A stretch of 64,000 nucleotides of DNA from Thiomicrorhabdus immobilis (lineage in GTDB: Bacteria; Pseudomonadota; Gammaproteobacteria; Thiomicrospirales; Thiomicrospiraceae). Under the pieces are notes generated by a model that saw only the letters and a list, made by a program, of their open reading frames with translations, was not told the origin of the DNA and did not search any database. Every line of letters starts with the position of its first letter. Within the stretch, counting starts at the first letter, position 1. A program made the translations under genes and the position numbers. Below are positions 1 through 64,000 of this stretch, one piece after another. The stretch spans positions 2,108,001-2,172,000 of the forward strand of contig NZ_AP024202.1 of NCBI RefSeq assembly GCF_021654855.1, written 5' to 3'.

Positions 1-394
1 CGACTTGGATAATTTCAAAAAAATCAACGATACCTACGGACATCTAACCGGTGATGAAGTCTTGAAAGCGATTAGCCACGACATCAAGCAACATATCCGC
101 TCATCGGATACATTTGGTCGCTGGGGCGGTGAAGAGTTTATGCTTATTTGCCCGGCAACCGATTCACAACAAGCCCAGGTCATTGCAGATAAGGTTCTAC
201 ATTCCGTTAAAAAAATCGGCTTTAGGGAAGGTTTCACACAAACATTAAGCATTGGGGTTGCAACCTACTCTCTTGACGAACCGCTACTCAAGTTTGTGGC
301 TCGCGCGGATGATGCTCTCTACCAAGCAAAAAACACCGGAAAGGATAAAGTCGTTTCTGCCGAAAGCCTGCAAGAACTTCCAGAGTTCGAATAA
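1..394 (+). CDS. Diguanylate cyclase, C-terminal GGDEF domain (5' end outside window)
   Basis: Only the last 131 codons are present; the reading frame is open from base 2 and enters from the left edge, so the true start and any sensor domain lie outside. The visible part is most of a GGDEF domain, which condenses two GTP into cyclic di-GMP. It shows the metal-binding DxDNFKxIND stretch, the active-site GGEEF loop, and an RSSD inhibitory site exactly five residues before GGEEF, so product feedback inhibition is likely. The late ADDALYQAKNTGKD segment is typical of the domain end. All catalytic residues visible are intact, so I expect an active cyclase. Regulation cannot be judged without the N-terminus. 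Confidence 0.93.
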   Translation, partial: DLDNFKKINDTYGHLTGDEVLKAISHDIKQHIRSSDTFGRWGGEEFMLICPATDSQQAQVIADKVLHSVKKIGFREGFTQTLSIGVATYSLDEPLLKFVARADDALYQAKNTGKDKVVSAESLQELPEFE

Positions 395-493
395 CAAAGA
401 CTTAATATTTTAAATAAGAATCGCTCTTAACTAGATTGAAATCTGAGTATAATGGTGTTCTTAAAATACCGCGCAAACATAAGAGATGTATCG

Positions 494-1804
494 ATGTCAT
501 CAACCAGCCAAGTGCCACATTTACAAACTGCGTTAAAAGGGCCTCTTTTAGAACTAGAAAAGCACCTTTTAGCCAATAACACCGCCATTGAATCCTGGTT
601 TAGAAAACAGTTTAAAAACACCCCAGCGCCATTTTACGGCTCGGTTGATTTGCGCAATGCTGGCTACAAACTTGCCCCGGTCGATACCAATCTATTCCCT
701 GCAGGTTTCAATAACCTACATCCGGATTTACGCTCTCTGGCGGTGCATGCGGCACAAAACGCGGTAACTCAAGTATGCCCGATTGCCGATGGGGTTCTGA
801 TTATTCCTGAAAACCACACCCGCAATCTCTACTATCTTGAGAACGTCTACGCTCTGCAAACTATTTTGGAAAGCGCGGGCTACGAAGTCCACATTGGTTC
901 TTTGATTCCTGAATTGAATGCGCCGATGGTGATTGAACTACCTTCAGGTAACGCCCTGACCCTAAAACCGATTGTCAAAAAGGACAACCGTGTCGGTGTC
1001 GATGACTTTTTTCCATGCGCGGTGCTGCTTAACAATGATTTATCGGGCGGACGCCCGGAAATACTGGAAGGTATCGAACAGACCTTATTACCCCCTATGG
1101 AACTTGGTTGGGCCAACCGTTATAAAACGGAACATTTTGCGCATTATTCAGATGTGACCGAAGCGTTTGCCAAATTGATTGATATCGATCAATGGTTGAT
1201 CAACCCGACATCGATTCCTTGCGGACCGATAAACTTTAAAGACCAAACAGGACTGGAAGATCTTGCAGAGGCCGTAAACAAGGTTTTGGAAGAGACTCAA
1301 ACCTACTACAAAACCCACGATATCAAGTGTAAACCTTTTGTGATTGTTAAGTCGGATAGTGGAACTTACGGCATGGCGATCATGTCGGTCAACAGCCCAG
1401 AAGACATCTTGAACCTCAACCGCAAACAGCGTAATAAAATGGCCTCGGTTAAAGAGGGGTTACAAGTTGAGCAGATGTTGGTTCAGGAAGGCGTCTATAC
1501 CTATGAAACCATCAATGAAGCCGTAGCCGAGCCGGTTGTCTATATGATTGGCAGCCAAGTCATTGGCGGTTTTTATCGTGTCCATACCGGTAAGACTGCG
1601 ACGGACAACCTAAACTCACCGGGGATGCACTTTGAGCCACTCTCTTTTGAAGAGGCCTGTGTATTACCTGACGAAACGCAAAACCCGGATGCGAGTCCGA
1701 ACCGTTTTTATGCTTACGGCGTGATTGCACGTTTAGCGCTATTAGCCGCAGCCCGTGAAATTGCCGCTGCCAAAGGCAACCTTCCGGCTATCGATGCAAT
1801 CTAA
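494..1804 (+). CDS. gshA: Glutamate-cysteine ligase, Acidithiobacillus-type family
   Basis: ATP-dependent ligation of L-glutamate and L-cysteine to gamma-glutamylcysteine, the first step of glutathione synthesis. The protein does not look like E. coli GshA; features such as APVDTNLFPAGFNNL near the N-terminus and a glycine/serine-rich SDSGTYGMAI segment fit the family first defined in Acidithiobacillus ferrooxidans (about 430 residues; here 436). An upstream in-frame ATG at 452 overlaps a TATAAT sequence, so I choose the ATG at 494, which has AAGAGA about seven bases upstream and starts MSSTSQVPHL. The next gene, 25 bp downstream, is gshB, so the two enzymes of the pathway form an operon. Family assignment rests on remembered motifs and this neighbour. 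Confidence 0.88.
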   Translation: MSSTSQVPHLQTALKGPLLELEKHLLANNTAIESWFRKQFKNTPAPFYGSVDLRNAGYKLAPVDTNLFPAGFNNLHPDLRSLAVHAAQNAVTQVCPIADGVLIIPENHTRNLYYLENVYALQTILESAGYEVHIGSLIPELNAPMVIELPSGNALTLKPIVKKDNRVGVDDFFPCAVLLNNDLSGGRPEILEGIEQTLLPPMELGWANRYKTEHFAHYSDVTEAFAKLIDIDQWLINPTSIPCGPINFKDQTGLEDLAEAVNKVLEETQTYYKTHDIKCKPFVIVKSDSGTYGMAIMSVNSPEDILNLNRKQRNKMASVKEGLQVEQMLVQEGVYTYETINEAVAEPVVYMIGSQVIGGFYRVHTGKTATDNLNSPGMHFEPLSFEEACVLPDETQNPDASPNRFYAYGVIARLALLAAAREIAAAKGNLPAIDAI

Positions 1805-1829
1805 AACAGCTCACTCAAAAGGAAATAAA

Positions 1830-2804
1830 ATGGCTTATCGTGTTGGCATCGTGATGGATCCAATCTCTGGAATCAAACCACATAAAGACAGTTCTTTTGC
1901 CATGCTTTTAGAAGCTCAGCGTCGCGGCCATGAGCTGGTTTACATGCAACCCGAAGACCTCTACCTAAAGAATGGCCAGGCCTATGCCATCGCCAGCGAA
2001 TTAAAAGTTTGGGACCGTTCGATTGAAGAACAGTTTTATGGCTTTGGTGCTTCACACGATATCGCTTTGAACACCTTAGACATTATTTTAATTCGTCAAG
2101 ACCCGCCTTTTAACAACGACTATCTTTACAGCACCCATATCCTTGAGCAAGCGGAAGCGGAAGGCGTTCTGGTCGTCAACAAACCGCAAAGTCTGCGTGA
2201 TGCCAACGAAAAACTATTTGCTAGCTGGTTTCCCGAATGCATTCCGCCAACGTTAGTTACCGCCAATGCCGATAAACTGAAAGAGTTTGTACAAACCCAT
2301 TTAGATACCATTCTTAAACCGCTAGACGCCATGGGCGGCGCATCCATTTTCAGGGTGCGTAACGACGACCCCAATATCAGTGTGATTATTGAAACCATGA
2401 CCGGTCACGGTCGTCATCACATTATGGCGCAAACCTATCTTCCAGAAATCAAAGCCGGTGATAAACGCATCCTTTTGATTAACGGAGAACCGATTGATTA
2501 CACCCTAGCGCGTATTCCCGCCGAAGGGGAAACCCGGGGGAATATTGCCGCTGGCGGAACGGGGGTAGGAATGGAGATCACCGCTCGTGAACGTTGGTTA
2601 TGTGAACAAATCGCTCCAACTTTAAAAGCCAAAGGACTTTTCTTTGTTGGCTTGGATGTGATTGGTGATTACATTACCGAAATCAACGTGACCAGCCCAA
2701 CCTGCATTCGCGAGCTTGATAGCCAGTTCAATTTGAATATCGCAGGCACCTTATTCGACTGTTTAGAAGCTGAATTAGAAGCCGAATTGGCTTCGAATCG
2801 TTAA
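1830..2804 (+). CDS. gshB: Glutathione synthetase
   Basis: Cytosolic ATP-grasp ligase that adds glycine to gamma-glutamylcysteine, completing glutathione. The start MAYRVGIVMDPISGIKPHKD with an AAAGGA ribosome site 6-7 bases upstream matches the conserved N-terminus of bacterial GshB; a longer frame back to 1755 overlaps gshA and has no support. The ATP-grasp region contains KPLDAMGGASIFR, the flexible GETRGNIAAGG loop and GLDVIGDYITEINVTSP with the metal-binding Asn/Glu. Length (324 residues) is close to E. coli GshB (about 316). It is cotranscribed with gshA and closed by the hairpin at 2871-2899. Confidence 0.95.
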   Translation: MAYRVGIVMDPISGIKPHKDSSFAMLLEAQRRGHELVYMQPEDLYLKNGQAYAIASELKVWDRSIEEQFYGFGASHDIALNTLDIILIRQDPPFNNDYLYSTHILEQAEAEGVLVVNKPQSLRDANEKLFASWFPECIPPTLVTANADKLKEFVQTHLDTILKPLDAMGGASIFRVRNDDPNISVIIETMTGHGRHHIMAQTYLPEIKAGDKRILLINGEPIDYTLARIPAEGETRGNIAAGGTGVGMEITARERWLCEQIAPTLKAKGLFFVGLDVIGDYITEINVTSPTCIRELDSQFNLNIAGTLFDCLEAELEAELASNR

Positions 2805-2870
2805 AAAATTAAAAAACGACCAGGCCGGGTCACTTATTTTTAGAGAATAAAAACCACGGTCAATAAGTCA

Positions 2871-2899
2871 TAAAAAAAGGTGCTTTAGAGCACCTTTTT
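2871..2899. terminator. Bidirectional intrinsic terminator between gshB and the chemoreceptor gene
   Basis: AAGGTGCT and AGCACCTT form an 8-bp stem around TTAG, flanked by an A-run on the left and TTTTTC on the right. It can end the rightward gshAB transcript and the leftward chemoreceptor transcript, whose stop codon lies about 40 bp further right. A near-match to the window-wide palindrome (ACCAGGCCGGGT, 2819-2830) sits just before it. Confidence 0.85.
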
Positions 2900-2937
2900 C
2901 TTTAATCAATCCCCCATAGTAATGGCTAACATCATCC

Positions 2938-5556
2938 TTAATGAAGCGATTTCATCTGCTTTAAAATCACCCCTTCCAGCTCTTCCAACGCGGCGTCTAG
3001 AAGCTCGGTCACAGCAACAAATTCGCCAACCATTTCGTCTATCAGTTCAATCTTATCAAAAGTCAATTCACCATCAGCCCTGGTATCCAACACCACTTTG
3101 ACGGCTTTATGTTGACGATAATGCAAATCTTCGACTTTTTTCCAAATAGGCAAGTTTTGCACTTTTGGCTCACCTTGAACGATTTTCTGCAATGCCAGGC
3201 CGACTTCACATTTTGCCCCATCAACACCGGTGGCTTCATTAAAAGGTACGTTTACCCCATTCAAATACGACTGAGCCGTAATCCGCCATAAACGCATCTT
3301 TTGACGGATATCCGCTAGATTCACACCAAATATATCGGCCATATGCAAAGGTCGATTCAGATCAGATTTTTGATTTAGTTGGAATTTTTGCACCTCATGA
3401 TTCAGAAGAGCAGCCTGTTCATTTAACGCATTTGAGGTTGCGGATGACTCTTCAACCAAAGCGGCATTGCTTTGAATGTTCTCATCCAACAACTTAATCG
3501 CGCTGGAGATTTGGGTTACGTTACGTTGCTGCTCACTAATTGATTCAACCACCGTTGATAAAGTCGAGCTGATTTTAGCCACCCCTTCGTCAACTTCGGT
3601 AAATACCGCATGAGTTGCCTGCACCTTTTCAGAACCCTCACGAACCTTATTGCCTGATTCATGAATCAATAATTTAATGTCCTTGGCCGCTTCCGCCGAC
3701 TTGCCCGCCAAATTGCGAACCTCTCCGGCAACAACCGCAAAACCACGCCCATGCTCACCAGCTCTTGCGGCCTCTACCGCCGCATTTAAAGCCAATAAAT
3801 TGGTTTGGAAAGCTATGCCATCGATCAAACCGATAATGGCTTCGATTTTCTCAGAAGTACCCGAAATGCTTTCCATTGCATTAATAGAGTCATCCATTGC
3901 CACTCGAGCGCTCTGGTTTAGTTGCATCGCATTTTTTGCCAAATCCGCCACACCCAATAAAGATTGACTATTCTCAGTTTGCATACTGTCAATCGCACGC
4001 ATACTGGCATTAACTTGTTGCAATGTCGCCGCCGCGATTTGTGTTCGATTGGAAAGATCCATTGCTGAAGTCGCGGATTCTTGGGCGGAATCTAAGGTAG
4101 CATTCGAAACCTCTTTGATTTGTAACATGATACTACTAAGATTATCCAAGGAAACATTGGTCGCCCCTTTCATAGCATCCAAAGCGCCGCTGAGAGGCTT
4201 ATCCATACGATGTTGCATATTACCATTAGCCAAATCCACCATAATGTGCACCATATCCTCAATAGCGCCATTGAGGCTTCGCAACAAATTATTGATGTTC
4301 TCTGCCGAGTACAGATAAAAACCGTCTAAGCCTTTGGTATCGATAGAAATGTCGGTATGACCCTTAGCGGCAATTTTCAAAGCGTTATCGAGTGTTTTTT
4401 CAACTTTGCGCTGCTGGGTCAAATCCGTCCATTCGATAACCGCTCCAATACACCTACCTTGTGCATTGACGACCGGAGACTTAACAACCCGAATATTCAA
4501 GCCACCAAACAGAAGTTCTTTATCGATGGTTTCCATCAAGTCATTACTGAATAACGGTTCTACTGAAGCCGTTTGACTAAACAACGCCAATGGGCTATCC
4601 AACAAACTTTCGGTATCAAAACGGCTAAACTCTTCTGCAAACACAGTATGGTTTTGATTGAAAAACGCTTTTAAGGCCTGGTTATAAAAAATGATCAAGT
4701 TGTCACGGTTGACCACCATAATAGAGGTTGAAGCATTATCCAAAGCGGTGGTGACACGTAGGTTATAGTTTAACTGCGCACGGTTTGCCTCATAAGTCGC
4801 GCCCATCTGCACCTGCATTTTTTTCAAATCACTCGCAAGGTCACTGACCCAAGTAGAACCGGCAGTATTTACCTGCGGTCTGAAATCCCCTTCCGCCATA
4901 CTTTTGAGAAAGCCGGAAAACTCATCAATTCGCTGTTTGAGTTTTGCGCTGATAAAGAGTGCATAACTCAAAAACACCAATAGCACGGTTAGTTGCACAT
5001 GCCATGGAAATTTCACAACATCTACCGCCTCCAAAATACCCGCTATGCTCATTGCCACAATCATACCGACCAAAATAAGCATTGGGTTGACACGATTGAA
5101 CAGACAAAAGCGGCTAGCGACACTCTGCACATAACCGTTTTTGATTGATTTTTTACCGTTCGCAACCTCTTTATACAAAGCTTGTGCCGCTTTTTTCTGC
5201 GAATCGATAATACGGCGTCTAACCGATAAATAACCAACCACTTCACCTGCTTCCCGAATCGGGGACACATTGGCCTCTACCCAGTAATACTCTCCACCTT
5301 TACAGCGGTTTTTAACCAATTGAACCCACGGTTTATCACTTTTGATGGTATCCCAAAGGTCTTTGAACACCGCTTTAGGGACATCGGGATGACGCATAAT
5401 GCTATGCGGCTGACCAAGCAACTCTTCTCGGCTGTAACCACTAATTCTTACAAAAGCATCGTTGACATGGGTAATGGTTCCATGTAAATCCGTTTTGGAA
5501 ACAATCGTTACCCCTTCTTCAACCTCAAGCTCTTTGTCAATCACCGTTTGACCCAT
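2938..5556 (-). CDS. Methyl-accepting chemotaxis protein with two PAS domains and a CZB-like C-terminus
   Basis: Inner-membrane chemoreceptor of 872 residues that should signal to CheA/CheW. Order: an Aer-like PAS domain (about 20-115, with [24 protein letters not shown]), two hydrophobic segments (about 157-205), a HAMP-like linker, a second PAS (about 270-380), a long coiled coil, the signalling hairpin with the highly conserved [21 protein letters not shown] core (split here by my 20-residue limit: [11 protein letters not shown] then [10 protein letters not shown]), and a C-terminal helical domain like CZB (chemoreceptor zinc-binding). The CZB-like part keeps [11 protein letters not shown] and LHYRQH, but the usual His three residues before the Trp of the first helix appears to be Met, so zinc binding is uncertain. 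An Aer-type PAS suggests redox or energy taxis. Start supported by AAGGGAT upstream. Confidence 0.93.
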
Positions 5557-5741
5557 AATAATCCCTTAAAAAATAGACGCCAATTTATTCTGAATGGGGA
5601 ACCTTAAAGCATAAAACACACCAAATCAAACTGAAAATATTAAAGATCTTTAAGACAAGAACAAGCTGGTCGAGCATGCTATCATTCTGCTCTAAAAACA
5701 ATTCTTCCCTAACAGTGGCAAAATAAAGGGCAATCCAAGCA

Positions 5742-6794
5742 ATGCAATCCCATTTCTTTCACTCCATCCGCAGTGTTCACACGGGCTTTTCCTGGCTTTA
5801 TAAATTCTTTCTGTTTTTGTTTATCCTGATGATAAACGGCTGTGGAGCACCACACTCACCCCCCACTAAAGCCAGTCTCATCGTATTTGGCACTACCGTG
5901 GACATCACCATTTACAATGCCGACCGCAAAACAGCCGAAGCGGCAATCGAACAAGTGGAACAAACCTTCCAGATTATGCATCACGAATGGCATGCGTGGG
6001 AAAAAGGCGGTATTGTCAGTAAAATCAACCAAGCCATTGCCAATCAACAAGCCATTACCATTCCGCAATCGGTTGCCGATTTTATTGTTAAGTCACAACG
6101 GTTAAGCCAACAGAGCATGGGATTGTTCGATCCCGGCATCGGCAGCCTAGTGGAACTTTGGGGCTTTCATTCTGAAAAGTGGCAAGGGCCGCCGCCGAGT
6201 GATGAGGCGATACGAGCCTGGCTCAGCCACAAACCATCCATTGCGAACCTGTCGATTCAAGGTAATCAGCTAATCAGTTCAAACCGATATGTGCAACTGG
6301 ACTTTGGTGGCAACGCTAAAGGTTTAGCGATAGATATCGCGTTACAAACCCTACAGGATGACGGCATCAAAAATGCGTTGGTGAGCATTGGTGGCGACAT
6401 GAAAGCGATGGGTTCAAAAGATCACCAGGCCTGGTCAATCGGCATTCAAAACCCGCAAAATCCAAACCAAGCGATTGCCCAAATCGCTTTAAGCGGCGGC
6501 GAAAGCATTGTCACCTCTGGCAACTACCAACGCTATTTTGAATGGCAAGGTAAACGCTATTCACATATCCTCGACCCAAACACCGGCTACCCTGCAAATA
6601 CGTTCTCTTCGGTGACGGTCATCCATGCGGATGCAACCACTGCAGATTCTGCCGCTACAGCGATTTTAGTTGCAGGACCGGAGCATTGGTTGGAGGTGGC
6701 AAAATCGATGGGAATCACACAAGCCTTTTGTGTCGATAATCAAGGAAAAATCCTGCAAACAAAAGAGATGGCAAAACGCGTTAAACTGCTATAA
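5742..6794 (+). CDS. apbE: FAD:protein FMN transferase, ApbE-family lipoprotein
   Basis: Periplasmic Mg-dependent enzyme that attaches FMN from FAD to Ser/Thr of target proteins such as the NqrB/NqrC and RnfD/RnfG subunits. A hydrophobic N-terminus ends in a lipobox (MINGCGA), so the mature protein should be lipid-anchored. Family features include FGTTVDITIY, DPGIGSLVELWGF, the nucleotide-binding DFGGNAKGLAIDIA, SIGGDMKAMG, and the HILDPNTGYPA plus DSAATAILV segments at the end. Length of 350 residues is normal. No Nqr or Rnf genes are in view, so its targets are unknown. The start has AAAGGG about 11 bases upstream, which is slightly distant. One copy of the 12-bp palindrome lies in the gene. 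Confidence 0.93.
   Translation: MQSHFFHSIRSVHTGFSWLYKFFLFLFILMINGCGAPHSPPTKASLIVFGTTVDITIYNADRKTAEAAIEQVEQTFQIMHHEWHAWEKGGIVSKINQAIANQQAITIPQSVADFIVKSQRLSQQSMGLFDPGIGSLVELWGFHSEKWQGPPPSDEAIRAWLSHKPSIANLSIQGNQLISSNRYVQLDFGGNAKGLAIDIALQTLQDDGIKNALVSIGGDMKAMGSKDHQAWSIGIQNPQNPNQAIAQIALSGGESIVTSGNYQRYFEWQGKRYSHILDPNTGYPANTFSSVTVIHADATTADSAATAILVAGPEHWLEVAKSMGITQAFCVDNQGKILQTKEMAKRVKLL
6424..6435. repeat. 12-bp palindrome ACCAGGCCTGGT (copy 1, within apbE)
   Basis: Exact copy. In the apbE frame it is read as the QAW of DHQAWSIG. Confidence 0.95.
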
Positions 6795-6802
6795 TTTACG
6801 CT

Positions 6803-7369
6803 ATGAATCAATTGAAATCTCTCGAACACCACTTCCTTATCGCCATGCCCGCTTTAGAAAATAGCTGGTTTGAAAAAACCGTTATTTACATTGTTGAAGA
6901 CAATGAGCATGGCACGATGGGTCTAGTCATTAATTTAGCGAATAAAATCGATATCCAGGATTTACTAGACCACTTTAATCTAGCCACACCTCAGAACGTA
7001 GATTATTTAAAACAAACCGTACTGATTGGTGGGCCAGTAGACTTAGAACGAGGTTTTATCCTCCACGAATCGACCGGTAACTGGAAAAGCACCATGCCTC
7101 TGCCGGACAATCTGAGCATGACGGTTTCAGAAGATTTCCTGCAGGCCTTAAGTGAAGGCCTTGCACCCAGTAAATTTTTGGTTTGCTTAGGTTTTGCGGG
7201 ATGGGAACCAGGACAACTGGCACAGGAAATCCAGGAAAACAGCTGGTTGACCATACCCTATAACGAAAGTCTACTTTTTGAAACGCCGCTTGAAAACCGC
7301 TGGCAAGTCGCTTTAGGTACACTGGGGATTTCACCTGAATTTTTGAGCAGTGAGGCTGGCCATGCCTAG
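6803..7369 (+). CDS. yqgE: YqgE/AlgH-family protein
   Basis: Conserved cytosolic protein of unknown biochemical function (UPF0301), often found next to ruvX. MNQLKSLEHHFLIAMPAL and the GTMGLVINLAN and VLIGGPVDLERGFILH stretches are diagnostic, and 188 residues is the usual size. It starts nine bases after the apbE stop and has no clear ribosome site; a TATAAT sequence ends only seven bases before the ATG (6790-6795), so a short-leader or leaderless transcript is possible. It overlaps ruvX by eight bases, continuing into a pyrimidine operon. Function in this organism cannot be stated. Confidence 0.93.
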   Translation: MNQLKSLEHHFLIAMPALENSWFEKTVIYIVEDNEHGTMGLVINLANKIDIQDLLDHFNLATPQNVDYLKQTVLIGGPVDLERGFILHESTGNWKSTMPLPDNLSMTVSEDFLQALSEGLAPSKFLVCLGFAGWEPGQLAQEIQENSWLTIPYNESLLFETPLENRWQVALGTLGISPEFLSSEAGHA

Positions 7370-7787
7370 TTCGAAAACAGCTAAGTCCAACACAAAACTG
7401 GATGGTGTCGTTATCGGTTTCGATTTCGGGCTGCGTAGAATCGGTGTCGCCATTGGGCAAACGGTTACCCAAACGGCTTCGCCACAAGCCATTGTGAACA
7501 GTCAAGATGGCAAACCCGATTGGGACCATATAAGCAAGCTGTTTGAACAATGGCAGCCTGTCGCGATTGTGGTTGGCTTACCGATGCGGCTCGATGGCAC
7601 AGAACAGGCCCTAACCCAGCCAGCCCGGAAATTTGGGCAGCGTTTGAGCGGACGTTATAACCGCCCTGTATTTTTCATTGAAGAGCAACTTAGCTCGATT
7701 GAAGCGGAAAACCGTGGTTTAAAACAAAAGCATATCGATGACCATGCTGCCCAAATTTTATTAGAGAACTGGCTGCAACAGGCTTAG
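7362..7787 (+). CDS. ruvX: Putative pre-16S rRNA nuclease / Holliday junction resolvase RuvX (YqgF)
   Basis: RNase H-fold nuclease that in E. coli processes the 16S rRNA 5' end and has been proposed as a Holliday junction resolvase. Visible are the first acidic motif GFDFGLRRIGVAIG, VVGLPMRLDGTEQ, the FFIEEQLSS motif and the final DDHAAQILLENWL. I choose the ATG at 7362, which has GAGG six bases upstream, over a GTG at 7350; this gives an eight-base overlap with yqgE and implies translational coupling. At about 141 residues it is normal for the family. The pyrR start follows after 56 bp. Confidence 0.93.
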   Translation: MPSSKTAKSNTKLDGVVIGFDFGLRRIGVAIGQTVTQTASPQAIVNSQDGKPDWDHISKLFEQWQPVAIVVGLPMRLDGTEQALTQPARKFGQRLSGRYNRPVFFIEEQLSSIEAENRGLKQKHIDDHAAQILLENWLQQA

Positions 7788-7843
7788 TAAAATCCAAGCC
7801 ATTTTGACTATTTTTTGAACTTAAAACTAGATGAGACTTTCGA

Positions 7844-8356
7844 ATGACTGAACTCGATATTGATGTTCCACAACTCATTACCAAAATCTGTGAACAACTT
7901 AAGCAGAAACCCATGTTCAACCAATCACCCAAAATGATTGGCATTCGCACCGGCGGCGAATGGGTTGCGCAAAAAATTCACCAACAACTTGATTTAAGTG
8001 ATGAGTTAGGCGTAATCGATATTGCATTCTATCGTGACGATTTCTCTAAAATCGGTTTAAACCCAACGGTCAAACCCTCTCATATCCCTTGGGACATCGA
8101 TAACCAGCATATTATTTTGGTGGATGACGTTTTATACACCGGACGTACGACACGTGCGGCATTGAATGAAATTTTCGATTATGGCCGTCCTGCGAGCGTG
8201 ACCTTGGTGGCGCTATTGGACCGCAAAGGGTGTCGTGAACTGCCTTTTCAAGCGGATATTGTGGGTGAAAGTTTAGAATGTAGCCAAACCATCAAGCTAA
8301 CCGGTCCGGAACCTTTAAAAGTCACTATCTTAGAGCAAAGTGAGGAGACAGCATGA
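7844..8356 (+). CDS. pyrR: PyrR-type bifunctional regulator / uracil phosphoribosyltransferase
   Basis: Type I phosphoribosyltransferase fold. The PRPP-binding loop is clear ([15 protein letters not shown]), as are [11 protein letters not shown] and [11 protein letters not shown]. In Bacillus PyrR is an RNA-binding attenuator of pyr operons and weak uracil phosphoribosyltransferase; in proteobacteria it is commonly found directly before pyrB, as here, where its regulatory role is less established. The stop overlaps the pyrB start (ATGA), so translation is probably coupled. I see no convincing attenuator hairpin in the 56 bp upstream, so RNA-level control would have to act further upstream, for example in the yqgE-ruvX transcript. 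Confidence 0.93.
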
Positions 8357-9408
8357 GTGCGAAGCTAGCTGGCCCTAATATTCAGTTGAATGAATTGGGG
8401 AAATTGAAACACTTTTTAACCCTAGAAGGGTTAAAAGCCCATCATTTAACCGAGATTCTTGATACTGCCGAATCCTTTATCAATCCGGTGACCAATGAGA
8501 TTAAAAAGGTTCCGATTCTGCGCGGCAAAAGCATTATGAATCTGTTTTTTGAACCCAGCACCCGCACTCGTACCACCTTTGAGATTGCCGAAAAACGTCT
8601 CTCCGCCGATGTTGAAAGTTTAGATATTCAAACCTCTGCCACCAAAAAAGGCGAATCATTGCTGGATACATTATGGAACTTGCAAGCCATGCAAGCGGAC
8701 ATGTTTGTGATCCGTCACTCAGAAAGCGGTGCCGCACACTTCTTCTCCCAGCATGTCGCACCTCACGTTCACGTCATGAATGCCGGTGACGGACAACACG
8801 CCCACCCGACCCAAGCCATGTTGGACATGTTTACCATCCGTAAACATAAAGGGGACATCTTTGATTTAACCGTGGCGATTGTGGGCGATGTTCTGCACTC
8901 ACGTGTGGTACGTTCACAAATTCAAGCGTTGAGCATCCTAGAAGCCCGCGAAATTCGTGTTATAGGCCCAAAAACCTTAATGCCTGAATCACCGGAAGCG
9001 ATGGGGGTACATGTCTACCACAATATGGAAGAGGGTTTGAAAGACGTTGATGTGGTGATTATGGTTCGCCTACAAAATGAACGTATGACCAGCGCGCTGA
9101 TTCCAAGTGAAAAGGAGTTCTTCAAACTGTATGGCTTAACTGAAGAGCGTTTAGCCTTGGCTAAACCCGATGCGATTGTCATGCATCCAGGGCCAATCAA
9201 CCGTGGTGTAGAAATAGACTCTGCGGTAGCCGATGGTCCACAATCCGTCATTTTAGAACAGGTAACCTACGGTATTGCGGTTCGTATGGCCGTCATGTCG
9301 ATTATCATGAGCAACGCAGCCCAACTTGCCCAACATAAATTGGAACAAGAACAACAAGCCAGCCTGGATTTAATTGAATACAACGTGCAAACGGGGGACA
9401 CACTGTGA
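8353..9408 (+). CDS. pyrB: Aspartate carbamoyltransferase catalytic subunit
   Basis: Transfers the carbamoyl group from carbamoyl phosphate to aspartate, the committed pyrimidine step. Carbamoyl-phosphate motif [12 protein letters not shown] and the [14 protein letters not shown] and [13 protein letters not shown] motifs are intact. At 351 residues it is longer than E. coli PyrB (about 311), like the Pseudomonas class A enzymes that have an N-terminal extension and assemble as dodecamers with an inactive dihydroorotase. That inactive partner is indeed the next gene, joined by a GTGA overlap at 9405-9408. No pyrI is present. Confidence 0.96.
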
Positions 9409-10691
9409 GACGTATCATTAAAAACGGTCGTGTCATCGATCCTAGTCAAAACCTAGATAAAACCACCAATGTATATCTCTCACGTGGCCGGATTGTTGCG
9501 GTGGCTGATGAAGCCCCAGACGGGTTTACCGCTGATCAGGAAATCGATGCAACCGGCAAATGGATCCTACCAGGCCTGGTGGATTTACAAGCACGATTAG
9601 GAGAGCCGGGTAGCCAATATGCCGGCAGCATCGCTTCAGAAACCAAAGCGGCGGTATCGGGTGGCATCACCAGTATTTGTTGTCCTCCAGACACCTCTCC
9701 GGTAAACGATTCGCAAGCGGTGACGGAACTATTACAACGCCGCGCACGCCAAGCGGCTACCGCTTTTGTCATGCCGATCGGTGCCATTACCCAAGGTTTA
9801 GATGGCGAACGTTTAAGCAACTCTTTCTCACTTAAAGAAGCCGGCTGTATTGCCCTAAGCCAAGCGGACAAACCGATACAAAACTCACTCACACTTAAAA
9901 ACGCCTTGGAGTACAACTCTACGTTGGACATTCCGATTTTTTTACGCTGTGAAGATAAACAATTACGCAACGGCGGTATTGCACATAGCGGTCCGGTGAG
10001 TTCGCGTTTAGGTTTGCCAGAAAACCCACCAGCGGCCGAAACGGCCGCTTTAGCGCGAGATTTGGTTTTGGTTGAAGAATCGGGAGTAAAAGCCCACTTT
10101 TCTCAACTCTCTTGCGCGCGATCGGTTGAGCTGATAGCGGATGCCAAAAAACGTGGATTACCGGTGACTTGCGACGTTGCCATTCACCAATTGCATCTTT
10201 CAGAAATGGATTTATTAAGCTTTAACAGCCTGTTCAATGTTTCGCCACCACTTCGTAGCATGAATGATAAACAAGCATTGATTCAGGGGGTTAGAAACGG
10301 CGTGATCGATGTGATTGTCAGTGACCATACCCCGTTAGAGCGAGATACTAAATTACTGCCCTTTGGTGAAAGTGCGCCAGGAATCAGTGGATTAGAAACC
10401 CTGTTGGCATTGCTTTTGAAACTGGTGCAAAACGGCGATTTGGATTTAATGACCGCGGTACGCAGTGTGACCCAGATGCCGGCCCAAATCATTGGTTGCC
10501 AGACAGGCTCACTCGTGGAAAACAGTTCAGCCGATTTCTGTATCGTTGACCCTGAAGCGATTTGGACTTTAGAAACCAAACAGATGTTAAGTAAAGGTAA
10601 AAACACACCGTTTGCCGGTTGGGAGTTTGTTGGCCAAGTGGAAGAGACCTTCTTCCAGGGACGACCTGTTTACCGCCGCGACAGCAACTGA
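9405..10691 (+). CDS. pyrX: Inactive dihydroorotase homologue (PyrX/PyrC'), likely structural partner of PyrB
   Basis: Amidohydrolase-fold protein of 428 residues with the overall layout of class I dihydroorotase: [45 protein letters not shown] and [10 protein letters not shown]. The metal-binding HxH that normally follows the PGLVD motif is replaced: the segment reads [10 protein letters not shown], so both histidines are lost (Q and R) while the neighbouring EPG is kept. This is the pattern of Pseudomonas PyrC', which has no catalysis but is needed for assembly or activity of aspartate transcarbamoylase. A separate active pyrC should be elsewhere in the genome. Start is GTG, overlapping the pyrB stop. 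No frameshift or stop is present, so it is not a pseudogene. Confidence 0.88.
9569..9580. repeat. 12-bp palindrome ACCAGGCCTGGT (copy 2, within pyrX)
   Basis: Exact copy, read as PGLV in the conserved WILPGLVDL segment immediately before the lost metal site. Confidence 0.95.
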
Positions 10692-10719
10692 TTGATCCCA
10701 ACTTAAAACACCTCAATTT

Positions 10720-11457
10720 ATGGAATCTTATTCACTTAAAAAACCTGCCAATCAAGCTGAACAACTCAATGGCTTTTGGTTGGTCACCCTCATGTTAAAT
10801 GATGAGATTCCTTTTGCTGCCTGCTTGGGAACATTTTTCCACTTCGATGCCGCTCCTCAGATACCTTTGACTCTGTTTCAATATGGCCAAGACAATACCT
10901 CAAACAGCTACCAGTTCTTAACCCAGCAAGCTTTACCGCAAGCCGTGATTGAACATAGCCTAGAACTTTACAGTGATGCAGATGACGTTATGCCTCATCT
11001 GGAACCACCTGCCTCGCCTGTTTTGATTTTGGGTGATGGCCTTTATATGGCCAACGCCTTTGCTTTAGCCAAACACCGTAGTTTACAAACCGCTAACACT
11101 GTCACCAATGTCATTCTCGCGAGCGAAACCGCTTTTCCATTTATGGTAAAACCGGCACGCTATTTAATGAACGAGATGCCTGCCGAGGCGATTGGCGCCT
11201 CAACACTATTGGAAGATTGGCACATTCAAAACCGGCTAGCTTCACAGCAAGGCTTACCCGGTTGTTTTGAGGGTAGCATTGATGAGATGTTCACTGAATG
11301 GTTACAAGCCAAGCACTACCAAATGCAGGCCAGTGGTGAAATTGAGAACTGGCAGGTGGTGGTTTTTTCAGAAAATTCGGTACAAAAAAAATGCCTGCAA
11401 GCAAGCCAATCGTTTGATTGGGTTGAACTTGTAGGCATTTTCAATCTAAAAACATAG
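10720..11457 (+). CDS. Unknown protein with possible ferredoxin-reductase-like segment
   Basis: A 245-residue protein I do not recognise, 28 bp after pyrX and probably in the same transcript, but with no visible ribosome site. No signal peptide or membrane segment. The middle (SPVLILGDGLYMANAFALAK) resembles the nucleotide-binding turn of ferredoxin-NADP reductase-fold proteins such as PyrK, where a GGG-I-PL motif is followed by ALAK; the N-terminal half (FWLVTLMLN... CLGTFFHF) could be a worn flavin-binding barrel. The glycines are incomplete, so flavin or NAD binding is doubtful. Position after pyr genes makes a link to pyrimidine metabolism possible but unproven. A strong hairpin lies in its last 70 bases. 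Confidence 0.6.
   Translation: MESYSLKKPANQAEQLNGFWLVTLMLNDEIPFAACLGTFFHFDAAPQIPLTLFQYGQDNTSNSYQFLTQQALPQAVIEHSLELYSDADDVMPHLEPPASPVLILGDGLYMANAFALAKHRSLQTANTVTNVILASETAFPFMVKPARYLMNEMPAEAIGASTLLEDWHIQNRLASQQGLPGCFEGSIDEMFTEWLQAKHYQMQASGEIENWQVVVFSENSVQKKCLQASQSFDWVELVGIFNLKT
11388..11441. terminator. Long hairpin inside the 3' end of the coding region, likely terminator for the leftward genes
   Basis: AAAATGCCTGCAAG pairs with CTTGTAGGCATTTT (one G-T wobble), and the inner CAAGCCAATC pairs with GATTGGGTTG (one mismatch), giving a stem of more than 20 bp. Read leftwards it is followed by a run of eight T, as expected for an intrinsic terminator of the small gene/ppk2 unit. Read rightwards it has TTTT. 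It lies within the unknown gene's coding sequence, before its stop at 11455-11457. Confidence 0.7.
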
Positions 11458-11509
11458 CGGTTTAAATTTTCTACTCTAAACATCTGAATCTCTGCATTTA
11501 ATACAAACA

Positions 11510-11740
11510 TCACTCCTCAAGCTCATCGATAAACTTAGCTTTTTTGCGCGTTTTTTTAGCTAGTTTTTCAATATCTTTCGCTACCGTGTGCAACGCCAAT
11601 TCTGCCGTAGAACCGATTGCCGCTTCAATCAGAATTTGTAACTCTTCAAAGTTTTCAGATGTAAGGGCTTTCTTTTGCTCTTTAGTCAGGCTTTTTTTAA
11701 AGCCATCAACTACTTTATACGCATGCTTATCAATTTTCAT
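11510..11740 (-). CDS. Small charged helical protein downstream of ppk2
   Basis: 76 residues, very rich in Lys and Glu (MKIDKHAYKVVDGFKKSLTK at the start, KKTRKKAKFIDELEE at the end), with predicted alpha-helix and no membrane segment or cysteine. I do not recognise the family. It lies 27 bp downstream of ppk2 on the same strand, so it is probably in that transcript, and its ATG is preceded by GGGGGAG, a strong ribosome site, which supports real expression. A role as a small partner or regulator of the kinase is only a guess from position. Confidence 0.7.
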   Translation of the reverse strand: MKIDKHAYKVVDGFKKSLTKEQKKALTSENFEELQILIEAAIGSTAELALHTVAKDIEKLAKKTRKKAKFIDELEE

Positions 11741-11767
11741 CGCTTACTCCCCCGTTCAGTTTGTCTA

Positions 11768-12562
11768 TCAATCGTATTGGAAAATATCTTCACCCGAACT
11801 CACAATCAAAGGATCGGGTTGTCCAACCACCTCTTCATCCTTACCTTCGTATGGAATCTGGCTCAATACATGACGCATCGCCTCTAAACGCGCACGTTTT
11901 TTATCGTTTGATTTCACAACCGTCCACGGTGCATGGTTGGTATTGGTGTAGAAGAACATATCTTCCTTGGCACGCGTGTAATCATCCCATCGGTCAAGTG
12001 ATGCCAAATCCATGGGGCTTAACTTCCACTGTTTTAGAGGGTCTGTTTTTCGAGCATTGAAACGTCTTAACTGCTCTTTACGGCCAACTGAGAACCAGAA
12101 CTTCATAATACGAACACCATCGGCTTGAATCATACGCTCAAACTCTGGGGCTTGGTGCATAAACAAGGTATATTCCTGTGGCTTACAAAACCCCATGACT
12201 CGCTCAACACCGGCACGGTTGTACCAAGAACGGTCAAACAACACGATTTCACCTGCCGTCGGCATGTTTTCGATATAACGCTGAAAATACCACTGGCCTT
12301 TTTCAATTTCACTAGGTTTATCCAATGCAACCACTCGTGCTCCACGAGGGTTAAGATGCTCCATCATTCGTTTGATGGTCCCCCCCTTGCCGGCGGCATC
12401 ACGCCCTTCGAAAACCAGCACGATTCGTTCATCGTTTTCTTTAACCCACTTTTGCAATTTCAAAAGCTCAATCTGCAAAGAACGCTTAGTTTTTTCATAT
12501 TCTGCGCGGCTAATCTTGTCTGTATAAGGGTAATTACTCTCACTGGATTTGACTTTCTTCAC
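11768..12562 (-). CDS. ppk2: Polyphosphate kinase 2
   Basis: Cytosolic PPK2-family kinase transferring phosphate between polyphosphate and nucleoside diphosphates. Walker A is GRDAAGKGG, the lid/basic region includes RGARVVALDKPSE, and Walker B is VLFDRSWYNRAGVERVMGF; the later KFWFSVGRKEQLRRFNAR and NHAPWTVVKSNDKKRARL are conserved. Single domain, 264 residues, typical of one-domain PPK2. The strand runs opposite to the pyr operon; upstream AGGAGG-like sequence near the start supports the ATG at 12562. It likely stores or releases energy from polyphosphate; direction (ATP or GTP preference) cannot be told from sequence by eye. Confidence 0.95.
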   Translation of the reverse strand: MKKVKSSESNYPYTDKISRAEYEKTKRSLQIELLKLQKWVKENDERIVLVFEGRDAAGKGGTIKRMMEHLNPRGARVVALDKPSEIEKGQWYFQRYIENMPTAGEIVLFDRSWYNRAGVERVMGFCKPQEYTLFMHQAPEFERMIQADGVRIMKFWFSVGRKEQLRRFNARKTDPLKQWKLSPMDLASLDRWDDYTRAKEDMFFYTNTNHAPWTVVKSNDKKRARLEAMRHVLSQIPYEGKDEEVVGQPDPLIVSSGEDIFQYD

Positions 12563-12850
12563 TCTAACCTCCTACTTAAAGAATTTCGTTTAATTGTTTA
12601 TCGTCAATACTTTAACTATACGCCGATTTCAATCGGTTTTCAGGCCACGATAAGATTTATCGTTTTCTAAAATTGATTCAAAACAATTTACTCCTATAAA
12701 GCCATTTCCATATCGCAAATCGGATTTTCAACCGCACCCATTTGCTTGTTTTGGACAACGATGGTTCACTTAATCCATTAGAATAGGCAAAACATAAGAT
12801 AAACAAAACAAAACATAAACTAATTTCAATTAAATGTTGCTGGAGTCCCC

Positions 12851-13555
12851 ATGCCTGATTCAATCATCACTCGTTATGAAAATGTAAAAAACAGAATCAA
12901 CCAGGCCTGTCTAAATGCCGAACGCCCTCCTGAATCTGTGCGATTACTGGCCGTCAGCAAAACCAAACCTATCGAAGACATTCAGGAATTGGCGCAACAT
13001 GGTCAATCCGCTTTTGGGGAAAACTACCTGCAAGAAGCTTTAGAGAAAATTGCTCTTTTACCGAATGCAGAGTGGCATTTTATTGGACCGATTCAGTCCA
13101 ATAAAACCAAACCCATCGCTGAAAACTTCCAGTGGGTGCACAGTATAGATCGTTTAAAAATCGCTCAACGCTTAAGTGCTCAACGCCCTGAAAACTTGCC
13201 ACCACTGCAAGTTTTACTAGAAGTAAACATCAGCCAAGAACCCTCTAAGGCGGGCTTTACGCCGCATGAAATCCTAGAAATTGCACCACAAATATCCGAA
13301 CTGCCTAATTTGCAGTTAAGAGGCTTAATGGCCATTCCACAACCGGCTAAAACCTTTGAAGAGCAAAAGAAACCTTTTGCGGCCATGCGCCAACTATTGC
13401 AGAAATTACAGGAAACGTTACCCAATCATTCCATCGATACCTTGTCTATGGGAATGTCGGGGGATTTAGAAGCGGCCATTTATGAAGGCGCGACCATTGT
13501 GCGCATCGGAACAGATATATTTGGCGCAAGAGATTACAGCAATAAAGAATCTTGA
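12851..13555 (+). CDS. yggS: PLP homeostasis protein YggS/PLPBP
   Basis: Single-domain pyridoxal-phosphate-binding barrel protein, related to the N-terminal half of alanine racemase, that keeps free PLP balanced; no catalytic activity is known. The PLP lysine lies in LLAVSKTKP, followed by FGENYLQEA, WHFIGPIQSNK, LLEVNISQEPSKAG, LRGLMAIP and the phosphate-binding SMGMSGDLEAAI near the end. Length of 234 residues is normal. In many proteobacteria yggS is followed directly by proC and yggT; here those genes are 4 kb further on, after two unrelated genes. It ends at a strong terminator. GCTGGAG precedes the start. Confidence 0.95.
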   Translation: MPDSIITRYENVKNRINQACLNAERPPESVRLLAVSKTKPIEDIQELAQHGQSAFGENYLQEALEKIALLPNAEWHFIGPIQSNKTKPIAENFQWVHSIDRLKIAQRLSAQRPENLPPLQVLLEVNISQEPSKAGFTPHEILEIAPQISELPNLQLRGLMAIPQPAKTFEEQKKPFAAMRQLLQKLQETLPNHSIDTLSMGMSGDLEAAIYEGATIVRIGTDIFGARDYSNKES

Positions 13556-13587
13556 TTTGAGAAAATCATACAAAATCAAGGCATAAA

Positions 13588-13620
13588 AAAGCCAAAATCA
13601 ATTAACTCGATTTTGGCTTT
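13588..13620 (+). terminator. Intrinsic terminator after yggS
   Basis: AAAGCCAAAATC and GATTTTGGCTTT form a perfect 12-bp stem around a nine-base loop, preceded by A-run and ending in TTT. It lies 33 bp after the yggS stop. Confidence 0.85.
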
Positions 13621-13807
13621 ATCTCCTTTTTGCACAAACCCAACAACATGAACAATCCAGCTTTTACTATTGGGCTTGCAAGGGTGATTTATCCATTTAA
13701 ATCTCTTTAACTGCCAATCACCTCTATATTTTATGTAACGACCTATTTACCGAATTCTTAAGTGTTATCTTTAGCTTTTTTACAGGCTTTCATTTTGCAC
13801 TCAAGCT

Positions 13808-14803
13808 TTATGTAATCACCTCGGTTTGTTTAGTCAAACCCTCATGAAGACTTTCGGCATTTTCAGGCTCAGTTTTATCAGCAGAATCTTTGGATTTACT
13901 TTGCGCCATCTGCGCTAACTGCTCATGAAATGCAGTTACTCGCTCCAACCAGCCTTGTCGGCTGTCTTGTTCAGGAATACGCTGAGCGTTAACATCTGCC
14001 ATCAATTCATTCAAGAAATTTTGAGCATTTTCAAACTGCTCACTTAAACGGTTAATCGCCTCTTGCCAATTTTGCAAATACGCAGGTAGATCACTCATAT
14101 CAACGCCATATTTCTGGGTAACCTCCTCACCGGTAGCGGGCTGTTCAGTTTGCTGTTGTACCTGGTTGTATTCTGCCAATGCGGCCTTTTGATAACGGAC
14201 CGCAGTAGATTCTGTCTGTGTTAAATTAAGTTTAAAGCTACTCAATTGACCAAAATCGATCTTTAACTCCATCGCCTGCTGCAAAGCCTGTTCGATATTG
14301 CCATCAAAAAACTGGTTTGATAACGAATCTACCTGCTCAAATACATCAAACACCGCTTTTAATTCATCTTCGTTCAAATCACCCTCTACACTAAAGGCAA
14401 ACTGTTCCTCAAAGGCGGTCATTTCCATAGCTTGTTTACTTTCAAAATAACGTACACCTTGCGGCCTTTGTTGTTCAGAAGCCATCTCTTTATAAGATTG
14501 GTATTGAGCATAAAGCTGACGGAAATCGACCGTGACCAAATCCCCTTCCTTTGTCGTTAGTTGCAAACTCATGGTTTCGCTATATTGATAAGCCCTTTCA
14601 ACCTGCTGCATGTTTGATATTGAGCTTGCCGCTTTTGAGCTAGGTGCATAAGTGACATCGCCCTGATTGGCTGAACTTTTTGCTGTATTTGAGGTCTGTT
14701 TTGCCAGATCAGCGACGTTTAAGTTCACAGCACTGTTTTTCTTTGGATCTTGGCCATCAAACAGGCGATTTAAGAGAGGGTTATCAACAATTGTATTTGA
14801 CAT
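13808..14803 (-). CDS. DUF5610-like helical protein of unknown function
   Basis: A 331-residue soluble protein (start MSNTIVDNPLLNRLFDGQ, chosen over a start 19 codons earlier because AAAAGG lies upstream). It is rich in Gln, Glu and Ser, begins with a disordered stretch, then has RAYQYSETMSLQLTTKEGDLVTVDF, which I associate with DUF5610-type proteins of marine gammaproteobacteria, and ends with long helices (LPAYLQNWQEAINRLSEQF) and a charged tail. No signal peptide or transmembrane segment. Function unknown; it stands alone on the minus strand. The family name is from memory and moderate in confidence. Confidence 0.75.
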   Translation of the reverse strand: MSNTIVDNPLLNRLFDGQDPKKNSAVNLNVADLAKQTSNTAKSSANQGDVTYAPSSKAASSISNMQQVERAYQYSETMSLQLTTKEGDLVTVDFRQLYAQYQSYKEMASEQQRPQGVRYFESKQAMEMTAFEEQFAFSVEGDLNEDELKAVFDVFEQVDSLSNQFFDGNIEQALQQAMELKIDFGQLSSFKLNLTQTESTAVRYQKAALAEYNQVQQQTEQPATGEEVTQKYGVDMSDLPAYLQNWQEAINRLSEQFENAQNFLNELMADVNAQRIPEQDSRQGWLERVTAFHEQLAQMAQSKSKDSADKTEPENAESLHEGLTKQTEVIT

Positions 14804-14932
14804 AGGAAAAGCCTTTTCTGATTGTAAGTTCCCTTGAGTGTTTTTTATTCTTATACCCAAGTATATCGGCCGATTAATTAAAACTTAATTTTTTCATAAA
14901 AACGGATATGTTTAACCGCCCATTAACGAATC

Positions 14933-14944
14933 ACCAGGCCTGGT
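14933..14944. repeat. 12-bp palindrome ACCAGGCCTGGT (copy 3, intergenic)
   Basis: Exact copy in the 276-bp divergent region between the DUF5610-like gene and the multihaem lipoprotein gene. It could act on either promoter; no T-tract follows. Confidence 0.95.
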
Positions 14945-15079
14945 TAAAATTAGAACCGACCAGCTGAAATTAACCTCAATCAATTTAATTAACGACTTTA
15001 TAAACAAACTTTGACCTCTTTCAAGCAAAACGTTTTAATAGAAAGAATCAGCGTGAGTAGATTAATGGAGAGCATGAAA

Positions 15080-17359
15080 ATGAAATTGCTAAACAACCTA
15101 AGTTTATTAAGTGTACCTATTTTCTTAGCCTTGTCTTTAGCCGGTTGTGGTGGAGGTGGCGGAAGCGATACAACAACAATAGACCCTGCTCCAACGTTGC
15201 AAAGTTTATCGGTGCAAGATACTTCAGCCGTTTATACTGCAACCTCGGTTGTGGTAACGGTTAGCTTATCCGCTGCTTCCGAAGAGGCTATTAGCGTAAA
15301 CTACACCACAGTTGATGGTACTGCTGTTGCAGGAACAGACTATACCGCTACGAGTGGCGTTTTAGATTTCTCCGCAGGCGACATCTCTAAAACAGTAACG
15401 ATTCAGTTGCAAGCTAGCCGAAATACCGATACGACCAAACTATTTCATCTCACCTTAAGCAATCCAACCAATGCTACCATTTCCGATGATACCGGGGTTG
15501 TTGTTCTATTAGATAATTCACCAGACAGTGCTATGTTTAGTAATACCGCCGCCATAGAAAACTGGGGTAGCGAGGGTGTATTTACCGCATCGGCAACCTG
15601 CGCTGCTTGCCATGCAGGAAATGGCTTGGTAATGGACTACAATGGTGATGACGTGAGTCCATTTACTAAATGGAAGCATTCCACTATGGCCAATGCCTTA
15701 AATGACCCTTACTTCAATGCCGTGGTTGAAGAAGAGGGGCACGTTTTTCCAGACAAAAAAGTCTTTATTGAAGATACCTGTATGCGTTGCCATGCCCCTA
15801 TGGCTTATACTCATGCTCACCAAACTAATACCGACTTGGTAGATGACCCCACCACTTTACTAGCCGATGGTGGTTACCCATTTGCCACTGCGATTGAAGA
15901 CAATGCCGCTCGTGAGGGGGTCGCTTGTACCTCCTGCCATCAGGTTCAACCAGATAATCTTGGCACCATTGCCAGTATGAGCGGGCACTACCAAATAAAA
16001 TCAACGTCAGATACGGGAAATAAAACCATCTTTGGACCATTTCAACTGCCAACTGGCAATAACATGATTAACCAAACAGGCTATACACCTCAATATGCGG
16101 CTCATATTGCCGAATCTGCGTTATGCGCTTCTTGCCATAACCTTTACACTCCATCTTTAGACTTGGACGGCAATCCCATTTTGATTGACCCTAATGATTC
16201 TAATTCTATCGCTCAATTCCCCGAACAAACACCTTATTGGGAATGGTTAAACAGCGATTTTTCTGACCCCACAAAAGGCAATAAAACCTGCCAGGCTTGC
16301 CATATGGCGGAACCAGAAGCAGGCTATAAAACCGTTATTAGTACAAAAAGCCCTGGTAATGCAACACTTGTTGAACGTCCAGATTTTGGAGGTAAAGATA
16401 ATTTAGATAGCTTTTTTGGAGTACATGAATTTGTAGGGGGAAATAGCTACTTATTGACCCTGCTTAAAACCTATATGACAGAACTCGGTTTAGGCACAGA
16501 CTCTGGACATACCGCTCAAGGATTTCAAGATAAAGTGGATGCAACCAAAGCGTTTTTAAGTACTGCCGCTGATGTAGTTGCCATGCCATCTCTTGTCGGA
16601 ACGACTCTAACTGTACCGGTAAAAATCACCAATAATACCGGCCATAAACTGCCAACCAGTTACCCATCTCGCCGTATGTGGGTACATTTAAAGATCACCG
16701 ACAACAATGGTACAACGGTATTTGAATCGGGAGCAGTGGATAGTAATGGTCGAATTGCCAAAGATAATTCTACTACGGGATTTACCCAAAGTAAGTGTTT
16801 AGAGATGCTTAAACAGCCTGATGCGGCTAGTTTTGATTCCATTGCCGAGGGTTGCTATGAACCGCATCACGACACCATTAACAGTGCCGACCAGGTGGCT
16901 ATTTATGAGGGTGTATTGGGCGACGTCAACCAGGATATTACTCATGTGTTATTGCATGCTCGTCAATACCTTAAAGATAATCGCATTCCACCAAAGGGTT
17001 GGACATTAGATGGACAACACACTAACCCAGCCGACAGCAGCATAATGGATGACGGTATTGTCGGCTTGGCCTCAACCGATACCGATTTTGCACCGGGTAA
17101 AGAAGCTGCGGGTTCTGATGCAACGGACACCGTCACATACAATATTGACGTTTCAGCGGGTACTGCTCCATTTAATGTCACGGTTGAGCTGTATTATCAA
17201 ACCATTAAACCGAGCTTTGTATTGGGCATGCATGCCGATGATGTCGCACATGGAGGTATAACTGGTGATAGCTACGTAGGACGTTTTAAAGAGATGTATG
17301 AAAAAACACCTCCCATCACCGAAACGCTGGCTAGTCAAACGATAAACAATATAAATTAA
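15080..17359 (+). CDS. Five-haem c-type cytochrome lipoprotein with a Calx-beta domain
   Basis: Exported lipoprotein of about 759 residues. MKLLNNLSLLSVPIFLALS ends in the lipobox LAGC followed by a glycine run, so it should be anchored to a membrane, possibly the outer one. Then a Calx-beta-type beta-sandwich (VNYTTVDGTAVAGTDYTATS, residues about 85-145), then five CxxCH haem sites (CAACH, CMRCH, CTSCH, CASCH, CQACH, roughly at bases 15599, 15779, 15925, 16124, 16289), then a beta-rich C-terminus with NNTGHKLPTSYPSRR. I choose ATG 15080, which GGAGAG precedes at good spacing; ATGs at 15065 and 15074 are alternatives. Likely an extracytoplasmic electron carrier or redox enzyme; the substrate is unknown. 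It stands alone between yggS and proC. Confidence 0.85.
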   Translation: MKLLNNLSLLSVPIFLALSLAGCGGGGGSDTTTIDPAPTLQSLSVQDTSAVYTATSVVVTVSLSAASEEAISVNYTTVDGTAVAGTDYTATSGVLDFSAGDISKTVTIQLQASRNTDTTKLFHLTLSNPTNATISDDTGVVVLLDNSPDSAMFSNTAAIENWGSEGVFTASATCAACHAGNGLVMDYNGDDVSPFTKWKHSTMANALNDPYFNAVVEEEGHVFPDKKVFIEDTCMRCHAPMAYTHAHQTNTDLVDDPTTLLADGGYPFATAIEDNAAREGVACTSCHQVQPDNLGTIASMSGHYQIKSTSDTGNKTIFGPFQLPTGNNMINQTGYTPQYAAHIAESALCASCHNLYTPSLDLDGNPILIDPNDSNSIAQFPEQTPYWEWLNSDFSDPTKGNKTCQACHMAEPEAGYKTVISTKSPGNATLVERPDFGGKDNLDSFFGVHEFVGGNSYLLTLLKTYMTELGLGTDSGHTAQGFQDKVDATKAFLSTAADVVAMPSLVGTTLTVPVKITNNTGHKLPTSYPSRRMWVHLKITDNNGTTVFESGAVDSNGRIAKDNSTTGFTQSKCLEMLKQPDAASFDSIAEGCYEPHHDTINSADQVAIYEGVLGDVNQDITHVLLHARQYLKDNRIPPKGWTLDGQHTNPADSSIMDDGIVGLASTDTDFAPGKEAAGSDATDTVTYNIDVSAGTAPFNVTVELYYQTIKPSFVLGMHADDVAHGGITGDSYVGRFKEMYEKTPPITETLASQTINNIN

Positions 17360-17373
17360 TCAATGTGATTTGG

Positions 17374-17400
17374 ATACCTACCAGGCCTGGTAGGTATTTT
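17374..17400 (+). terminator. 24-bp perfect palindrome plus T-tract after the cytochrome gene, built on the 12-bp repeat (copy 4)
   Basis: The repeat ACCAGGCCTGGT (17380-17391) is extended on both sides by ATACCT/AGGTAT to a perfect 24-bp palindrome at 17374-17397, ending in TTTT. It lies 14 bp after the stop codon and should fold into a hairpin terminator, so the repeat is used here as a transcription end. Confidence 0.8.
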
Positions 17401-17606
17401 TAACTTATCTCAAACATTCACAGTCCAAAACATCTCTATTGCTTTTTAAGCTGTTTTTTACGTTTTCAAACTTCGCTTAAATCGCCAAAAAACAAAGTAA
17501 ATCTATTACCATCCCTTCTATAATTTTGTCCTCAAGATAGCGTATAATACTTGCTAACTTTTTACAGACCATTTGTCTACTTTTCAATGGAAAATACTGA
17601 ACGATT

Positions 17607-18434
17607 ATGAACGCAACTATCTGTTTTATTGGCGCAGGAAATATGGCGCAAAGTCTTATTGGTGGATTGATTGCCAGTGGTTATAACAAACAAAACATCA
17701 TCGCTACCGATCCTACAGAAGCTCAACGCAATTCAGTCACCCAAAATTTTGGCATCCATTGCTTAGCGGATAACGCTGAAGCGATTCAAAGATCCGATAT
17801 TGTGGTACTGGCAGTTAAACCTCAAGTGCTTGAATCGGTCTGTCACAGCATTGCTGACGCAGTACAAGCTAAAAAGCCGCTGATTATTTCGGTAGCCGCC
17901 GGTATTCGCTCAGATGATATCAATCGTTGGCTGGGCAGTAACACCGCGATAGTGAGAACCATGCCCAACACCCCTGCTCTCATCCAAACCGGCGCAACCG
18001 GTCTGTTTGCCAATACCTTTGTGTCCAATGAGCAACAGAGCCAAGCGGAACATATTTTACGCGCGGCAGGCATTACCGTATGGGTGGATGAAGAAGCAAA
18101 ACTCGATGCGGTAACCGCCCTTTCCGGTAGTGGGCCTGCGTATTACTTTATGTTTATGGAAGCGATGGAACAAACCGCGCAGACACTGGGTTTAGATGAA
18201 AAAACCGCACACTTATTGACCCTGCAAACGGCTTTAGGTGCGGCAAAAATGGCGTTAGAGAGCCATCAAGATTGTGCGACCTTGCGTAAAAACGTAACCT
18301 CTCCAAACGGTACGACCGAACGTGCCATTCAAAGCTTTGAAAATGCCGGGTTACACCAAATCGTTGAAAATGCGATGAAAGCGGCTCAAACCCGTGCCCA
18401 AGAACTCGCCGATGAATTAGGAGGAAAAGCTTAA
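17607..18434 (+). CDS. proC: Pyrroline-5-carboxylate reductase
   Basis: NAD(P)H-dependent reduction of pyrroline-5-carboxylate to proline. N-terminal Rossmann motif ICFIGAGNMAQSLIGGL, then VVLAVKPQ, VRTMPNTPALI and the C-terminal signature region ALSGSGPAYYFMFMEAM and VTSPNGTTERAI. Length of 275 residues is normal. A TATAAT at 17543-17548 could be the -10 element; no good -35 is seen. Its stop shares one base with the yggT start (TAATG), and yggT in turn touches metX, so proline and methionine genes form one operon. Confidence 0.97.
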   Translation: MNATICFIGAGNMAQSLIGGLIASGYNKQNIIATDPTEAQRNSVTQNFGIHCLADNAEAIQRSDIVVLAVKPQVLESVCHSIADAVQAKKPLIISVAAGIRSDDINRWLGSNTAIVRTMPNTPALIQTGATGLFANTFVSNEQQSQAEHILRAAGITVWVDEEAKLDAVTALSGSGPAYYFMFMEAMEQTAQTLGLDEKTAHLLTLQTALGAAKMALESHQDCATLRKNVTSPNGTTERAIQSFENAGLHQIVENAMKAAQTRAQELADELGGKA

Positions 18435-19012
18435 TGGAACTTACTTCACCTGTTGGCCAGGGCGGTTTATTTTTAATGCAAACCTTAGTGGGTTTGGTCA
18501 TTTTTGCCTTAATGTTACGTTTTTTAATGCGTGCAACCTATGCGGATTGGAACAATCCAATCGTACAATTTATTGCCAAGGTGACCAACCCTATTTGTGC
18601 CCCGCTTAATAAGGTGGTCGCCGCCAAAGGACGTTGGGATTGGTCTGCTTTAAGCACGGCAGTCATCATTCAAGCCATATTTGTCATTTTAATAGGCTAC
18701 TTAACCAGTCGTAGTTTTGGTGTGCCTTTCATTGTATTGGCATCCACCACAGAAATCGTTAATCAACTGCTCGACATGATGTTCTGGTTGATTATCATTC
18801 AAGCGGTATTGAGTTGGGTTTCGCCAGGTTACAACCCTAATACGATCATTTTCAACCAGCTTACCCAACCGATTCTAGACCCTTTTAGACGCTTGATCCC
18901 ACCGATTAGCGGCATGGATTTATCGCCTATTTTTGCCATTTTAGCCATAAAGCTTTTTCAAATTGTGGTAGTGGGTTCAATCACGCAAATTGCACAGCAG
19001 ATGATAGGTTGA
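18434..19012 (+). CDS. yggT: YggT-family membrane protein
   Basis: Inner-membrane protein of 192 residues with two YGGT repeats. The first hydrophobic helix ([20 protein letters not shown]) is followed by [18 protein letters not shown]; the second half repeats the pattern ([17 protein letters not shown], then [17 protein letters not shown]). Its role is unknown; it has been linked to osmotic stress and, in relatives, to cell division or membrane organisation. It sits between proC and metX with overlapping start and stop codons. Confidence 0.93.
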
Positions 19013-20175
19013 TGGGAATGAGTCAAAGTTTAGGTGTTATTACCCCACAGCTACTTCAAGTAGAGAACCCGCTTACCTTGAGCAGTGGTGCGCAACTGCC
19101 ACGTTACGACTTGATCTATGAAACTTATGGTGAACTCAATGCCGATGCTTCCAATGCGATATTGGTGTGCCACGCATTAAGTGGTGACCACCATGTTGCC
19201 GGCGAAGACGCCAATGGTAAGCCTGGCTGGTGGGATGGTTATATTGGCCCAGGAAAACCGGTTGATACCGATAAATTCTTTGTGGTTTGCTCTAACAATT
19301 TGGGGGGCTGCCGAGGTAGCACAGGCCCAACCTCAATTAACCCGGAAACCGGAAAGGTTTACGGTCCGGACTTCCCGATGATGACCTGCCGTGACTGGGT
19401 CAACAGTCAAAATGAACTGCGCAAACACTTGGGCATTGAACAGTGGGCGGCTCTGATAGGTGGCTCTATGGGAGGCATGCAGGTATTACAGTGGGCGATT
19501 GATTATCCAGACAAACTCCGCCACGCTTTAGTCATTGCCGCCGCACCTAAGTTATCGGCACAAAATATCGCCTTTAATGAAGTGGCACGTCGTGCCATTA
19601 TGACCGATCCAGAATTTCATGGTGGTCGTTACATCGAAAACGACACCATTCCAAAACAGGGCTTGTCCTTAGCGAGAATGCTCGGGCATTTAACCTATTT
19701 ATCGGATGATATGATGGGCTCAAAGTTTGGCCGCGAATTGCGTGAAGACAAACTGCAATACAACTACGAAGTTGAGTTTCAGGTTGAAAGCTATCTGCGC
19801 TACCAGGGTGAGAAATTTGCCACCAAGCAAAACTTTGATGCAAACACCTACCTGCTGATGACCAAAGCGCTGGATTATTTTGATCCTGCGGCCGAGTTTG
19901 ACCACGACCTCACCAAAGCACTTGCTCAAGCGACCGCTGACTTCTTGGTGGTCTCTTTTACCTCTGACTGGCGTTTTTCACCGCAGCGCTCCCATGAGAT
20001 TGTTAAAGCCTTGCTGGATAACGATGCCAATGTGAGTTATGCCGAAGTCGAATCTGAGCATGGGCATGATGCATTCCTATTGCCAAATGAACATTACGAA
20101 GCGGTGTTTAGAGCCTATATGCAGAAATTGATTAATGAACTGCCTGAAAATGACCAAAATGGAGATAAAAAATGA
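19012..20175 (+). CDS. metX: Homoserine O-acyltransferase MetX
   Basis: Alpha/beta-hydrolase-fold enzyme that acylates homoserine for methionine synthesis. The nucleophile serine is in [14 protein letters not shown], the aspartate in TSDWRFSP and the histidine in [12 protein letters not shown]. Other family segments are [14 protein letters not shown] and [12 protein letters not shown]. Proteobacterial MetX enzymes next to metW often use succinyl-CoA rather than acetyl-CoA, and that could apply here; I cannot decide by eye. Start ATG 19012 overlaps the yggT stop; ATG 19018 is an alternative. The stop overlaps the metW start (ATGA). Confidence 0.95.
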
Positions 20176-20783
20176 ACCGTATTTCTCCAGAATTCAAACT
20201 GATTTCCGATTGGATAACGCCTAACAGCCGCGTTTTGGATTTAGGTTGTGGTGATGGCCAGTTGCTTAAGCACTTAATCGACACCTACTCGATTACCGGT
20301 TATGGCATGGAGTTGGATCCTCAAAAAAATGTACAGGCGATCCAAAAAGGCATCAACGTCATCCAAAGCGACTTAAACAATCATGATTTGTGTGAATACT
20401 TTGATGAGGATTCATTCGATTTTGTGATTATGACCCAAGCCTTACAGGTAGTCAGCCGCCCGGATGAGTTGCTGGATGATATGTTAGCGATTGGTAAACA
20501 GTGCATTATCACCTTCCCAAATTTTGGGCACTGGCGTATGCGCTTGCAACTGTTAACCAATGGCCGGATGCCTGAAACCGATACCCTGCCATATCACTGG
20601 TATGACACACCTAACATTCATATGTGCACCTTCAATGATTTTGAAGACTTATGTGAGGAAAAAGGATTGGAAGTTGTCGCCAGAACGGTGGTAAACGCAG
20701 AACACCGCACTTCATTAGGTATGCGTATTGCACCAAACCTACTTGGAGAAGTGGCGTTATATAAAGTACAGAAAAAATCTTGA
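20172..20783 (+). CDS. metW: Methionine biosynthesis protein MetW
   Basis: A 203-residue SAM-dependent methyltransferase-fold protein, normally encoded directly after metX and needed for or enhancing MetX activity. The SAM-binding motif is [12 protein letters not shown], followed by [21 protein letters not shown] and the diagnostic [14 protein letters not shown] and [15 protein letters not shown]. All motifs look intact. It closes the proC-yggT-metX-metW operon, with a hairpin-forming palindrome 26 bp after its stop. Confidence 0.96.
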
Positions 20784-20808
20784 TAAACCAATCAAAAACA
20801 TTCGCTTA

Positions 20809-20832
20809 AAACCTACCAGGCCTGGTAGGTTT
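20809..20832. repeat. 24-bp perfect palindrome downstream of metW, built on the 12-bp repeat (copy 5)
   Basis: The core ACCAGGCCTGGT is at 20815-20826; the palindrome extends to AAACCT...AGGTTT. It probably folds as a hairpin at the end of the metW transcript, but only TTT follows, so termination would be weaker than at 17374. Confidence 0.85.
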
Positions 20833-20923
20833 GCTTCAACCACTCAATTTAACCAAACCATTGAACCATATCAAGCCCAGATTTAAAGGCTCTAACCACC
20901 TAAACCAGCCATTCAAAGCGTTT

Positions 20924-20942
20924 ATTGAGAATTATTTGCATT
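20924..20942 (+). promoter_or_regulatory. Fur box 1 overlapping the feoA promoter -35
   Basis: ATTGAGAATTATTTGCATT matches the 19-bp Fur consensus AATGATAATNATTATCATT at 15 of 19 positions. It covers the -35 element (TTGCAT, 20936-20941), so Fe-Fur would block RNA polymerase. This supports iron-repressed feoABC expression. Confidence 0.75.
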
Positions 20943-20964
20943 TAAGAAGCGCTTTTGCTATTCT
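20936..20964 (+). promoter_or_regulatory. Candidate feoABC promoter
   Basis: -35 TTGCAT (20936-20941), a 17-bp spacer and -10 TATTCT (20959-20964), giving a start near 20971 and a leader of about 30 bases before feoA. Two Fur boxes flank it. Confidence 0.65.
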
Positions 20965-20971
20965 ATTTCTA

Positions 20972-20990
20972 AATAAAAACTATTATCATT
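20972..20990 (+). promoter_or_regulatory. Fur box 2 just downstream of the feoA transcription start
   Basis: AATAAAAACTATTATCATT matches the Fur consensus at 16 of 19 positions. Its position just after the predicted start, together with box 1, would clamp the promoter from both sides. Confidence 0.75.
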
Positions 20991-21000
20991 TAAAGAAAAT

Positions 21001-21243
21001 ATGTCAATACCATCACATTCAACCCCTCTCTCAGAATGCCATACCGGTCAGGTGTGCCAGATTGTCGCCCTCAACGGCAAATTAGAGATGAAAATGCGTT
21101 TAATCAATTTAGGCTTTCATACCCATAGTGTTGTCGAACTGATTCTTACCCGTGGGCAAAACCTGGTTGTCAGTGTCGATGGTAGCCGCTTTGCGATTGA
21201 TAAACATATTGCCGAATTTATTCAGGTAGAACCTTTAGCATGA
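21001..21243 (+). CDS. feoA: Ferrous iron transport accessory protein FeoA
   Basis: Small cytosolic SH3-like protein of 80 residues that acts with the FeoB iron channel. TPLSECHTGQVCQIVAL, MKMRLINLGFHTHSVVELIL and VSVDGSRFAIDKHIAEFIQV are the expected FeoA features. It is preceded by two Fur boxes and a promoter, and its stop overlaps the feoB start (ATGA). Two cysteines near the N-terminus (C13 and C19) are not typical metal ligands for this family and may be incidental. Confidence 0.95.
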   Translation: MSIPSHSTPLSECHTGQVCQIVALNGKLEMKMRLINLGFHTHSVVELILTRGQNLVVSVDGSRFAIDKHIAEFIQVEPLA

Positions 21244-23570
21244 CCGTTATTAAGCCAAAAATTAAATTCAAAAAACAATCCCAGCAAGGTAAACATGCCT
21301 ACCAAATTGGTTTGATTGGTAATCCTAACTGCGGAAAAACGACACTGTTCAACCGTCTTACAGGTTCACAGCAAACGACTGGAAACTGGCCGGGGGTTAC
21401 CGTTGAACAAAAGTCGGGATATTTCGAGCTTAATGACAAATCTTACCATCTGATTGATTTACCAGGTGTCTACAGCCTTGAAAATGCGGCTCACTGTGGA
21501 TTGGACGAAAAGGTTACAACCAACTATTTACAGTGCCAACCCACCGACTTGGTGTTAAATATCGTCGATGCCACCAGCTTGGAACGTCAGCTATTTTTAA
21601 CCGCACAACTGCTGCATATGGGCTTGCCGGTTGTCGTGGTTTTAAACCGTATGGATCTGCTGAATGAACGTAATCTAAGAATTGATGTGGACAAACTCTC
21701 ACAACAACTAGGTTGCCCTGTTATTCCGGTTTCAGCTTATTACAACAAAGGCATCGACCAACTCAAGCAGCAGTTGCCACAAATGTTAAATCACAATTCG
21801 GATTTACATTTCGATCTGCCTGAAGCATTGCATCAATCGGTACATGCGGTAAGAGATGCACAGCAAAACTCTGACTCGGATTCTTGTTGGAAAACCTTGC
21901 AGATGTTGATTGAACCGAAATTTGCTCCTTTGGAATTACAGAGTTTCTGTGAAGCCGAAAAGCAAAAGCTCGAAAAGCATTATGAAGAAGATTTAGCTCT
22001 GATTGCCGCGGACTTATATTTTCAATATGCACATGATGCAACCCATGCGAGCCAGGAACATACCGACCAATTTACTCGCAACACCACCGACACCGTCGAT
22101 CGCTGGGCACTCCATCCCGTTTTAGGCATGCCGATTTTTCTGGCCATCATGTACCTGGTATTCGCATTGTCGATTACCGTGGGCAATGCCTTCTTGGACT
22201 TTTTCGATTTAGGCGCCCAAGCATTATTTGTCGATGGTCCTGCCGCGCTACTCGATACCATGAACGCTCCCGCTTGGCTGATTGCCTTTTTGGCGCAAGG
22301 CATTGGAGGCGGTATGCAGGTAGTCGCAACCTTTATTCCTGTCATCGGAGCCCTGTTCCTGCTGCTTTCCATTATGGAAGAGACCGGCTATATGCAAAGA
22401 GCGGCCTTAATTATGGATAATTTGATGCGACGTTTAGGCTTATCCGGCCAGGCATTCATACCACTTGTGGTCGGTTTTGGCTGTAATATTCCTGCCGTAT
22501 TGGCCAGCCGAACCTTACCTGATCAACGTGACCGCATCATGACCATCATGATGACGCCCTTCATGTCATGTAGCGCTCGTCTCACCGTATATGTCATGTT
22601 CGCCACCGCTTTCTTCAGTGACAACGCAGCTCTGATTGTATTCTCTTTGTATCTGGTAGGAATTTTAGCCGCTATTTTGACCGCCATCATTCTTAAGAAA
22701 ACTTTATTACCTGGTGAAGCGCCCGCGCTGTTGATGGAACTTCCCATTTACCACAAACCTGCGGTAATCAATGTATTACTCAACACACGCAATAAGTTGA
22801 AAAGCTTTATTCTCGATGCAGGTAAAGTCATTGTCTTAGTCGTATTGGTGCTTAACTTCTTTAACAGTTTGGGCACCGATGGATCTTTTGGACATGAGAA
22901 CCAACCTACGTCCGTACTCAGTACCGTGGCTAAAGCGGCGACACCGATTGTGGCTCCGTTAGGAATCACTGAAGAAAACTGGCCGGCGACGGTAGGATTG
23001 TTTACCGGTTTATTAGCCAAAGAAGTGGTGGTAGGCTCATTAGATGCCCTATATCAAAGTGCCGAACAAGAAACGGTTGAAGCCCATAGTTATGATTTTA
23101 GCGGTGCCTTGAAAGAAGCCTTGGCGACCATCCCGGATAATGTATCCAATATCTTTTACGACATACCTGACCCTCTCGGCTTACAGTCGATCAATGGTGT
23201 TGCCGATAAAAAAGAGATTGCTGAAGAGCAAGGGTTTACTCCATCGACTTTAGATAAGATGGTGAAGTTCTTCGATGGTCAAATCGGTGCTTACGCTTAT
23301 CTGTTATTGATTCTATTATACTTTCCTTGTGTCGCCACCTTTGGTGCCATTAAACAAGAGCTTGGCTGGCGCTGGGCTTTATACAGTGGCGGTTGGAGTA
23401 TGTTTTTAGGCTACAGTGTCGCGGTCGGTTTTTATCAAATCGCAACCTACTCCCAACACCCTCTACAATCATTAAATTGGATAGGGATTATCATCCTGGC
23501 TTTTGCGGCGCTCTATCTCGCTTTATGGAAACAAGGCAAACCCTATCGAAATTTAACCAAAACAGACTAA
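21240..23570 (+). CDS. feoB: Ferrous iron transporter FeoB
   Basis: Inner-membrane ferrous iron uptake protein of 776 residues. The N-terminal G domain shows G1 GNPNCGKTTLF, the switch GNWPGVTVEQ, G3 DLPGVYSL and G4 NRMD; it is followed by a helical domain and then about ten membrane helices including the Gate motifs (GFGCNIPAVLASRTL, FMSCSARLTVYVMFA and GLLAKEVVVGSLDALY). Both conserved cysteines of the Gate motifs are present. Lies between feoA and feoC in a Fur-controlled operon. Confidence 0.97.
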   Translation: MTVIKPKIKFKKQSQQGKHAYQIGLIGNPNCGKTTLFNRLTGSQQTTGNWPGVTVEQKSGYFELNDKSYHLIDLPGVYSLENAAHCGLDEKVTTNYLQCQPTDLVLNIVDATSLERQLFLTAQLLHMGLPVVVVLNRMDLLNERNLRIDVDKLSQQLGCPVIPVSAYYNKGIDQLKQQLPQMLNHNSDLHFDLPEALHQSVHAVRDAQQNSDSDSCWKTLQMLIEPKFAPLELQSFCEAEKQKLEKHYEEDLALIAADLYFQYAHDATHASQEHTDQFTRNTTDTVDRWALHPVLGMPIFLAIMYLVFALSITVGNAFLDFFDLGAQALFVDGPAALLDTMNAPAWLIAFLAQGIGGGMQVVATFIPVIGALFLLLSIMEETGYMQRAALIMDNLMRRLGLSGQAFIPLVVGFGCNIPAVLASRTLPDQRDRIMTIMMTPFMSCSARLTVYVMFATAFFSDNAALIVFSLYLVGILAAILTAIILKKTLLPGEAPALLMELPIYHKPAVINVLLNTRNKLKSFILDAGKVIVLVVLVLNFFNSLGTDGSFGHENQPTSVLSTVAKAATPIVAPLGITEENWPATVGLFTGLLAKEVVVGSLDALYQSAEQETVEAHSYDFSGALKEALATIPDNVSNIFYDIPDPLGLQSINGVADKKEIAEEQGFTPSTLDKMVKFFDGQIGAYAYLLLILLYFPCVATFGAIKQELGWRWALYSGGWSMFLGYSVAVGFYQIATYSQHPLQSLNWIGIIILAFAALYLALWKQGKPYRNLTKTD

Positions 23571-23585
23571 CTTGGGGCATGTTGT

Positions 23586-23864
23586 ATGATTTTATTGGAT
23601 TTAAAAAAATACATTAAACGCCATCAACGGGTCACTTTATTAGATATTCAACAGCATTTCGACATTGATGAAGCGGCGGCTATTGGACTAATGGAACCCT
23701 TGTTGCAGCAAGGGCATATTCAGGAACTAAAGCAAAACATCACCGCAGGAAGTTGCTCTTCGGGCAAATGCTCAACCAGCTGCCATCAAGTCAGTAAAGG
23801 CTCCGAATTTCAGTGGATTGACAAACCGATTAAACCGCTATCAATTCCGGTACAAATTATTTAG
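23586..23864 (+). CDS. feoC: FeoC-type [Fe-S]/winged-helix regulator
   Basis: 92-residue protein 15 bp after feoB. The N-terminal part (LLDLKKYIKRHQRVTLLDIQ, FDIDEAAAIGLMEPLLQQGHI) is the winged helix of FeoC; the following loop has four cysteines, CSSGKCSTSC plus H, in the wing where FeoC proteins of enterobacteria bind an iron-sulfur cluster. It is thought to protect FeoB from proteolysis or to modulate it under low oxygen. Start is supported by position rather than a strong ribosome site. Confidence 0.88.
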   Translation: MILLDLKKYIKRHQRVTLLDIQQHFDIDEAAAIGLMEPLLQQGHIQELKQNITAGSCSSGKCSTSCHQVSKGSEFQWIDKPIKPLSIPVQII

Positions 23865-23907
23865 AATACCAAGAAGTTAAACACTTTTTAGGGTTCCGGT
23901 AATTTAC

Positions 23908-24855
23908 ATGAACAAATGGTTTAGAAAAGGCAATGGCAGACGTTTTCACCGGGTTGACATGCCAATACGCTACTTTATCGTGCCAAGCTCTCCTATTAAA
24001 GATAGAGAAATTTATGCAACCGGAGCAGACTACTTTCCTACCCCGCTAGTGAATATGATTGAAACCCGTAGATTCGACACACTTCGATCGGTTGAAAAAA
24101 TCAAAGAACAAAGCACTTTAGTTACACAGATATTTAACGACGTTATTGAAGACATCGAGTTTTTTGGCGAATGCGCTAAAAACATCTCTCAAGGCATTAA
24201 TCCAAAAAATGATATGGGTTATTGGCTCAAGGTCAATGACAAACTTAAAGGCTTTCATTCCATTCACGGCATTCAAGCCTCTTCACCCAAAACCTTCCAA
24301 TATCTTTCTTTAATAGAAGAGAAATATTTAAGCTATTTGCAACGTATGGTGAATAGCATCAACTCATCGACTCCCGAACACTTTTCCGTAGAAGGCCACC
24401 TACCAATTGGTTTTAAACAGGATGAGATGATGACCGTTTTTCAACAAGAAAAATTCGCTAAGATTCCATTAATCCAAGCCATGTTACACCTTTCTGAATT
24501 TTTAGAAGCCTACCTCAATGTTTACCGTCAAATAAACGATGACAACTATCTCAAACAGTTTCCACAGGAATGGCCTTTAAGGGTAGCAAACGTAAGTTCA
24601 AGTGGACTAGCGGTTCATTTGCCGAAAAAATTCGATTTATACTCCAGAGTTGATGTTTTTCTCTACTTTGAACATGATGACCGGGCCATTAATTTTGATG
24701 GTAGCGTAGTTGATCTTAGAGAGGATAATGAAAACCATACACAACGGATTGCGATTAACTTTGAATTTCCCAATGGAAAAGACCAGGATTATTTACAGCA
24801 AGAAATTCAAAAGCAAGAAGTCAAAGAGTGCATGAAATTTGCTTTATACTCATAA
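23908..24855 (+). CDS. PilZ-like c-di-GMP receptor with a long helical insertion (first of a pair)
   Basis: 315 residues. The N-terminus carries RRFHR (residues 11-15), matching the RxxxR c-di-GMP motif, followed by a beta strand like VDMPIRYFIV. The other half of the PilZ signature, NVSSSG (residues 228-233), appears only near the C-terminus and is followed by beta-rich sequence. Between them lie about 200 residues that look mostly helical. The fold would therefore be a PilZ barrel with a large helical insertion, as in tetrameric PilZ proteins, but much longer. No membrane segments. A second protein with the same layout is encoded 0.5 kb away on the other strand. Function is unknown; c-di-GMP binding is inference. 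Confidence 0.75.
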   Translation: MNKWFRKGNGRRFHRVDMPIRYFIVPSSPIKDREIYATGADYFPTPLVNMIETRRFDTLRSVEKIKEQSTLVTQIFNDVIEDIEFFGECAKNISQGINPKNDMGYWLKVNDKLKGFHSIHGIQASSPKTFQYLSLIEEKYLSYLQRMVNSINSSTPEHFSVEGHLPIGFKQDEMMTVFQQEKFAKIPLIQAMLHLSEFLEAYLNVYRQINDDNYLKQFPQEWPLRVANVSSSGLAVHLPKKFDLYSRVDVFLYFEHDDRAINFDGSVVDLREDNENHTQRIAINFEFPNGKDQDYLQQEIQKQEVKECMKFALYS

Positions 24856-24908
24856 TGAGTTTTTTATAAACAACAAACCACTCAATCCAGACGAGAATAA
24901 AATAGAAG

Positions 24909-25331
24909 ATGCCAGGAAGTAATCACGACGTTGACGCAAGTTTTATGGATGTCCTCCCTATCTCAGTAAGAGAGGCGGCTACTGACCTTATTCGTTATGC
25001 CAGCCTCAAAGATATGCTCACATACCGACTTGAAGGGCCTTCGGAATTTTTAGCTAGTCGTTTTCGTTTATCTCAAGAACAGTGGATAGCGGTTCTTAAT
25101 GCCGTAATCCTTACTAAGGTCAGTTATTTTAAAATAGAGATTCATTTTCCCAACCGCTATATCGACAAACTCATAGAAGTTGCCTGTTATGCACGTGGAT
25201 TACCGTCAAACAACCCGATTGATTTATACCAATCTGTCTTATCTGAACATCCTATTTTTGCCGATTGGGTTAAAACAGCGATACAAATCAAACAAGCCAA
25301 CTTACGTATTCAACATAACCTCGCTTCGTAA
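24909..25331 (+). CDS. Unknown helical protein between two PilZ-like genes
   Basis: 140 residues, no signal peptide, mostly alpha-helical by sequence (VREAATDLIRYASLKDML, QEQWIAVLNAVILTKVSYF), with no motif I can name. It starts 53 bp after the first PilZ-like gene and probably shares its transcript; the ATG is preceded by AGAAG. The following gene on the opposite strand is the second PilZ-like gene, so this small protein may belong to the same c-di-GMP output unit. That is inferred from position only. Confidence 0.65.
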   Translation: MPGSNHDVDASFMDVLPISVREAATDLIRYASLKDMLTYRLEGPSEFLASRFRLSQEQWIAVLNAVILTKVSYFKIEIHFPNRYIDKLIEVACYARGLPSNNPIDLYQSVLSEHPIFADWVKTAIQIKQANLRIQHNLAS

Positions 25332-25362
25332 GCCAAATACCCCCAATGCTTCAGAGCATCCA

Positions 25363-26283
25363 TCAATAGGGTAAAGCCACCGAAAGAATCGAGTCTTTAA
25401 GCTCTTTACGCTGTTCAAATAAAGTGATTTTCTGTTCTTGTTCCGCCGTTAACAAATCAAACTCGACCCCTATGCGATAGGGATGTAGCTCATCATTAGA
25501 CTCTTTTTGAGAAATGATTTTACCTCGGCAAATTAAAACCTCACCATCAATTTCCATAAAAACATCCATAATACTGAATATTTTATGAGGTGAAGTTGAT
25601 AAAAAGCTAAAGCCACCCGCACTTAAGTTGACCCGGTAATTCATCCAATTACCTGAGCTTGAAATCTCTCGATAAGCCTCTTTCAACCGCTCTAAAACGG
25701 TCGCTTGTAGATTGAGCTTATCCACCATCAAGCGCAAAACTTTAGCCGGCAAAACTCCATTATTAGCTAACTCATCCAAGTTCTTCACATACTTTTTATC
25801 ATCAAAAAGCTCTAATGACGCTTTTGAATAAATGAAAATCTTGCCATCGACACTCTCTTTTATAACGGTTTGAAGCTCATCCACATATTCACCGATCTGT
25901 TGATATAGAGCTAGGATCAGAGGCCCGACCGAGCTAGATTTTTTACTCGAAGGAGGCGTAAACTTATTATCCTCTCGGCTTCTAAATTTGTAGTCATGCG
26001 CCAAACGTGGATCATTCGATTCCATTAAATGCTCAATCAACCACCACATGAAATTGAGACGATGATTCAATACATAAAAAACATACAAGGCATTCGAACT
26101 GGCATCAAACACCTTATCTAGCCAGCCATTTAACTGGGCATTCAGTTCTTTTAGATGTTCTTCCTCTACCAACGAGATAAGCTGCCTACGTCCTGCGCTT
26201 AAATGTTTCCCATAACGGTCAACAGGTTCAAGATGCATTGGCAAAATCACATCATAGCGAAAGTAACGGCGTGCGTTAGACAT
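25363..26283 (-). CDS. PilZ-like c-di-GMP receptor with a long helical insertion (second of a pair)
   Basis: 307 residues. ARRYFR at residues 5-10 supplies an RxxxR-type motif and is followed by YDVILPMHLEP. NLSAGGFSFLS near residue 222 supplies NxSxxG, and the remaining C-terminus is beta-rich (VFMEIDGEVLICRGKI, PYRIGVEFDLL). The intervening 200 residues are helical. Sequence identity to the neighbour at 23908 looks low, but the split-motif architecture is the same. The ATG at 26283 has GGGAA about nine bases upstream; a TTG two codons earlier is less likely. It converges on the small unknown gene. Binding of c-di-GMP and its target are inferences. Confidence 0.75.
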   Translation of the reverse strand: MSNARRYFRYDVILPMHLEPVDRYGKHLSAGRRQLISLVEEEHLKELNAQLNGWLDKVFDASSNALYVFYVLNHRLNFMWWLIEHLMESNDPRLAHDYKFRSREDNKFTPPSSKKSSSVGPLILALYQQIGEYVDELQTVIKESVDGKIFIYSKASLELFDDKKYVKNLDELANNGVLPAKVLRLMVDKLNLQATVLERLKEAYREISSSGNWMNYRVNLSAGGFSFLSTSPHKIFSIMDVFMEIDGEVLICRGKIISQKESNDELHPYRIGVEFDLLTAEQEQKITLFEQRKELKDSILSVALPY

Positions 26284-26332
26284 AAACAAAAATTCCCGAT
26301 TGAATGCTAATGGATTGCAAATTAATTCCTAG

Positions 26333-26848
26333 TCAATTTCGAGTAATGGGAGTCAACCCGCTACAAGGATTGTTTTCAAAAGCAAAAGCCTGACCAAACC
26401 CTTTCACATAACCGCCATTTTGTATGGCCAACTCAATCATGTGAAAATCACTTAAACCGCTTAACAATTCCACCACTTCGCCAAATTGCTGTTGAAAAAG
26501 CTCTAATAACTCCGCATATTGCTGGCTATGTTTATCGACCTCACTCGCCAGTAATTGTAACGTCATACGCTCTCTGGCAAACAATTGTTCGGTCTGAGAT
26601 TCATCGGCAAGCAACAATCCGCCTACCAGGCCCGGTAGGCGGTTATTTGTTAATGTTTGATTCTGCTCAATCAGCCACAATAGGTTTTGGGTGTGTTTAG
26701 CCAATTCACTGACAAAAATAAACACCTTTCCGTTATGGAAAACAAAAGGCGCTACGCTGGTTTCAAGCCCCCCTTTTGAATCCACTGTGCTCAGAATCAG
26801 CGTTTTACGGCTTTCAAAAAAGGCTTCACACTGCTGTTGATTGGTCAT
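26333..26848 (-). CDS. HugZ/HutZ-family haem utilisation protein
   Basis: 171-residue split-barrel, flavin-reductase-like protein of the HugZ/HutZ type, which bind haem and can degrade it to release iron. Diagnostic pieces are FFESRKTLILSTVDSKGGLE, VAPFVFHNGKVFIFVSELA, the LADES stretch, FARERMTLQLLA and the ending GGYVKGFGQAF. It lies in an iron-related neighbourhood (feoABC 3 kb away). Between the strands TLTNN and LLLADE it contains NRLPGLVGG, encoded by an extended copy of the window-wide palindrome, in a region where homologues have a different short loop. Whether this organism imports haem is not visible. Confidence 0.85.
   Translation of the reverse strand: MTNQQQCEAFFESRKTLILSTVDSKGGLETSVAPFVFHNGKVFIFVSELAKHTQNLLWLIEQNQTLTNNRLPGLVGGLLLADESQTEQLFARERMTLQLLASEVDKHSQQYAELLELFQQQFGEVVELLSGLSDFHMIELAIQNGGYVKGFGQAFAFENNPCSGLTPITRN
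26619..26642. repeat. 24-bp near-perfect palindrome inside the hugZ-like gene (one-base variant of the repeat core)
   Basis: The core reads ACCAGGCCCGGT (26625-26636), one base different from the consensus, but flanking CCGCCT/AGGCGG extends it to 24 bp as at the intergenic copies. In the gene it encodes PGLV within NRLPGLVGG. Confidence 0.85.
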
Positions 26849-26882
26849 AATGCGCTCCTACCTGACATTCTGGCTTGAACTT

Positions 26883-27566
26883 TTACTCAAGAAGCCGAGT
26901 TTGCAACCACGCGGAAATTTGTTCAACTTCCTGCATACAAACACTATGTTCCATTGGATAACTATGCCAGTCAACCGAAAAGTCTTTTGACTCTAAAAAG
27001 GCTTTTGAATCCTCGGCAACTGATAAAGGAATGACTTGATCATAACGTCCATGAGCCATGAAAATAGGCAAAGCATGATTTCTAAGCGAACTTTCATTAA
27101 AACACGGTTCAGGGTAATAGGTTGATAAAGCCAAAATACCGGCAAGATTCTCATCACAATTCAACCCGGCATGCAAAACCACCAGCCCTCCTTGAGAAAA
27201 CCCCGCTAGGACAATTTTTTGAGCTGGAATCCCTTGAGAAATCTGCTCGGCAATCAAATCATTCACCACATTGGCTGATTGCTCAACCCCGTTAATATCT
27301 ACACGATCTGCAATATCCATTGATAGGATGTCATACCAAGAACGCATCATCATTCCACCGTTGACCGTGACGGGTTGTACCGGTGCATGCGGGAAAACAA
27401 AACGGATCGCATGGTCATTAGGCAAACCTAATTGCGGCAAAATGTTTTCGAAGTCGTGACCATCCGCGCCTAGTCCATGCAACCAAATCACCGCGGCATT
27501 CGCTTTAACCGCAGGTTCCACAACAATACTCGGATCTAAATCGGCCAAGTTATAATTCTTATTCAT
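26883..27566 (-). CDS. Carboxylesterase/lysophospholipase-like hydrolase (EstB/YpfH group)
   Basis: Alpha/beta-hydrolase of 228 residues. AAVIWLHGLGADGHDF begins the fold, the nucleophile is in VLAGFSQGGLVVLHAG, the acid is the Asp of MAHGRYDQVIPL and the histidine is in SYPMEHSVC. This is the PF02230 group, which hydrolyses short acyl esters and lysophospholipids; natural substrate unknown. I choose MNKNYNLADLD as start because upstream codons match no homologue. No signal peptide, so it should be cytosolic. Confidence 0.9.
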   Translation of the reverse strand: MNKNYNLADLDPSIVVEPAVKANAAVIWLHGLGADGHDFENILPQLGLPNDHAIRFVFPHAPVQPVTVNGGMMMRSWYDILSMDIADRVDINGVEQSANVVNDLIAEQISQGIPAQKIVLAGFSQGGLVVLHAGLNCDENLAGILALSTYYPEPCFNESSLRNHALPIFMAHGRYDQVIPLSVAEDSKAFLESKDFSVDWHSYPMEHSVCMQEVEQISAWLQTRLLE

Positions 27567-27599
27567 GCTGTACTCGTTGTTTATTCCAATTAAACAGAT

Positions 27600-27617
27600 T
27601 TTACCAGGCCTGGTAAA
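27600..27617. repeat. 18-bp palindrome with core ACCAGGCCTGGT (copy 6, intergenic)
   Basis: Core at 27603-27614, extended to TTTACC...GGTAAA. It lies 34 bp upstream of the esterase start on the minus strand, so it is within that gene's promoter or leader, not at a transcript end. Confidence 0.9.
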
Positions 27618-27806
27618 CGCGTAAATGACTTTATAAAACCTTATTAAAAAGTTATGCGGCAAATGGGTTTGGATGATGAGTTATTTAACGCGCTCTGTTA
27701 AAATAAGCCAACTAAATAAACTGACTCACTGCCCGCTTTTGATTTGCAGTGACTCTTTACCCAATTATACAGCCCCTGGTATACCCCCCAGGATAATGGA
27801 TTCAGT

Positions 27807-28013
27807 ATGCCGATTACGTCAAAATCTCTTTTTGTAACTGTCATTTGCTGTTCAATACTACTTTCGGCTTGTGGCAAAAAAGGCCCTCTATATTTACCTG
27901 AAGAGCCTAAAAGCCAAACCAGTTCGGCACTTACACAATCCAACCATATTGAATACAGTGCATTATTACGTTTACTGCCTACTGAAACCCCATCGCAACA
28001 GGAAAAATCATGA
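27807..28013 (+). CDS. lptM: Small lipoprotein LptM (YifL family)
   Basis: 68 residues: MPITSKSLFVTVICCSILLS then the lipobox LSAC and the diagnostic CGKKGPLYLPEE. LptM of E. coli associates with the LptD/LptE outer-membrane lipopolysaccharide translocon and helps LptD disulfide maturation; the conserved N-terminal lipidated part is what matters, and it is intact. As in many proteobacteria it lies directly before lysA, overlapping it by four bases (ATGA). Confidence 0.92.
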   Translation: MPITSKSLFVTVICCSILLSACGKKGPLYLPEEPKSQTSSALTQSNHIEYSALLRLLPTETPSQQEKS

Positions 28014-29263
28014 CACCAGCGTTTAGCTATAAAAACGACGGGCTTTATGCCGAAAACGTCAGTATCGAATCTTTAGCAAAAGAATTTGGCACCCCACTTT
28101 ACATCTATTCACGCAGTGAATTTGAAAACCGTTGGTTGGCATTCGATTCCGCTTTTGGCACTCAACCACACCTGGTTTGCTATGCGGTAAAAACCAATTC
28201 GAATATTGCGGTTTTAAATGTACTGGCCAAATTAGGCGCAGGCTTTGATATCGTCTCGTTGGGTGAACTGGAACGCGTTTTAAAAGCGGGCGGCGACCCT
28301 AAAAAGGTGGTTTTTTCGGGCGTGGCGAAACAATCTGCTGAGATTCGCCGTGCATTAGAAGTGGGCATCCGCTGCTTCAACCTGGAGTCACACGCTGAAT
28401 TGGACCGTATTCAAGCGGTTGCTAAAGAGATGGATTTAATCGCCAATATCTCAATTCGTGTCAATCCAGATGTGGATGCGAAAACCCATCCGTACATTTC
28501 AACCGGGCTTAAAGACAATAAGTTTGGGGTAGACATCAATACCGCACCAGAACTGTATGCCGATGCTTGTGCCTGTTCACACGTCAACCCAATCGGGATT
28601 GACTGTCATATTGGTTCCCAACTTACCGAGATAACGCCTTTTGTAGATGCGCTTGAGCGCGTATTGGCGCTAAAAGAGACTCTTGCCGAAATGGGCATAG
28701 ATATCCATCATCTCGACCTCGGAGGAGGCTTGGGAATCCAGTACACTGATGAGACCCCTCCGCCAATCAAAGACTATATTCAGGCTTTATTGGCCAAACT
28801 GAATGACCCGAGTATTGAAGTGATTATCGAACCGGGCCGTGCCATTGCCGGTAATGCGGGTGTTTTAGTCACCGAAGTGGAGTACCTAAAACCAACTGAA
28901 CATAAGAATTTTGCGATTATTGACGCGGCCATGAACGATTTGATTCGCCCGGCTTTATACCAGGCCTATCAAGATATTGTGCCGGTTGTTCCTCGAACCG
29001 ATGGTCAAGAAGCCCAATGGGATTTGGTTGGCCCGGTTTGCGAAACGGGAGACTTCTTAGGTAAAAACCGTACCCTTAACTTAAAAGCGGGGGATTTATT
29101 AGCGGTTAAATCCGCTGGTGCTTACGGTTTCACCATGAGTTCAAACTACAATACTCGTCCACGTGCGGCCGAAGTCATGGTCAAAGATAACCAGGCCTGG
29201 TTAATCCGTCCGCGTGAAACCTATGAAGATTTAATGGGTTCAGAACAAATCATTCAAGATTAG
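28010..29263 (+). CDS. lysA: Diaminopimelate decarboxylase
   Basis: PLP-dependent decarboxylation of meso-diaminopimelate to lysine. The PLP lysine is in CYAVKTNSN, followed by the HIGSQ motif, GGGLGIQYTDE, IEPGRAI and PVCETGDFLG, which holds the substrate-binding Cys and Glu. Length of 417 residues is typical. Translationally coupled to lptM. Contains one exact copy and one near-match of the 12-bp palindrome, and a further copy lies six bases after the stop. Confidence 0.97.
   Translation: MTPAFSYKNDGLYAENVSIESLAKEFGTPLYIYSRSEFENRWLAFDSAFGTQPHLVCYAVKTNSNIAVLNVLAKLGAGFDIVSLGELERVLKAGGDPKKVVFSGVAKQSAEIRRALEVGIRCFNLESHAELDRIQAVAKEMDLIANISIRVNPDVDAKTHPYISTGLKDNKFGVDINTAPELYADACACSHVNPIGIDCHIGSQLTEITPFVDALERVLALKETLAEMGIDIHHLDLGGGLGIQYTDETPPPIKDYIQALLAKLNDPSIEVIIEPGRAIAGNAGVLVTEVEYLKPTEHKNFAIIDAAMNDLIRPALYQAYQDIVPVVPRTDGQEAQWDLVGPVCETGDFLGKNRTLNLKAGDLLAVKSAGAYGFTMSSNYNTRPRAAEVMVKDNQAWLIRPRETYEDLMGSEQIIQD
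29190..29201. repeat. 12-bp palindrome ACCAGGCCTGGT (copy 7, within lysA)
   Basis: Exact copy, read as the QAW of DNQAWLIRP, 63 bp before the lysA stop and only 79 bp from copy 8. Confidence 0.95.
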
Positions 29264-29268
29264 TTATT

Positions 29269-29280
29269 ACCAGGCCTGGT
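29269..29280. repeat. 12-bp palindrome ACCAGGCCTGGT (copy 8, after lysA)
   Basis: Exact copy six bases after the lysA stop. Only the core is palindromic and no T-tract follows, so a terminator role is doubtful. Confidence 0.95.
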
Positions 29281-29504
29281 CAGTTTATTAACCTTTAAGT
29301 CACGAAAGTTTTAAAAAGACCAGGTCTTAATAACATAAACAAAACCTAAACTTTCCAGTGCCCATAACTATTAAGTTCTTCTCCTGTCAATATCATGATT
29401 CGACTTGACCAGGTAGTATCTTATTTAATTTAAATTTTCATCAATGATTGAGAAGCCTTTTTGATATTTATAGGTCTTAGGGTTTTATCTACAGGCTTCC
29501 CGTC

Positions 29505-29530
29505 ACTTTATTTGCTTGTCCAAATAAAGT
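29505..29530. repeat. Hairpin: 10-bp perfect inverted repeat
   Basis: ACTTTATTTG, loop CTTGTC, CAAATAAAGT. It is followed by TAACCAAACAAAAGACACC. This resembles, from memory, a class of intergenic hairpin elements seen in many gammaproteobacteria (CTTT...CTTGnCC...AAAG then TAACCAAAnnAAAnGnCACC); it is not a typical terminator, since no T-run follows. Confidence 0.7.
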
Positions 29531-29563
29531 AACCAAACAAAAGACACCCCACAGCCACAATCT

Positions 29564-29649
29564 ATTTCACTAAGCTTGTTGGCTCAGATTTCAAAACTCG
29601 CTCCGCTCAAACAATGAAATCTTTTAACGCCCTCTACGCTAAGTGAAAT
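29564..29649. repeat. Nested inverted repeats forming a long structured element
   Basis: Outer arms ATTTCACTAAGC (29564-29575) and GCTAAGTGAAAT (29638-29649) pair with one mismatch; inner arms AGATTTCA (29586-29593) and TGAAATCT (29615-29622) pair perfectly. It may be a structured RNA or a degenerate mobile-type repeat. Confidence 0.6.
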
Positions 29650-29949
29650 CACGATTGCTTACAGAGGGGGATTTTTTCTCTACGAACTTTCAATAACCAA
29701 CCTTCAATACAATCAAGAGTTGAAATTGACCTGGCCTGCTTAAATATATTGTTTTACCCTAAAGCAAAATACACACACCAAGCTTCCCCTTGTAATAAAG
29801 AGTGCCAAGGCCTTGAACGCTCTAGGTGTTCTTGAGGATATAAAAAACGCTGCTGCTAGAGCGGAGTTTATGGAGTGAGTTCAGAGTTTTCAGAGAATGA
29901 GCTTAGGGAATGCCAATGAAGTGCGTTGGAGTGCCCTTTTGTGATTTCG

Positions 29950-31167
29950 TTATTCTTGCCGTAACTGGCTAGCTTGCCAGAGATGTAAGGTTGAAAGCTG
30001 CTTGGCGCCTGGCAATCTATTTTCCAAGCCCCTGACTCGTAAAACCGAATGCATTTCCATCGTCTTATGAATCGCTTGCGGACTGTCGGGTAAATGCGAA
30101 TAGGTTAATGCGGCCCAAACCCCCTCTTCATCTTTCCAAGCAAGCAAAACCCCTTTGTCAGCACCTTGCTCATTCACATCATATTCGGTCAACCAAATAT
30201 GCTGCTGGATTTGACTTAACGCAATCCAATCATCCAAACCATGCAAAGCTTGCGGCTCAGCCGTTAAACGTTGCTGTAAGTGTTGCTGGGTGGCCGCATG
30301 TTGGGTGATTTTTTCATGGCGTGCTTGGTTAACCGCCAAATCCAACCAGGCCTGGTAGAGTTCGGAAACCTCTACCAAATAGCGGCACTGACCGATTTTA
30401 TCGACAATATTTTCTTGCAGTCGTAAAAACTCCGCTGCTCTATAAGCATCTTCAAGCAAGGCGACCATGCTTTGGCATTGCATAGGTCGACACGGCAACT
30501 GCGCCAAAGCGTGATGCAATTTACTGCCAATCAACTCTGGAAAACGTGCCGCCAAAGACAACGCCATCGAATTGATTCTAGGAAGTGCTTGCAAGGCACT
30601 CAAGCGTTGCTCGTCCAACAAACAAGTCTCAATCTGTTCGGCAATCTCGTTATTGACCCAGCGCAAACGCAAATTGGTTAAGAATTTGATGGTTTCCGCC
30701 TTACCAGGCCAACCCACCGTAGCGGCGATTTGCGAACGCTTACCCGACAACAGCGCGACAATTTCTGGCTCTTCTAGACGGGAGGTAATCAATCGCCAAG
30801 CCAGCATAGGAGCATGGTCGAGCAACTCCAATACTTGGGGATACTTACCCGCATAATGTAATAAGGTCATTTGGTGAGAAGGAAACAAGGCACAACTGTC
30901 TTGCACCCATTTCGGAATCTGTTTACGCCAATCTGAGAATTGCGGCTGGTTTGGCCAGCCCATGATTTTGAAATAACTCGGATAATCGGGGATGTCCTGT
31001 GCATTGAGCATCATGTTATCCCAACCGATAATCGTGACCACCCCTTCGTTAGGGAAGAGTTTACGTGCATCGATATACAACTGTTGCTCAAACTCATCCC
31101 AATAGCAAAATTTAGCCAGTTGCTGTTGCTTACGATCGGTAACCGTCAACAATACGGGGGACTTCAT
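29950..31167 (-). CDS. Unknown 405-residue protein
   Basis: Soluble, largely helical, tryptophan- and leucine-rich protein with no signal peptide. I do not recognise a catalytic motif. Notable stretches are MGWPNQPQFSDWRKQIPKWV, LLSGKRSQIAATVGWPGKAE and the C-terminal EGVWAALTYSHLPDSPQ. The opening residues resemble a short beta-rich domain. It lies 28 bp downstream of rlmI on the same strand, so cotranscription with the rRNA methyltransferase is likely. It could be a nucleic-acid-associated protein, but no evidence in the sequence supports this. One palindrome copy lies in it. Confidence 0.75.
   Translation of the reverse strand: MKSPVLLTVTDRKQQQLAKFCYWDEFEQQLYIDARKLFPNEGVVTIIGWDNMMLNAQDIPDYPSYFKIMGWPNQPQFSDWRKQIPKWVQDSCALFPSHQMTLLHYAGKYPQVLELLDHAPMLAWRLITSRLEEPEIVALLSGKRSQIAATVGWPGKAETIKFLTNLRLRWVNNEIAEQIETCLLDEQRLSALQALPRINSMALSLAARFPELIGSKLHHALAQLPCRPMQCQSMVALLEDAYRAAEFLRLQENIVDKIGQCRYLVEVSELYQAWLDLAVNQARHEKITQHAATQQHLQQRLTAEPQALHGLDDWIALSQIQQHIWLTEYDVNEQGADKGVLLAWKDEEGVWAALTYSHLPDSPQAIHKTMEMHSVLRVRGLENRLPGAKQLSTLHLWQASQLRQE
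30345..30356. repeat. 12-bp palindrome ACCAGGCCTGGT (copy 9, within the unknown 405-residue gene)
   Basis: Exact copy, read in the gene as QAW in LYQAWLDLA. Confidence 0.95.
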
Positions 31168-31195
31168 CGCGCTTGCTCGCTAAATCGACAGTGAA

Positions 31196-32389
31196 TCACC
31201 AACTCGCGGAAACTTTAAAGAACAATGTCTTGATGTATTCTGTTTCCGGAATCGCCGGATGGATAGGATGATCAGGCCCTTGGTGGCCTTGTTCAAACAG
31301 TTGTACATTACGATCGATATGACGTGAAGCCGACTGCACCGCTTGCAACAAGTTGTCACGAGTCAGATGATGTGAACACGAAGCCGAAACCAAAATACCG
31401 TCTTTTTCCAATACACGCATCGCCAATTCATTGATACGACGATACGCTTCAAAACCTTGTTTAAAGTCTTTTTTACGTTTGATGAAAGCGGGCGGATCGA
31501 CAATCACCACATCAAACTTCTCGGCTTCCATTTTTAACGCATTCAATACATCAAACGCATTACCTTGAATGGTGGTCATTTTTTCAGCCACCCCGTTTAG
31601 AGCGGCATTATGGTCAACCCCATCCAAGGCGAATTCAGAAGCATCGACACAAGTCACCGCCTCGGCTCCGGCGTTAGCCGCCGCAACACCCCAGCCACCT
31701 AAGTAGCTGAACACATCTAAAACACGTTTACCTTTCACCAACTTCTGCAAGCGCTGACGTGAACAACGGTGGTCGTAAAACCAGCCGGTCTTTTGGCCGT
31801 TCTCTACCGGAATCTCAAACAAGGTATTGTTTTCAGTAATCACAATCGATTCAGGCAGTTCACCCAACACCACCTCTTCATACAAGGGCAAGCCTTCTAA
31901 AGTACGGCTAGCGGTATCGTTTTTCATCACAATCGCCTGTGGGTGATAGAGATTCTCTAACACCTGGATGATATCGTCCTTAACCACTTCCATACCGGCC
32001 GTGGTGATCTGCACCGAAAACACATCGCCAAAGCGGTCAATCACCAGGCCTGGTAAACCATCAGAATCACCGAACACCAAACGGTAAAAAGGTTGGTCAA
32101 AATGAATTTCACGTAAATCTTGTGCGGCTTGAATTCGCTTTTTCAAAAACTTGATATTAAGTTCAACCTTAGCGCTACGGCTTAAAATACGTGCGCAAAT
32201 CAAGGTATTTGGGTTGACGTAACCCATACCGAGTGGCTTACCATTAGAAGCTTCAACAATCACCTGCTGACCAGGCTGAAAATCTTTTAACGGCGTTGCT
32301 TGTGTATCCACTTCATTACTGTAAACCCAGACATGGCCTTGTTTAATACGGCGTTCTTCATTCTTTTTTAATCGTAAACTGGCTAACAT
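31196..32389 (-). CDS. rlmI: 23S rRNA m5C1962 methyltransferase RlmI
   Basis: SAM-dependent cytosine methyltransferase acting on 23S rRNA position 1962 (E. coli numbering). Order: PUA domain (KQGHVWVYSNEVD, AFPQ-like VEASNGKPLGMGYVNPN), then a Rossmann domain with KTGWFYDHRCSRQ, VLDVFSYLGGWGV, VTCVDASEFALD, VIVDPPAFIKRKKD and the catalytic-type SASCSHHLT. I choose ATG 32389 because the residues that precede it in the open frame have no counterpart in the family. Length of 397 residues matches. The stop lies 28 bp before the unknown gene. Confidence 0.92.
   Translation of the reverse strand: MLASLRLKKNEERRIKQGHVWVYSNEVDTQATPLKDFQPGQQVIVEASNGKPLGMGYVNPNTLICARILSRSAKVELNIKFLKKRIQAAQDLREIHFDQPFYRLVFGDSDGLPGLVIDRFGDVFSVQITTAGMEVVKDDIIQVLENLYHPQAIVMKNDTASRTLEGLPLYEEVVLGELPESIVITENNTLFEIPVENGQKTGWFYDHRCSRQRLQKLVKGKRVLDVFSYLGGWGVAAANAGAEAVTCVDASEFALDGVDHNAALNGVAEKMTTIQGNAFDVLNALKMEAEKFDVVIVDPPAFIKRKKDFKQGFEAYRRINELAMRVLEKDGILVSASCSHHLTRDNLLQAVQSASRHIDRNVQLFEQGHQGPDHPIHPAIPETEYIKTLFFKVSASW
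32043..32054. repeat. 12-bp palindrome ACCAGGCCTGGT (copy 10, within rlmI)
   Basis: Exact copy, read as PGLV in the conserved GLPGLVIDRFGD segment. Confidence 0.95.
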
Positions 32390-32501
32390 CTTGGGTTCTC
32401 TTTTTATGTAAAGTACTGCTATTCGGCTAATTGACATCAATCAATGCCAGGCTAAATCAAGCTAAAAATCTCGGTGGCTAAAAACCGCTAATTAAAAACA
32501 T

Positions 32502-32543
32502 AAAGAGGTTTAACCTTAATTCAATTTACGGTTAAACCCCTTT
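32502..32543 (-). terminator. Hairpin downstream of gcvH
   Basis: AAAGAGGTTTAACC pairs with GGTTAAACCCCTTT with one mismatch, around a 14-base loop. Read leftwards from gcvH it ends in TTTATG, a weak T-tract. Probably a transcript end for gcvH. Confidence 0.55.
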
Positions 32544-32589
32544 AAAAACTATTTGATAAATCGCTATGTAATCCATACCGGTGGCCTGA

Positions 32590-32976
32590 TTAGCCGTCGA
32601 TCATCTTTTGATACTCTTCGTCGGAAAGCAAATCTTCTAACTCACTTTCATCATGTGCTGCGATTTTAAATAACCAACCACCATCATACGGCTCTTCATT
32701 AATCAATTCCGGATCATCTTCCAAAGCTTCATTGATTTCGATAATTTCACCACTTACAGGGGCAAAAATATCAGATGCCGATTTAACCGATTCTAAAGAC
32801 ATCGCCTCTTCTCCTGCGGCAATATCGGTTCCCAATTCAGGAAAAGTCACACTCATCAACTCACCCAAAGATTCTTGGGCAAAATCGGTTATGCCGACCG
32901 TGGCAATACCTTTTTCATCGATATAAACCCATTCGTGAGTTTCGGCATATTTTAAATGACTTGGTAAAACGCTCAT
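32590..32976 (-). CDS. gcvH: Glycine cleavage system H protein (lipoyl carrier)
   Basis: 128-residue lipoyl-domain protein. The modified lysine lies in MSLESVKSASDIFAPVSGEI, with typical N-terminus YAETHEWVYIDEKGIATVGIT and C-terminal GGWLFKIAAHDESELEDLLS. In the glycine cleavage complex it carries the aminomethyl group between GcvP, GcvT and Lpd. No gcvT or gcvP is in view. Stand-alone H proteins also act as lipoate relays, and related lipoate-binding proteins serve the sulfur-oxidising heterodisulfide-reductase-like system; nothing here shows such a link. Start is preceded by AAAAAGGAAACC. Confidence 0.95.
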   Translation of the reverse strand: MSVLPSHLKYAETHEWVYIDEKGIATVGITDFAQESLGELMSVTFPELGTDIAAGEEAMSLESVKSASDIFAPVSGEIIEINEALEDDPELINEEPYDGGWLFKIAAHDESELEDLLSDEEYQKMIDG

Positions 32977-33084
32977 GCGGTTTCCTTTTTAAATAGGTAA
33001 GGGAAAGAAAGGCTCTATTGAAATTGCCGCTATTATACTGAGTATGAATCAATAATGTTTAGATTGAACGGCGTTAATATTGAG

Positions 33085-34980
33085 CTAGTTTATTGGCTTG
33101 TTAAAGTTTAAATGCGCTTGATTATCTAACTCAATAGCGATTTCAACACGATTTCGACCATTTTCTTTAGCACGATAAAGCGCTTGATCCGCTCGTTTCA
33201 AAAGAGTTTTATCATTATCCCAACGAGTCATTGCGGCAACACCAAAACTCACCGTTAATTGGGTTGGCAAAGTGCTTTGCGGCAATTCCTCTATCGCCTT
33301 ACGCAAACGTTCCGCCGTTTGCTCGGCATCGTGAAGATTTGTTTCAGGCATAATAATGGTAAATTCTTCTCCACCAATACGACAGAACACGTCCGTTTCA
33401 CGCAATAACTTACCAACCTCTTCACTCAAGGTAATCAATACCTGATCTCCGACCTCATGCCCGTAGCTATCATTAATATTCTTAAAAAAGTCGATATCAA
33501 AAATGAGCAATGACAAATCGGAGTGGTAACGGTGCGAACGCTGAACCTCTTGTACAAGGGTTTGATTGAAGACCAGTCGATTAGAAATCCCCGTCAAGGT
33601 ATCGGTTTGTGATAAAAACTCCAACTGCTTTTTATAAAGCTCTTGGCTGGTGATATCGTGCATGATGACACTGTACAAAGGGGTTTCGTACAGTTGAATC
33701 TGCGCTACTTTCACTTGAAAATAGTAGGTTTGACTATCTTTCTTAATCACGACTTTATGCAAATCATCAGGATGTTTTAAAACATACTCCAACCAAAAGA
33801 CACCCTCCATTTCACGCTGCAGATAGCCCTCTTGTTTTTCAAAAGTGTCACACACACAATCGTAATATCTAAGGAACTCATCAATAGAATTGAATTTGGA
33901 ATAAAACTCAAAAAACTGCTGGTTTGCTTCCAAAATACGTTCAAGATTCGAAACAAAGATAATCTCCGACGCCGAATCCAATATGGTTCGGTAATAGCTT
34001 GAACTTATATCTGAACGTTTTTTGAAAATATACAACAGCATCAACATAAGACTTAGAAGCATAATCACCAAGGCCGTGTACAAATATCGACTTTTGAGTT
34101 GTTGCATCTCGACTAAATCCAGGTTTTTCTCAGGAGCAAACAAAAACCAGTAACCCAACACCAAACCACTATCATCTTGAATAGGATGTTGCGTAATGAC
34201 TTTATTGTCATCAACCCAAACCGGCTCCATCTTAGAAAACCTTTGACTTGCAACCGTTTCTAAATAGCTCATTTCACTTTTGGATGCATTGGCATTAGCC
34301 ACATAGTAATCGTTTACAAACAATCCCGTATACGCCTTAGTCAGTTGTTTCCGATAACGTTTGTCGACCAAAATGACCGAATCAACACCTTGCGCCTCTT
34401 TCAAGCGCACCGTTAATGGGGCAATATGAGATACCACCTCAACAATCCCGATAAGCTGTTGATTTTCATCCAACAAGGGCACCATGGCTTTAAAGGTTAA
34501 GCTGAATTTACCGACACTCATACTTTGGGTAATTTGCGGAGTCTGCAACATCGTTTGCACATCACGCCGTGCATTCACCAATGAATCGCCCACCTTATCT
34601 GTCCAGCTACGGTAGCGGCTGATGCCTTGATGGTCTAAAATCTGAATCCAGATCCCACTATGGTGGGTATGCAATGCCAACTCATCCAAAAGAGCATCGA
34701 AATTTAAGCGCGATTGAGTTTCTGGCGTGCAGTGTTCACAGATAAAATCACGCACTTGCTTGTTTTCAGAAAGTGTTAAAGCAATCGCCATAGAAGCTTC
34801 ACGGCGATTCTCTACCAAGCGATTGATATCATAATCAAGGGTTTTGTAGTGTGCGGAGAGCACGTCATTATAGAGCTGGGTTTTAGCGGTAGCATAAAGC
34901 CAATACAGTGCAGTAGCGACTAGAATTATTGTCAAAAAAGTACCAAAAATTAATGTCTTGGTTGTTTTAAAAAAAGTCAT
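33085..34980 (-). CDS. Membrane diguanylate cyclase with extracytoplasmic dCache-like sensor, PAS and GGDEF domains
   Basis: About 631 residues. First membrane helix near residues 10-30, periplasmic Cache-like sensor up to about 290 (contains two Cys in ICEHCTPE), second helix near 305-325, a PAS-like domain (about 335-450) and a C-terminal GGDEF domain (about 460-615). The catalytic loop IGGEEF is intact, DIDFFKNINDSYGHEVGDQ binds GTP/metal, and RETD five residues before GGEEF is a product-inhibition site. It should make c-di-GMP in response to an extracytoplasmic signal. I choose ATG 34980; a TTG at 34992 is possible and neither has a strong ribosome site. Confidence 0.92.
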   Translation of the reverse strand: MTFFKTTKTLIFGTFLTIILVATALYWLYATAKTQLYNDVLSAHYKTLDYDINRLVENRREASMAIALTLSENKQVRDFICEHCTPETQSRLNFDALLDELALHTHHSGIWIQILDHQGISRYRSWTDKVGDSLVNARRDVQTMLQTPQITQSMSVGKFSLTFKAMVPLLDENQQLIGIVEVVSHIAPLTVRLKEAQGVDSVILVDKRYRKQLTKAYTGLFVNDYYVANANASKSEMSYLETVASQRFSKMEPVWVDDNKVITQHPIQDDSGLVLGYWFLFAPEKNLDLVEMQQLKSRYLYTALVIMLLSLMLMLLYIFKKRSDISSSYYRTILDSASEIIFVSNLERILEANQQFFEFYSKFNSIDEFLRYYDCVCDTFEKQEGYLQREMEGVFWLEYVLKHPDDLHKVVIKKDSQTYYFQVKVAQIQLYETPLYSVIMHDITSQELYKKQLEFLSQTDTLTGISNRLVFNQTLVQEVQRSHRYHSDLSLLIFDIDFFKNINDSYGHEVGDQVLITLSEEVGKLLRETDVFCRIGGEEFTIIMPETNLHDAEQTAERLRKAIEELPQSTLPTQLTVSFGVAAMTRWDNDKTLLKRADQALYRAKENGRNRVEIAIELDNQAHLNFNKPIN

Positions 34981-35275
34981 AGATTGGTTCAAAGCCTAAG
35001 TTTTGAATTCGGCAAATATTTCAAAAATACATTTTAAAAAACTTGCCTTACTGCACAGATAGAATATTTATTTAGAGTTAGATTCTGCACCTTTTTCAGT
35101 CTTGTTGCAAATCCCTTTATTTATTTAATGGATTTTTTAATCTTTTTCGTCTCCAATACCAATTTTTTTCAAAAAAACACGCTGAAAATTCCCAGCCTAT
35201 CTTTAAGTATCGTAATCTGTTTAGAGCTTTTTCACCTTACTCGGCACTTAAAAAATCAGTCCCAAATCCACGCTA

Positions 35276-35917
35276 TTAAAATTGTGAAATGGTTGCCGTC
35301 ACCACACCCCAAATCAAAATATCGGATGACTCTCTCACTAAAATAGGAGGGTAGTTGTCATTTTCTGGCACCAACCAAGTACCCGTTGACTTTATCGATA
35401 GACGCTTTACCGTTAATTCGCCATCTAAAGCGGCAATCACGATTTTGCCATCTTGTGGCTGAATACTGCGATCCACCACTAAGATATCACCATCTAAAAT
35501 CCCCGCATCCTTCATCGAATCGCCTTGAACCGAGAGTAAAAAAGTCGCCTCTTTATTACGGATTAACTTCTCGTTCAAATCCAAACGCGCCTCAATATAA
35601 TCGTCTGCCGGGCTTGGAAAACCTGCAACAACTTTATGAGCATACAGAGGTAATTCAACCACTTCGGCTTCTTCCTCTGGCAAATACCAAGCAAAAGGCG
35701 AATCAAATCGCGATTGGTTAGAGGGGGATATCGATTTACCCGCATTAGGCTTATTCTGTAAGTTCAACCACGCCTGGATCTGCGCCACTTTCGACTGTGG
35801 TACTCGCATCACTTTGGTCGGTTCACCGAATTTACCCGTGCCCTTTTTACGTCCCGCCCCTTCGCGTACGCCCCCGTGTGAGATAGAGCCAACCGAGCTA
35901 TCTGTTTTTTGTGTCAT
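35276..35917 (-). CDS. umuD: UmuD/LexA-like S24 protein with an N-terminal DNA-binding-like extension
   Basis: Self-cleaving S24 peptidase family protein, 213 residues. The C-terminal part matches UmuD: KVVAGFPSPADDYIEARLDL with an Ala-Gly cleavage site (UmuD has Cys-Gly), the catalytic serine in GDSMKDAGI and lysine in LTVKRL. UmuD is about 139 residues; here about 75 extra residues precede it, including GGVREGAGRKKGTGKFGEPT and KVMRVPQSKV, which look like an AT-hook or ribbon-helix-helix-type DNA-binding element. Some Acinetobacter UmuD homologues with extended N-termini repress DNA-damage genes, so this may be both polymerase subunit and repressor. Start 35917 follows AAAGAGAGAAATC. Divergent from umuC rather than in tandem. 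Confidence 0.85.
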   Translation of the reverse strand: MTQKTDSSVGSISHGGVREGAGRKKGTGKFGEPTKVMRVPQSKVAQIQAWLNLQNKPNAGKSISPSNQSRFDSPFAWYLPEEEAEVVELPLYAHKVVAGFPSPADDYIEARLDLNEKLIRNKEATFLLSVQGDSMKDAGILDGDILVVDRSIQPQDGKIVIAALDGELTVKRLSIKSTGTWLVPENDNYPPILVRESSDILIWGVVTATISQF

Positions 35918-35942
35918 GATTTCTCTCTTTGCTTTGAGCCCG

Positions 35943-35958
35943 TGTTTCACGTGAATCA
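35943..35958. other. parS-like site
   Basis: TGTTTCACGTGAATCA matches the chromosomal parS consensus TGTTTCACGTGAAACA at 15 of 16 positions. It lies just upstream of the umuD-like start codon. Confidence 0.5.
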
Positions 35959-35968
35959 TCTATTTGAC

Positions 35969-36034
35969 TGAGATTAAAATTGGATTTTGTTTTTTTGTTA
36001 CAATTTTCAAGATTTAAATTATATACTAATCTCA
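35969..36034. promoter_or_regulatory. Divergent umuD/umuC control region with inverted 8-mers
   Basis: TGAGATTA (35969-35976) and TAATCTCA (36027-36034) are an exact inverted pair 50 bp apart, flanking a minus-strand TATAAT (36018-36023). They are candidate operator half-sites for an SOS-type or self-cleaving repressor. No E. coli LexA box is seen. Confidence 0.45.
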
Positions 36035-36112
36035 CCGATAACCCATAACCAAAAATAATTGCAAACAACCTTAAGCATATCGCCCTAAACACAACCCATT
36101 GAGATGCATCCG

Positions 36113-37465
36113 ATGCCAACCTATGCCTTAGTTGACGGTAACTCGTTTTACGCGTCCTGCCAAATCGCTTTTCAACCAGGCCTGGTAAACCGGCCGGTTG
36201 TCGTGCTTTCTAATAACGATGGCTGCATTGTGGCAGCCAACCAAATAGCGAAGAACTTAGATTTACAGCATGTCAAACCCAATAGTTTAGGTCAAGGTGG
36301 GTATTATGCGGCCACGGCCGATAGCATGATGTTTCAGCCTTTTTTCAAGGTTGCCCCAATATTAAAACGTTTCGATACGGCCGTATTTAGTTCAAACTAC
36401 GAACTCTATGCAGATATGAGCCAACGCATGCATGCAATCAGCGCCCAGTTTGCGAGTCGCCAAGAAATCTACTCAATTGATGAAAGTTTTTTAGATTTTA
36501 CCGGGATTGACAAACAGCGCCTCAACCAACATGCCACCCAAATGAAAGAGCGCATTTTGCAATGGATTGGAATCCCAGTGGCGGTTGGAATCGGCAGCTC
36601 GAAAACCCAAGCCAAATTGGCAAACCATCTGGCCAAAAAACTACCGGATTGTCATGGCGTATTCGATTTAAGCCAGCTTTCCGAACACACTCGTAACACA
36701 CTTTATCAGACAATAAAGGTGGGGGCAGTTTGGGGGGTTGGCAAACGCCTTAATAAACAGCTTAATGCTGCAGGCATCAACACCGTTTACGACTTGGTTT
36801 GTCTAGACCAGAAAACGCTTAAAAGAAAGTTCTCCGTCAATATCGAACGTATGGTTTTAGAGTTAAACGGGCAGGCCTGCTTAAGCTTTGAAGAGATACC
36901 GGGCAATAAGCAAAACATCGTTTCATCTCGCTCTTTTAGCCGCAATGTTACAGAGTTTAACACCATGCGTGAAGCGGTCAGCAGCTATACCGCGACCGCG
37001 GCCGAAAAACTTCGTCAACAACACGGCACTTGCAAAGCCATCAGTGTGTTCATAACCACCCCGCCCTATCAAACCCAGCTACCACAATACCGGAATCAAC
37101 AGACCATTCCGTTGGTTTACCCATCAGACAGCACTATTTTGCTGACCAAAGTGGCATTGCGTGCATTACAAAAAATTTGGCGCCCTGGTTATGAATACCA
37201 AAAAGCCAGCGTCATGCTGCTAAACATACAAGAGAAACAGAGCTTGCAAACCGACCTCTTCGCCCCCAACCCACAATATTCAGGCAACCCTAAATCAGAC
37301 AACTTAATGAAAACGCTTGATAATATCAATCGAAAGATGGGAAAGAACACACTCAAACTTGCTAGTAGCGGTTTGCACAATCAGAGCTGGAAAATGAATC
37401 GTAATTTAATGTCGGCACGCTATACAACACGCTGGGATGAGCTGTTAACGGTAACCGCTAAGTGA
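36113..37465 (+). CDS. umuC: DNA polymerase V subunit UmuC (Y-family)
   Basis: Error-prone Y-family polymerase used for translesion synthesis with cleaved UmuD. YALVDGNSFYASC holds the first acidic catalytic residue, VVVLSNNDGCIVAAN follows, and SIDESFLDF carries the other catalytic carboxylates; VAVGIGSSKTQAKLANHLAK and SSRSFSRNV are typical. Length of 450 residues is near normal. ATG 36113 (with GAG nine bases upstream) is preferred over ATG 36104. The stretch IAFQPGLVNRPVVVL is encoded by a copy of the 12-bp palindrome where most homologues have a charged loop (such as RPDLRGK), so the repeat changed the protein without breaking it. Confidence 0.95.
   Translation: MPTYALVDGNSFYASCQIAFQPGLVNRPVVVLSNNDGCIVAANQIAKNLDLQHVKPNSLGQGGYYAATADSMMFQPFFKVAPILKRFDTAVFSSNYELYADMSQRMHAISAQFASRQEIYSIDESFLDFTGIDKQRLNQHATQMKERILQWIGIPVAVGIGSSKTQAKLANHLAKKLPDCHGVFDLSQLSEHTRNTLYQTIKVGAVWGVGKRLNKQLNAAGINTVYDLVCLDQKTLKRKFSVNIERMVLELNGQACLSFEEIPGNKQNIVSSRSFSRNVTEFNTMREAVSSYTATAAEKLRQQHGTCKAISVFITTPPYQTQLPQYRNQQTIPLVYPSDSTILLTKVALRALQKIWRPGYEYQKASVMLLNIQEKQSLQTDLFAPNPQYSGNPKSDNLMKTLDNINRKMGKNTLKLASSGLHNQSWKMNRNLMSARYTTRWDELLTVTAK
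36175..36186. repeat. 12-bp palindrome ACCAGGCCTGGT (copy 11, within umuC)
   Basis: Exact copy, read as PGLV of FQPGLVNRP, close to the active-site region of the polymerase. Confidence 0.95.
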
Positions 37466-37529
37466 CAACAATAATAAAAAAGTCATAGCTCATCATTGTT
37501 TCATTCACATCAACCCTAAACCACCCATA

Positions 37530-37556
37530 AAAAAAGGGGCTTTATGCCCCTTTTTT
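37530..37556. terminator. Bidirectional terminator between umuC and the DUF2202 gene
   Basis: AAAAAAGGGGC, loop TTTAT, GCCCCTTTTTT: a GC-rich stem with A- and T-runs on both sides, suited to both convergent transcripts. Confidence 0.92.
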
Positions 37557-37579
37557 ATTTCAACCAATCGAATCTAAAC

Positions 37580-38224
37580 TTATTTTAAATTGGTTGTTTC
37601 CATTGGCGAATTAATGATTGCATCAAACTCTTCTTGCGAGATATGAGTCGGAACATAAGTAAATCCGTTGCTGGTTAACACATCCCAGAAAGATCTTAGG
37701 TGATTACGTGAACCTTTCATCAATTCAGAATAGACATTCACCACATCATCATTACCGTCAACAACCGCAATGCTTTCCGCAATATCTTTAATATCCAACT
37801 CTTCAATTTCAGTACCTACTTGTAAAGCACCTTCCAAACTCTCACTGCCTTTGGCAACCAAGGCTTCAAATACTTCTACAAAATGGTAGTCAGTGAACAC
37901 ACCCACCGTATCATCTACAACGGGATCCGCTAATTGATATTTTTCAATCAACGCTTTAATCGTCTCGGTATGAGTCTGTTCTGACTTCGCGATATTTTTA
38001 AAAATGCTTAATCCCCAAATATCATAAAGCGTTAAATAAACATCACGCGCTAACTTCTCTTCCTCTCGCATGAATAGAATACCGTGCTCTTCTTCAACAG
38101 AGATTGAATCAAGCGATGTTGATTCTACGATAATTTCATCGGCAGAAACCGTGCTACTCACTAAAGCGTTAAAAGTTAAAGCGGTAAAAGCGATGGCAAA
38201 AAGTGTTTTGATAGTAAATTTCAT
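37580..38224 (-). CDS. Exported ferritin-like DUF2202 protein
   Basis: 214 residues with a signal peptide (MKFTIKTLFAIAFTALTFNA, cleavage near VSADE). The mature part begins with EEEHGILFMREEEKLARDVY followed by the hallmark IFKNIAKSEQTHTETIKALI, which is typical of DUF2202, a four-helix ferritin-like fold with a Glu/His pattern suited to metal binding. Function in the family is not well established; a role in metal handling is possible. It is the first gene after the umuC terminator and lies before the large exported protein, from which it is separated by that gene's terminator. Confidence 0.88.
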   Translation of the reverse strand: MKFTIKTLFAIAFTALTFNALVSSTVSADEIIVESTSLDSISVEEEHGILFMREEEKLARDVYLTLYDIWGLSIFKNIAKSEQTHTETIKALIEKYQLADPVVDDTVGVFTDYHFVEVFEALVAKGSESLEGALQVGTEIEELDIKDIAESIAVVDGNDDVVNVYSELMKGSRNHLRSFWDVLTSNGFTYVPTHISQEEFDAIINSPMETTNLK

Positions 38225-38373
38225 AAAATCTCCTGGGTTTAAGAAAACCTGTTTTGTTCGGAAATAATATTAAATGTAAATTTATTACATGTAAATATAA
38301 ATATTTCTATACCCATGCATAAGCATTTACTTATACAAATAAAAAAACCTTACATAACAAAGAATTAGATACA

Positions 38374-38412
38374 AAAAAAAGCACACCCTAACTTAATTAG
38401 AGCGTGCTTTTT
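38374..38412 (-). terminator. Terminator of the large exported protein gene
   Basis: Read leftwards, AAAAAGCAC...GTGCTTTTTTTT forms an outer stem with an inner CTAA/TTAG pair and an eight-base T-run. It ends the transcript of the gene at 38438-40624. Confidence 0.85.
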
Positions 38413-38437
38413 AGTACTCAGGAGTATTTAATCTAGA

Positions 38438-40624
38438 CTATTTTTGAATTTTGCGTAATCCAAAGAAGCCTATTAACCCCATAAACAACCCAATCAACGC
38501 AGGCATTAACATGCCGCCAAAGAGACTTGCACTTCCACCACTAGAGGCAACCGTAGTGTCCCCTGTTGTTGGTGTTGGTGGAATATAAGGAGGAATATAT
38601 GGGAACTCCCCAGTCACTTCACCTGAAATCGCTTTAGCCAAAATAGCGTCTACCCCACTTACCGACTGCTCATTCCAAACCGCATACACAGTTTGACCAT
38701 CAGGAGTCGGACGTAGTTGTGACTCAAAACGCGACAAGTTATTTGGATTATCAACCCTAACAACAGGCTCATAAGTAACACCTTTATCAAACGAACGGGT
38801 GTAATAGATATCCTGGTCAACAGGGTCTTCCAAGTGAGAAGCCACATTGGTCTGTGTACCCCATGCAACCACAAAGGCATCCGGATTGTAATTATCCTCT
38901 GCAACGGCTGAATAAGGTGTTTTTACAAATCTAGGCTCTCTAACCGATAATGGTTTGATTGTCACACCATCACCATTCACATCAGATGGTAGGTTTGACA
39001 GATTACGTGGAGGTGTCCAAGTATCCGTTACACCATCATAATGACGAAGCCAGAAATCATAGTTTCTCAAATTGGTGTAAGTCGCCAACGCCCAATCATT
39101 GGTATAAGAGTAACCGATATAGAGATCATCACCGACAATCGCCCCACGGTGAGCCAAAGCATTCTCAGCATTATTTGCTTCCGTGGTATCGGACAGGTTG
39201 CCGCCCGTTTCCGTGTTACTACTGATATTGATTGCCTGAGCGTTCACCAAAGTTGACGATACCGCATAATCAGAAGTCTCACAATTAGCCGCTACCGCAG
39301 GCACCATATTGGTATAAGCAACACCATTTTTCAGTAAACGAACCATAATATCCGATGGTCCACCCTGGTCATATTTACCCTCTTTCCAGAATATACCCAT
39401 CTGCAAACCACTTGAACCTGGTGTAGCTTGTGGCACAAAACGTACTCTTCGAGCATTTTCTTCCGGGTTAGAAATCACACAACCAGCCTGATTGGTCACC
39501 GCTGACGGATTGGTAGAATAAGGGAAACTGTGATAACGGATATATTTACCGTACTCAATCTCTTCAGAGCCTTTAGTCTCTTCATAAGTCACCACAACCG
39601 TAGAGCCGACCAATGCGTTATTAGCTCGTGTTGCCGCCGTCTGCCCACCATCAATTTGATCTGCTGCAACTAAATTGCCAGCAATATCCTTGACTGTTCT
39701 ATTGTCACCTGACAATGTAGTTGTGGCGTTATCGGTTAAACGTGCCCCCGTTGCAAAACCGGTCGGTTTACCCGCTATAGGAATCGTATGAGCCTCATCT
39801 TCCCACTTAGTTGCTTCAAAGGTTGTGGTGGTATACCAAACATCTGTACCATGCGATGCCGTTGCACCAGATGCACCATCACCAGGTCCATCAGCAGAAC
39901 CAATCTGTAATCCAAGAGGGTCTTCTTGCCACGTAATAACCGATTTACCCATTGAGTTGACTTTACTCGCATCTTGCTTAGCATCACGCGACCCATCACT
40001 CAATTGCACTGGTGCGGACCATGCCAAACCACCATTACTTGAATAAGATGCGTAAGTACAACTGAATGGAATCTCACGATTATCTCGTGTTACATAAGTG
40101 ACTGTTCGCTGATTACCACCGTCACAATACTTATCCACCCAGGTAAGCATTAAGTTACCACCACCATTTGCGATATTAGGCTTATCTGAATCCCCCCAGT
40201 ATGGCTTGCGGGTTGTACCATCGACACTTTCACCATCCCAGTCGGTACTGATACTCGTTTGTGTTACGGTATTGGAAACATTAACAGGTGCACTCCAATT
40301 AGCCTCAGAACCACAATCAACTGTTGCACTCGCACAAGTTCTCACAAAAATGTCTCTTGCAGGGCGTTCTTCATCACTTTTAAGGTCATAAACCACCTTG
40401 CTTGCATCAACACCATCACCAAAAGCGCTAATTAACATGCCATTACCTAAACGCACCAACTTCGCTTTAAACGCCATTCCCAAATCAGGTGACTGATCAT
40501 TCGATAAACTCTGTGGTGTATCGAAATGCATTTGTGTAGTCGCTTCATCAGCGGCTATGGCGTTACCACTTACCCCCATAGCGGTAGCCATGGCGATAAT
40601 TAAATATCTCTTCTGTAATTTCAT
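38438..40624 (-). CDS. Large exported protein of the choice-of-anchor O type
   Basis: About 728 residues from MKLQKRYLIIAMATAMGVSG, a signal peptide ending NAIAADE. The body is beta-rich and resembles a beta-propeller/sialidase-like fold with repeated Asp-rich elements (FVRTCASATVDCGSEANWS, ISTDWDGESVDG, YTRSFDKGVTY). The C-terminus is a short Pro/Thr linker, GGSASLFGG, one hydrophobic helix and the basic tail GLRKIQK, a layout of proteins that are sorted or anchored after export. I recognise the family as choice-of-anchor O from memory. The start has AGAGG upstream. Six cysteines suggest disulfides outside the cytoplasm. Function unknown. Confidence 0.8.
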   Translation of the reverse strand: MKLQKRYLIIAMATAMGVSGNAIAADEATTQMHFDTPQSLSNDQSPDLGMAFKAKLVRLGNGMLISAFGDGVDASKVVYDLKSDEERPARDIFVRTCASATVDCGSEANWSAPVNVSNTVTQTSISTDWDGESVDGTTRKPYWGDSDKPNIANGGGNLMLTWVDKYCDGGNQRTVTYVTRDNREIPFSCTYASYSSNGGLAWSAPVQLSDGSRDAKQDASKVNSMGKSVITWQEDPLGLQIGSADGPGDGASGATASHGTDVWYTTTTFEATKWEDEAHTIPIAGKPTGFATGARLTDNATTTLSGDNRTVKDIAGNLVAADQIDGGQTAATRANNALVGSTVVVTYEETKGSEEIEYGKYIRYHSFPYSTNPSAVTNQAGCVISNPEENARRVRFVPQATPGSSGLQMGIFWKEGKYDQGGPSDIMVRLLKNGVAYTNMVPAVAANCETSDYAVSSTLVNAQAINISSNTETGGNLSDTTEANNAENALAHRGAIVGDDLYIGYSYTNDWALATYTNLRNYDFWLRHYDGVTDTWTPPRNLSNLPSDVNGDGVTIKPLSVREPRFVKTPYSAVAEDNYNPDAFVVAWGTQTNVASHLEDPVDQDIYYTRSFDKGVTYEPVVRVDNPNNLSRFESQLRPTPDGQTVYAVWNEQSVSGVDAILAKAISGEVTGEFPYIPPYIPPTPTTGDTTVASSGGSASLFGGMLMPALIGLFMGLIGFFGLRKIQK

Positions 40625-41504
40625 CTTATAAACCTCTTTACTCTGATTTTTAAATTCCAAGACTTTAACTATATTTTGAGCAAGCTAATCCAGGAACTTT
40701 CCTCATCAAATATAATAAGTCTTTCTACCCATAAATTATGTAGCCTAAACGGGTGATGCAATTCAAGAAAAGGTGGTCTTTAGAGCAAATTCAGAAACAT
40801 TGAAAATATAAAAACAAAGAACAAATTAAACATAAGCAGTTGTTTTAACTGATATTTTAAACAACCACCCAACACAAAAAACGATAAAAATGACCGTTCA
40901 ATTAAAACAACACCCGCTAAAAATCCTGAATAAATCGAATCAAAACTTAATTCAAATCAAAAATTCACAATGAAAATTAATAAACATCGGTGACAGGCAT
41001 GAAAAGCCCGATGACAAATGAACACAACCTGCTTCGGTTACTTAGGGCGGATTGCTCGATAAGCAAAGAACGCGTTGGAGTTTTTGCTACTCATCCCCCC
41101 GATATTGTATCAATGGGCTTTGAATGATGGCCTATAACTAAGACAATGAAAAGCAAAGTCGATACAATTGTACGGTCGTTTCCGAAACTATAAATTCCGA
41201 CGTTCAGAACAAAAAGAGCGCTTGATTGAAAATGTAGTGGTAGTAGCGGCAAAGTGAAATTGGTCGTCTCTTCTCTTAAGAAGCATCTCAAAAAGCAGAC
41301 ATAATCATCGAGACTCTTCAATATTAATAAGCAAGAAGCCATTAAGATAATTCAACGTTAATGAAAACTATCACAGAACCAAAGAAAAAAGATTAGTTAC
41401 TTGGAAGTTTCTAAGAATTCTCCTCCATAGAGCTTCGTCTCAGATATAACCTAAGTTAATTATCTATACATACACTAAAAAGCTCTTAACCTACTGTAAA
41501 TTGA
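40625..41504. other. 880-bp gene-free region before the surface-protein island
   Basis: AT-rich from 40625 to 40990; no coding frame on either strand that I can support. From about 41020 to 41340 the composition becomes more balanced, and short translated stretches on both strands carry stops, as expected for a decayed gene or mobile-element remnant, but I could not match it. No repeat copy of the 12-bp palindrome occurs here. Confidence 0.5.
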
Positions 41505-42794
41505 CTATTTTTCAGAAAAAATAAATGGCATACTTGCCAAAAATGGAGAGAAGATATATTCAAGGACTGTGCGTTGATTTAAAATAATTCCAACATTGAC
41601 AACCATTCCAGGAAATAAATCAATTTTTTCTTGTTCATCACCAAAAGACTTTTTATCCAAAATAATTTTCACAACAAAATAGGCTTGTCCTTCTTCAGTT
41701 ACTAAGCTATCTGGACTCACATGGCTAACGACTCCCATTATTTTTCCTAATCGAAAGGCATCTGGCCCCTCTAACTGAACGAATGCTCGCTGACCAACAT
41801 AAACATAACCGACGTCTTGCGGCATTAACTGAGCTTCAACTACCAACTTATCTTCTCCAGGCACCAATTCCATAATGGTCACACCTGGTCTTACCACCCC
41901 ACCTTCAGTAACGATGTTTACTCTTTTCACAATACCTTTAACAGGTGCACGAATAATAGTGCGCTCCAAACTATCTCGATACTTATCGGCACGCTTTATA
42001 AACTCATCAAGATTTCGCTTGGTTTCTGAAAGCTCAGCTTGAATATCTTGCTGATTTTGTAACTGAATCTGCTGCAGTTGATTTTGTGCTTTTTCAATTG
42101 CTGCATAATGGCGTTTGATTAAAATTGAATCTTCATCAATATGACTTTGCAGTGTATTAGCCTCTTTTAAACGTTCAATCTGCTCATAGCGATTACTTAA
42201 ATTATTGGCCAATAATTTTTTTCCGATTTCAATTTGCTCTTTGATAAAACTAAGACGCTGTTTAGAGCTTTTTAGCCTTGTTCGCGTTTCCTCAAGCTCT
42301 TGTTTTTTTGATTCAATTTCTTGCTTCTGAGCTTCTAGGCTAGACTCCAAATTTGCCAACCTTGCGAGAAATAGTTCGTTGGCTTGTAAGACAAGCTTTG
42401 TGTGCTGTTTAGTGAATGTCTCATCAAAATCCAATTGTTCTAAGTTACTAGCTTCACTCTCTAAACGATGGATATCAGCTTTTAGTGAAGCGATCCGTAG
42501 TTCAATTTCTCCCATGTCGGACGCGTTATTAATAGATGACAAAATTAAAAGGGGTTGCCCCATTTCAACTTCATCCCCTTCATGGACTTTAATCTCCTGA
42601 ATAATGCCACCTTCAAGATGTTGGATTTCCTGTACCTTAGAAGCGGGAATAATAGTACCGCGTGCTTGACTTACGATATCTAACGGACTTAGAGCAGCCC
42701 AGACAAAAATGCCAATCAGAAATATGCTCGTAACGACTGTTAAACCATGTGTTGTGTAACTCAGTTTTTCAATATCATCTGTTGGTTTTTTCAT
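41505..42794 (-). CDS. Type I secretion membrane-fusion protein (HlyD family)
   Basis: Periplasmic adaptor of 429 residues linking the inner-membrane ABC transporter to the TolC-like channel. A short cytosolic N-terminus, one helix (about residues 20-40), then IQHLEGGIIQEIKVHEGDEV, the lipoyl/barrel hairpin, a long coiled coil (about 95-275) rich in Gln and Glu, and the C-terminal barrel with RAPVKGIVKRVNIVTEGGVV and GMVVNVGIIL. Typical of HlyD/LapC adaptors for large adhesins. The start shares one base with the stop of the ABC gene (TAATG), so the two are made together. Expressed leftwards away from the adhesin gene it serves. Confidence 0.95.
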   Translation of the reverse strand: MKKPTDDIEKLSYTTHGLTVVTSIFLIGIFVWAALSPLDIVSQARGTIIPASKVQEIQHLEGGIIQEIKVHEGDEVEMGQPLLILSSINNASDMGEIELRIASLKADIHRLESEASNLEQLDFDETFTKQHTKLVLQANELFLARLANLESSLEAQKQEIESKKQELEETRTRLKSSKQRLSFIKEQIEIGKKLLANNLSNRYEQIERLKEANTLQSHIDEDSILIKRHYAAIEKAQNQLQQIQLQNQQDIQAELSETKRNLDEFIKRADKYRDSLERTIIRAPVKGIVKRVNIVTEGGVVRPGVTIMELVPGEDKLVVEAQLMPQDVGYVYVGQRAFVQLEGPDAFRLGKIMGVVSHVSPDSLVTEEGQAYFVVKIILDKKSFGDEQEKIDLFPGMVVNVGIILNQRTVLEYIFSPFLASMPFIFSEK

Positions 42795-44458
42795 TACAGA
42801 ATCCCTTTAACTGAAACGGGTGCAATTACTTTAGGCGTCGGTTTTTGGTTCAGGTCGATAGTAATCCCTTTGACTTTAATGGCATTAAAATCTCCACTCA
42901 TCACAATTACGGTTTTCTCTTGCTGTAAAAACAGTTGTAGCAACTTCTCCATAGCCGTTACGCCGTCCCTATCCAATCCTTCTGTTGGTTCATCAATAAT
43001 CACAATCGAACCCTCGGACACCATTGCTCGCGCTAAGGCTAAGCGTCGTTTAATCCCTAAAGGAAGGCTGCGTCCACCGTCTTTAATCATTAAATCTATG
43101 CCATCAGGGTGGCGATCCACAAAATCATTTAGCCCTATTCGTAGAATAATTTGTTTTAATTTTTCTTCTTCAATGTCAGGATTTAATGCAATGAGATTGT
43201 TTTTGAGCGAATCATTCATAAACTCTGGTTCTTGTGGCAGATAAATTAACTGTTTACGCCACCATAAGGAATTGAACTGCCTGATATCCATACCATCAAC
43301 TAAAATCATACCTCGTTGCGGTTGTAGCAAACTCACCAATAAACGCGATAAGGTGGTCTTGCCCATACCATTATTTCCAATGACTTTTACAAAAGCTCCA
43401 GGCGGTATTTTGACACTCAAATTTTCAAAAACAGGGCCTGTTCCCATTTCATATGCAAATGAAACATCTTTTATTTCAATACGATGAGTAAATTGATTAG
43501 GCTTGCTACCTTTTTGTTGCTCTTGTGGAATCTCTTTCAGTGGTTCCAACATCTTTTGTAACTCTTGGGCTCTCAATAATACTGCGATTGACTGAGTTGG
43601 GCGTGTTAACAACATCATGGCTCGTGCTGCAAGAATATTCATACCAATCAACATTCCAAAATCAATATTGCCTTGAATAACTTCTCGAGCACCAAGAGAA
43701 ATTACAACTACCGTCATCAACAAAACCATAGACTGATTTATAGTCTGCAGAAAGTCTTGTTCTTTACCAGAGAGGTACTTCCACCAACGAGAAGTGGTAC
43801 TGTTCGCATTCCACTGAGACTTTAAATATGGTGCAACAGCCGTTGAACGCACCATTTCAAACCGATCCAAAGAGGCGTACACATCCGATTGGCTTGCTTG
43901 TGAATGCATTTGCTCTTGCGTTAAAGAACGTAACTCAAGCCCTATCCATACAGAAATGATGACGGTTACCAATAAAACGAATAAAACAGCATGACCAATA
44001 AAAGTAGAGATTAAATAAATTGCTATCAAATAAAGTAGAGCAAAAGGCACGTCAACCCATGATATAAACAAAGAGGGGTTAAGTGACTGTTGCAACTGCT
44101 CATTGCGATTAAGAAACATCTGACGGATACCAGGTTTCATGTTCATCAACGATTCAAACCTAGCATTAAGCAGCGTGTCAAAAACCGCTTCACTCTCTAC
44201 CCGATCTCTCTCGGCAACCAATTTCATTCCCATACGGTATCGCAAACGTCGAAATAGTAATTCAATCACGATCACAAAGAGCATACCGCTAGCTAATGTG
44301 ATTAAAGTCCCATCAATGCCATGGACCAAATAACGCCCATAAACTTGAATGACAAAAACCGCTGACGCTAACCCTAAAAAATTGATAAAAAAAGAAGATA
44401 TGAGGATTTCAGAAGCAATCCAAGGAGAACGAGAAAAAAGTTTGAACATCCAGTTCAT
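42794..44458 (-). CDS. Type I secretion ABC transporter with a degraded nucleotide-binding signature
   Basis: Fused permease-ATPase of about 554 residues. An N-terminal six-helix membrane domain (no C39 peptidase domain) is followed by the ATPase: Walker A GNNGMGKTTLSRL and Walker B IVIIDEPTEGLD are normal, but the ABC signature, usually LSGGQ, reads SLPLGIKRRLALARAMV, and the H-loop, usually a His after the Walker B, reads VIVMSGDFNA with no His. HlyB-type exporters normally keep both. It may hydrolyse ATP slowly or need a partner. ATG 44458 is preferred (AAGG eight bases upstream) over a longer frame. Operon partner of the HlyD-type gene. Confidence 0.93.
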   Translation of the reverse strand: MNWMFKLFSRSPWIASEILISSFFINFLGLASAVFVIQVYGRYLVHGIDGTLITLASGMLFVIVIELLFRRLRYRMGMKLVAERDRVESEAVFDTLLNARFESLMNMKPGIRQMFLNRNEQLQQSLNPSLFISWVDVPFALLYLIAIYLISTFIGHAVLFVLLVTVIISVWIGLELRSLTQEQMHSQASQSDVYASLDRFEMVRSTAVAPYLKSQWNANSTTSRWWKYLSGKEQDFLQTINQSMVLLMTVVVISLGAREVIQGNIDFGMLIGMNILAARAMMLLTRPTQSIAVLLRAQELQKMLEPLKEIPQEQQKGSKPNQFTHRIEIKDVSFAYEMGTGPVFENLSVKIPPGAFVKVIGNNGMGKTTLSRLLVSLLQPQRGMILVDGMDIRQFNSLWWRKQLIYLPQEPEFMNDSLKNNLIALNPDIEEEKLKQIILRIGLNDFVDRHPDGIDLMIKDGGRSLPLGIKRRLALARAMVSEGSIVIIDEPTEGLDRDGVTAMEKLLQLFLQQEKTVIVMSGDFNAIKVKGITIDLNQKPTPKVIAPVSVKGIL

Positions 44459-44598
44459 GAATGTGGCCTTATAGTGGATGGTGAATGGCAACTCATTGTA
44501 GTTTGGAAGCAATATTACTCAATGAGCCAAAGACAACCTGACCCAACCTGACCTAATCATGCAAATGTTATTATTTAATTACTGCGTTACACTCTGTG

Positions 44599-45291
44599 TT
44601 ATTGAATACTGACAGAAATCGTCAATTTATAACCAACTCCACGAACAGCCATTATTGAAGTCGCTGGCTGATGAATTCGTATTAATTTTTGACGTAATCT
44701 TGATATACGTTTTTCCAGTGTTGATCGTAATGTTTGGCTATCAAGATCCAATGATAAACGTTCAGCGAGTTCCCAAAACTCCAGTTGCTTATTTGGCGCC
44801 AGAGACAATACTGTTAACAAACGACTATCTTCGGGAGACAGAAGAATCGTATCCATTTTCGAATTCGACAATTGATGGGTAGTGGAATTCAGTGTTATTT
44901 CTACTTGCATTAAGTGCGGCAATCTTCGGCATAGTGCTTGAATAGCTGCATGCAATTCCTCAGGAGAGACGGGCTTAGGTAAATAAAAATCCGCGCCAAC
45001 TTGATACCCTTCAAGTTTATCTTTTACCTCTGTCCTTACAGTCAGCATAACCACACCTATGATTGGGTTTTTCATTCGCAGTTGCTCAGTCAAATAAAGA
45101 CCATCTTCACCGGGAAGGTTTAAGTCTAATAAAGCAATAGAACAGGAGAAAACAGATTCATCTTCCAAAGCATCTTCTGCAGATTCAAACGCCAAAACGT
45201 CATAACCGAATGCAAGCAAGGATTCAGTCAAAACTTCTCTCAACGCCATATGGTCTTCGACTAAAAGAAGCTTTAACGGGTTTTGAGACAT
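44599..45291 (-). CDS. Response regulator (OmpR-like) paired with the sensor kinase
   Basis: 231 residues. Receiver domain: KLLLVEDHMALREVL, phosphorylatable Asp in SIALLDLNLPGEDG, conserved Thr in VMLTVRT, Lys in FYLPKPVSPEEL. The C-terminal part resembles a winged-helix DNA-binding domain ending in MAVRGVGYKLTISV, the usual RGVGY signature of the OmpR group, with SRLRQKL before it. It overlaps the upstream kinase gene by 19 bases. The next gene leftwards is the ABC transporter, 140 bp away, so it may regulate its own island. ATG 45291 is chosen because GGA lies eight bases upstream. Confidence 0.93.
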   Translation of the reverse strand: MSQNPLKLLLVEDHMALREVLTESLLAFGYDVLAFESAEDALEDESVFSCSIALLDLNLPGEDGLYLTEQLRMKNPIIGVVMLTVRTEVKDKLEGYQVGADFYLPKPVSPEELHAAIQALCRRLPHLMQVEITLNSTTHQLSNSKMDTILLSPEDSRLLTVLSLAPNKQLEFWELAERLSLDLDSQTLRSTLEKRISRLRQKLIRIHQPATSIMAVRGVGYKLTISVSIQ

Positions 45292-47177
45292 AAACACATT
45301 TCCACATAATTAAACGAAGTATCAGAGTTCTGACGCTCCTTCGGCAAATAGAAAATTTCTGCTTGCAACTGATCAACAAGACATTTAACAATGTACAGCC
45401 CCAACCCTGAACCTGTCTGTTTATGAGCCGTTTTAGCACGGTAATATTTGGTAAATAGTTGCTTTGAATCAGGCAAGCAGTCCTTGGTAGGGTTGATGAC
45501 ATGTAAACAAGCTTTATCAGATTGTAATTTAAGAACAATATTTACTTTTTGATCATGAGGACTGTATTTCAGGGCATTATCAATTAAATTTGACATAATT
45601 ATTTGCAACAAATCTTTATCACTTTCAACAATAACCGGCCCTGAATTCGGAGACAATACAATACGTTCTGGCTCAGAACTTTGTTCTACTTGCTGCTGGA
45701 CTAACGCATTGAGTTCAATCGACTCCTGTTTAACAACAATCTGGCTGTCGACCTTTTCCAATACGGTACAGCGGTCAATTACCATGTTCATATCTCTAAC
45801 AGCCTGCAACAAATGCTGTCGAGATCTATCCGATAAATCAGGTTGATTTAATCCCATACGCATCACAGACAAAGGGGTTTTAAGCTCGTGCGACAGCATA
45901 CTTAAAAACCGCTCTTTTTGCTCTTTATCATTCTTTTCGCGTTGAGCAACCTCTTGCATGAAGTCTTTATCCAAGAGAGCAGAAATCCTATCTTTTTCAA
46001 TCTGGCGAATCCTACGACTCATAATGCTTTGAAACACTACAATGCTCCCAAGAGTTCCTGCTGTATATGAGTACATTAGAAGCTCTCCGCCAGACACGAG
46101 CCCCGCTAAAGATAACGCTGTCCCAAGAATGCCTGTAAAACCAAATGCCACGGCAAGAAAAAACCAGCCTCCTTCTTTACGTTTTTGCATAATTAATTTA
46201 AATGCAAAACCCGAAATCAATAACAAATACAAAACAGTAAGCTTCATAAACCATGGCATATATTCAATGTAAAAATCGAATAGTAGTGAAATTAATCCTA
46301 AAACCACACTCAGCAGGTAAAACCTGGAAATAATATAATAAATTGGCGTTTTTTTGCGTTCAAATTCGAACAAAGAATGATATAGCAAGTTGAGTATGAA
46401 TAAATAAACTAAAGTTGAAAGTTGAGGTAAATAATTTCCCAAAATTCGCCACTTATCCGCTATAAAAAAATTTACCCATCCATGAACCGTAACAAACACT
46501 AATAATGAAGCGATAATAAACAACAGATAATAGCGAAAACTCTTATCTTTTCTCCACTGCCCATACCCTAAGTTAATAAACATTAGTGCAACTAGTAAAC
46601 CGATAAATATGCCTGATAATGAATAATCAAGCAGTAATGCATTTCGATAACTAGCAGATGAATAGATATCCGCTACCAATGTATGAGTATTAATTGTGTT
46701 GAGCTTAATATAAGCAATCGTCGGCTCTTCAATAACCGGTAATTGTAGTAATAATGTTCGATCCATCTTTTGCTCGACCGGCTCAACCATATCACCAGTA
46801 TGCAAAGTCTCAAACCCACCTTTTGGATTTGGCAGATAAAGAATTATTTCATCAAGATAAGGAGGGCTTATTCTAAGCAGTAAAGGTTGCAGCTCAGAAG
46901 AATTTTTTTTTGGCGGCACAATTGTAAATTTAAGCCAATGTGATGCTCGATTGTAACCCCCCACATAACCAGCAGTAGGAATTTCTTGAAATTCCGAATC
47001 AACAAGTTTAGAGATGTCATCAATCGTTAAAGTATTAGATGAATCAACATATCCTTTGAACTTAGGGATTTCATGATAGGCTGAAGAGTTTTTAACCGTA
47101 TCAACTTGTGCGAAGGCCAATGAATTTAGAAGCCCAAAAAAGAAAATAAAGAGAGAAAAATTAAGTTTCAAGTACAT
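45273..47177 (-). CDS. Sensor histidine kinase with 7TMR-DISM sensor
   Basis: 634 residues. Signal-like N-terminus (LFIFFFGLLNSLAFA), a periplasmic beta-domain (about 45-175; YVGGYNRASHWLKFTIVPP) as in 7TMR-DISM extracellular domain 2, seven hydrophobic helices (about 185-395), then the kinase: the phosphorylated His in FLSMLSHELKTPLSVMRMG, the N-box NLIDNALKYSP and the G-box GSGLGLYIVKCLV. The extracellular domain is of a carbohydrate-binding-like type, so the signal may be a surface or soluble glycan. ATG 47177 is preferred to a TTG at 47192. First gene of the leftward unit; divergent from the TolC-like gene. Confidence 0.93.
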   Translation of the reverse strand: MYLKLNFSLFIFFFGLLNSLAFAQVDTVKNSSAYHEIPKFKGYVDSSNTLTIDDISKLVDSEFQEIPTAGYVGGYNRASHWLKFTIVPPKKNSSELQPLLLRISPPYLDEIILYLPNPKGGFETLHTGDMVEPVEQKMDRTLLLQLPVIEEPTIAYIKLNTINTHTLVADIYSSASYRNALLLDYSLSGIFIGLLVALMFINLGYGQWRKDKSFRYYLLFIIASLLVFVTVHGWVNFFIADKWRILGNYLPQLSTLVYLFILNLLYHSLFEFERKKTPIYYIISRFYLLSVVLGLISLLFDFYIEYMPWFMKLTVLYLLLISGFAFKLIMQKRKEGGWFFLAVAFGFTGILGTALSLAGLVSGGELLMYSYTAGTLGSIVVFQSIMSRRIRQIEKDRISALLDKDFMQEVAQREKNDKEQKERFLSMLSHELKTPLSVMRMGLNQPDLSDRSRQHLLQAVRDMNMVIDRCTVLEKVDSQIVVKQESIELNALVQQQVEQSSEPERIVLSPNSGPVIVESDKDLLQIIMSNLIDNALKYSPHDQKVNIVLKLQSDKACLHVINPTKDCLPDSKQLFTKYYRAKTAHKQTGSGLGLYIVKCLVDQLQAEIFYLPKERQNSDTSFNYVEMCLCLKTR

Positions 47178-47446
47178 AGCGATATTTAGCAAAATTTCAT
47201 TACAGATACAACAATCATAACTTGAATTAATTGAGAACGTTCAGAATTATTTATCAACCTAGGGCGTTAAATATCTAACAACTTGCCAAGTCGACTTTCG
47301 AAGTGAATTGCCGGTTCTGGACATGGAATACTGGTTTCTTGAATACATTGGGTATGTGAGCATACAACAGTTTCAACAGATTAGTAACTTGCGTCAAGCA
47401 CATATGAGCACTAGATTCTTTTGGTCAACTTCAAATGTGAGTATTA

Positions 47447-47458
47447 ACCAGGCCTGGT
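47447..47458. repeat. 12-bp palindrome ACCAGGCCTGGT (copy 12, intergenic)
   Basis: The only exact copy between 36.2 and 62.8 kb. It lies mid-way in the divergent control region and is followed by ATTTTTTG, though no gene ends nearby. Confidence 0.95.
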
Positions 47459-47692
47459 ATTTTTTGACTAAATTTTGGCTCAAACTAACCAGCCCTGATC
47501 TAGATAACCTTTCTTGAATAACCGTTTTGTGCAAGTTATCTTGTTCAAGATATTATTCAAATTCAACACTGAGAGCCACTTCTTTAAGTTACTTAAGCTG
47601 TAAGAACGCCATATTCTCTTGAACTGCCTTAACTGGCCAGCAACTATAGCAACTATTCAAGAGTGTTTATGAAATCGAACTTTACAATTGTC

Positions 47693-47773
47693 ATGCGTCA
47701 TTCCTTTTAATAGTAAAAAAATAAACGACACAAAGTTCTAAACACGACTAATTTAAACTGTCAGCATGCGTCA
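47693..47773 (+). promoter_or_regulatory. Direct 9-mer repeat upstream of the TolC-like gene
   Basis: CATGCGTCA at 47693-47701 and again at 47765-47773, 72 bp apart (close to seven helical turns), both just before the TolC-like start. Candidate response-regulator sites. Confidence 0.4.
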
Positions 47774-47857
47774 GCTTTGAAAAAAAAATATTGCTATCCT
47801 CTTCCAAAAACCCCATCTAAAACTTTAATTGTACCTAAAAACTATGGATTACCTTTC

Positions 47858-49135
47858 ATGATGCCACGTACGCTATCTATCTCTGTTGCCCTTGCTTTAT
47901 TTTCTTCGACTATTTTTGCAGATTCAAACGCAAAATACTCTGAATTGCTAGAACAACACAATCTCGTTCAATCTGCCCAAGAAAACCTAAAATCGGCGCA
48001 ATCTAATGTCGATGTTGAGAAAAGTGGATGGTATCCAGAGTTTCGAGTAGGTCTTGAGGCAGGACGAGATAATTATGAACGCGATAATTCGCCAAATAGT
48101 CATTTAGACACACACCAAGTTTCTGCCAGCATCAACCAATTGTTGTGGGATTTTGGCGCAGTTAATTCGTCAATCAATCACGCAGAAAGTAAGGTCAATC
48201 GAGCAGAATCTGAGCTAGACCGCCAAAAACAATATCTTATTCTTGCTGGACTAGAAGCCGAACTTAATCTCTATAAGGCTCTTAAGATTCTCGAGTTTGC
48301 GCATAAATCTGAAGACAATATCAAACAACAAACGAAACTCGAATCAACTCGAATAGACGCTGGACAAGGTTATACCACTGACTTACTGCAAGCAAAAACA
48401 CAATTAGCCGCAGCACAAGCTCGCAGAGTGTTCGCAGAGGGTGGACTGGCCCAAGCGAAAAATCGCTATGCCGCCGTTTTTGGTCACGAAACAGCTGTAC
48501 AAATGGCTACCGATTCTTTACCCAAATTAAACATTACAGTACCAAATGAACTAAAAAGTGCACTTGAAAAAGCAATGGCCAACAATCCTGATATTCAAGT
48601 TAGTCAAGCAGACCTGGCCATTCTCAATGCAGAAGTCATAAAAACGAGCAAAGCTGAATGGATGCCTAAAATACAACTCAGAGCCGAACATATTAATAGC
48701 CACAATCCAGATGGAATTGAGCAAGAACGTCTCCAAAACAATATTGTAGTTCGTATGGATTGGCGTTTTAATACTGGGTTGAGAGCAAATCATGCAGAAG
48801 ATTCAGTGAAAGCCAAAGCACGTGCTGCCACCCAGCAAGTAAAAAATAAAAGAATTCAAACCATTGAAGATACGCGTAACGCTTGGACACAGTTATTAAC
48901 ATCACAAACCCGTTTATCCTATTTAACCAATCAAGTTGAGCTTTCAGAACGTTTTCTTGAGTTGGCGCGTAAAGAACGCGAATTGGGTAAACGCTCTTTA
49001 CTTGATGTATTGAATGGTGAAACTCAATTAATCAACGCTCAAAGTGATGTCGCGGCAGCGCAAACAGACCTGAAAATTTCACAACTCCAACTGATGTTGC
49101 AAATGGGTCAACTGACACTTGATGTATTCAAATAA
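47858..49135 (+). CDS. TolC-family outer-membrane channel of the type I secretion system
   Basis: About 425 residues with signal peptide MMPRTLSISVALALFSSTIF cut near ADS. The body has the tandem structure of TolC proteins, with two homologous halves of long helices and outer-membrane strands: SKVNRAESELDRQKQYLILAG, LESTRIDAGQGYTTDLLQAK, and later ELGKRSLLDVLNGETQLINA. It starts the rightward unit and is followed 21 bp later by the adhesin gene, so the channel and its cargo are made together. ATG 47858 is preferred to the TTG at 47777 because of the signal peptide. Confidence 0.93.
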   Translation: MMPRTLSISVALALFSSTIFADSNAKYSELLEQHNLVQSAQENLKSAQSNVDVEKSGWYPEFRVGLEAGRDNYERDNSPNSHLDTHQVSASINQLLWDFGAVNSSINHAESKVNRAESELDRQKQYLILAGLEAELNLYKALKILEFAHKSEDNIKQQTKLESTRIDAGQGYTTDLLQAKTQLAAAQARRVFAEGGLAQAKNRYAAVFGHETAVQMATDSLPKLNITVPNELKSALEKAMANNPDIQVSQADLAILNAEVIKTSKAEWMPKIQLRAEHINSHNPDGIEQERLQNNIVVRMDWRFNTGLRANHAEDSVKAKARAATQQVKNKRIQTIEDTRNAWTQLLTSQTRLSYLTNQVELSERFLELARKERELGKRSLLDVLNGETQLINAQSDVAAAQTDLKISQLQLMLQMGQLTLDVFK

Positions 49136-49156
49136 TTTTTTGAGGAAAAATCTTCC

Positions 49157-52100
49157 ATGAAACAGAATGACATACAAATCATTATTGAGACAACAAAAGA
49201 AGCTCTTTTGAATGAAGACTCACCTCAATTCAATATTGATACAATTGAGGCTCTATTAAATGGGCAGCTAAATGATTTGGCTCTGAGTTCAGAACAGATT
49301 TCTCAAATTCAATCTCTTCTTTTTAAAGCCCTAGAGTCTTATCAACAAGGGCTTTCACAAGGGACAAGCATTGACCAACTACTACAAACCTTGCAGAGCG
49401 ATTTTGAGTCCGAATTAAAGGACTTGTTCAACCCTCTTAATCAACCCAGTTCGGATAATCTAAGAGTTACCACGTCTGATATTGAAAAACCACAAAATCC
49501 TTTTACAGAAAATTCACCCGAACTCGATAAACCATTGATATTGAAACAACTTAGCTCTGCAATCCGCACAGAGTTAGTCGATCAAAGTCAAATACAAAAA
49601 CCAGAATTGGTAAATCAAAGCGCTACTAAACCCGAGCTGGTAAATGTTTCGAGCCTTGACGTAGAAATAACATCAGGAATCACAAACGAAATAGAAGAAG
49701 AGGGTTATACTCCAGCAATTCCTGCGACCCCTTCCCTAAGATTCGAAGATGTAGGCGTGTCTGGTACAGATGGTCTGCTAAACAACCCAATAATTGAGGT
49801 GATTGGCATCGAACAAGGTGCAAACTGGGAGTACAGCCTTGATGCAGGACTAACATGGCAAGAAGGTACGGCAACGAGCTTCGAACTTCAACAAGACGGC
49901 ATATATGAAGTTAACCAAATCCAAGTACGTCAAACCTCAGCTGAAGGCTCACTGAGTGCTATTGGTTCAAACCAACAACCTATTCACCTAGAAACCATTC
50001 CAGTCACCATCGAATCGGTCATTGTGTCAGATACGGCCTTGAAGGTCGGCGATACCGCGACTTTGACGATTACCTTCAGTGAAGCGGTCACCGACTTCGA
50101 TAACACCGATATCACTTTGGCCAACGGCACCTTGACCGCAGTCGCAAGTAACGATGGCGGCATCACTTGGACGGCGACCTTCACTCCAACCGATGACATC
50201 GAAGATGCGAGCAACATCATCACCGTTGGTACAACCCTGACCGACCTGGCTGGCAATGCACCGTTGGCCTCGTTGGATTCAGCGAACTACACCATCGATA
50301 CTACTGAGCCAGTAATCAATTCAGTGACTTTATCGGATACGGCCTTGAAGGTCGGCGATACCGCGACTTTGACTATTACCTTCAGTGAAGCGGTCACCGA
50401 CTTCGATAACACCGATATCACTTTGGCCAACGGCACCTTGACCGCGGTCGCGAGTAACAATGGCGGCATCACTTGGACGGCGACCTTCACTCCAACCGAT
50501 GACATCGAAGATGCGAGCAACATCATCACCGTTGGTACAACCCTGACCGACCTGGCTGGCAATGCACCGTTGGCCTCGTTGGATTCAGCGAACTACACCA
50601 TCGATACTACTGAGCCAGTAATCAATTCAGTGACTTTATCGGATACGGCCTTGAAGGTCGGCGATACCGCGACTTTGACTATTACCTTCAGTGAAGCGGT
50701 CACCGACTTCGATAACACCGATATCACTTTGGCCAACGGCACCTTGACCGCGGTCGCGAGTAACAATGGCGGCATCACTTGGACGGCGACCTTCACTCCA
50801 ACCGATGACATCGAAGATGCGAGCAACATCATCACCGTTGGTACAACCCTGACCGACCTGGCTGGCAATGCACCGTTGGCCTCGTTGGATTCAGCGAACT
50901 ACACCATCGATACTACTGAGCCAGTAATCAATTCAGTGACTTTATCGGATACGGCCTTGAAGGTCGGCGATACCGCGACTTTGACGATTACCTTCAGTGA
51001 AGCGGTCACCGACTTCGATAACACCGATATCACTTTGGCCAACGGCACCTTGACCGCAGTCGCAAGTAACGATGGCGGCATCACTTGGACGGCGACCTTC
51101 ACTCCAACCGATGACATCGAAGATGCGAGCAACATCATCACCGTTGGTACAACCCTGACCGACCTGGCTGGCAATGCGCCTTTGGCCTTGTTGGATTCAG
51201 CGAACTACACCATCGATACTACTGAGCCAGTAATCAATTCAGTGACTTTATCGGATACGGCCTTGAAGGTCGGCGATACCGCGACTTTGACTATTACCTT
51301 CAGTGAAGCGGTCACCGACTTCGATAACACCGATATCACTTTGGCCAACGGCACCTTGACCGCGGTCGCGAGTAACAATGGCGGCATCACTTGGACGGCG
51401 ACCTTCACTCCAACCGATGACATCGAAGATGCGAGCAACATCATCACCGTTGGTACAACCCTGACGGACTTGGCTGGCAATGCGCCTTTGGCCTCGTTGG
51501 ATTCAGCGAACTACACCATCGATACTACTGAGCCAGTAATCAATTCAGTGACTTTATCGGATACGGCCTTGAAGGTCGGCGATACCGCGACTTTGACTAT
51601 TACCTTCAGTGAAGCGGTCACCGACTTCGATAACACCGATATCACTTTGGCCAACGGCACCTTGACCGCAGTCGCAAGTAACGATGGCGGCATCACTTGG
51701 ACGGCGACCTTCACTCCAACCGATGACATCGAAGATGCGAGCAACATCATCACCGTTGGTACAACCCTGACCGACCTGGCTGGCAATGCACCGTTGGCCT
51801 CGTTGGATTCAGCGAACTACACCATCGATACTACTGAGCCAGTAATCAATTCAGTGACTTTATCGGATACGGCCTTGAAGGTCGGCGATACCGCGACTTT
51901 GACGATTACCTTCAGTGAAGCGGTCACCGACTTCGATAACACCGATATCACTTTGGCCAACGGCACCTTGACCGCAGTCGCAAGTAACGATGGCGGCATC
52001 ACTTGGACGGCGACCTTCACTCCAACCGATGACATCGAAGATGCGAGCAACATCATCACCGTTGGTACAACCCTGACCGACCTGGCTGGCAATGCACCGT

Positions 52101-55100
52101 TGGCCTCGTTGGATTCAGCGAACTACACCATCGATACTACTGAGCCAGTAATCAATTCAGTGACTTTATCGGATACGGCCTTGAAGGTCGGCGATACCGC
52201 GACTTTGACTATTACCTTCAGTGAAGCGGTCACCGACTTCGATAACACCGATATCACTTTGGCCAACGGCACCTTGACCGCGGTCGCGAGTAACAATGGC
52301 GGCATCACTTGGACGGCGACCTTCACTCCAACCGATGACATCGAAGATGCGAGCAACATCATCACCGTTGGTACAACCCTGACCGACCTGGCTGGCAATG
52401 CACCGTTGGCCTCGTTGGATTCAGCGAACTACACCATCGATACTACTGAGCCAGTAATCAATTCAGTGACTTTATCGGATACGGCCTTGAAGGTCGGCGA
52501 TACCGCGACTTTGACGATTACCTTCAGTGAAGCGGTCACCGACTTCGATAACACCGATATCACTTTGGCCAACGGCACCTTGACCGCAGTCGCAAGTAAC
52601 GATGGCGGCATCACTTGGACGGCGACCTTCACTCCAACCGATGACATCGAAGATGCGAGCAACATCATCACCGTTGGTACAACCCTGACCGACCTGGCTG
52701 GCAATGCACCGTTGGCCTCGTTGGATTCAGCGAACTACACCATCGATACTACTGAGCCAGTAATCAATTCAGTGACTTTATCGGATACGGCCTTGAAGGT
52801 CGGCGATACCGCGACTTTGACTATTACCTTCAGTGAAGCGGTCACCGACTTCGATAACACCGATATCACTCTGGCCAACGGCACCTTGACCGCAGTCGCA
52901 AGTAACGATGGCGGCATCACTTGGACGGCGACCTTCACTCCAACCGATGACATCGAAGATGCGAGCAACATCATCACCGTTGGTACAACCCTGACCGACC
53001 TGGCTGGCAATGCACCGTTGGCCTCGTTGGATTCAGCGAACTACACCATCGATACTACTGAGCCAGTAATCAATTCAGTGACTTTATCGGATACGGCCTT
53101 GAAGGTCGGCGATACCGCGACTTTGACTATTACCTTCAGTGAAGCGGTCACCGACTTCGATAACACCGATATCACTCTGGCCAACGGCACCTTGACCGCG
53201 GTCGCGAGTAACGATGGCGGCATCACTTGGACGGCGACCTTCACTCCAACCGATGACATCGAAGATGCGAGCAACATCATCACCGTTGGTACAACCCTGA
53301 CGGACTTGGCTGGCAATGCGCCTTTGGCCTCGTTGGATTCAGCGAACTACACCATCGATACTACTGAGCCAGTAATCAATTCAGTGATCTTATCGGATAC
53401 GGCCTTGAAGGTCGGCGATACCGCGACTTTGACTATTACCTTCAGTGAAGCGGTCACCGACTTCGATAACACCGATATCACTCTGGCCAACGGCACCTTG
53501 ACCGCGGTCGCAAGTAACGATGGCGGCATCACTTGGACGGCGACCTTCACTCCAACCGATGACATCGAAGATGCGAGCAACATCATCACCGTTGGTACAA
53601 CCCTGACCGACTTGGCTGGCAATGCGCCTTTGGCCTCGTTGGATTCAGCGAACTACACCATCGATACTACTGAGCCAGTAATCAATTCAGTGACTTTATC
53701 GGATACGGCCTTGAAGGTCGGCGATACCGCGACTTTGACTATTACCTTCAGTGAAGCGGTCACCGACTTCGATAACACCGATATCACTTTGGCCAACGGC
53801 ACCTTGACCGCAGTCGCAAGTAACGATGGCGGCATCACTTGGACGGCGACCTTCACTCCAACCGATGACATCGAAGATGCGAGCAACATCATCACCGTTG
53901 GTACAACCCTGACCGACCTGGCTGGCAATGCGCCTTTGGCCTCGTTGGATTCAGCGAACTACACCATCGATACTACTGAGCCAGTAATCAATTCAGTGAC
54001 TTTATCGGATACGGCCTTGAAGGTCGGCGATACCGCGACTTTGACTATTACCTTCAGTGAAGCGGTCACCGACTTCGATAACACCGATATCACTTTGGCC
54101 AACGGCACCTTGACCGCGGTCGCGAGTAACAATGGCGGCATCACTTGGACGGCGACCTTCACTCCAACCGATGACATCGAAGATGCGAGCAACATCATCA
54201 CCGTTGGTACAACCCTGACGGACTTGGCTGGCAATGCGCCTTTGGCCTCGTTGGATTCAGCGAACTACACCATCGATACTACTGAGCCAGTGATTAATTC
54301 GGTGGCATTAACTGCTCAAACTGGTGCGCAAAATAATTATTTGAATGCAGGTGATACCATCACCGCGACAGTTACTTTCAGTGAAGCAGTCATTGTAGAT
54401 ATAACCAATGGAATACCGACCTTAACTTTAGATATTGGTGGGACTTTGGTTCAAGCAAGCTATACCAGTGGTTCCAGTTCAACACATCTGTTATTCACCT
54501 ACACAATACAGGCAAATCAAACGGATTCTAATGGGATTAGTATTCCAGAAAATGCCCTTTCACTGAATACTGGAACGATTTCAGATTTTGCGGGAAATCC
54601 AGCAAGCCTAACGCACTCGTTGGTCACAGACAACCCCATCTATATGGTCGATACCACAGGTGACGGTACAGGTTCGACATTCTCATTAAATACAGACACG
54701 GGGAGTGATAATTCAGACAGCATTACATCAAACGGTCAAATCGACGTTGTTTTTGACAGTGCTATCACTAACTGGGAATACTCTACGGATGGTGGAGTTA
54801 CATGGACTGATGGGACTGGTACTGGCACCGCTGTCAACTTCACTCTAAATGAAGGAACTTATGATATTAATGATATCCAGGTTCGTGAAAAAGGGGTGAC
54901 CACTGATGCGGCAGGTAATGAAGGGAAAATCAGTACTAATGACGTTCAAATTATCATTGACCAAACGCCATCAACAACAACCATCTCTAGTGTTTCTCTC
55001 AGTAACGATACTGGCTATAGTAGTACCGATGAAATTACCAATACTTCTAGCCAAACGATTAGTGCAACTTTGAGTAGTGTACTAGATACGGGGGATATTC

Positions 55101-57808
55101 TTTATGGTTCTGTTGATAATGGCAGTACATGGATAGATATCACCAGTAAAGTGACAGATACCACTCTTAATTGGGATGGTGCAACCTTGTCTGGAAGCAG
55201 TTCAATTGTCTTCAAAATTGAAGATTCCGCTGGTAATGAAGCAGGCAATCTAGGCTTAACACCTTATATCATTGATACAACCACACCATCAGGCACGCTT
55301 CTAAATGCATCTGAACAAATTTATCAGATGGTTAAACTAGATGTGCCTGGTACAGAATTTGGTAATATTTACAATCCACAAATCGCCACCAGTAGCTTGG
55401 ATGACAGCTATGCTGTAACTTGGTATGGAAACCCTACCAGTAATGCCAACTCACAAATCTATGTACAAATATTTAATGCGGATGGCTCTATTACAGGAAA
55501 TAGCATAACGACATTTGGGGACGTGGAATTCACTACTAACTACGACTCATATGTCCAGATCACATCTATTGGCACAGTAGGTGAATACGCTATTGCGTGG
55601 TACGGGCAAGACAATACTTCAAGTTATAATGATTACAGTATCTTTGTGCAACGACTCAATGCAAATGGCGAGGCTATTGGGTCAGCGGTGAAACTTGAAG
55701 CAACTAATCAAACCTTTCGTGCTGATCAATATCCACAAATCACCTCTGTTGGCACGGATGGAAGTTATGTCGTCACCTGGCAAGGTGTACGTGAATCGAG
55801 CACCTTGAATTCTATTTATGTCCAACAGTTTAATGCGGATGGCACGACTACAGGCAACATCCCTGTAGAACTTCAAGGAGATGGTAGTATTGGAAACTAT
55901 CTTTTTCCACAAATCACGGCCATCGGAACGGTGGGGGAATACGCCGTTACCTGGTATGGACGTGATGCGGATGGTGACGATAGTATCTATGTACAGCAAT
56001 TCAATACGGATGGTACTACAACAGGTCATACAGTGGTAAAACTTGAAGCTTCAGACAATACAGCTGGAAACGACCAAAAACCTCAAATCACGCCTGTTGG
56101 TACTGATGGAAGTTATGCGGTGACCTGGCAAGGTGCAGACGGTGATGATGGTACCTTAAGTATTTATGTACAGCAGTTCAATGCGGATGGTACTACAACA
56201 GGTAATGCCATAGTAAAACTTGAGGCTTCCGATCAGACAGCTGGAAACGATCAATTACCCCAAATCACCACCATCGGCACTAATGGGAATTATGTCGTTA
56301 CATGGTTTGGTCATAATGCTGACTTTAACACTAGTATCTATATACAAAGGTTCAATCCAGACGGCACCGTTTTGGGCGATACGGTAAAACTTGATCCTTT
56401 TGATAAAAATAATGGGGCAGACTCTAATCCACAAGTTACTTCTATTGGCAGTGACGGTAGTTTCGTTGTAACTTGGTCTGGTGAAGACATTAATGGTGAT
56501 AACAGCATCTATCTACAAAAATTTAGTGCTGATGGAGTTTCTACTGGTGACATGATTAAACTCGAAGCGCCTGGATATATTTCAGGAGGTGATGTTAACC
56601 CTCAAATCACTTCAGTTGGTTCTGATGGAGGTTTTATTGTCACATGGAATGGTCAAATAACCTCTGGACCTACTGGTAGCATTTATGTGCAACAGTTCTT
56701 TGCGGATGGCAGTACTGAACAGATTAACCCAGACTACACCAACAATAGTGGTAGTGTGGAGGTTCAGAGTAGCGAAACTGGCAGAGCATATCTAGTTAAC
56801 AGTGTCCATAATGTGACAAGTATTGCTAGTATCGAAGCTCTCGCTGATGACCAATGGAATAGTGTGGACATCACTATAGCAGATACCAGCTCTAATCTTC
56901 CGGCAACGGGTCTAGCCGAAGGTAATTACTATCTCTATGTTGCTGATACAGCAGGAAATTTATCAAACAAGGTGGAAGGTACGGTTATTGTTGATAATAC
57001 AGTTCCAACGCTTACAATCACGGACGACACAGTTGGTACTGCCACCGGCGATGTCACCTATACTTTTTCCTTTAGTGAAGCGGTGACAGGTTTTACTGTG
57101 GATGATGTCCTTGTTTCCAACGGAAGCAAAGCTACCAATTTTGCCAGCGGTAGTGATGGTGATAGCATCTATACACTGGTGGTGACTCCAGACAACAATA
57201 GTATTTCGAATATGACGGTGAATATTTCTGAGAATGTCGCAACTGATGTAGCAGGGAACTTCAATACAGCCGCAGAACCTAATGTACAGGCTGTGGACAC
57301 GACTCCTGAAGACGTTGTCTTTGACCTTGTCAATGGCGTGTCGAGCTCTATTGATGGCAGTCGCAGTTTTGAAGCCAACATCTCGTATAATATTTATCTA
57401 ATGGTGGATTCTAATACAGGACTTCTGGCGGACACCATTAATCAATGGAATGGTGCGAACCAACTTGGCAGTGACGATACAATCATATTGGTTGGTAGCG
57501 GCTCAGCTATTCTTGGTGATACCAGCATTGCTGTGACTCGTGGAGCTATGCATAACATTGGAACCTTTTATGAATGGGGAACAGGCTTTACATTCACAAT
57601 AGGTGGCAATCTTAATACGAGCATGGTCGATGTTGCGGGTATTGTTAGACAGAATGGTCGTTTTGAGAGAGACGGTCCTGGAAATGATGATTTTATTACA
57701 TGGGTGGATTACATTTCTTCGCTTTCTAATCTTAACTTTTCATTTGTGAACACTCTGCCAACGAGTGTAGCGGTGCCTACACCAGATAGCTCTAGTGCAT
57801 CCTTTTAA
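49157..57808 (+). CDS. Giant repeat adhesin, probable type I secretion substrate
   Basis: 2883 residues. N-terminus (1-285): acidic helices (QIIIETTKEALLN) and a linker, no Sec signal, as expected for a type I substrate. Residues about 288-1714: 14 near-identical 102-residue Ig-like repeats (SDTALKVGDTATLTITFSEA). Then further Ig-like domains to about 2050, eight about 58-residue repeats (about 2057-2519; PQIT..G..G.Y.VTW.G......SIYVQ.FNADG) like propeller blades, more Ig-like sequence, and a C-terminal domain ending SVAVPTPDSSSASF. I see no GGxGxDxxx calcium-binding nonapeptides. Strong ribosome site GAGGA ten bases upstream. Likely exported by the adjacent ABC/HlyD/TolC set and used for attachment; ligand unknown. 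Confidence 0.93.
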   Translation: MKQNDIQIIIETTKEALLNEDSPQFNIDTIEALLNGQLNDLALSSEQISQIQSLLFKALESYQQGLSQGTSIDQLLQTLQSDFESELKDLFNPLNQPSSDNLRVTTSDIEKPQNPFTENSPELDKPLILKQLSSAIRTELVDQSQIQKPELVNQSATKPELVNVSSLDVEITSGITNEIEEEGYTPAIPATPSLRFEDVGVSGTDGLLNNPIIEVIGIEQGANWEYSLDAGLTWQEGTATSFELQQDGIYEVNQIQVRQTSAEGSLSAIGSNQQPIHLETIPVTIESVIVSDTALKVGDTATLTITFSEAVTDFDNTDITLANGTLTAVASNDGGITWTATFTPTDDIEDASNIITVGTTLTDLAGNAPLASLDSANYTIDTTEPVINSVTLSDTALKVGDTATLTITFSEAVTDFDNTDITLANGTLTAVASNNGGITWTATFTPTDDIEDASNIITVGTTLTDLAGNAPLASLDSANYTIDTTEPVINSVTLSDTALKVGDTATLTITFSEAVTDFDNTDITLANGTLTAVASNNGGITWTATFTPTDDIEDASNIITVGTTLTDLAGNAPLASLDSANYTIDTTEPVINSVTLSDTALKVGDTATLTITFSEAVTDFDNTDITLANGTLTAVASNDGGITWTATFTPTDDIEDASNIITVGTTLTDLAGNAPLALLDSANYTIDTTEPVINSVTLSDTALKVGDTATLTITFSEAVTDFDNTDITLANGTLTAVASNNGGITWTATFTPTDDIEDASNIITVGTTLTDLAGNAPLASLDSANYTIDTTEPVINSVTLSDTALKVGDTATLTITFSEAVTDFDNTDITLANGTLTAVASNDGGITWTATFTPTDDIEDASNIITVGTTLTDLAGNAPLASLDSANYTIDTTEPVINSVTLSDTALKVGDTATLTITFSEAVTDFDNTDITLANGTLTAVASNDGGITWTATFTPTDDIEDASNIITVGTTLTDLAGNAPLASLDSANYTIDTTEPVINSVTLSDTALKVGDTATLTITFSEAVTDFDNTDITLANGTLTAVASNNGGITWTATFTPTDDIEDASNIITVGTTLTDLAGNAPLASLDSANYTIDTTEPVINSVTLSDTALKVGDTATLTITFSEAVTDFDNTDITLANGTLTAVASNDGGITWTATFTPTDDIEDASNIITVGTTLTDLAGNAPLASLDSANYTIDTTEPVINSVTLSDTALKVGDTATLTITFSEAVTDFDNTDITLANGTLTAVASNDGGITWTATFTPTDDIEDASNIITVGTTLTDLAGNAPLASLDSANYTIDTTEPVINSVTLSDTALKVGDTATLTITFSEAVTDFDNTDITLANGTLTAVASNDGGITWTATFTPTDDIEDASNIITVGTTLTDLAGNAPLASLDSANYTIDTTEPVINSVILSDTALKVGDTATLTITFSEAVTDFDNTDITLANGTLTAVASNDGGITWTATFTPTDDIEDASNIITVGTTLTDLAGNAPLASLDSANYTIDTTEPVINSVTLSDTALKVGDTATLTITFSEAVTDFDNTDITLANGTLTAVASNDGGITWTATFTPTDDIEDASNIITVGTTLTDLAGNAPLASLDSANYTIDTTEPVINSVTLSDTALKVGDTATLTITFSEAVTDFDNTDITLANGTLTAVASNNGGITWTATFTPTDDIEDASNIITVGTTLTDLAGNAPLASLDSANYTIDTTEPVINSVALTAQTGAQNNYLNAGDTITATVTFSEAVIVDITNGIPTLTLDIGGTLVQASYTSGSSSTHLLFTYTIQANQTDSNGISIPENALSLNTGTISDFAGNPASLTHSLVTDNPIYMVDTTGDGTGSTFSLNTDTGSDNSDSITSNGQIDVVFDSAITNWEYSTDGGVTWTDGTGTGTAVNFTLNEGTYDINDIQVREKGVTTDAAGNEGKISTNDVQIIIDQTPSTTTISSVSLSNDTGYSSTDEITNTSSQTISATLSSVLDTGDILYGSVDNGSTWIDITSKVTDTTLNWDGATLSGSSSIVFKIEDSAGNEAGNLGLTPYIIDTTTPSGTLLNASEQIYQMVKLDVPGTEFGNIYNPQIATSSLDDSYAVTWYGNPTSNANSQIYVQIFNADGSITGNSITTFGDVEFTTNYDSYVQITSIGTVGEYAIAWYGQDNTSSYNDYSIFVQRLNANGEAIGSAVKLEATNQTFRADQYPQITSVGTDGSYVVTWQGVRESSTLNSIYVQQFNADGTTTGNIPVELQGDGSIGNYLFPQITAIGTVGEYAVTWYGRDADGDDSIYVQQFNTDGTTTGHTVVKLEASDNTAGNDQKPQITPVGTDGSYAVTWQGADGDDGTLSIYVQQFNADGTTTGNAIVKLEASDQTAGNDQLPQITTIGTNGNYVVTWFGHNADFNTSIYIQRFNPDGTVLGDTVKLDPFDKNNGADSNPQVTSIGSDGSFVVTWSGEDINGDNSIYLQKFSADGVSTGDMIKLEAPGYISGGDVNPQITSVGSDGGFIVTWNGQITSGPTGSIYVQQFFADGSTEQINPDYTNNSGSVEVQSSETGRAYLVNSVHNVTSIASIEALADDQWNSVDITIADTSSNLPATGLAEGNYYLYVADTAGNLSNKVEGTVIVDNTVPTLTITDDTVGTATGDVTYTFSFSEAVTGFTVDDVLVSNGSKATNFASGSDGDSIYTLVVTPDNNSISNMTVNISENVATDVAGNFNTAAEPNVQAVDTTPEDVVFDLVNGVSSSIDGSRSFEANISYNIYLMVDSNTGLLADTINQWNGANQLGSDDTIILVGSGSAILGDTSIAVTRGAMHNIGTFYEWGTGFTFTIGGNLNTSMVDVAGIVRQNGRFERDGPGNDDFITWVDYISSLSNLNFSFVNTLPTSVAVPTPDSSSASF
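50014..54297 (+). repeat. 14 tandem 306-bp repeats inside the adhesin gene
   Basis: Fourteen copies with unit exactly 306 bp (102 codons). Units differ at a few sites that come in linked versions (GCAGTCGCAAGTAACGAT or GCGGTCGCGAGTAACAAT), giving the amino-acid order D N N D N D D N D D D D D N across copies; copies 11 and 12 are mixed. The array is more GC-rich than the flanking island DNA. This is a recombination-prone array. Confidence 0.97.
55327..56715 (+). repeat. Eight diverged about 58-codon repeats (propeller-like) in the adhesin gene
   Basis: Blades share PQIT, the VTW core, SIYVQ.FNADG and a KLEA start, but are diverged in sequence, unlike the upstream array. The pattern is the one known from calcium-type secreted proteins with QxxPxVAxLxDGGFVVxW repeats. 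Eight blades would close an eight-bladed propeller. Confidence 0.75.
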
Positions 57809-57870
57809 TTCTGATTTCCTATAAAACGTGCCACATGTTTGATCAAACTCAGATTTGAAACAGGTAGATG

Positions 57871-57907
57871 GTTTGTTACTTCACATAAATTATGTGAAGT
57901 AACAAAC
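57871..57907. repeat. 37-bp perfect inverted repeat between adhesin and sulfotransferase genes
   Basis: Two exact 18-base arms (GTTTGTTACTTCACATAA and its complement) around a single A. It lies 60 bp after the adhesin stop and 60 bp before the next start. No T-run follows, so it may be a processing or partial termination signal. Confidence 0.85.
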
Positions 57908-57967
57908 TGCTTATTGTCACGAACTCTGAATATCAATCGTCATCTCAAATAATATCTATGGACTTAA

Positions 57968-60619
57968 ATGAACCTTTCCGATTTAAGACTTCTTGCCGAA
58001 CAATTAGATTTTCAAGACTTCAAGAGCCAAACTCAAAGCTTGTGGATTAAATCCGAGTCTCAAAATGTACTTCCATTACTCTCGTTAAGCTATATCCATG
58101 AGGGGAAATTCGCGCTCGCACATAAATATTTCAAACAAGCATTAAATATATCCGACTCATTCGACAACTCGATAAAGTTAGATTTAGCAGGTGTTGCTTT
58201 AGCTCTTCACCAGCCTGAAGAAGCCAAAGCCTTACTGCAACCATTGTTAGCAGATGAACCAAGTAATGCGATTGCTTTGGCTCGGATGGCACAAGTAGTT
58301 CGCCTAGAAGGTGACCTAGAGTCTGCCTTGAACATGCTAATGAAATCCGTTGCACTACAACCCAATCGATTGATTAGCCGCTCTAATCTTATTGCGTTAT
58401 TACTAGAACTAAAAAAACTTGAACAAGCTCAAATTGAAATTACAAAATTCACTGAAAGCTTCCATCTAAACACTGAATTATCTGATTCGGCTAAACAGCG
58501 TTTTAATAAGTTATTCCACGAGTACCAATTACGCTTGTGGGTGTTGAATGAAAACTTTTCTCAAGCCGAGCACTGGTTAGGAAATATGAAAGTCGAATTT
58601 ATTCTGGAAAATAAAGAAAATAAGGAAAATCTTAATACACCTAAAGCATTAATTGATTATTTTAATATTGTAACCGTTTATGCGCGGGTACTTGCTGAAT
58701 ATGGTTTTTTCCCCCAAGCATCCGAGTTTTTAAAAGATACGATTCAAGATTATCAATTAATACCTGATTCTTTGGTTTTAAAACTGCTGTTTGTCGAACT
58801 GGCCGAATTACAAGGCAATCACATGCAAGCTCAGATCGTGTTGGAACAAGCAATCAAACAAAATGAAGACAATATCGATTTATGGATAAAGCTGGCTAGT
58901 ATTCAGTTAGCTGAAGACAGCTCTAAGGCAATCCAAGCAACAGAGAAAGCATGGGAAATACTTGTAGCCAAACGTTCAGAAGAACAGGTTTCGGAAGATT
59001 GGATAACACTTTATGAACTCAAGATAAAAAGCACCCTTGCCAGTGCAAAACTCAAAGCCGAGGACTATGCTTCAGCTCAAGAGTTATTTGAAGAAGTCCT
59101 CGCTCAAAATCCTTATTTTGTACCTGCTATACATGCATATGCCCAGCAGAAAATGCAGACTGGACAAATTGAAGAAGCGATTGAGTTATTTGAACGGCTC
59201 AAACAATGGGATCCAGTTGCAGGGTACTCGGCACTAATTAACGCCAGAAAGTTTCCCGAAGATAAAAATACGCTTGAGAAAATAGCCCAAGCGGCTCAAC
59301 GACCTTTTCTAGCTAATGATGTGAAAAGTTATCTGTTATTTCAATTAGCCCTAGCCTGGGAAAAACGTAAAGATTATGACAAAGCATTTGAATTTGTTAA
59401 ACAGGCGAATGACACCAGTTTGAAGTTACTCAAATACGAACCCAAGCAACATCGCAATTACTGCGCCCGGATACGTATTGCCTTTTCCAAATCCTTGTAT
59501 GAATCACGAGGACATTATGGCTCAGATTCTGAGCTGCCTGTATTTGTTGTCGGTATGCCTCGGTCTGGCACTACGTTGGTTGAACAGATTCTTGCTAGTC
59601 ATAGCGAAATCTTTGGTGCTGGAGAACTAGGCGTTATCCCACAGCGCATTCATGGACTGAACAGATGGGAACGCCATGTCGGCTCTGGCCGAAGATATCC
59701 AGACATCATTGATGACCTATCAGCAGAAGTCACAACGGGGATTGCCGAAGGCATTTTGGGAGAAATGCAAGCTCATGCACCTCATGCCAAACACATTGTG
59801 GATAAATTGCCACATAACTTTGAAAATATCGGATTGATTAAGTTTCTATTTCCTAATGCTCGAATAATTTCTGTACGCCGTGACCCCCGCGATATTGCCA
59901 TATCGAATTATTTTACCAACTATCAAGCTAAACACGGCGGCATGGGCTTTGCCTATGATTTAACGAATATTGGTGAACAGCTTGCAGATCATAACCTTTT
60001 GATGCATCACTGGCACAAGGTTTTTCCTGATGAAATACTAGAGGTGCAATATGAAGCGCTTGTAGAAAACCCAGAACAGGAAGCGCGTCGAATGTTGCAA
60101 TATATTGGTGTTGAATGGGAAGACCAAGTATTGAATTTTAACAAACTTGATCGCCCTGTGAAAACAGCCAGTGTTTGGCAAGTTCGTCAGCCAATCTATA
60201 AAACCGCCAAAGAAAAATGGCGCCATTATGAACGCTATTTACGACCATTGATTAAAGGAACCAATGCCAAAATAGAATGGGATCCAATAGAAGACATGAT
60301 TACCCTCCCTGAAGCGGGCATAATCAATAAAGCTGCTGATTTTTATGAAAACAATCAGTTGGCTGACGCGGAATATGAGTTCAAAAAGATCCTTCATCAT
60401 AATCCTAGTCATGCAACGGCCAATGGTATGATTGGCGTGATTTATGCACGTGCCAATCTTATTCATGAAGCAATACCTTTTATGGAAAAGGCCTATCAAC
60501 AGCAACCATGGAAAAAATACTGGAAAGAGAACCTTATTCGAGCTTATGAGAAAACAAATCAATATGATAAAGCTGATGAAATTAAGGCCTCTACGAATGA
60601 AGAATTTACCCCAAACTAA
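57968..60619 (+). CDS. TPR-sulfotransferase fusion
   Basis: 883 residues, cytosolic. The N-terminal half (1-460) is helical repeats of TPR type (SYIHEGKFALAHKYFKQAL, LAGVALALHQPEEAKALLQP, ARMAQVVRLEGDLESALNML). Residues about 515-760 are a sulfotransferase domain: the PAPS 5'-phosphosulfate loop VVGMPRSGTTLVEQIL, the 3'-phosphate motif RIISVRRDPRDIAISNYF and the following GGMGFAYDLTNIGEQLADHN. A TPR-like tail ends the protein. Such proteins sulfate glycans or tyrosine residues; the substrate is unknown. Located 159 bp after the adhesin, on the same strand, which suggests a role in modifying surface material. Confidence 0.92.
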   Translation: MNLSDLRLLAEQLDFQDFKSQTQSLWIKSESQNVLPLLSLSYIHEGKFALAHKYFKQALNISDSFDNSIKLDLAGVALALHQPEEAKALLQPLLADEPSNAIALARMAQVVRLEGDLESALNMLMKSVALQPNRLISRSNLIALLLELKKLEQAQIEITKFTESFHLNTELSDSAKQRFNKLFHEYQLRLWVLNENFSQAEHWLGNMKVEFILENKENKENLNTPKALIDYFNIVTVYARVLAEYGFFPQASEFLKDTIQDYQLIPDSLVLKLLFVELAELQGNHMQAQIVLEQAIKQNEDNIDLWIKLASIQLAEDSSKAIQATEKAWEILVAKRSEEQVSEDWITLYELKIKSTLASAKLKAEDYASAQELFEEVLAQNPYFVPAIHAYAQQKMQTGQIEEAIELFERLKQWDPVAGYSALINARKFPEDKNTLEKIAQAAQRPFLANDVKSYLLFQLALAWEKRKDYDKAFEFVKQANDTSLKLLKYEPKQHRNYCARIRIAFSKSLYESRGHYGSDSELPVFVVGMPRSGTTLVEQILASHSEIFGAGELGVIPQRIHGLNRWERHVGSGRRYPDIIDDLSAEVTTGIAEGILGEMQAHAPHAKHIVDKLPHNFENIGLIKFLFPNARIISVRRDPRDIAISNYFTNYQAKHGGMGFAYDLTNIGEQLADHNLLMHHWHKVFPDEILEVQYEALVENPEQEARRMLQYIGVEWEDQVLNFNKLDRPVKTASVWQVRQPIYKTAKEKWRHYERYLRPLIKGTNAKIEWDPIEDMITLPEAGIINKAADFYENNQLADAEYEFKKILHHNPSHATANGMIGVIYARANLIHEAIPFMEKAYQQQPWKKYWKENLIRAYEKTNQYDKADEIKASTNEEFTPN

Positions 60620-60882
60620 TTTTTACGCAAGATATGCCGCCTAGAAACATGAAAATTCCAACTTAATTTGACGAAGCCCTTCGGAAAATGGACGGAGCGT
60701 TTGAAAATAATTCCCCGGAGCGCTACGCCAAAGACATATTCCATACCCAAAACAGGACAGCTGTCGCATTTTTTAGGATTTTTATGACTCCATAGTTGGT
60801 ATGACACTGTTACCAATTTTTTAAATTTTGAAAAATCATTTTAAGAATGCCCGCAAAGCCTTATAATACGGGCTCAAAATTC
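60620..60882. other. 263-bp gap upstream of the tRNA gene with a possible small open frame
   Basis: A 35-codon frame (60688-60795) begins MDGAFENNSPERYAKDIF and ends in a stop. I recall similar short sequences as recurrent intergenic elements rather than genes, with low confidence. The tRNA promoter -10 is also in this gap. No terminator for the sulfotransferase gene is clear. Confidence 0.45.
60862..60867 (+). promoter_or_regulatory. -10 element of the tRNA-Arg promoter
   Basis: TATAAT followed by ACGGGCTC, a GC-rich discriminator typical of stringently controlled tRNA promoters. No good -35 is seen at 17 bp. Confidence 0.6.
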
Positions 60883-60959
60883 GCGCTTGTAGCTCAGTTG
60901 GATAGAGCGTCCCCCTCCGGAGGGGAAGGCCGGGGGTTCGACTCCTCTCAAGCGCACCA
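60883..60959 (+). tRNA. tRNA-Arg (anticodon CCG)
   Basis: 77 bases. Acceptor stem GCGCTTG with CAAGCGC, discriminator A and an encoded CCA end. D arm GCTCAGTTGGATAGAGC, anticodon stem TCCCC/GGGGA with loop CTCCGGA, so the anticodon is CCG, reading the arginine codon CGG. The T arm loop TTCGACT is normal, but its stem contains two G-T wobble pairs. It matches the E. coli tRNA-Arg(CCG) layout. Confidence 0.96.
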
Positions 60960-61101
60960 TCTCTGTTTTCACCCATCTCAAAATAAATACATCTAAAAGC
61001 TAGGCTATATTCAGTCTATTTCAATATCCGCTCCACAAGCCTTTCGCTTTATTCTAAAATAGCTTTTTATCGATTTTTAAAGTTCTAAAAAGGATTCTTT
61101 T

Positions 61102-62220
61102 GTGCAATATCAAGGTATTCAAAATTTCACGCATGGTGCGGACAGCGCAACAGGAGTATTACTCACAAATCTTGGTACGCCGGATGCGCCGACCAAAGAG
61201 GCTTTGAAACCTTATCTAAAAGAGTTCCTGATGGATCCAAGAGTGGTTGAACCCCCTCCGGCTCGATGGTTATGGCGTTTGATTTTGAATGGCATCATCC
61301 TCAATACCAGGCCTGCCAAATCTGCCGAAGCCTATGCCACGGTTTGGGATAGCGAGGGAGAAGGTGCGCCACTATTGAACATCGCGCAAAGACAACTGGA
61401 TGCGGTGGCTGAACGAGTCCGCCCCCACTTTGCCGGTAGAGTGGAGTTTGCTTTAGGAATGCGTTATGGCAACCCCTCCATTGCCAGCGCACTTAAAGAG
61501 CTTCAGGACAAAGGATGTCAGCGTATCGTGGTATTACCGCTATATCCTCAATATGCCGCGGCAACGACCGCATCTACTTTTGATGCGGTCAGCAGTGAAT
61601 TACAGACCTGGCGCTGGCTACCGGAATTACGTTTCATCAATAAATACCATCGTCACCCAGGTTACATCAAGGCGCTTGCCAATAGCATTAGAGAACACCA
61701 AGCGATTCATGGAAAACCCCAATTATTGGTCATGTCCTATCACGGAGTTCCGCAACGTTATCTAGACAACGGCGACCCCTACCACTGTGAATGCCATGTG
61801 ACATCCCGCTTAGTGGCAGAAGAGCTTGGACTATCTAAAGACGAATATAAAGTCACGTTCCAGTCGCTTTTTGGTAAGGAAGAGTGGATTAAACCCTACA
61901 CCGATGCCACCATGAAATCGTTACCAGGCGAAGGCATTAAAGATATTCAAGTTATTTGCCCTGGCTTTTCGGCGGACTGTTTGGAAACCATTGAAGAGAT
62001 TGGTGAAGAGAACCGTGAGTATTTTGAAGAAGCCGGCGGCGAGAAGTTCAGTTACATCACCTGCTTAAACGACCGCGCCGACCATGCCGATGCCCTAGCC
62101 GATTTGGTATTGCAACATACCCAAGGTTGGTATGAACGCGATGAATTCCATGCTGAGAAAGATGAAAAAGAACGTTTAACGGTTAAGAACAACGCCAAAG
62201 CGATGGGCTGTCCTTTTTAA
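61102..62220 (+). CDS. hemH: Ferrochelatase
   Basis: Inserts ferrous iron into protoporphyrin IX, the last step of haem synthesis; needed for the five-haem cytochrome and any respiratory chain. Start is GTG at 61102, giving MQYQGIQNFTHG, followed by GVLLTNLGTPDAPT, MRYGNPSIASAL, VLPLYPQYAAATTAS and the catalytic histidine region LVMSYHGVPQRYLDNGDPY. VTFQSLFGKEEWIKPYT and CPGFSADCLETIEEI are conserved. The C-terminus has an unusual charged tail with a terminal Cys. Length 372. Confidence 0.96.
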   Translation: MQYQGIQNFTHGADSATGVLLTNLGTPDAPTKEALKPYLKEFLMDPRVVEPPPARWLWRLILNGIILNTRPAKSAEAYATVWDSEGEGAPLLNIAQRQLDAVAERVRPHFAGRVEFALGMRYGNPSIASALKELQDKGCQRIVVLPLYPQYAAATTASTFDAVSSELQTWRWLPELRFINKYHRHPGYIKALANSIREHQAIHGKPQLLVMSYHGVPQRYLDNGDPYHCECHVTSRLVAEELGLSKDEYKVTFQSLFGKEEWIKPYTDATMKSLPGEGIKDIQVICPGFSADCLETIEEIGEENREYFEEAGGEKFSYITCLNDRADHADALADLVLQHTQGWYERDEFHAEKDEKERLTVKNNAKAMGCPF

Positions 62221-62292
62221 AGTTTATCACCATACATCTCTTGCCTGTTTCGATATCGATTGTCCGATTATCGTGCTAACAGGCAAAACCCA

Positions 62293-63021
62293 CTACAATA
62301 AGTGCCTGCCACCGTCCAACTGCAATATAGTTCCGGTGGTATAACTGCTGTTCATCAAATACTCTACCGCCTGCCAAACCACGATTGCCCCAGGTTCGAT
62401 CGGCAAAGCCGCCTGCGCTAAACGCTTCTGTTTATAGACATCGCTATCACCCTTATTAAATTGGATCAAGGCCGGGGCAATGTCATTCACCTTAATATCC
62501 GGTGCAAACTTCTTGGCAAACCCCTGGCTTAGCGTTTGCAATGCGGCCTTACTGGCAAGATAGGCGATATGAGAATCGGCAACACGGCTCACACTGTAAT
62601 CGGATAACGAAATGATGTCTTTGTGTCGACTGCTGGAGGCCAACAAAAGTGGATGCAAATGTTCATTCAAATAACTTGGCACCTCAACATGCACTTTAAA
62701 TAAATCAGCATATTCAGCCGATAATGCGGGAGCCTGTGCATCGCTTAACCATACAGAGGCATTATGGATTAGCGCCCGTAAACTTTTGACATGCGTTTTT
62801 ACCTCTTCCACCAGGCCTGGTAAGTTTTTTGAATCGCTGAAATCGACTGGAATTGCAATCGCACCTAAAGCAATCAACTCCTCGACTTCGGAGCGCGGGG
62901 TTCGATAAGTAAACACAACCGGAAAATCAGTTTGACTTAAAAATTGGCGAACCAAATAAGCGCCGATACGCTGACCTCCACCGGTAATCAACACTGCATT
63001 TTCTAATCGCTTTGAACTCAT
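62293..63021 (-). CDS. folM: Dihydromonapterin reductase FolM
   Basis: Short-chain dehydrogenase of 242 residues. The glycine motif is VLITGGGQRIGAYL, with HNASVWLSDA, the catalytic Ser in LSDYSV and Tyr/Lys pair IAYLASKAALQTL, and VNDIAPALIQFNKGD. The ending TTGTILQLDGGRHLL matches E. coli FolM closely. FolM reduces dihydromonapterin to tetrahydromonapterin, the cofactor for phenylalanine hydroxylase-type enzymes, and has weak dihydrofolate reductase activity. Encoded opposite to hemH. One palindrome copy sits inside. Confidence 0.92.
   Translation of the reverse strand: MSSKRLENAVLITGGGQRIGAYLVRQFLSQTDFPVVFTYRTPRSEVEELIALGAIAIPVDFSDSKNLPGLVEEVKTHVKSLRALIHNASVWLSDAQAPALSAEYADLFKVHVEVPSYLNEHLHPLLLASSSRHKDIISLSDYSVSRVADSHIAYLASKAALQTLSQGFAKKFAPDIKVNDIAPALIQFNKGDSDVYKQKRLAQAALPIEPGAIVVWQAVEYLMNSSYTTGTILQLDGGRHLL
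62810..62821. repeat. 12-bp palindrome ACCAGGCCTGGT (copy 13, within folM)
   Basis: Exact copy, read as PGLV in NLPGLVEEVK. Confidence 0.95.
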
Positions 63022-63404
63022 TTATCCACCTTAAAAAAACCTATGATAATCCACCTTATGGTTATCATCACCAAATTAAATCGCCTGCCAAGACTATTGT
63101 AACGATTTTAAAGACCCATAATTGTAAGACCTATAATTGTACGACTTCAAGGCAATCAAAAAACAGCAAACCTTAAATAAAAATTTAACTACCAATAATA
63201 CGTACTACAATAGAGTTTTTCACTTACTTTCAAATGAATATTAACTATTAGGACTCAAACGAGCTCTGAACAAAAAACACTTATTAAACATTATCTTATT
63301 CTTTTATATATGAATTATTTCGACCCCATATTAATATTTTTTATATAATAACGGGCTCGCAAATATTTTTTGAACTTGAACGTAAATTTAGAGATACAGA
63401 ACAA
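63022..63404. promoter_or_regulatory. 383-bp divergent folM/mqo region
   Basis: AT-rich, no gene seen. It contains a tandem duplication of 15 bases with one difference: AGACCCATAATTGTA (63112-63126) and AGACCTATAATTGTA (63127-63141). A TATAAT at 63344-63349, followed by AACGGGC, is a good -10 candidate for mqo. Confidence 0.5.
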
Positions 63405-64000
63405 ATGAAAAATCGTACTTTCGATGTTGTGATTGTTGGCGGTGGAATTTCCGGAAGCGCCCTAACCTATATGCTGTCTAAGTATAGCAATGTCGGTTCT
63501 GTTGCCATGCTAGAGAAATATGGTTCCTTAGCACCATTAAACTCGCATGCGCGCTCTAATAGCCAAACGTTACACTGTGGCGACATTGAAACGAACTACA
63601 CGCTAGAAAAAGCCAAACTGGTTAAACAGCAAGCCAATATGATTGTGCATTACGCTGACCAGGTAGAGAAGAACGACTTTTTGTACAAGTTTCCAAAGAT
63701 GATTTTGGCCGTAGGTGAAGATGAGTGTGAAAGACTGGAAAAACGTCATCACGAATTTGCGGAAGCCTTCCCTTACATGGAACTTTGGGACGCGGAACGC
63801 ATCGCTGAAGTTGAGCCCGCCGTAGCATTGATTGATGGCAAACCTCGCCCTGAAAAAATCATTGCATCTGGCTGCACCGATGAATATTCGGCGGTTAACT
63901 ACGGCAACCTTTCAAAATCTTTTATCAACAGCGCACGCAATACCAGCACTGAGATTAATGTCTCTCTGAGCTGTGAAGTGGAAAAAATCGCCAAGTTTGA
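63405..64000 (+). CDS. mqo: Malate:quinone oxidoreductase, N-terminal part (3' end outside window)
   Basis: First 198 codons of a membrane-associated FAD enzyme that oxidises malate to oxaloacetate and passes electrons to quinone. The FAD motif VVIVGGGISGSALTYML is followed by NSQTLHCGDIETNYTLEKA, a segment typical of the epsilonproteobacterial-type Mqo. ATG 63405 is the only start with the FAD motif at the right distance; the upstream region has TACAGAAC rather than a strong ribosome site. The C-terminus is missing from the window. Confidence 0.88.
   Translation, partial: MKNRTFDVVIVGGGISGSALTYMLSKYSNVGSVAMLEKYGSLAPLNSHARSNSQTLHCGDIETNYTLEKAKLVKQQANMIVHYADQVEKNDFLYKFPKMILAVGEDECERLEKRHHEFAEAFPYMELWDAERIAEVEPAVALIDGKPRPEKIIASGCTDEYSAVNYGNLSKSFINSARNTSTEINVSLSCEVEKIAKF

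What the first reader, a model, noticed from the sequence alone, without database searches (positions are those of the whole stretch)
6424..62821. Highly iterated 12-bp palindrome ACCAGGCCTGGT scattered through the window
Seen directly: 13 perfect copies (6424, 9569, 14933, 17380, 20815, 27603, 29190, 29269, 30345, 32043, 36175, 47447, 62810) plus near-matches (2819, 12900, 26625, 28959, 61306). A specific 12-mer is expected about 0.004 times in 64 kb. Six of 13 lie between genes. It overlaps two CCWGG sites and one AGGCCT. Established parallels: HIP1 in cyanobacteria, DNA uptake sequences in Neisseria/Pasteurellaceae, and organisation motifs such as matS. I do not know a named element with this core. 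Inference: a genome-wide signal for uptake, methylation, folding or a selfish palindrome.
Basis: partly seen in the sequence, partly recalled or inferred. Interest (0 to 1): 0.82.

Follow-up and report, generated by a model that had tools for sequence, protein, structure and literature searches.

The report
Iterated palindrome, probable DNA-uptake signal
A 12-letter DNA palindrome repeated about 450 times through this sulfur bacterium's genome looks like a tag by which the species may recognise its own kind's DNA when taking it up; relatives carry altered versions, some no longer palindromic, but DNA uptake itself has not been tested.

Summary
In detail: all 13 exact ACCAGGCCTGGT copies are there (15 with at most one mismatch, 0.08 expected), and the 2.54-Mb genome holds 446 against 0 for the reversed control. 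The host family is Thiomicrospiraceae; in 365 sampled genomes of other families no count exceeds 5. The 12-mer is the core of a 24-bp motif, AAANYNACCAGGCCTGGTNRNTTT, in genic and intergenic copies alike. Relatives carry dialects: CAGGCCTG with relaxed ends, ACCGGCCGGT and, apparently arisen twice, polar versions (ACCCGGCCTGTTGAGTTT; CCCARCCTGGYAGATTTT) that keep one half-site and its T-tract. Exact copies outnumber one-mismatch copies, intergenic sites are enriched, spread is even, and sites are held in place between palindrome-bearing species (18 of 22 comparisons, 5 genic sites; background 2-6%). No PF00145 or PF01555 methyltransferase was found in this genome. Best reading: a DNA-uptake (USS/DUS-like) signal, palindromic by ancestry. 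Against it: no receptor (ComP absent), imperfect tracking of uptake genes, a weak strand bias in two relatives, and no uptake test.

The parts
6424..6435 (.). exact ACCAGGCCTGGT, inside ORF 5742-6794 (ApbE-like)
9569..9580 (.). exact copy, inside dihydroorotase ORF 9405-10691
14933..14944 (.). exact copy, intergenic (divergent genes)
17380..17391 (.). exact copy, intergenic, 20 bp after the ORF ending 17359; outer arms extend the palindrome and a T-run follows
20815..20826 (.). exact copy, intergenic, 31 bp after the ORF ending 20783
27603..27614 (.). exact copy near the 5' end of ORF 26883-27662 (-) (genic or just upstream of it); exact in G021, the one relative in which it aligned
29190..29201 (.). 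exact copy in lysA, read as N-Q-A-W; exact in 6 of 7 close palindrome-bearing relatives, core kept in the seventh (G010), absent in G018
29269..29280 (.). exact copy, intergenic, 5 bp after lysA; not at this place in the relatives whose downstream DNA was printed, though G009 has a one-mismatch copy some 30 bp further on
30345..30356 (.). exact copy inside ORF 29950-31167 (-); exact in 7 of 7 relatives in which it aligned
32043..32054 (.). exact copy inside RNA-methyltransferase-like ORF 31196-32440 (-); exact in 3 of 3 palindrome-bearing relatives aligned, not in G025, G005 or G020
36175..36186 (.). exact copy inside umuC-like ORF 36104-37465; exact in G015, absent in G010, G027, G025 and G020
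47447..47458 (.). exact copy, intergenic (divergent genes)
62810..62821 (.). exact copy inside ORF 62293-63021 (-)
2819..2830 (.). one-mismatch copy ACCAGGCCGGGT, just after the ORF ending 2804
26625..26636 (.). one-mismatch copy ACCAGGCCCGGT inside ORF 26333-26848 (-)
12900..12911 (.). two-mismatch copy ACCAGGCCTGTC that keeps the CAGGCCTG core
61306..61317 (.). two-mismatch copy ACCAGGCCTGCC that keeps the CAGGCCTG core

Best explanation
ACCAGGCCTGGT is the core of a genome-wide recognition signal, AAANYNACCAGGCCTGGTNRNTTT, made of two inverted half-sites CCTGGTNRNTTT. It most likely serves as a self-recognition tag for DNA uptake by natural transformation (a USS/DUS-like sequence). Proposed working: a cell-surface DNA receptor, probably a pilin or pseudopilin, binds one half-site (core plus the R and the T-tract); tagged conspecific DNA is pulled in and passed to ComEC; recombination of tagged fragments fixes and preserves copies. 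Because the tag is a palindrome, either orientation can be read. SHOWN: the motif, its extension, its dialects, its spread, its conservation at five genic sites, its restriction to the family among the genomes sampled, and the presence of ComEC. INFERRED: that a protein binds it, that the protein is an uptake receptor, and that uptake bias maintains it.
For: 446 copies against 0 for the reversed control. Exact copies outnumber all one-mismatch copies: 80 vs 37 here, 64 vs 19 in G023, 26 vs 12 in G080, 40 vs 27 in G063, 15 vs 11 in G020, 18 vs 5, 14 vs 6 and 13 vs 3 in G074, G076, G078; Redfield 2006 (PMC1626085, passages) calls this a puzzling attribute shared by USS and DUS. 50 of 80 copies are intergenic against 15.4% noncoding. 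Even spread: 1-6 per 20 kb, variance 2.0, mean 3.35; spacing CV 0.92, random 0.99 +/- 0.10 (first 100 sites). The extension is present in genic copies too (pyrimidine at -2 in 97% of half-sites, 30 sites), so it is not only a terminator feature. Polar dialects on both strands: G020 203/207, G004 119/114, G074 173/131, G076 175/145, G078 191/175. AT-rich stretch 3-8 bp after the half-site in 8 of 12 genome sets (z 4.3-9.8). The half-site GGT-N-R-N-TTT has the layout of extended Hin-USS ...GCGGTCAATTTT (PMC12616744, passages). Genic sites exact in 18 of 22 comparisons with palindrome-bearing relatives against 2.4-5.8% for all aligned 12-mers, and in 0 of 12 comparisons with G003, G025, G005 and G020. 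Genic sites use all three codon frames (4/17/9). ComEC in 54 of 58 family genomes, this one included. G031, with no ComEC hit at 99% completeness, shows no iterated motif in 80 kb.
Against: No uptake experiment exists. ComP_DUS (PF16732) passes its cut-off in 0 of 58 genomes; one sub-threshold hit in G019. Uptake genes track the motif imperfectly: G003, G014, G019 and G024 have ComEC but no iterated motif in 80-120 kb sampled, while G004 (92% complete, 520 contigs) has 233 polar copies and no ComEC hit. Known USS and DUS show no orientation bias (73 passages), yet forward polar sites are sparser than even in the first, positive-GC-skew half of G074 (68 of 173, 89.8 expected, z -3.3) and G076 (68 of 175, 81.5 expected, z -2.1), and G074 has more forward than reverse sites (z 2.4). 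Density (176 per Mb) is well below the roughly one per kb quoted for USS and DUS. Known uptake sequences are not palindromes (PMC1939737, passages). The T-tract is not significant in G063, G067, G073 or G018, and G063 shows no intergenic enrichment (7 of 40 vs 26%). In G025 one-mismatch copies exceed exact ones (62 vs 44). The second USS-type AT-segment is weak at best (z -0.6 to 3.1). Conservation rests on 5 genic sites in one region; intergenic sites were not testable.
Confidence: 0.57

Rival explanations
1. Binding site of an intracellular dimeric DNA-binding protein (nucleoid or chromosome-organising protein) spread over the chromosome; the palindrome reflects the dimer and the A/T-tracts its minor-groove contacts.
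For: Palindromic 24-bp motif with symmetric flanking tracts; even spread; intergenic enrichment; site conservation; imperfect tracking of uptake genes.
Against: Polar dialects that keep one T-tract in G020, G074, G076 and G078, and by pattern count in G004, are odd for a symmetric dimer. Exact copies outnumber one-mismatch copies, unlike usual regulatory sites (argument of PMC1626085). No candidate protein was searched for.
Confidence: 0.24
2. HIP1-like palindrome created and kept by a DNA methyltransferase with a repair bias (Elhai's model for cyanobacteria).
For: Highly iterated GC-rich palindrome replaced by another palindrome in a relative (G023), as Elhai describes for HIP1 (PMC4390886, sections 7 and first part of 14).
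Against: No PF00145 or PF01555 hit in this complete genome, nor in palindrome carriers G021, G027 or G033. Non-palindromic dialects. The conserved motif reaches 24 bp with a spaced R and T-tract.
Confidence: 0.06
3. Polar recombination or segregation signal (Chi- or KOPS-like), with the palindrome acting as two overlapping polar sites.
For: One site per 5-6 kb is near the density recalled for Chi; GC-rich core; a weak orientation bias of polar sites in G074 and G076.
Against: Strands are near equal in G020, G004 and G078; the weak bias in G074 and G076 puts fewer, not more, forward sites in the positive-GC-skew half, the reverse of what is recalled for Chi and KOPS. Strong intergenic enrichment.
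Confidence: 0.05
4. Transcription terminator or mRNA 3'-end element.
For: Between tandem genes copies tend to lie near the upstream stop; some copies have extended arms and a T-run (17380); inverted pairs of the polar motif occur in G074, G076, G078 (2, 6 and 2 sites with an opposite-strand partner within 150 bp) and after lysA in G020.
Against: 30 of 80 copies are inside genes and 8 lie between divergent genes; the pyrimidine at -2 is the same inside genes; pairing beyond the core is partial (self-complementary fraction 0.17-0.70 per position). No RNA folding was run.
Confidence: 0.05
5. Dispersed mobile element (REP, MITE, RAYT-type).
For: Hundreds of identical short copies.
Against: No shared flanking sequence beyond about 12 bp; sites in three codon frames; the lysA site differs from motif-free relatives by substitution, not insertion.
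Confidence: 0.02

Closest known systems
Uptake signal sequence (USS) of Pasteurellaceae, AAGTGCGGT or ACAAGCGGT
   Same: Hundreds of strongly conserved copies, exact over mismatched; many genic yet intergenic-enriched; both strands used; A-then-T-rich segment 3' of the core with the layout GGT-N-R-N-TTT; dialects by clade.
   Different: Core differs; the own and probably ancestral form is a palindrome; about 5-6 times less dense; second AT-segment not demonstrated; weak strand bias in two relatives; uptake not tested; receptor unknown.
DNA uptake sequence (DUS) of Neisseriaceae and its dialects
   Same: Family-restricted iterated motif with species dialects (PMC3630211, abstract); inverted pairs in some genomes.
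   Different: DUS is not palindromic; its receptor ComP (PF16732) reached its cut-off in 0 of 58 Thiomicrospiraceae genomes.
HIP1 and alternative HIPs of cyanobacteria
   Same: Highly iterated GC-rich palindrome, replaced by other motifs in relatives.
   Different: No PF00145 or PF01555 methyltransferase in this genome; flanking R and T-tract; polar dialects exist; lower density than the 500-2500 per Mb quoted in PMC4390886.

Membership tests
USS/DUS (transformation uptake sequences) | Hundreds or more copies genome-wide, far above chance | tested here: met
   446 copies, control 0; 80 in 464 kb vs 0.05 expected by an order-3 model
USS/DUS (transformation uptake sequences) | More exact than singly mismatched copies | tested here: met
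   80 vs 37 here; met in 8 of 9 genomes tested with their own dialect, not in G025 (44 vs 62)
USS/DUS (transformation uptake sequences) | Intergenic enrichment with many copies in genes | tested here: met
   50 of 80 intergenic vs 15.4% noncoding; not met in G063 (7 of 40 vs 26%)
[quoted passage not shown]
   Own motif is palindromic. Polar relatives: strands equal in G020, G004, G078; G074 173/131 (z 2.4) and forward sites sparse in its first half (z -3.3; G076 -2.1); reverse positions were not listed
USS/DUS (transformation uptake sequences) | AT-rich segment 3' of the core (USS only) | tested here: met
   AT 0.70 vs 0.57, z 9.1 here; 8 of 12 genome sets; not in G018, G063, G067, G073
USS/DUS (transformation uptake sequences) | Second AT-rich segment about one helical turn further (USS only) | tested here: inconclusive
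   z -0.6 to 3.1 over 12 sets
USS/DUS (transformation uptake sequences) | Dialects that follow phylogeny | tested here: met
   LysA tree: 5 label changes vs 10.5 in shuffles, 0 of 200 as low; one gene, 27 labelled rows, labels partly from 20-kb samples or a lysA locus
USS/DUS (transformation uptake sequences) | Non-palindromic motif | tested here: not met
   Own dialect is a perfect 12-bp palindrome; polar in 5 relatives
USS/DUS (transformation uptake sequences) | Known receptor (ComP for DUS) | tested here: not met
   PF16732: 0 of 58 over cut-off; a PpdA/ComN homologue was not searched for
USS/DUS (transformation uptake sequences) | Cell has uptake machinery (ComEC) | tested here: met
   G000 has a 907-aa frame with the ComEC domain; 54 of 58 family genomes; G004, a polar-motif carrier with a fragmented assembly, has no hit
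USS/DUS (transformation uptake sequences) | Motif raises DNA uptake | not testable with these tools
   needs an uptake or transformation assay
HIP (methyltransferase-linked iterated palindrome) | Cognate methyltransferase in the genome | tested here: not met
   PF00145 and PF01555: none in G000; adenine families PF02384, PF02086, PF05869 not tested
HIP (methyltransferase-linked iterated palindrome) | Alternative iterated motifs are palindromes too | tested here: not met
   polar dialects in G020, G004, G074, G076, G078
Chi/KOPS polar signals | Strong leading-strand orientation | tested here: not met
   strands near equal overall; the weak bias in G074 and G076 runs the other way
matS/Noc/parS-type regional signals | Clustering in one part of the chromosome | tested here: not met
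   20 stretches of 20 kb at 130-kb steps hold 1-6 each

The most novel reading that the evidence does not exclude
Thiomicrospiraceae carry a further, apparently undescribed uptake-signal system whose ancestral tag is a palindrome of two inverted USS-like half-sites (CCTGGTNRNTTT). At least twice, in Hydrogenovibrio and in the T. cannonii lineage, the tag turned polar by keeping one half and its T-tract, and one lineage (G023) changed its core to ACCGGCCGGT. The shared layout GGT-N-R-N-TTT with Pasteurellaceae USS would then point to an old gammaproteobacterial receptor from which both systems descend.
Probability: 0.3. Interest if true: 0.9.

Novelty: new variant of a known kind. Interest (0 to 1): 0.76.

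Why it matters
Sequence-specific uptake is documented for Pasteurellaceae and Neisseriaceae (PMC1939737, introduction passage). A further family, of sulfur oxidisers, with palindromic and polar dialects side by side would let the origin and turnover of uptake specificity be studied as a series of natural steps, and adding the right dialect to donor DNA might make these autotrophs transformable. Even if the role is another, it is a strong genome-wide signal that I found nowhere described: the literal 12-mer is in 0 held papers; 'uptake sequence' with Thiomicrospira 0; 'uptake signal' with Hydrogenovibrio 0; the other seven searches showed no such title among the papers they listed, which for six of them was only part of the hits (for example 20 of 49). 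The library is open-access papers only.

Tried and rejected
Neisseria ComP: none over cut-off. Link to one pilus: tried PilQ, the Tad-like locus (L018), the MSHA-like locus (L290 in G000, L291 in motif-free G003; gene names by my reading) and N_methyl pilins in 8 genomes; nothing found so far is in all carriers and absent from all motif-free genomes, so no receptor is named. G074 and G076 have only three N_methyl hits each, in pilin-like ORFs next to a miaB-like ORF, a short list for a future receptor search. Ancestral-operator idea: 12 low-count genomes keep 0-8 CCAGGCCTGG; their surroundings were not examined. Viral contigs: 3 with one extended site each, not followed. G019's TCTGGATAT was read as a coding motif and G014's GGGCGTTTT as terminators, both by eye. 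A second T-tract seemed present in G020 but is not significant (z 1.8). Positional continuity across dialects: one G076 polar site faces a G072 core site and one G074 site faces a G076 site; the other alignable cross-dialect sites do not carry both motifs, apart from near-matches, so this is anecdotal.

Full report
CHECK. The 13 exact copies and their coordinates are right. Shuffles that keep dinucleotides give 0.08 sites with up to one mismatch; there are 15. The window is bases 2,108,001-2,172,000 of a 2,539,444-base single-contig genome with 446 exact copies and none of the reversed control. In a 464-kb sample (window plus 20 stretches of 20 kb at 130-kb steps) there are 80 exact copies; the runner-up 12-bp palindrome has 3.

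TAXON. That the family is Thiomicrospiraceae is my inference from these names.

DISTRIBUTION. Of 36 relatives of the family, 11 have 181-718 exact copies, 5 have 16-84 and 20 have 0-6. Among 369 genomes drawn across the class, 4 are of this family (G000 included); the other 365 have at most 5. The signal is a family trait with gains, losses or replacements.

ANATOMY. Of 37 one-mismatch copies, 13 differ at the outermost position of the half-site, 19 at the second, 5 at the fourth and none at the third, fifth or sixth, so CAGGCCTG is the firm core. Around the 12-mer a logo shows A-rich positions -6 to -4 and a pyrimidine at -2, mirrored on the other side: AAANYNACCAGGCCTGGTNRNTTT. The pyrimidine holds in 97% of half-sites of genic copies (30 sites) and 95% of intergenic ones (50 sites); the A-tract is weaker in genic copies (A 42-55% at -6 to -4 against 56-72%). 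Beyond about 12 bp nothing clear is shared, so this is not a repeat element. 50 of 80 copies are intergenic where 15.4% of the sample is noncoding; genic copies use all three frames (4/17/9). The gene calls are mine (simple ORF and codon scoring), so these fractions are approximate. The 59 imperfect CAGGCCTG copies are not intergenic-enriched (11 of 59).

SPREAD. Twenty 20-kb stretches hold 1-6 copies each (mean 3.35, variance 2.03), and spacing of the first 100 sites is like random (CV 0.92 vs 0.99 +/- 0.10). No regional clustering.

DIALECTS. Samples of relatives show replacement motifs. T. chilensis (G025) has CAGGCCTG with relaxed ends; G080 CCAGGCCTGG; G023 ACCGGCCGGT, 64 in 180 kb and no CAGGCCTG, with its A-rich tracts at the same distance from the dyad. 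T. cannonii (G020) has polar ACCCGGCCTGTTGAGTTT, and Hydrogenovibrio G074, G076, G078 have CCCARCCTGGYAGATTTT. Written as CCCRRCCTGKYNRNTTT the polar form occurs 410, 233, 304, 320 and 366 times in G020, G004, G074, G076 and G078, and 0-5 times in each of the other 53 genomes of that draw. Polar carriers have few palindromes: G020 2 and G004 0 of the 12-mer; G020 8, G074 0, G076 1, G078 0 of its inner 10-mer. No iterated motif was found in G003, G019 and G024 (120 kb each), G014 and G031 (80 kb each) or G011 (60 kb); G013 shows a few CCGGCCGG sites. The polar forms keep the right half and the R and T-tract of the palindrome. On a LysA tree of 34 rows, the palindrome is on the deepest family branch (G064, a long branch of unsure place) and in all three main genera, while polar forms fall in two separate places, beside palindromic Hydrogenovibrio and inside the CAGGCCTG group of Thiomicrorhabdus. 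The simplest account is an ancestral palindrome that became polar twice. One gene, and labels that for several genomes rest on 20 kb or on the lysA locus alone, make this provisional.

STRAND. Polar sites are near equal on the two strands in G020, G004 and G078; G074 has 173 forward and 131 reverse (z 2.4), G076 175 and 145 (z 1.7). Forward sites are sparser than even in the first part of both chromosomes, where GC skew is positive (G074 68 of 173, z -3.3; G076 68 of 175, z -2.1). This is a weak bias opposite to that recalled for Chi or KOPS, but it is also not the absence of bias reported for USS and DUS.

CONSTRAINT. In alignments of the sampled own sequence to relatives, own sites are exact in 18 of 22 comparisons with palindrome carriers (G015 4/4, G010 2/4, G009 2/2, G021 3/3, G030 2/2, G027 3/4, G007 2/2, G018 0/1), where 2.4-5.8% of all aligned 12-mers are exact; in G003, G025, G005 and G020 none of 12 is exact and 3 keep the core (background 1.5-5.9%). 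The 22 comparisons cover five distinct genic sites, so they are not independent; intergenic sites could not be aligned (one, in G003, differs). At the lysA site, motif-free genomes have other codons or residues at the same place, in an alignment of ten LysA proteins that adds no column to the window's own: the site is made by substitution.

MECHANISM. The closest pattern in print is the USS of Pasteurellaceae: strong consensus, enrichment outside genes, and an A-then-T-rich segment just 3' of the core (PMC1626085 passages); the extended Hin-USS is AAAGTGCGGTCAATTTT (PMC12616744 passages). The half-site here, CCTGGT-N-R-N-TTT, has the same layout from GGT onward. The AT-rich stretch is significant in 8 of 12 genome sets, but not in three Thiomicrospira and G018. 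Exact copies exceed one-mismatch copies in 8 of 9 genomes tested with their own dialect. ComEC is present in 54 of 58 family genomes. I therefore read the motif as an uptake tag. What is missing is the receptor and any uptake experiment. ComP is absent at its cut-off; PilQ, Tad-like and MSHA-like loci do not track the motif cleanly. Absence of a ComEC hit in motif-free G031 fits, but G003, G014, G019 and G024 have ComEC and no motif, and G004 has the polar motif and no ComEC hit in a fragmented assembly.

RIVALS. A methylase-made HIP is disfavoured: no PF00145 or PF01555 hit in this complete genome, and polar dialects. A soluble dimeric DNA-binding protein remains the main rival. Chi/KOPS, terminators and mobile repeats fit poorly for the reasons given with each.

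NOVELTY. Searches for the literal 12-mer and for uptake sequences with Thiomicrospira or Hydrogenovibrio found nothing. Papers seen: PMC4390886 (abstract, section 7, first part of section 14), PMC12616744, PMC1626085 and PMC1939737 (passages), PMC3630211 (abstract and outline); all others only as search listings. I file it as a new variant of a known kind: it works like an uptake sequence in most of its genomic behaviour, but it is not shown to be one, and it fails two features of the known families (non-palindromic form, ComP receptor).

Noticed in passing
window 49157-57808: A 2883-aa ORF not far from type I secretion genes (41505-44512); 12-mers with 14-15 copies occur in the window but were not mapped. 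Possibly a large secreted repeat protein.
   Followed up: no
L018:2787-12420 (G000:C1 about 1952787-1962420): Tad/Flp-like pilus locus (CpaB-, RcpA/CpaC-, CpaE-, CpaF-, TadB-, TadC-like ORFs; names by my reading of the ORFs).
   Followed up: partly
L018:13005-14353 and 15165-16513: Two nearly identical copies of a two-ORF insertion sequence (IS3-like by my reading).
   Followed up: no
G031 (Thiomicrorhabdus): No ComEC hit although 99% complete in 9 contigs, and no iterated motif in 80 kb: a possible natural loss of uptake.
   Followed up: partly
L249, L250, L251: Three viral contigs carry one exact extended 24-bp site each; possible phages of motif carriers.
   Followed up: no
G019 samples (L035, L134-L138): TTATAA inverted at 5 and 16 bp spacing, 15 and 14 times in 120 kb: perhaps a repeat array.
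   Followed up: no
L086 (G072) and L089 (G076): 9-mers repeated 19-35 times within 20 kb, perhaps repeat-protein genes.
   Followed up: no
L115 (G020), just after lysA: Inverted pair of the polar motif that could form a hairpin, followed by a short T-run.
   Followed up: no
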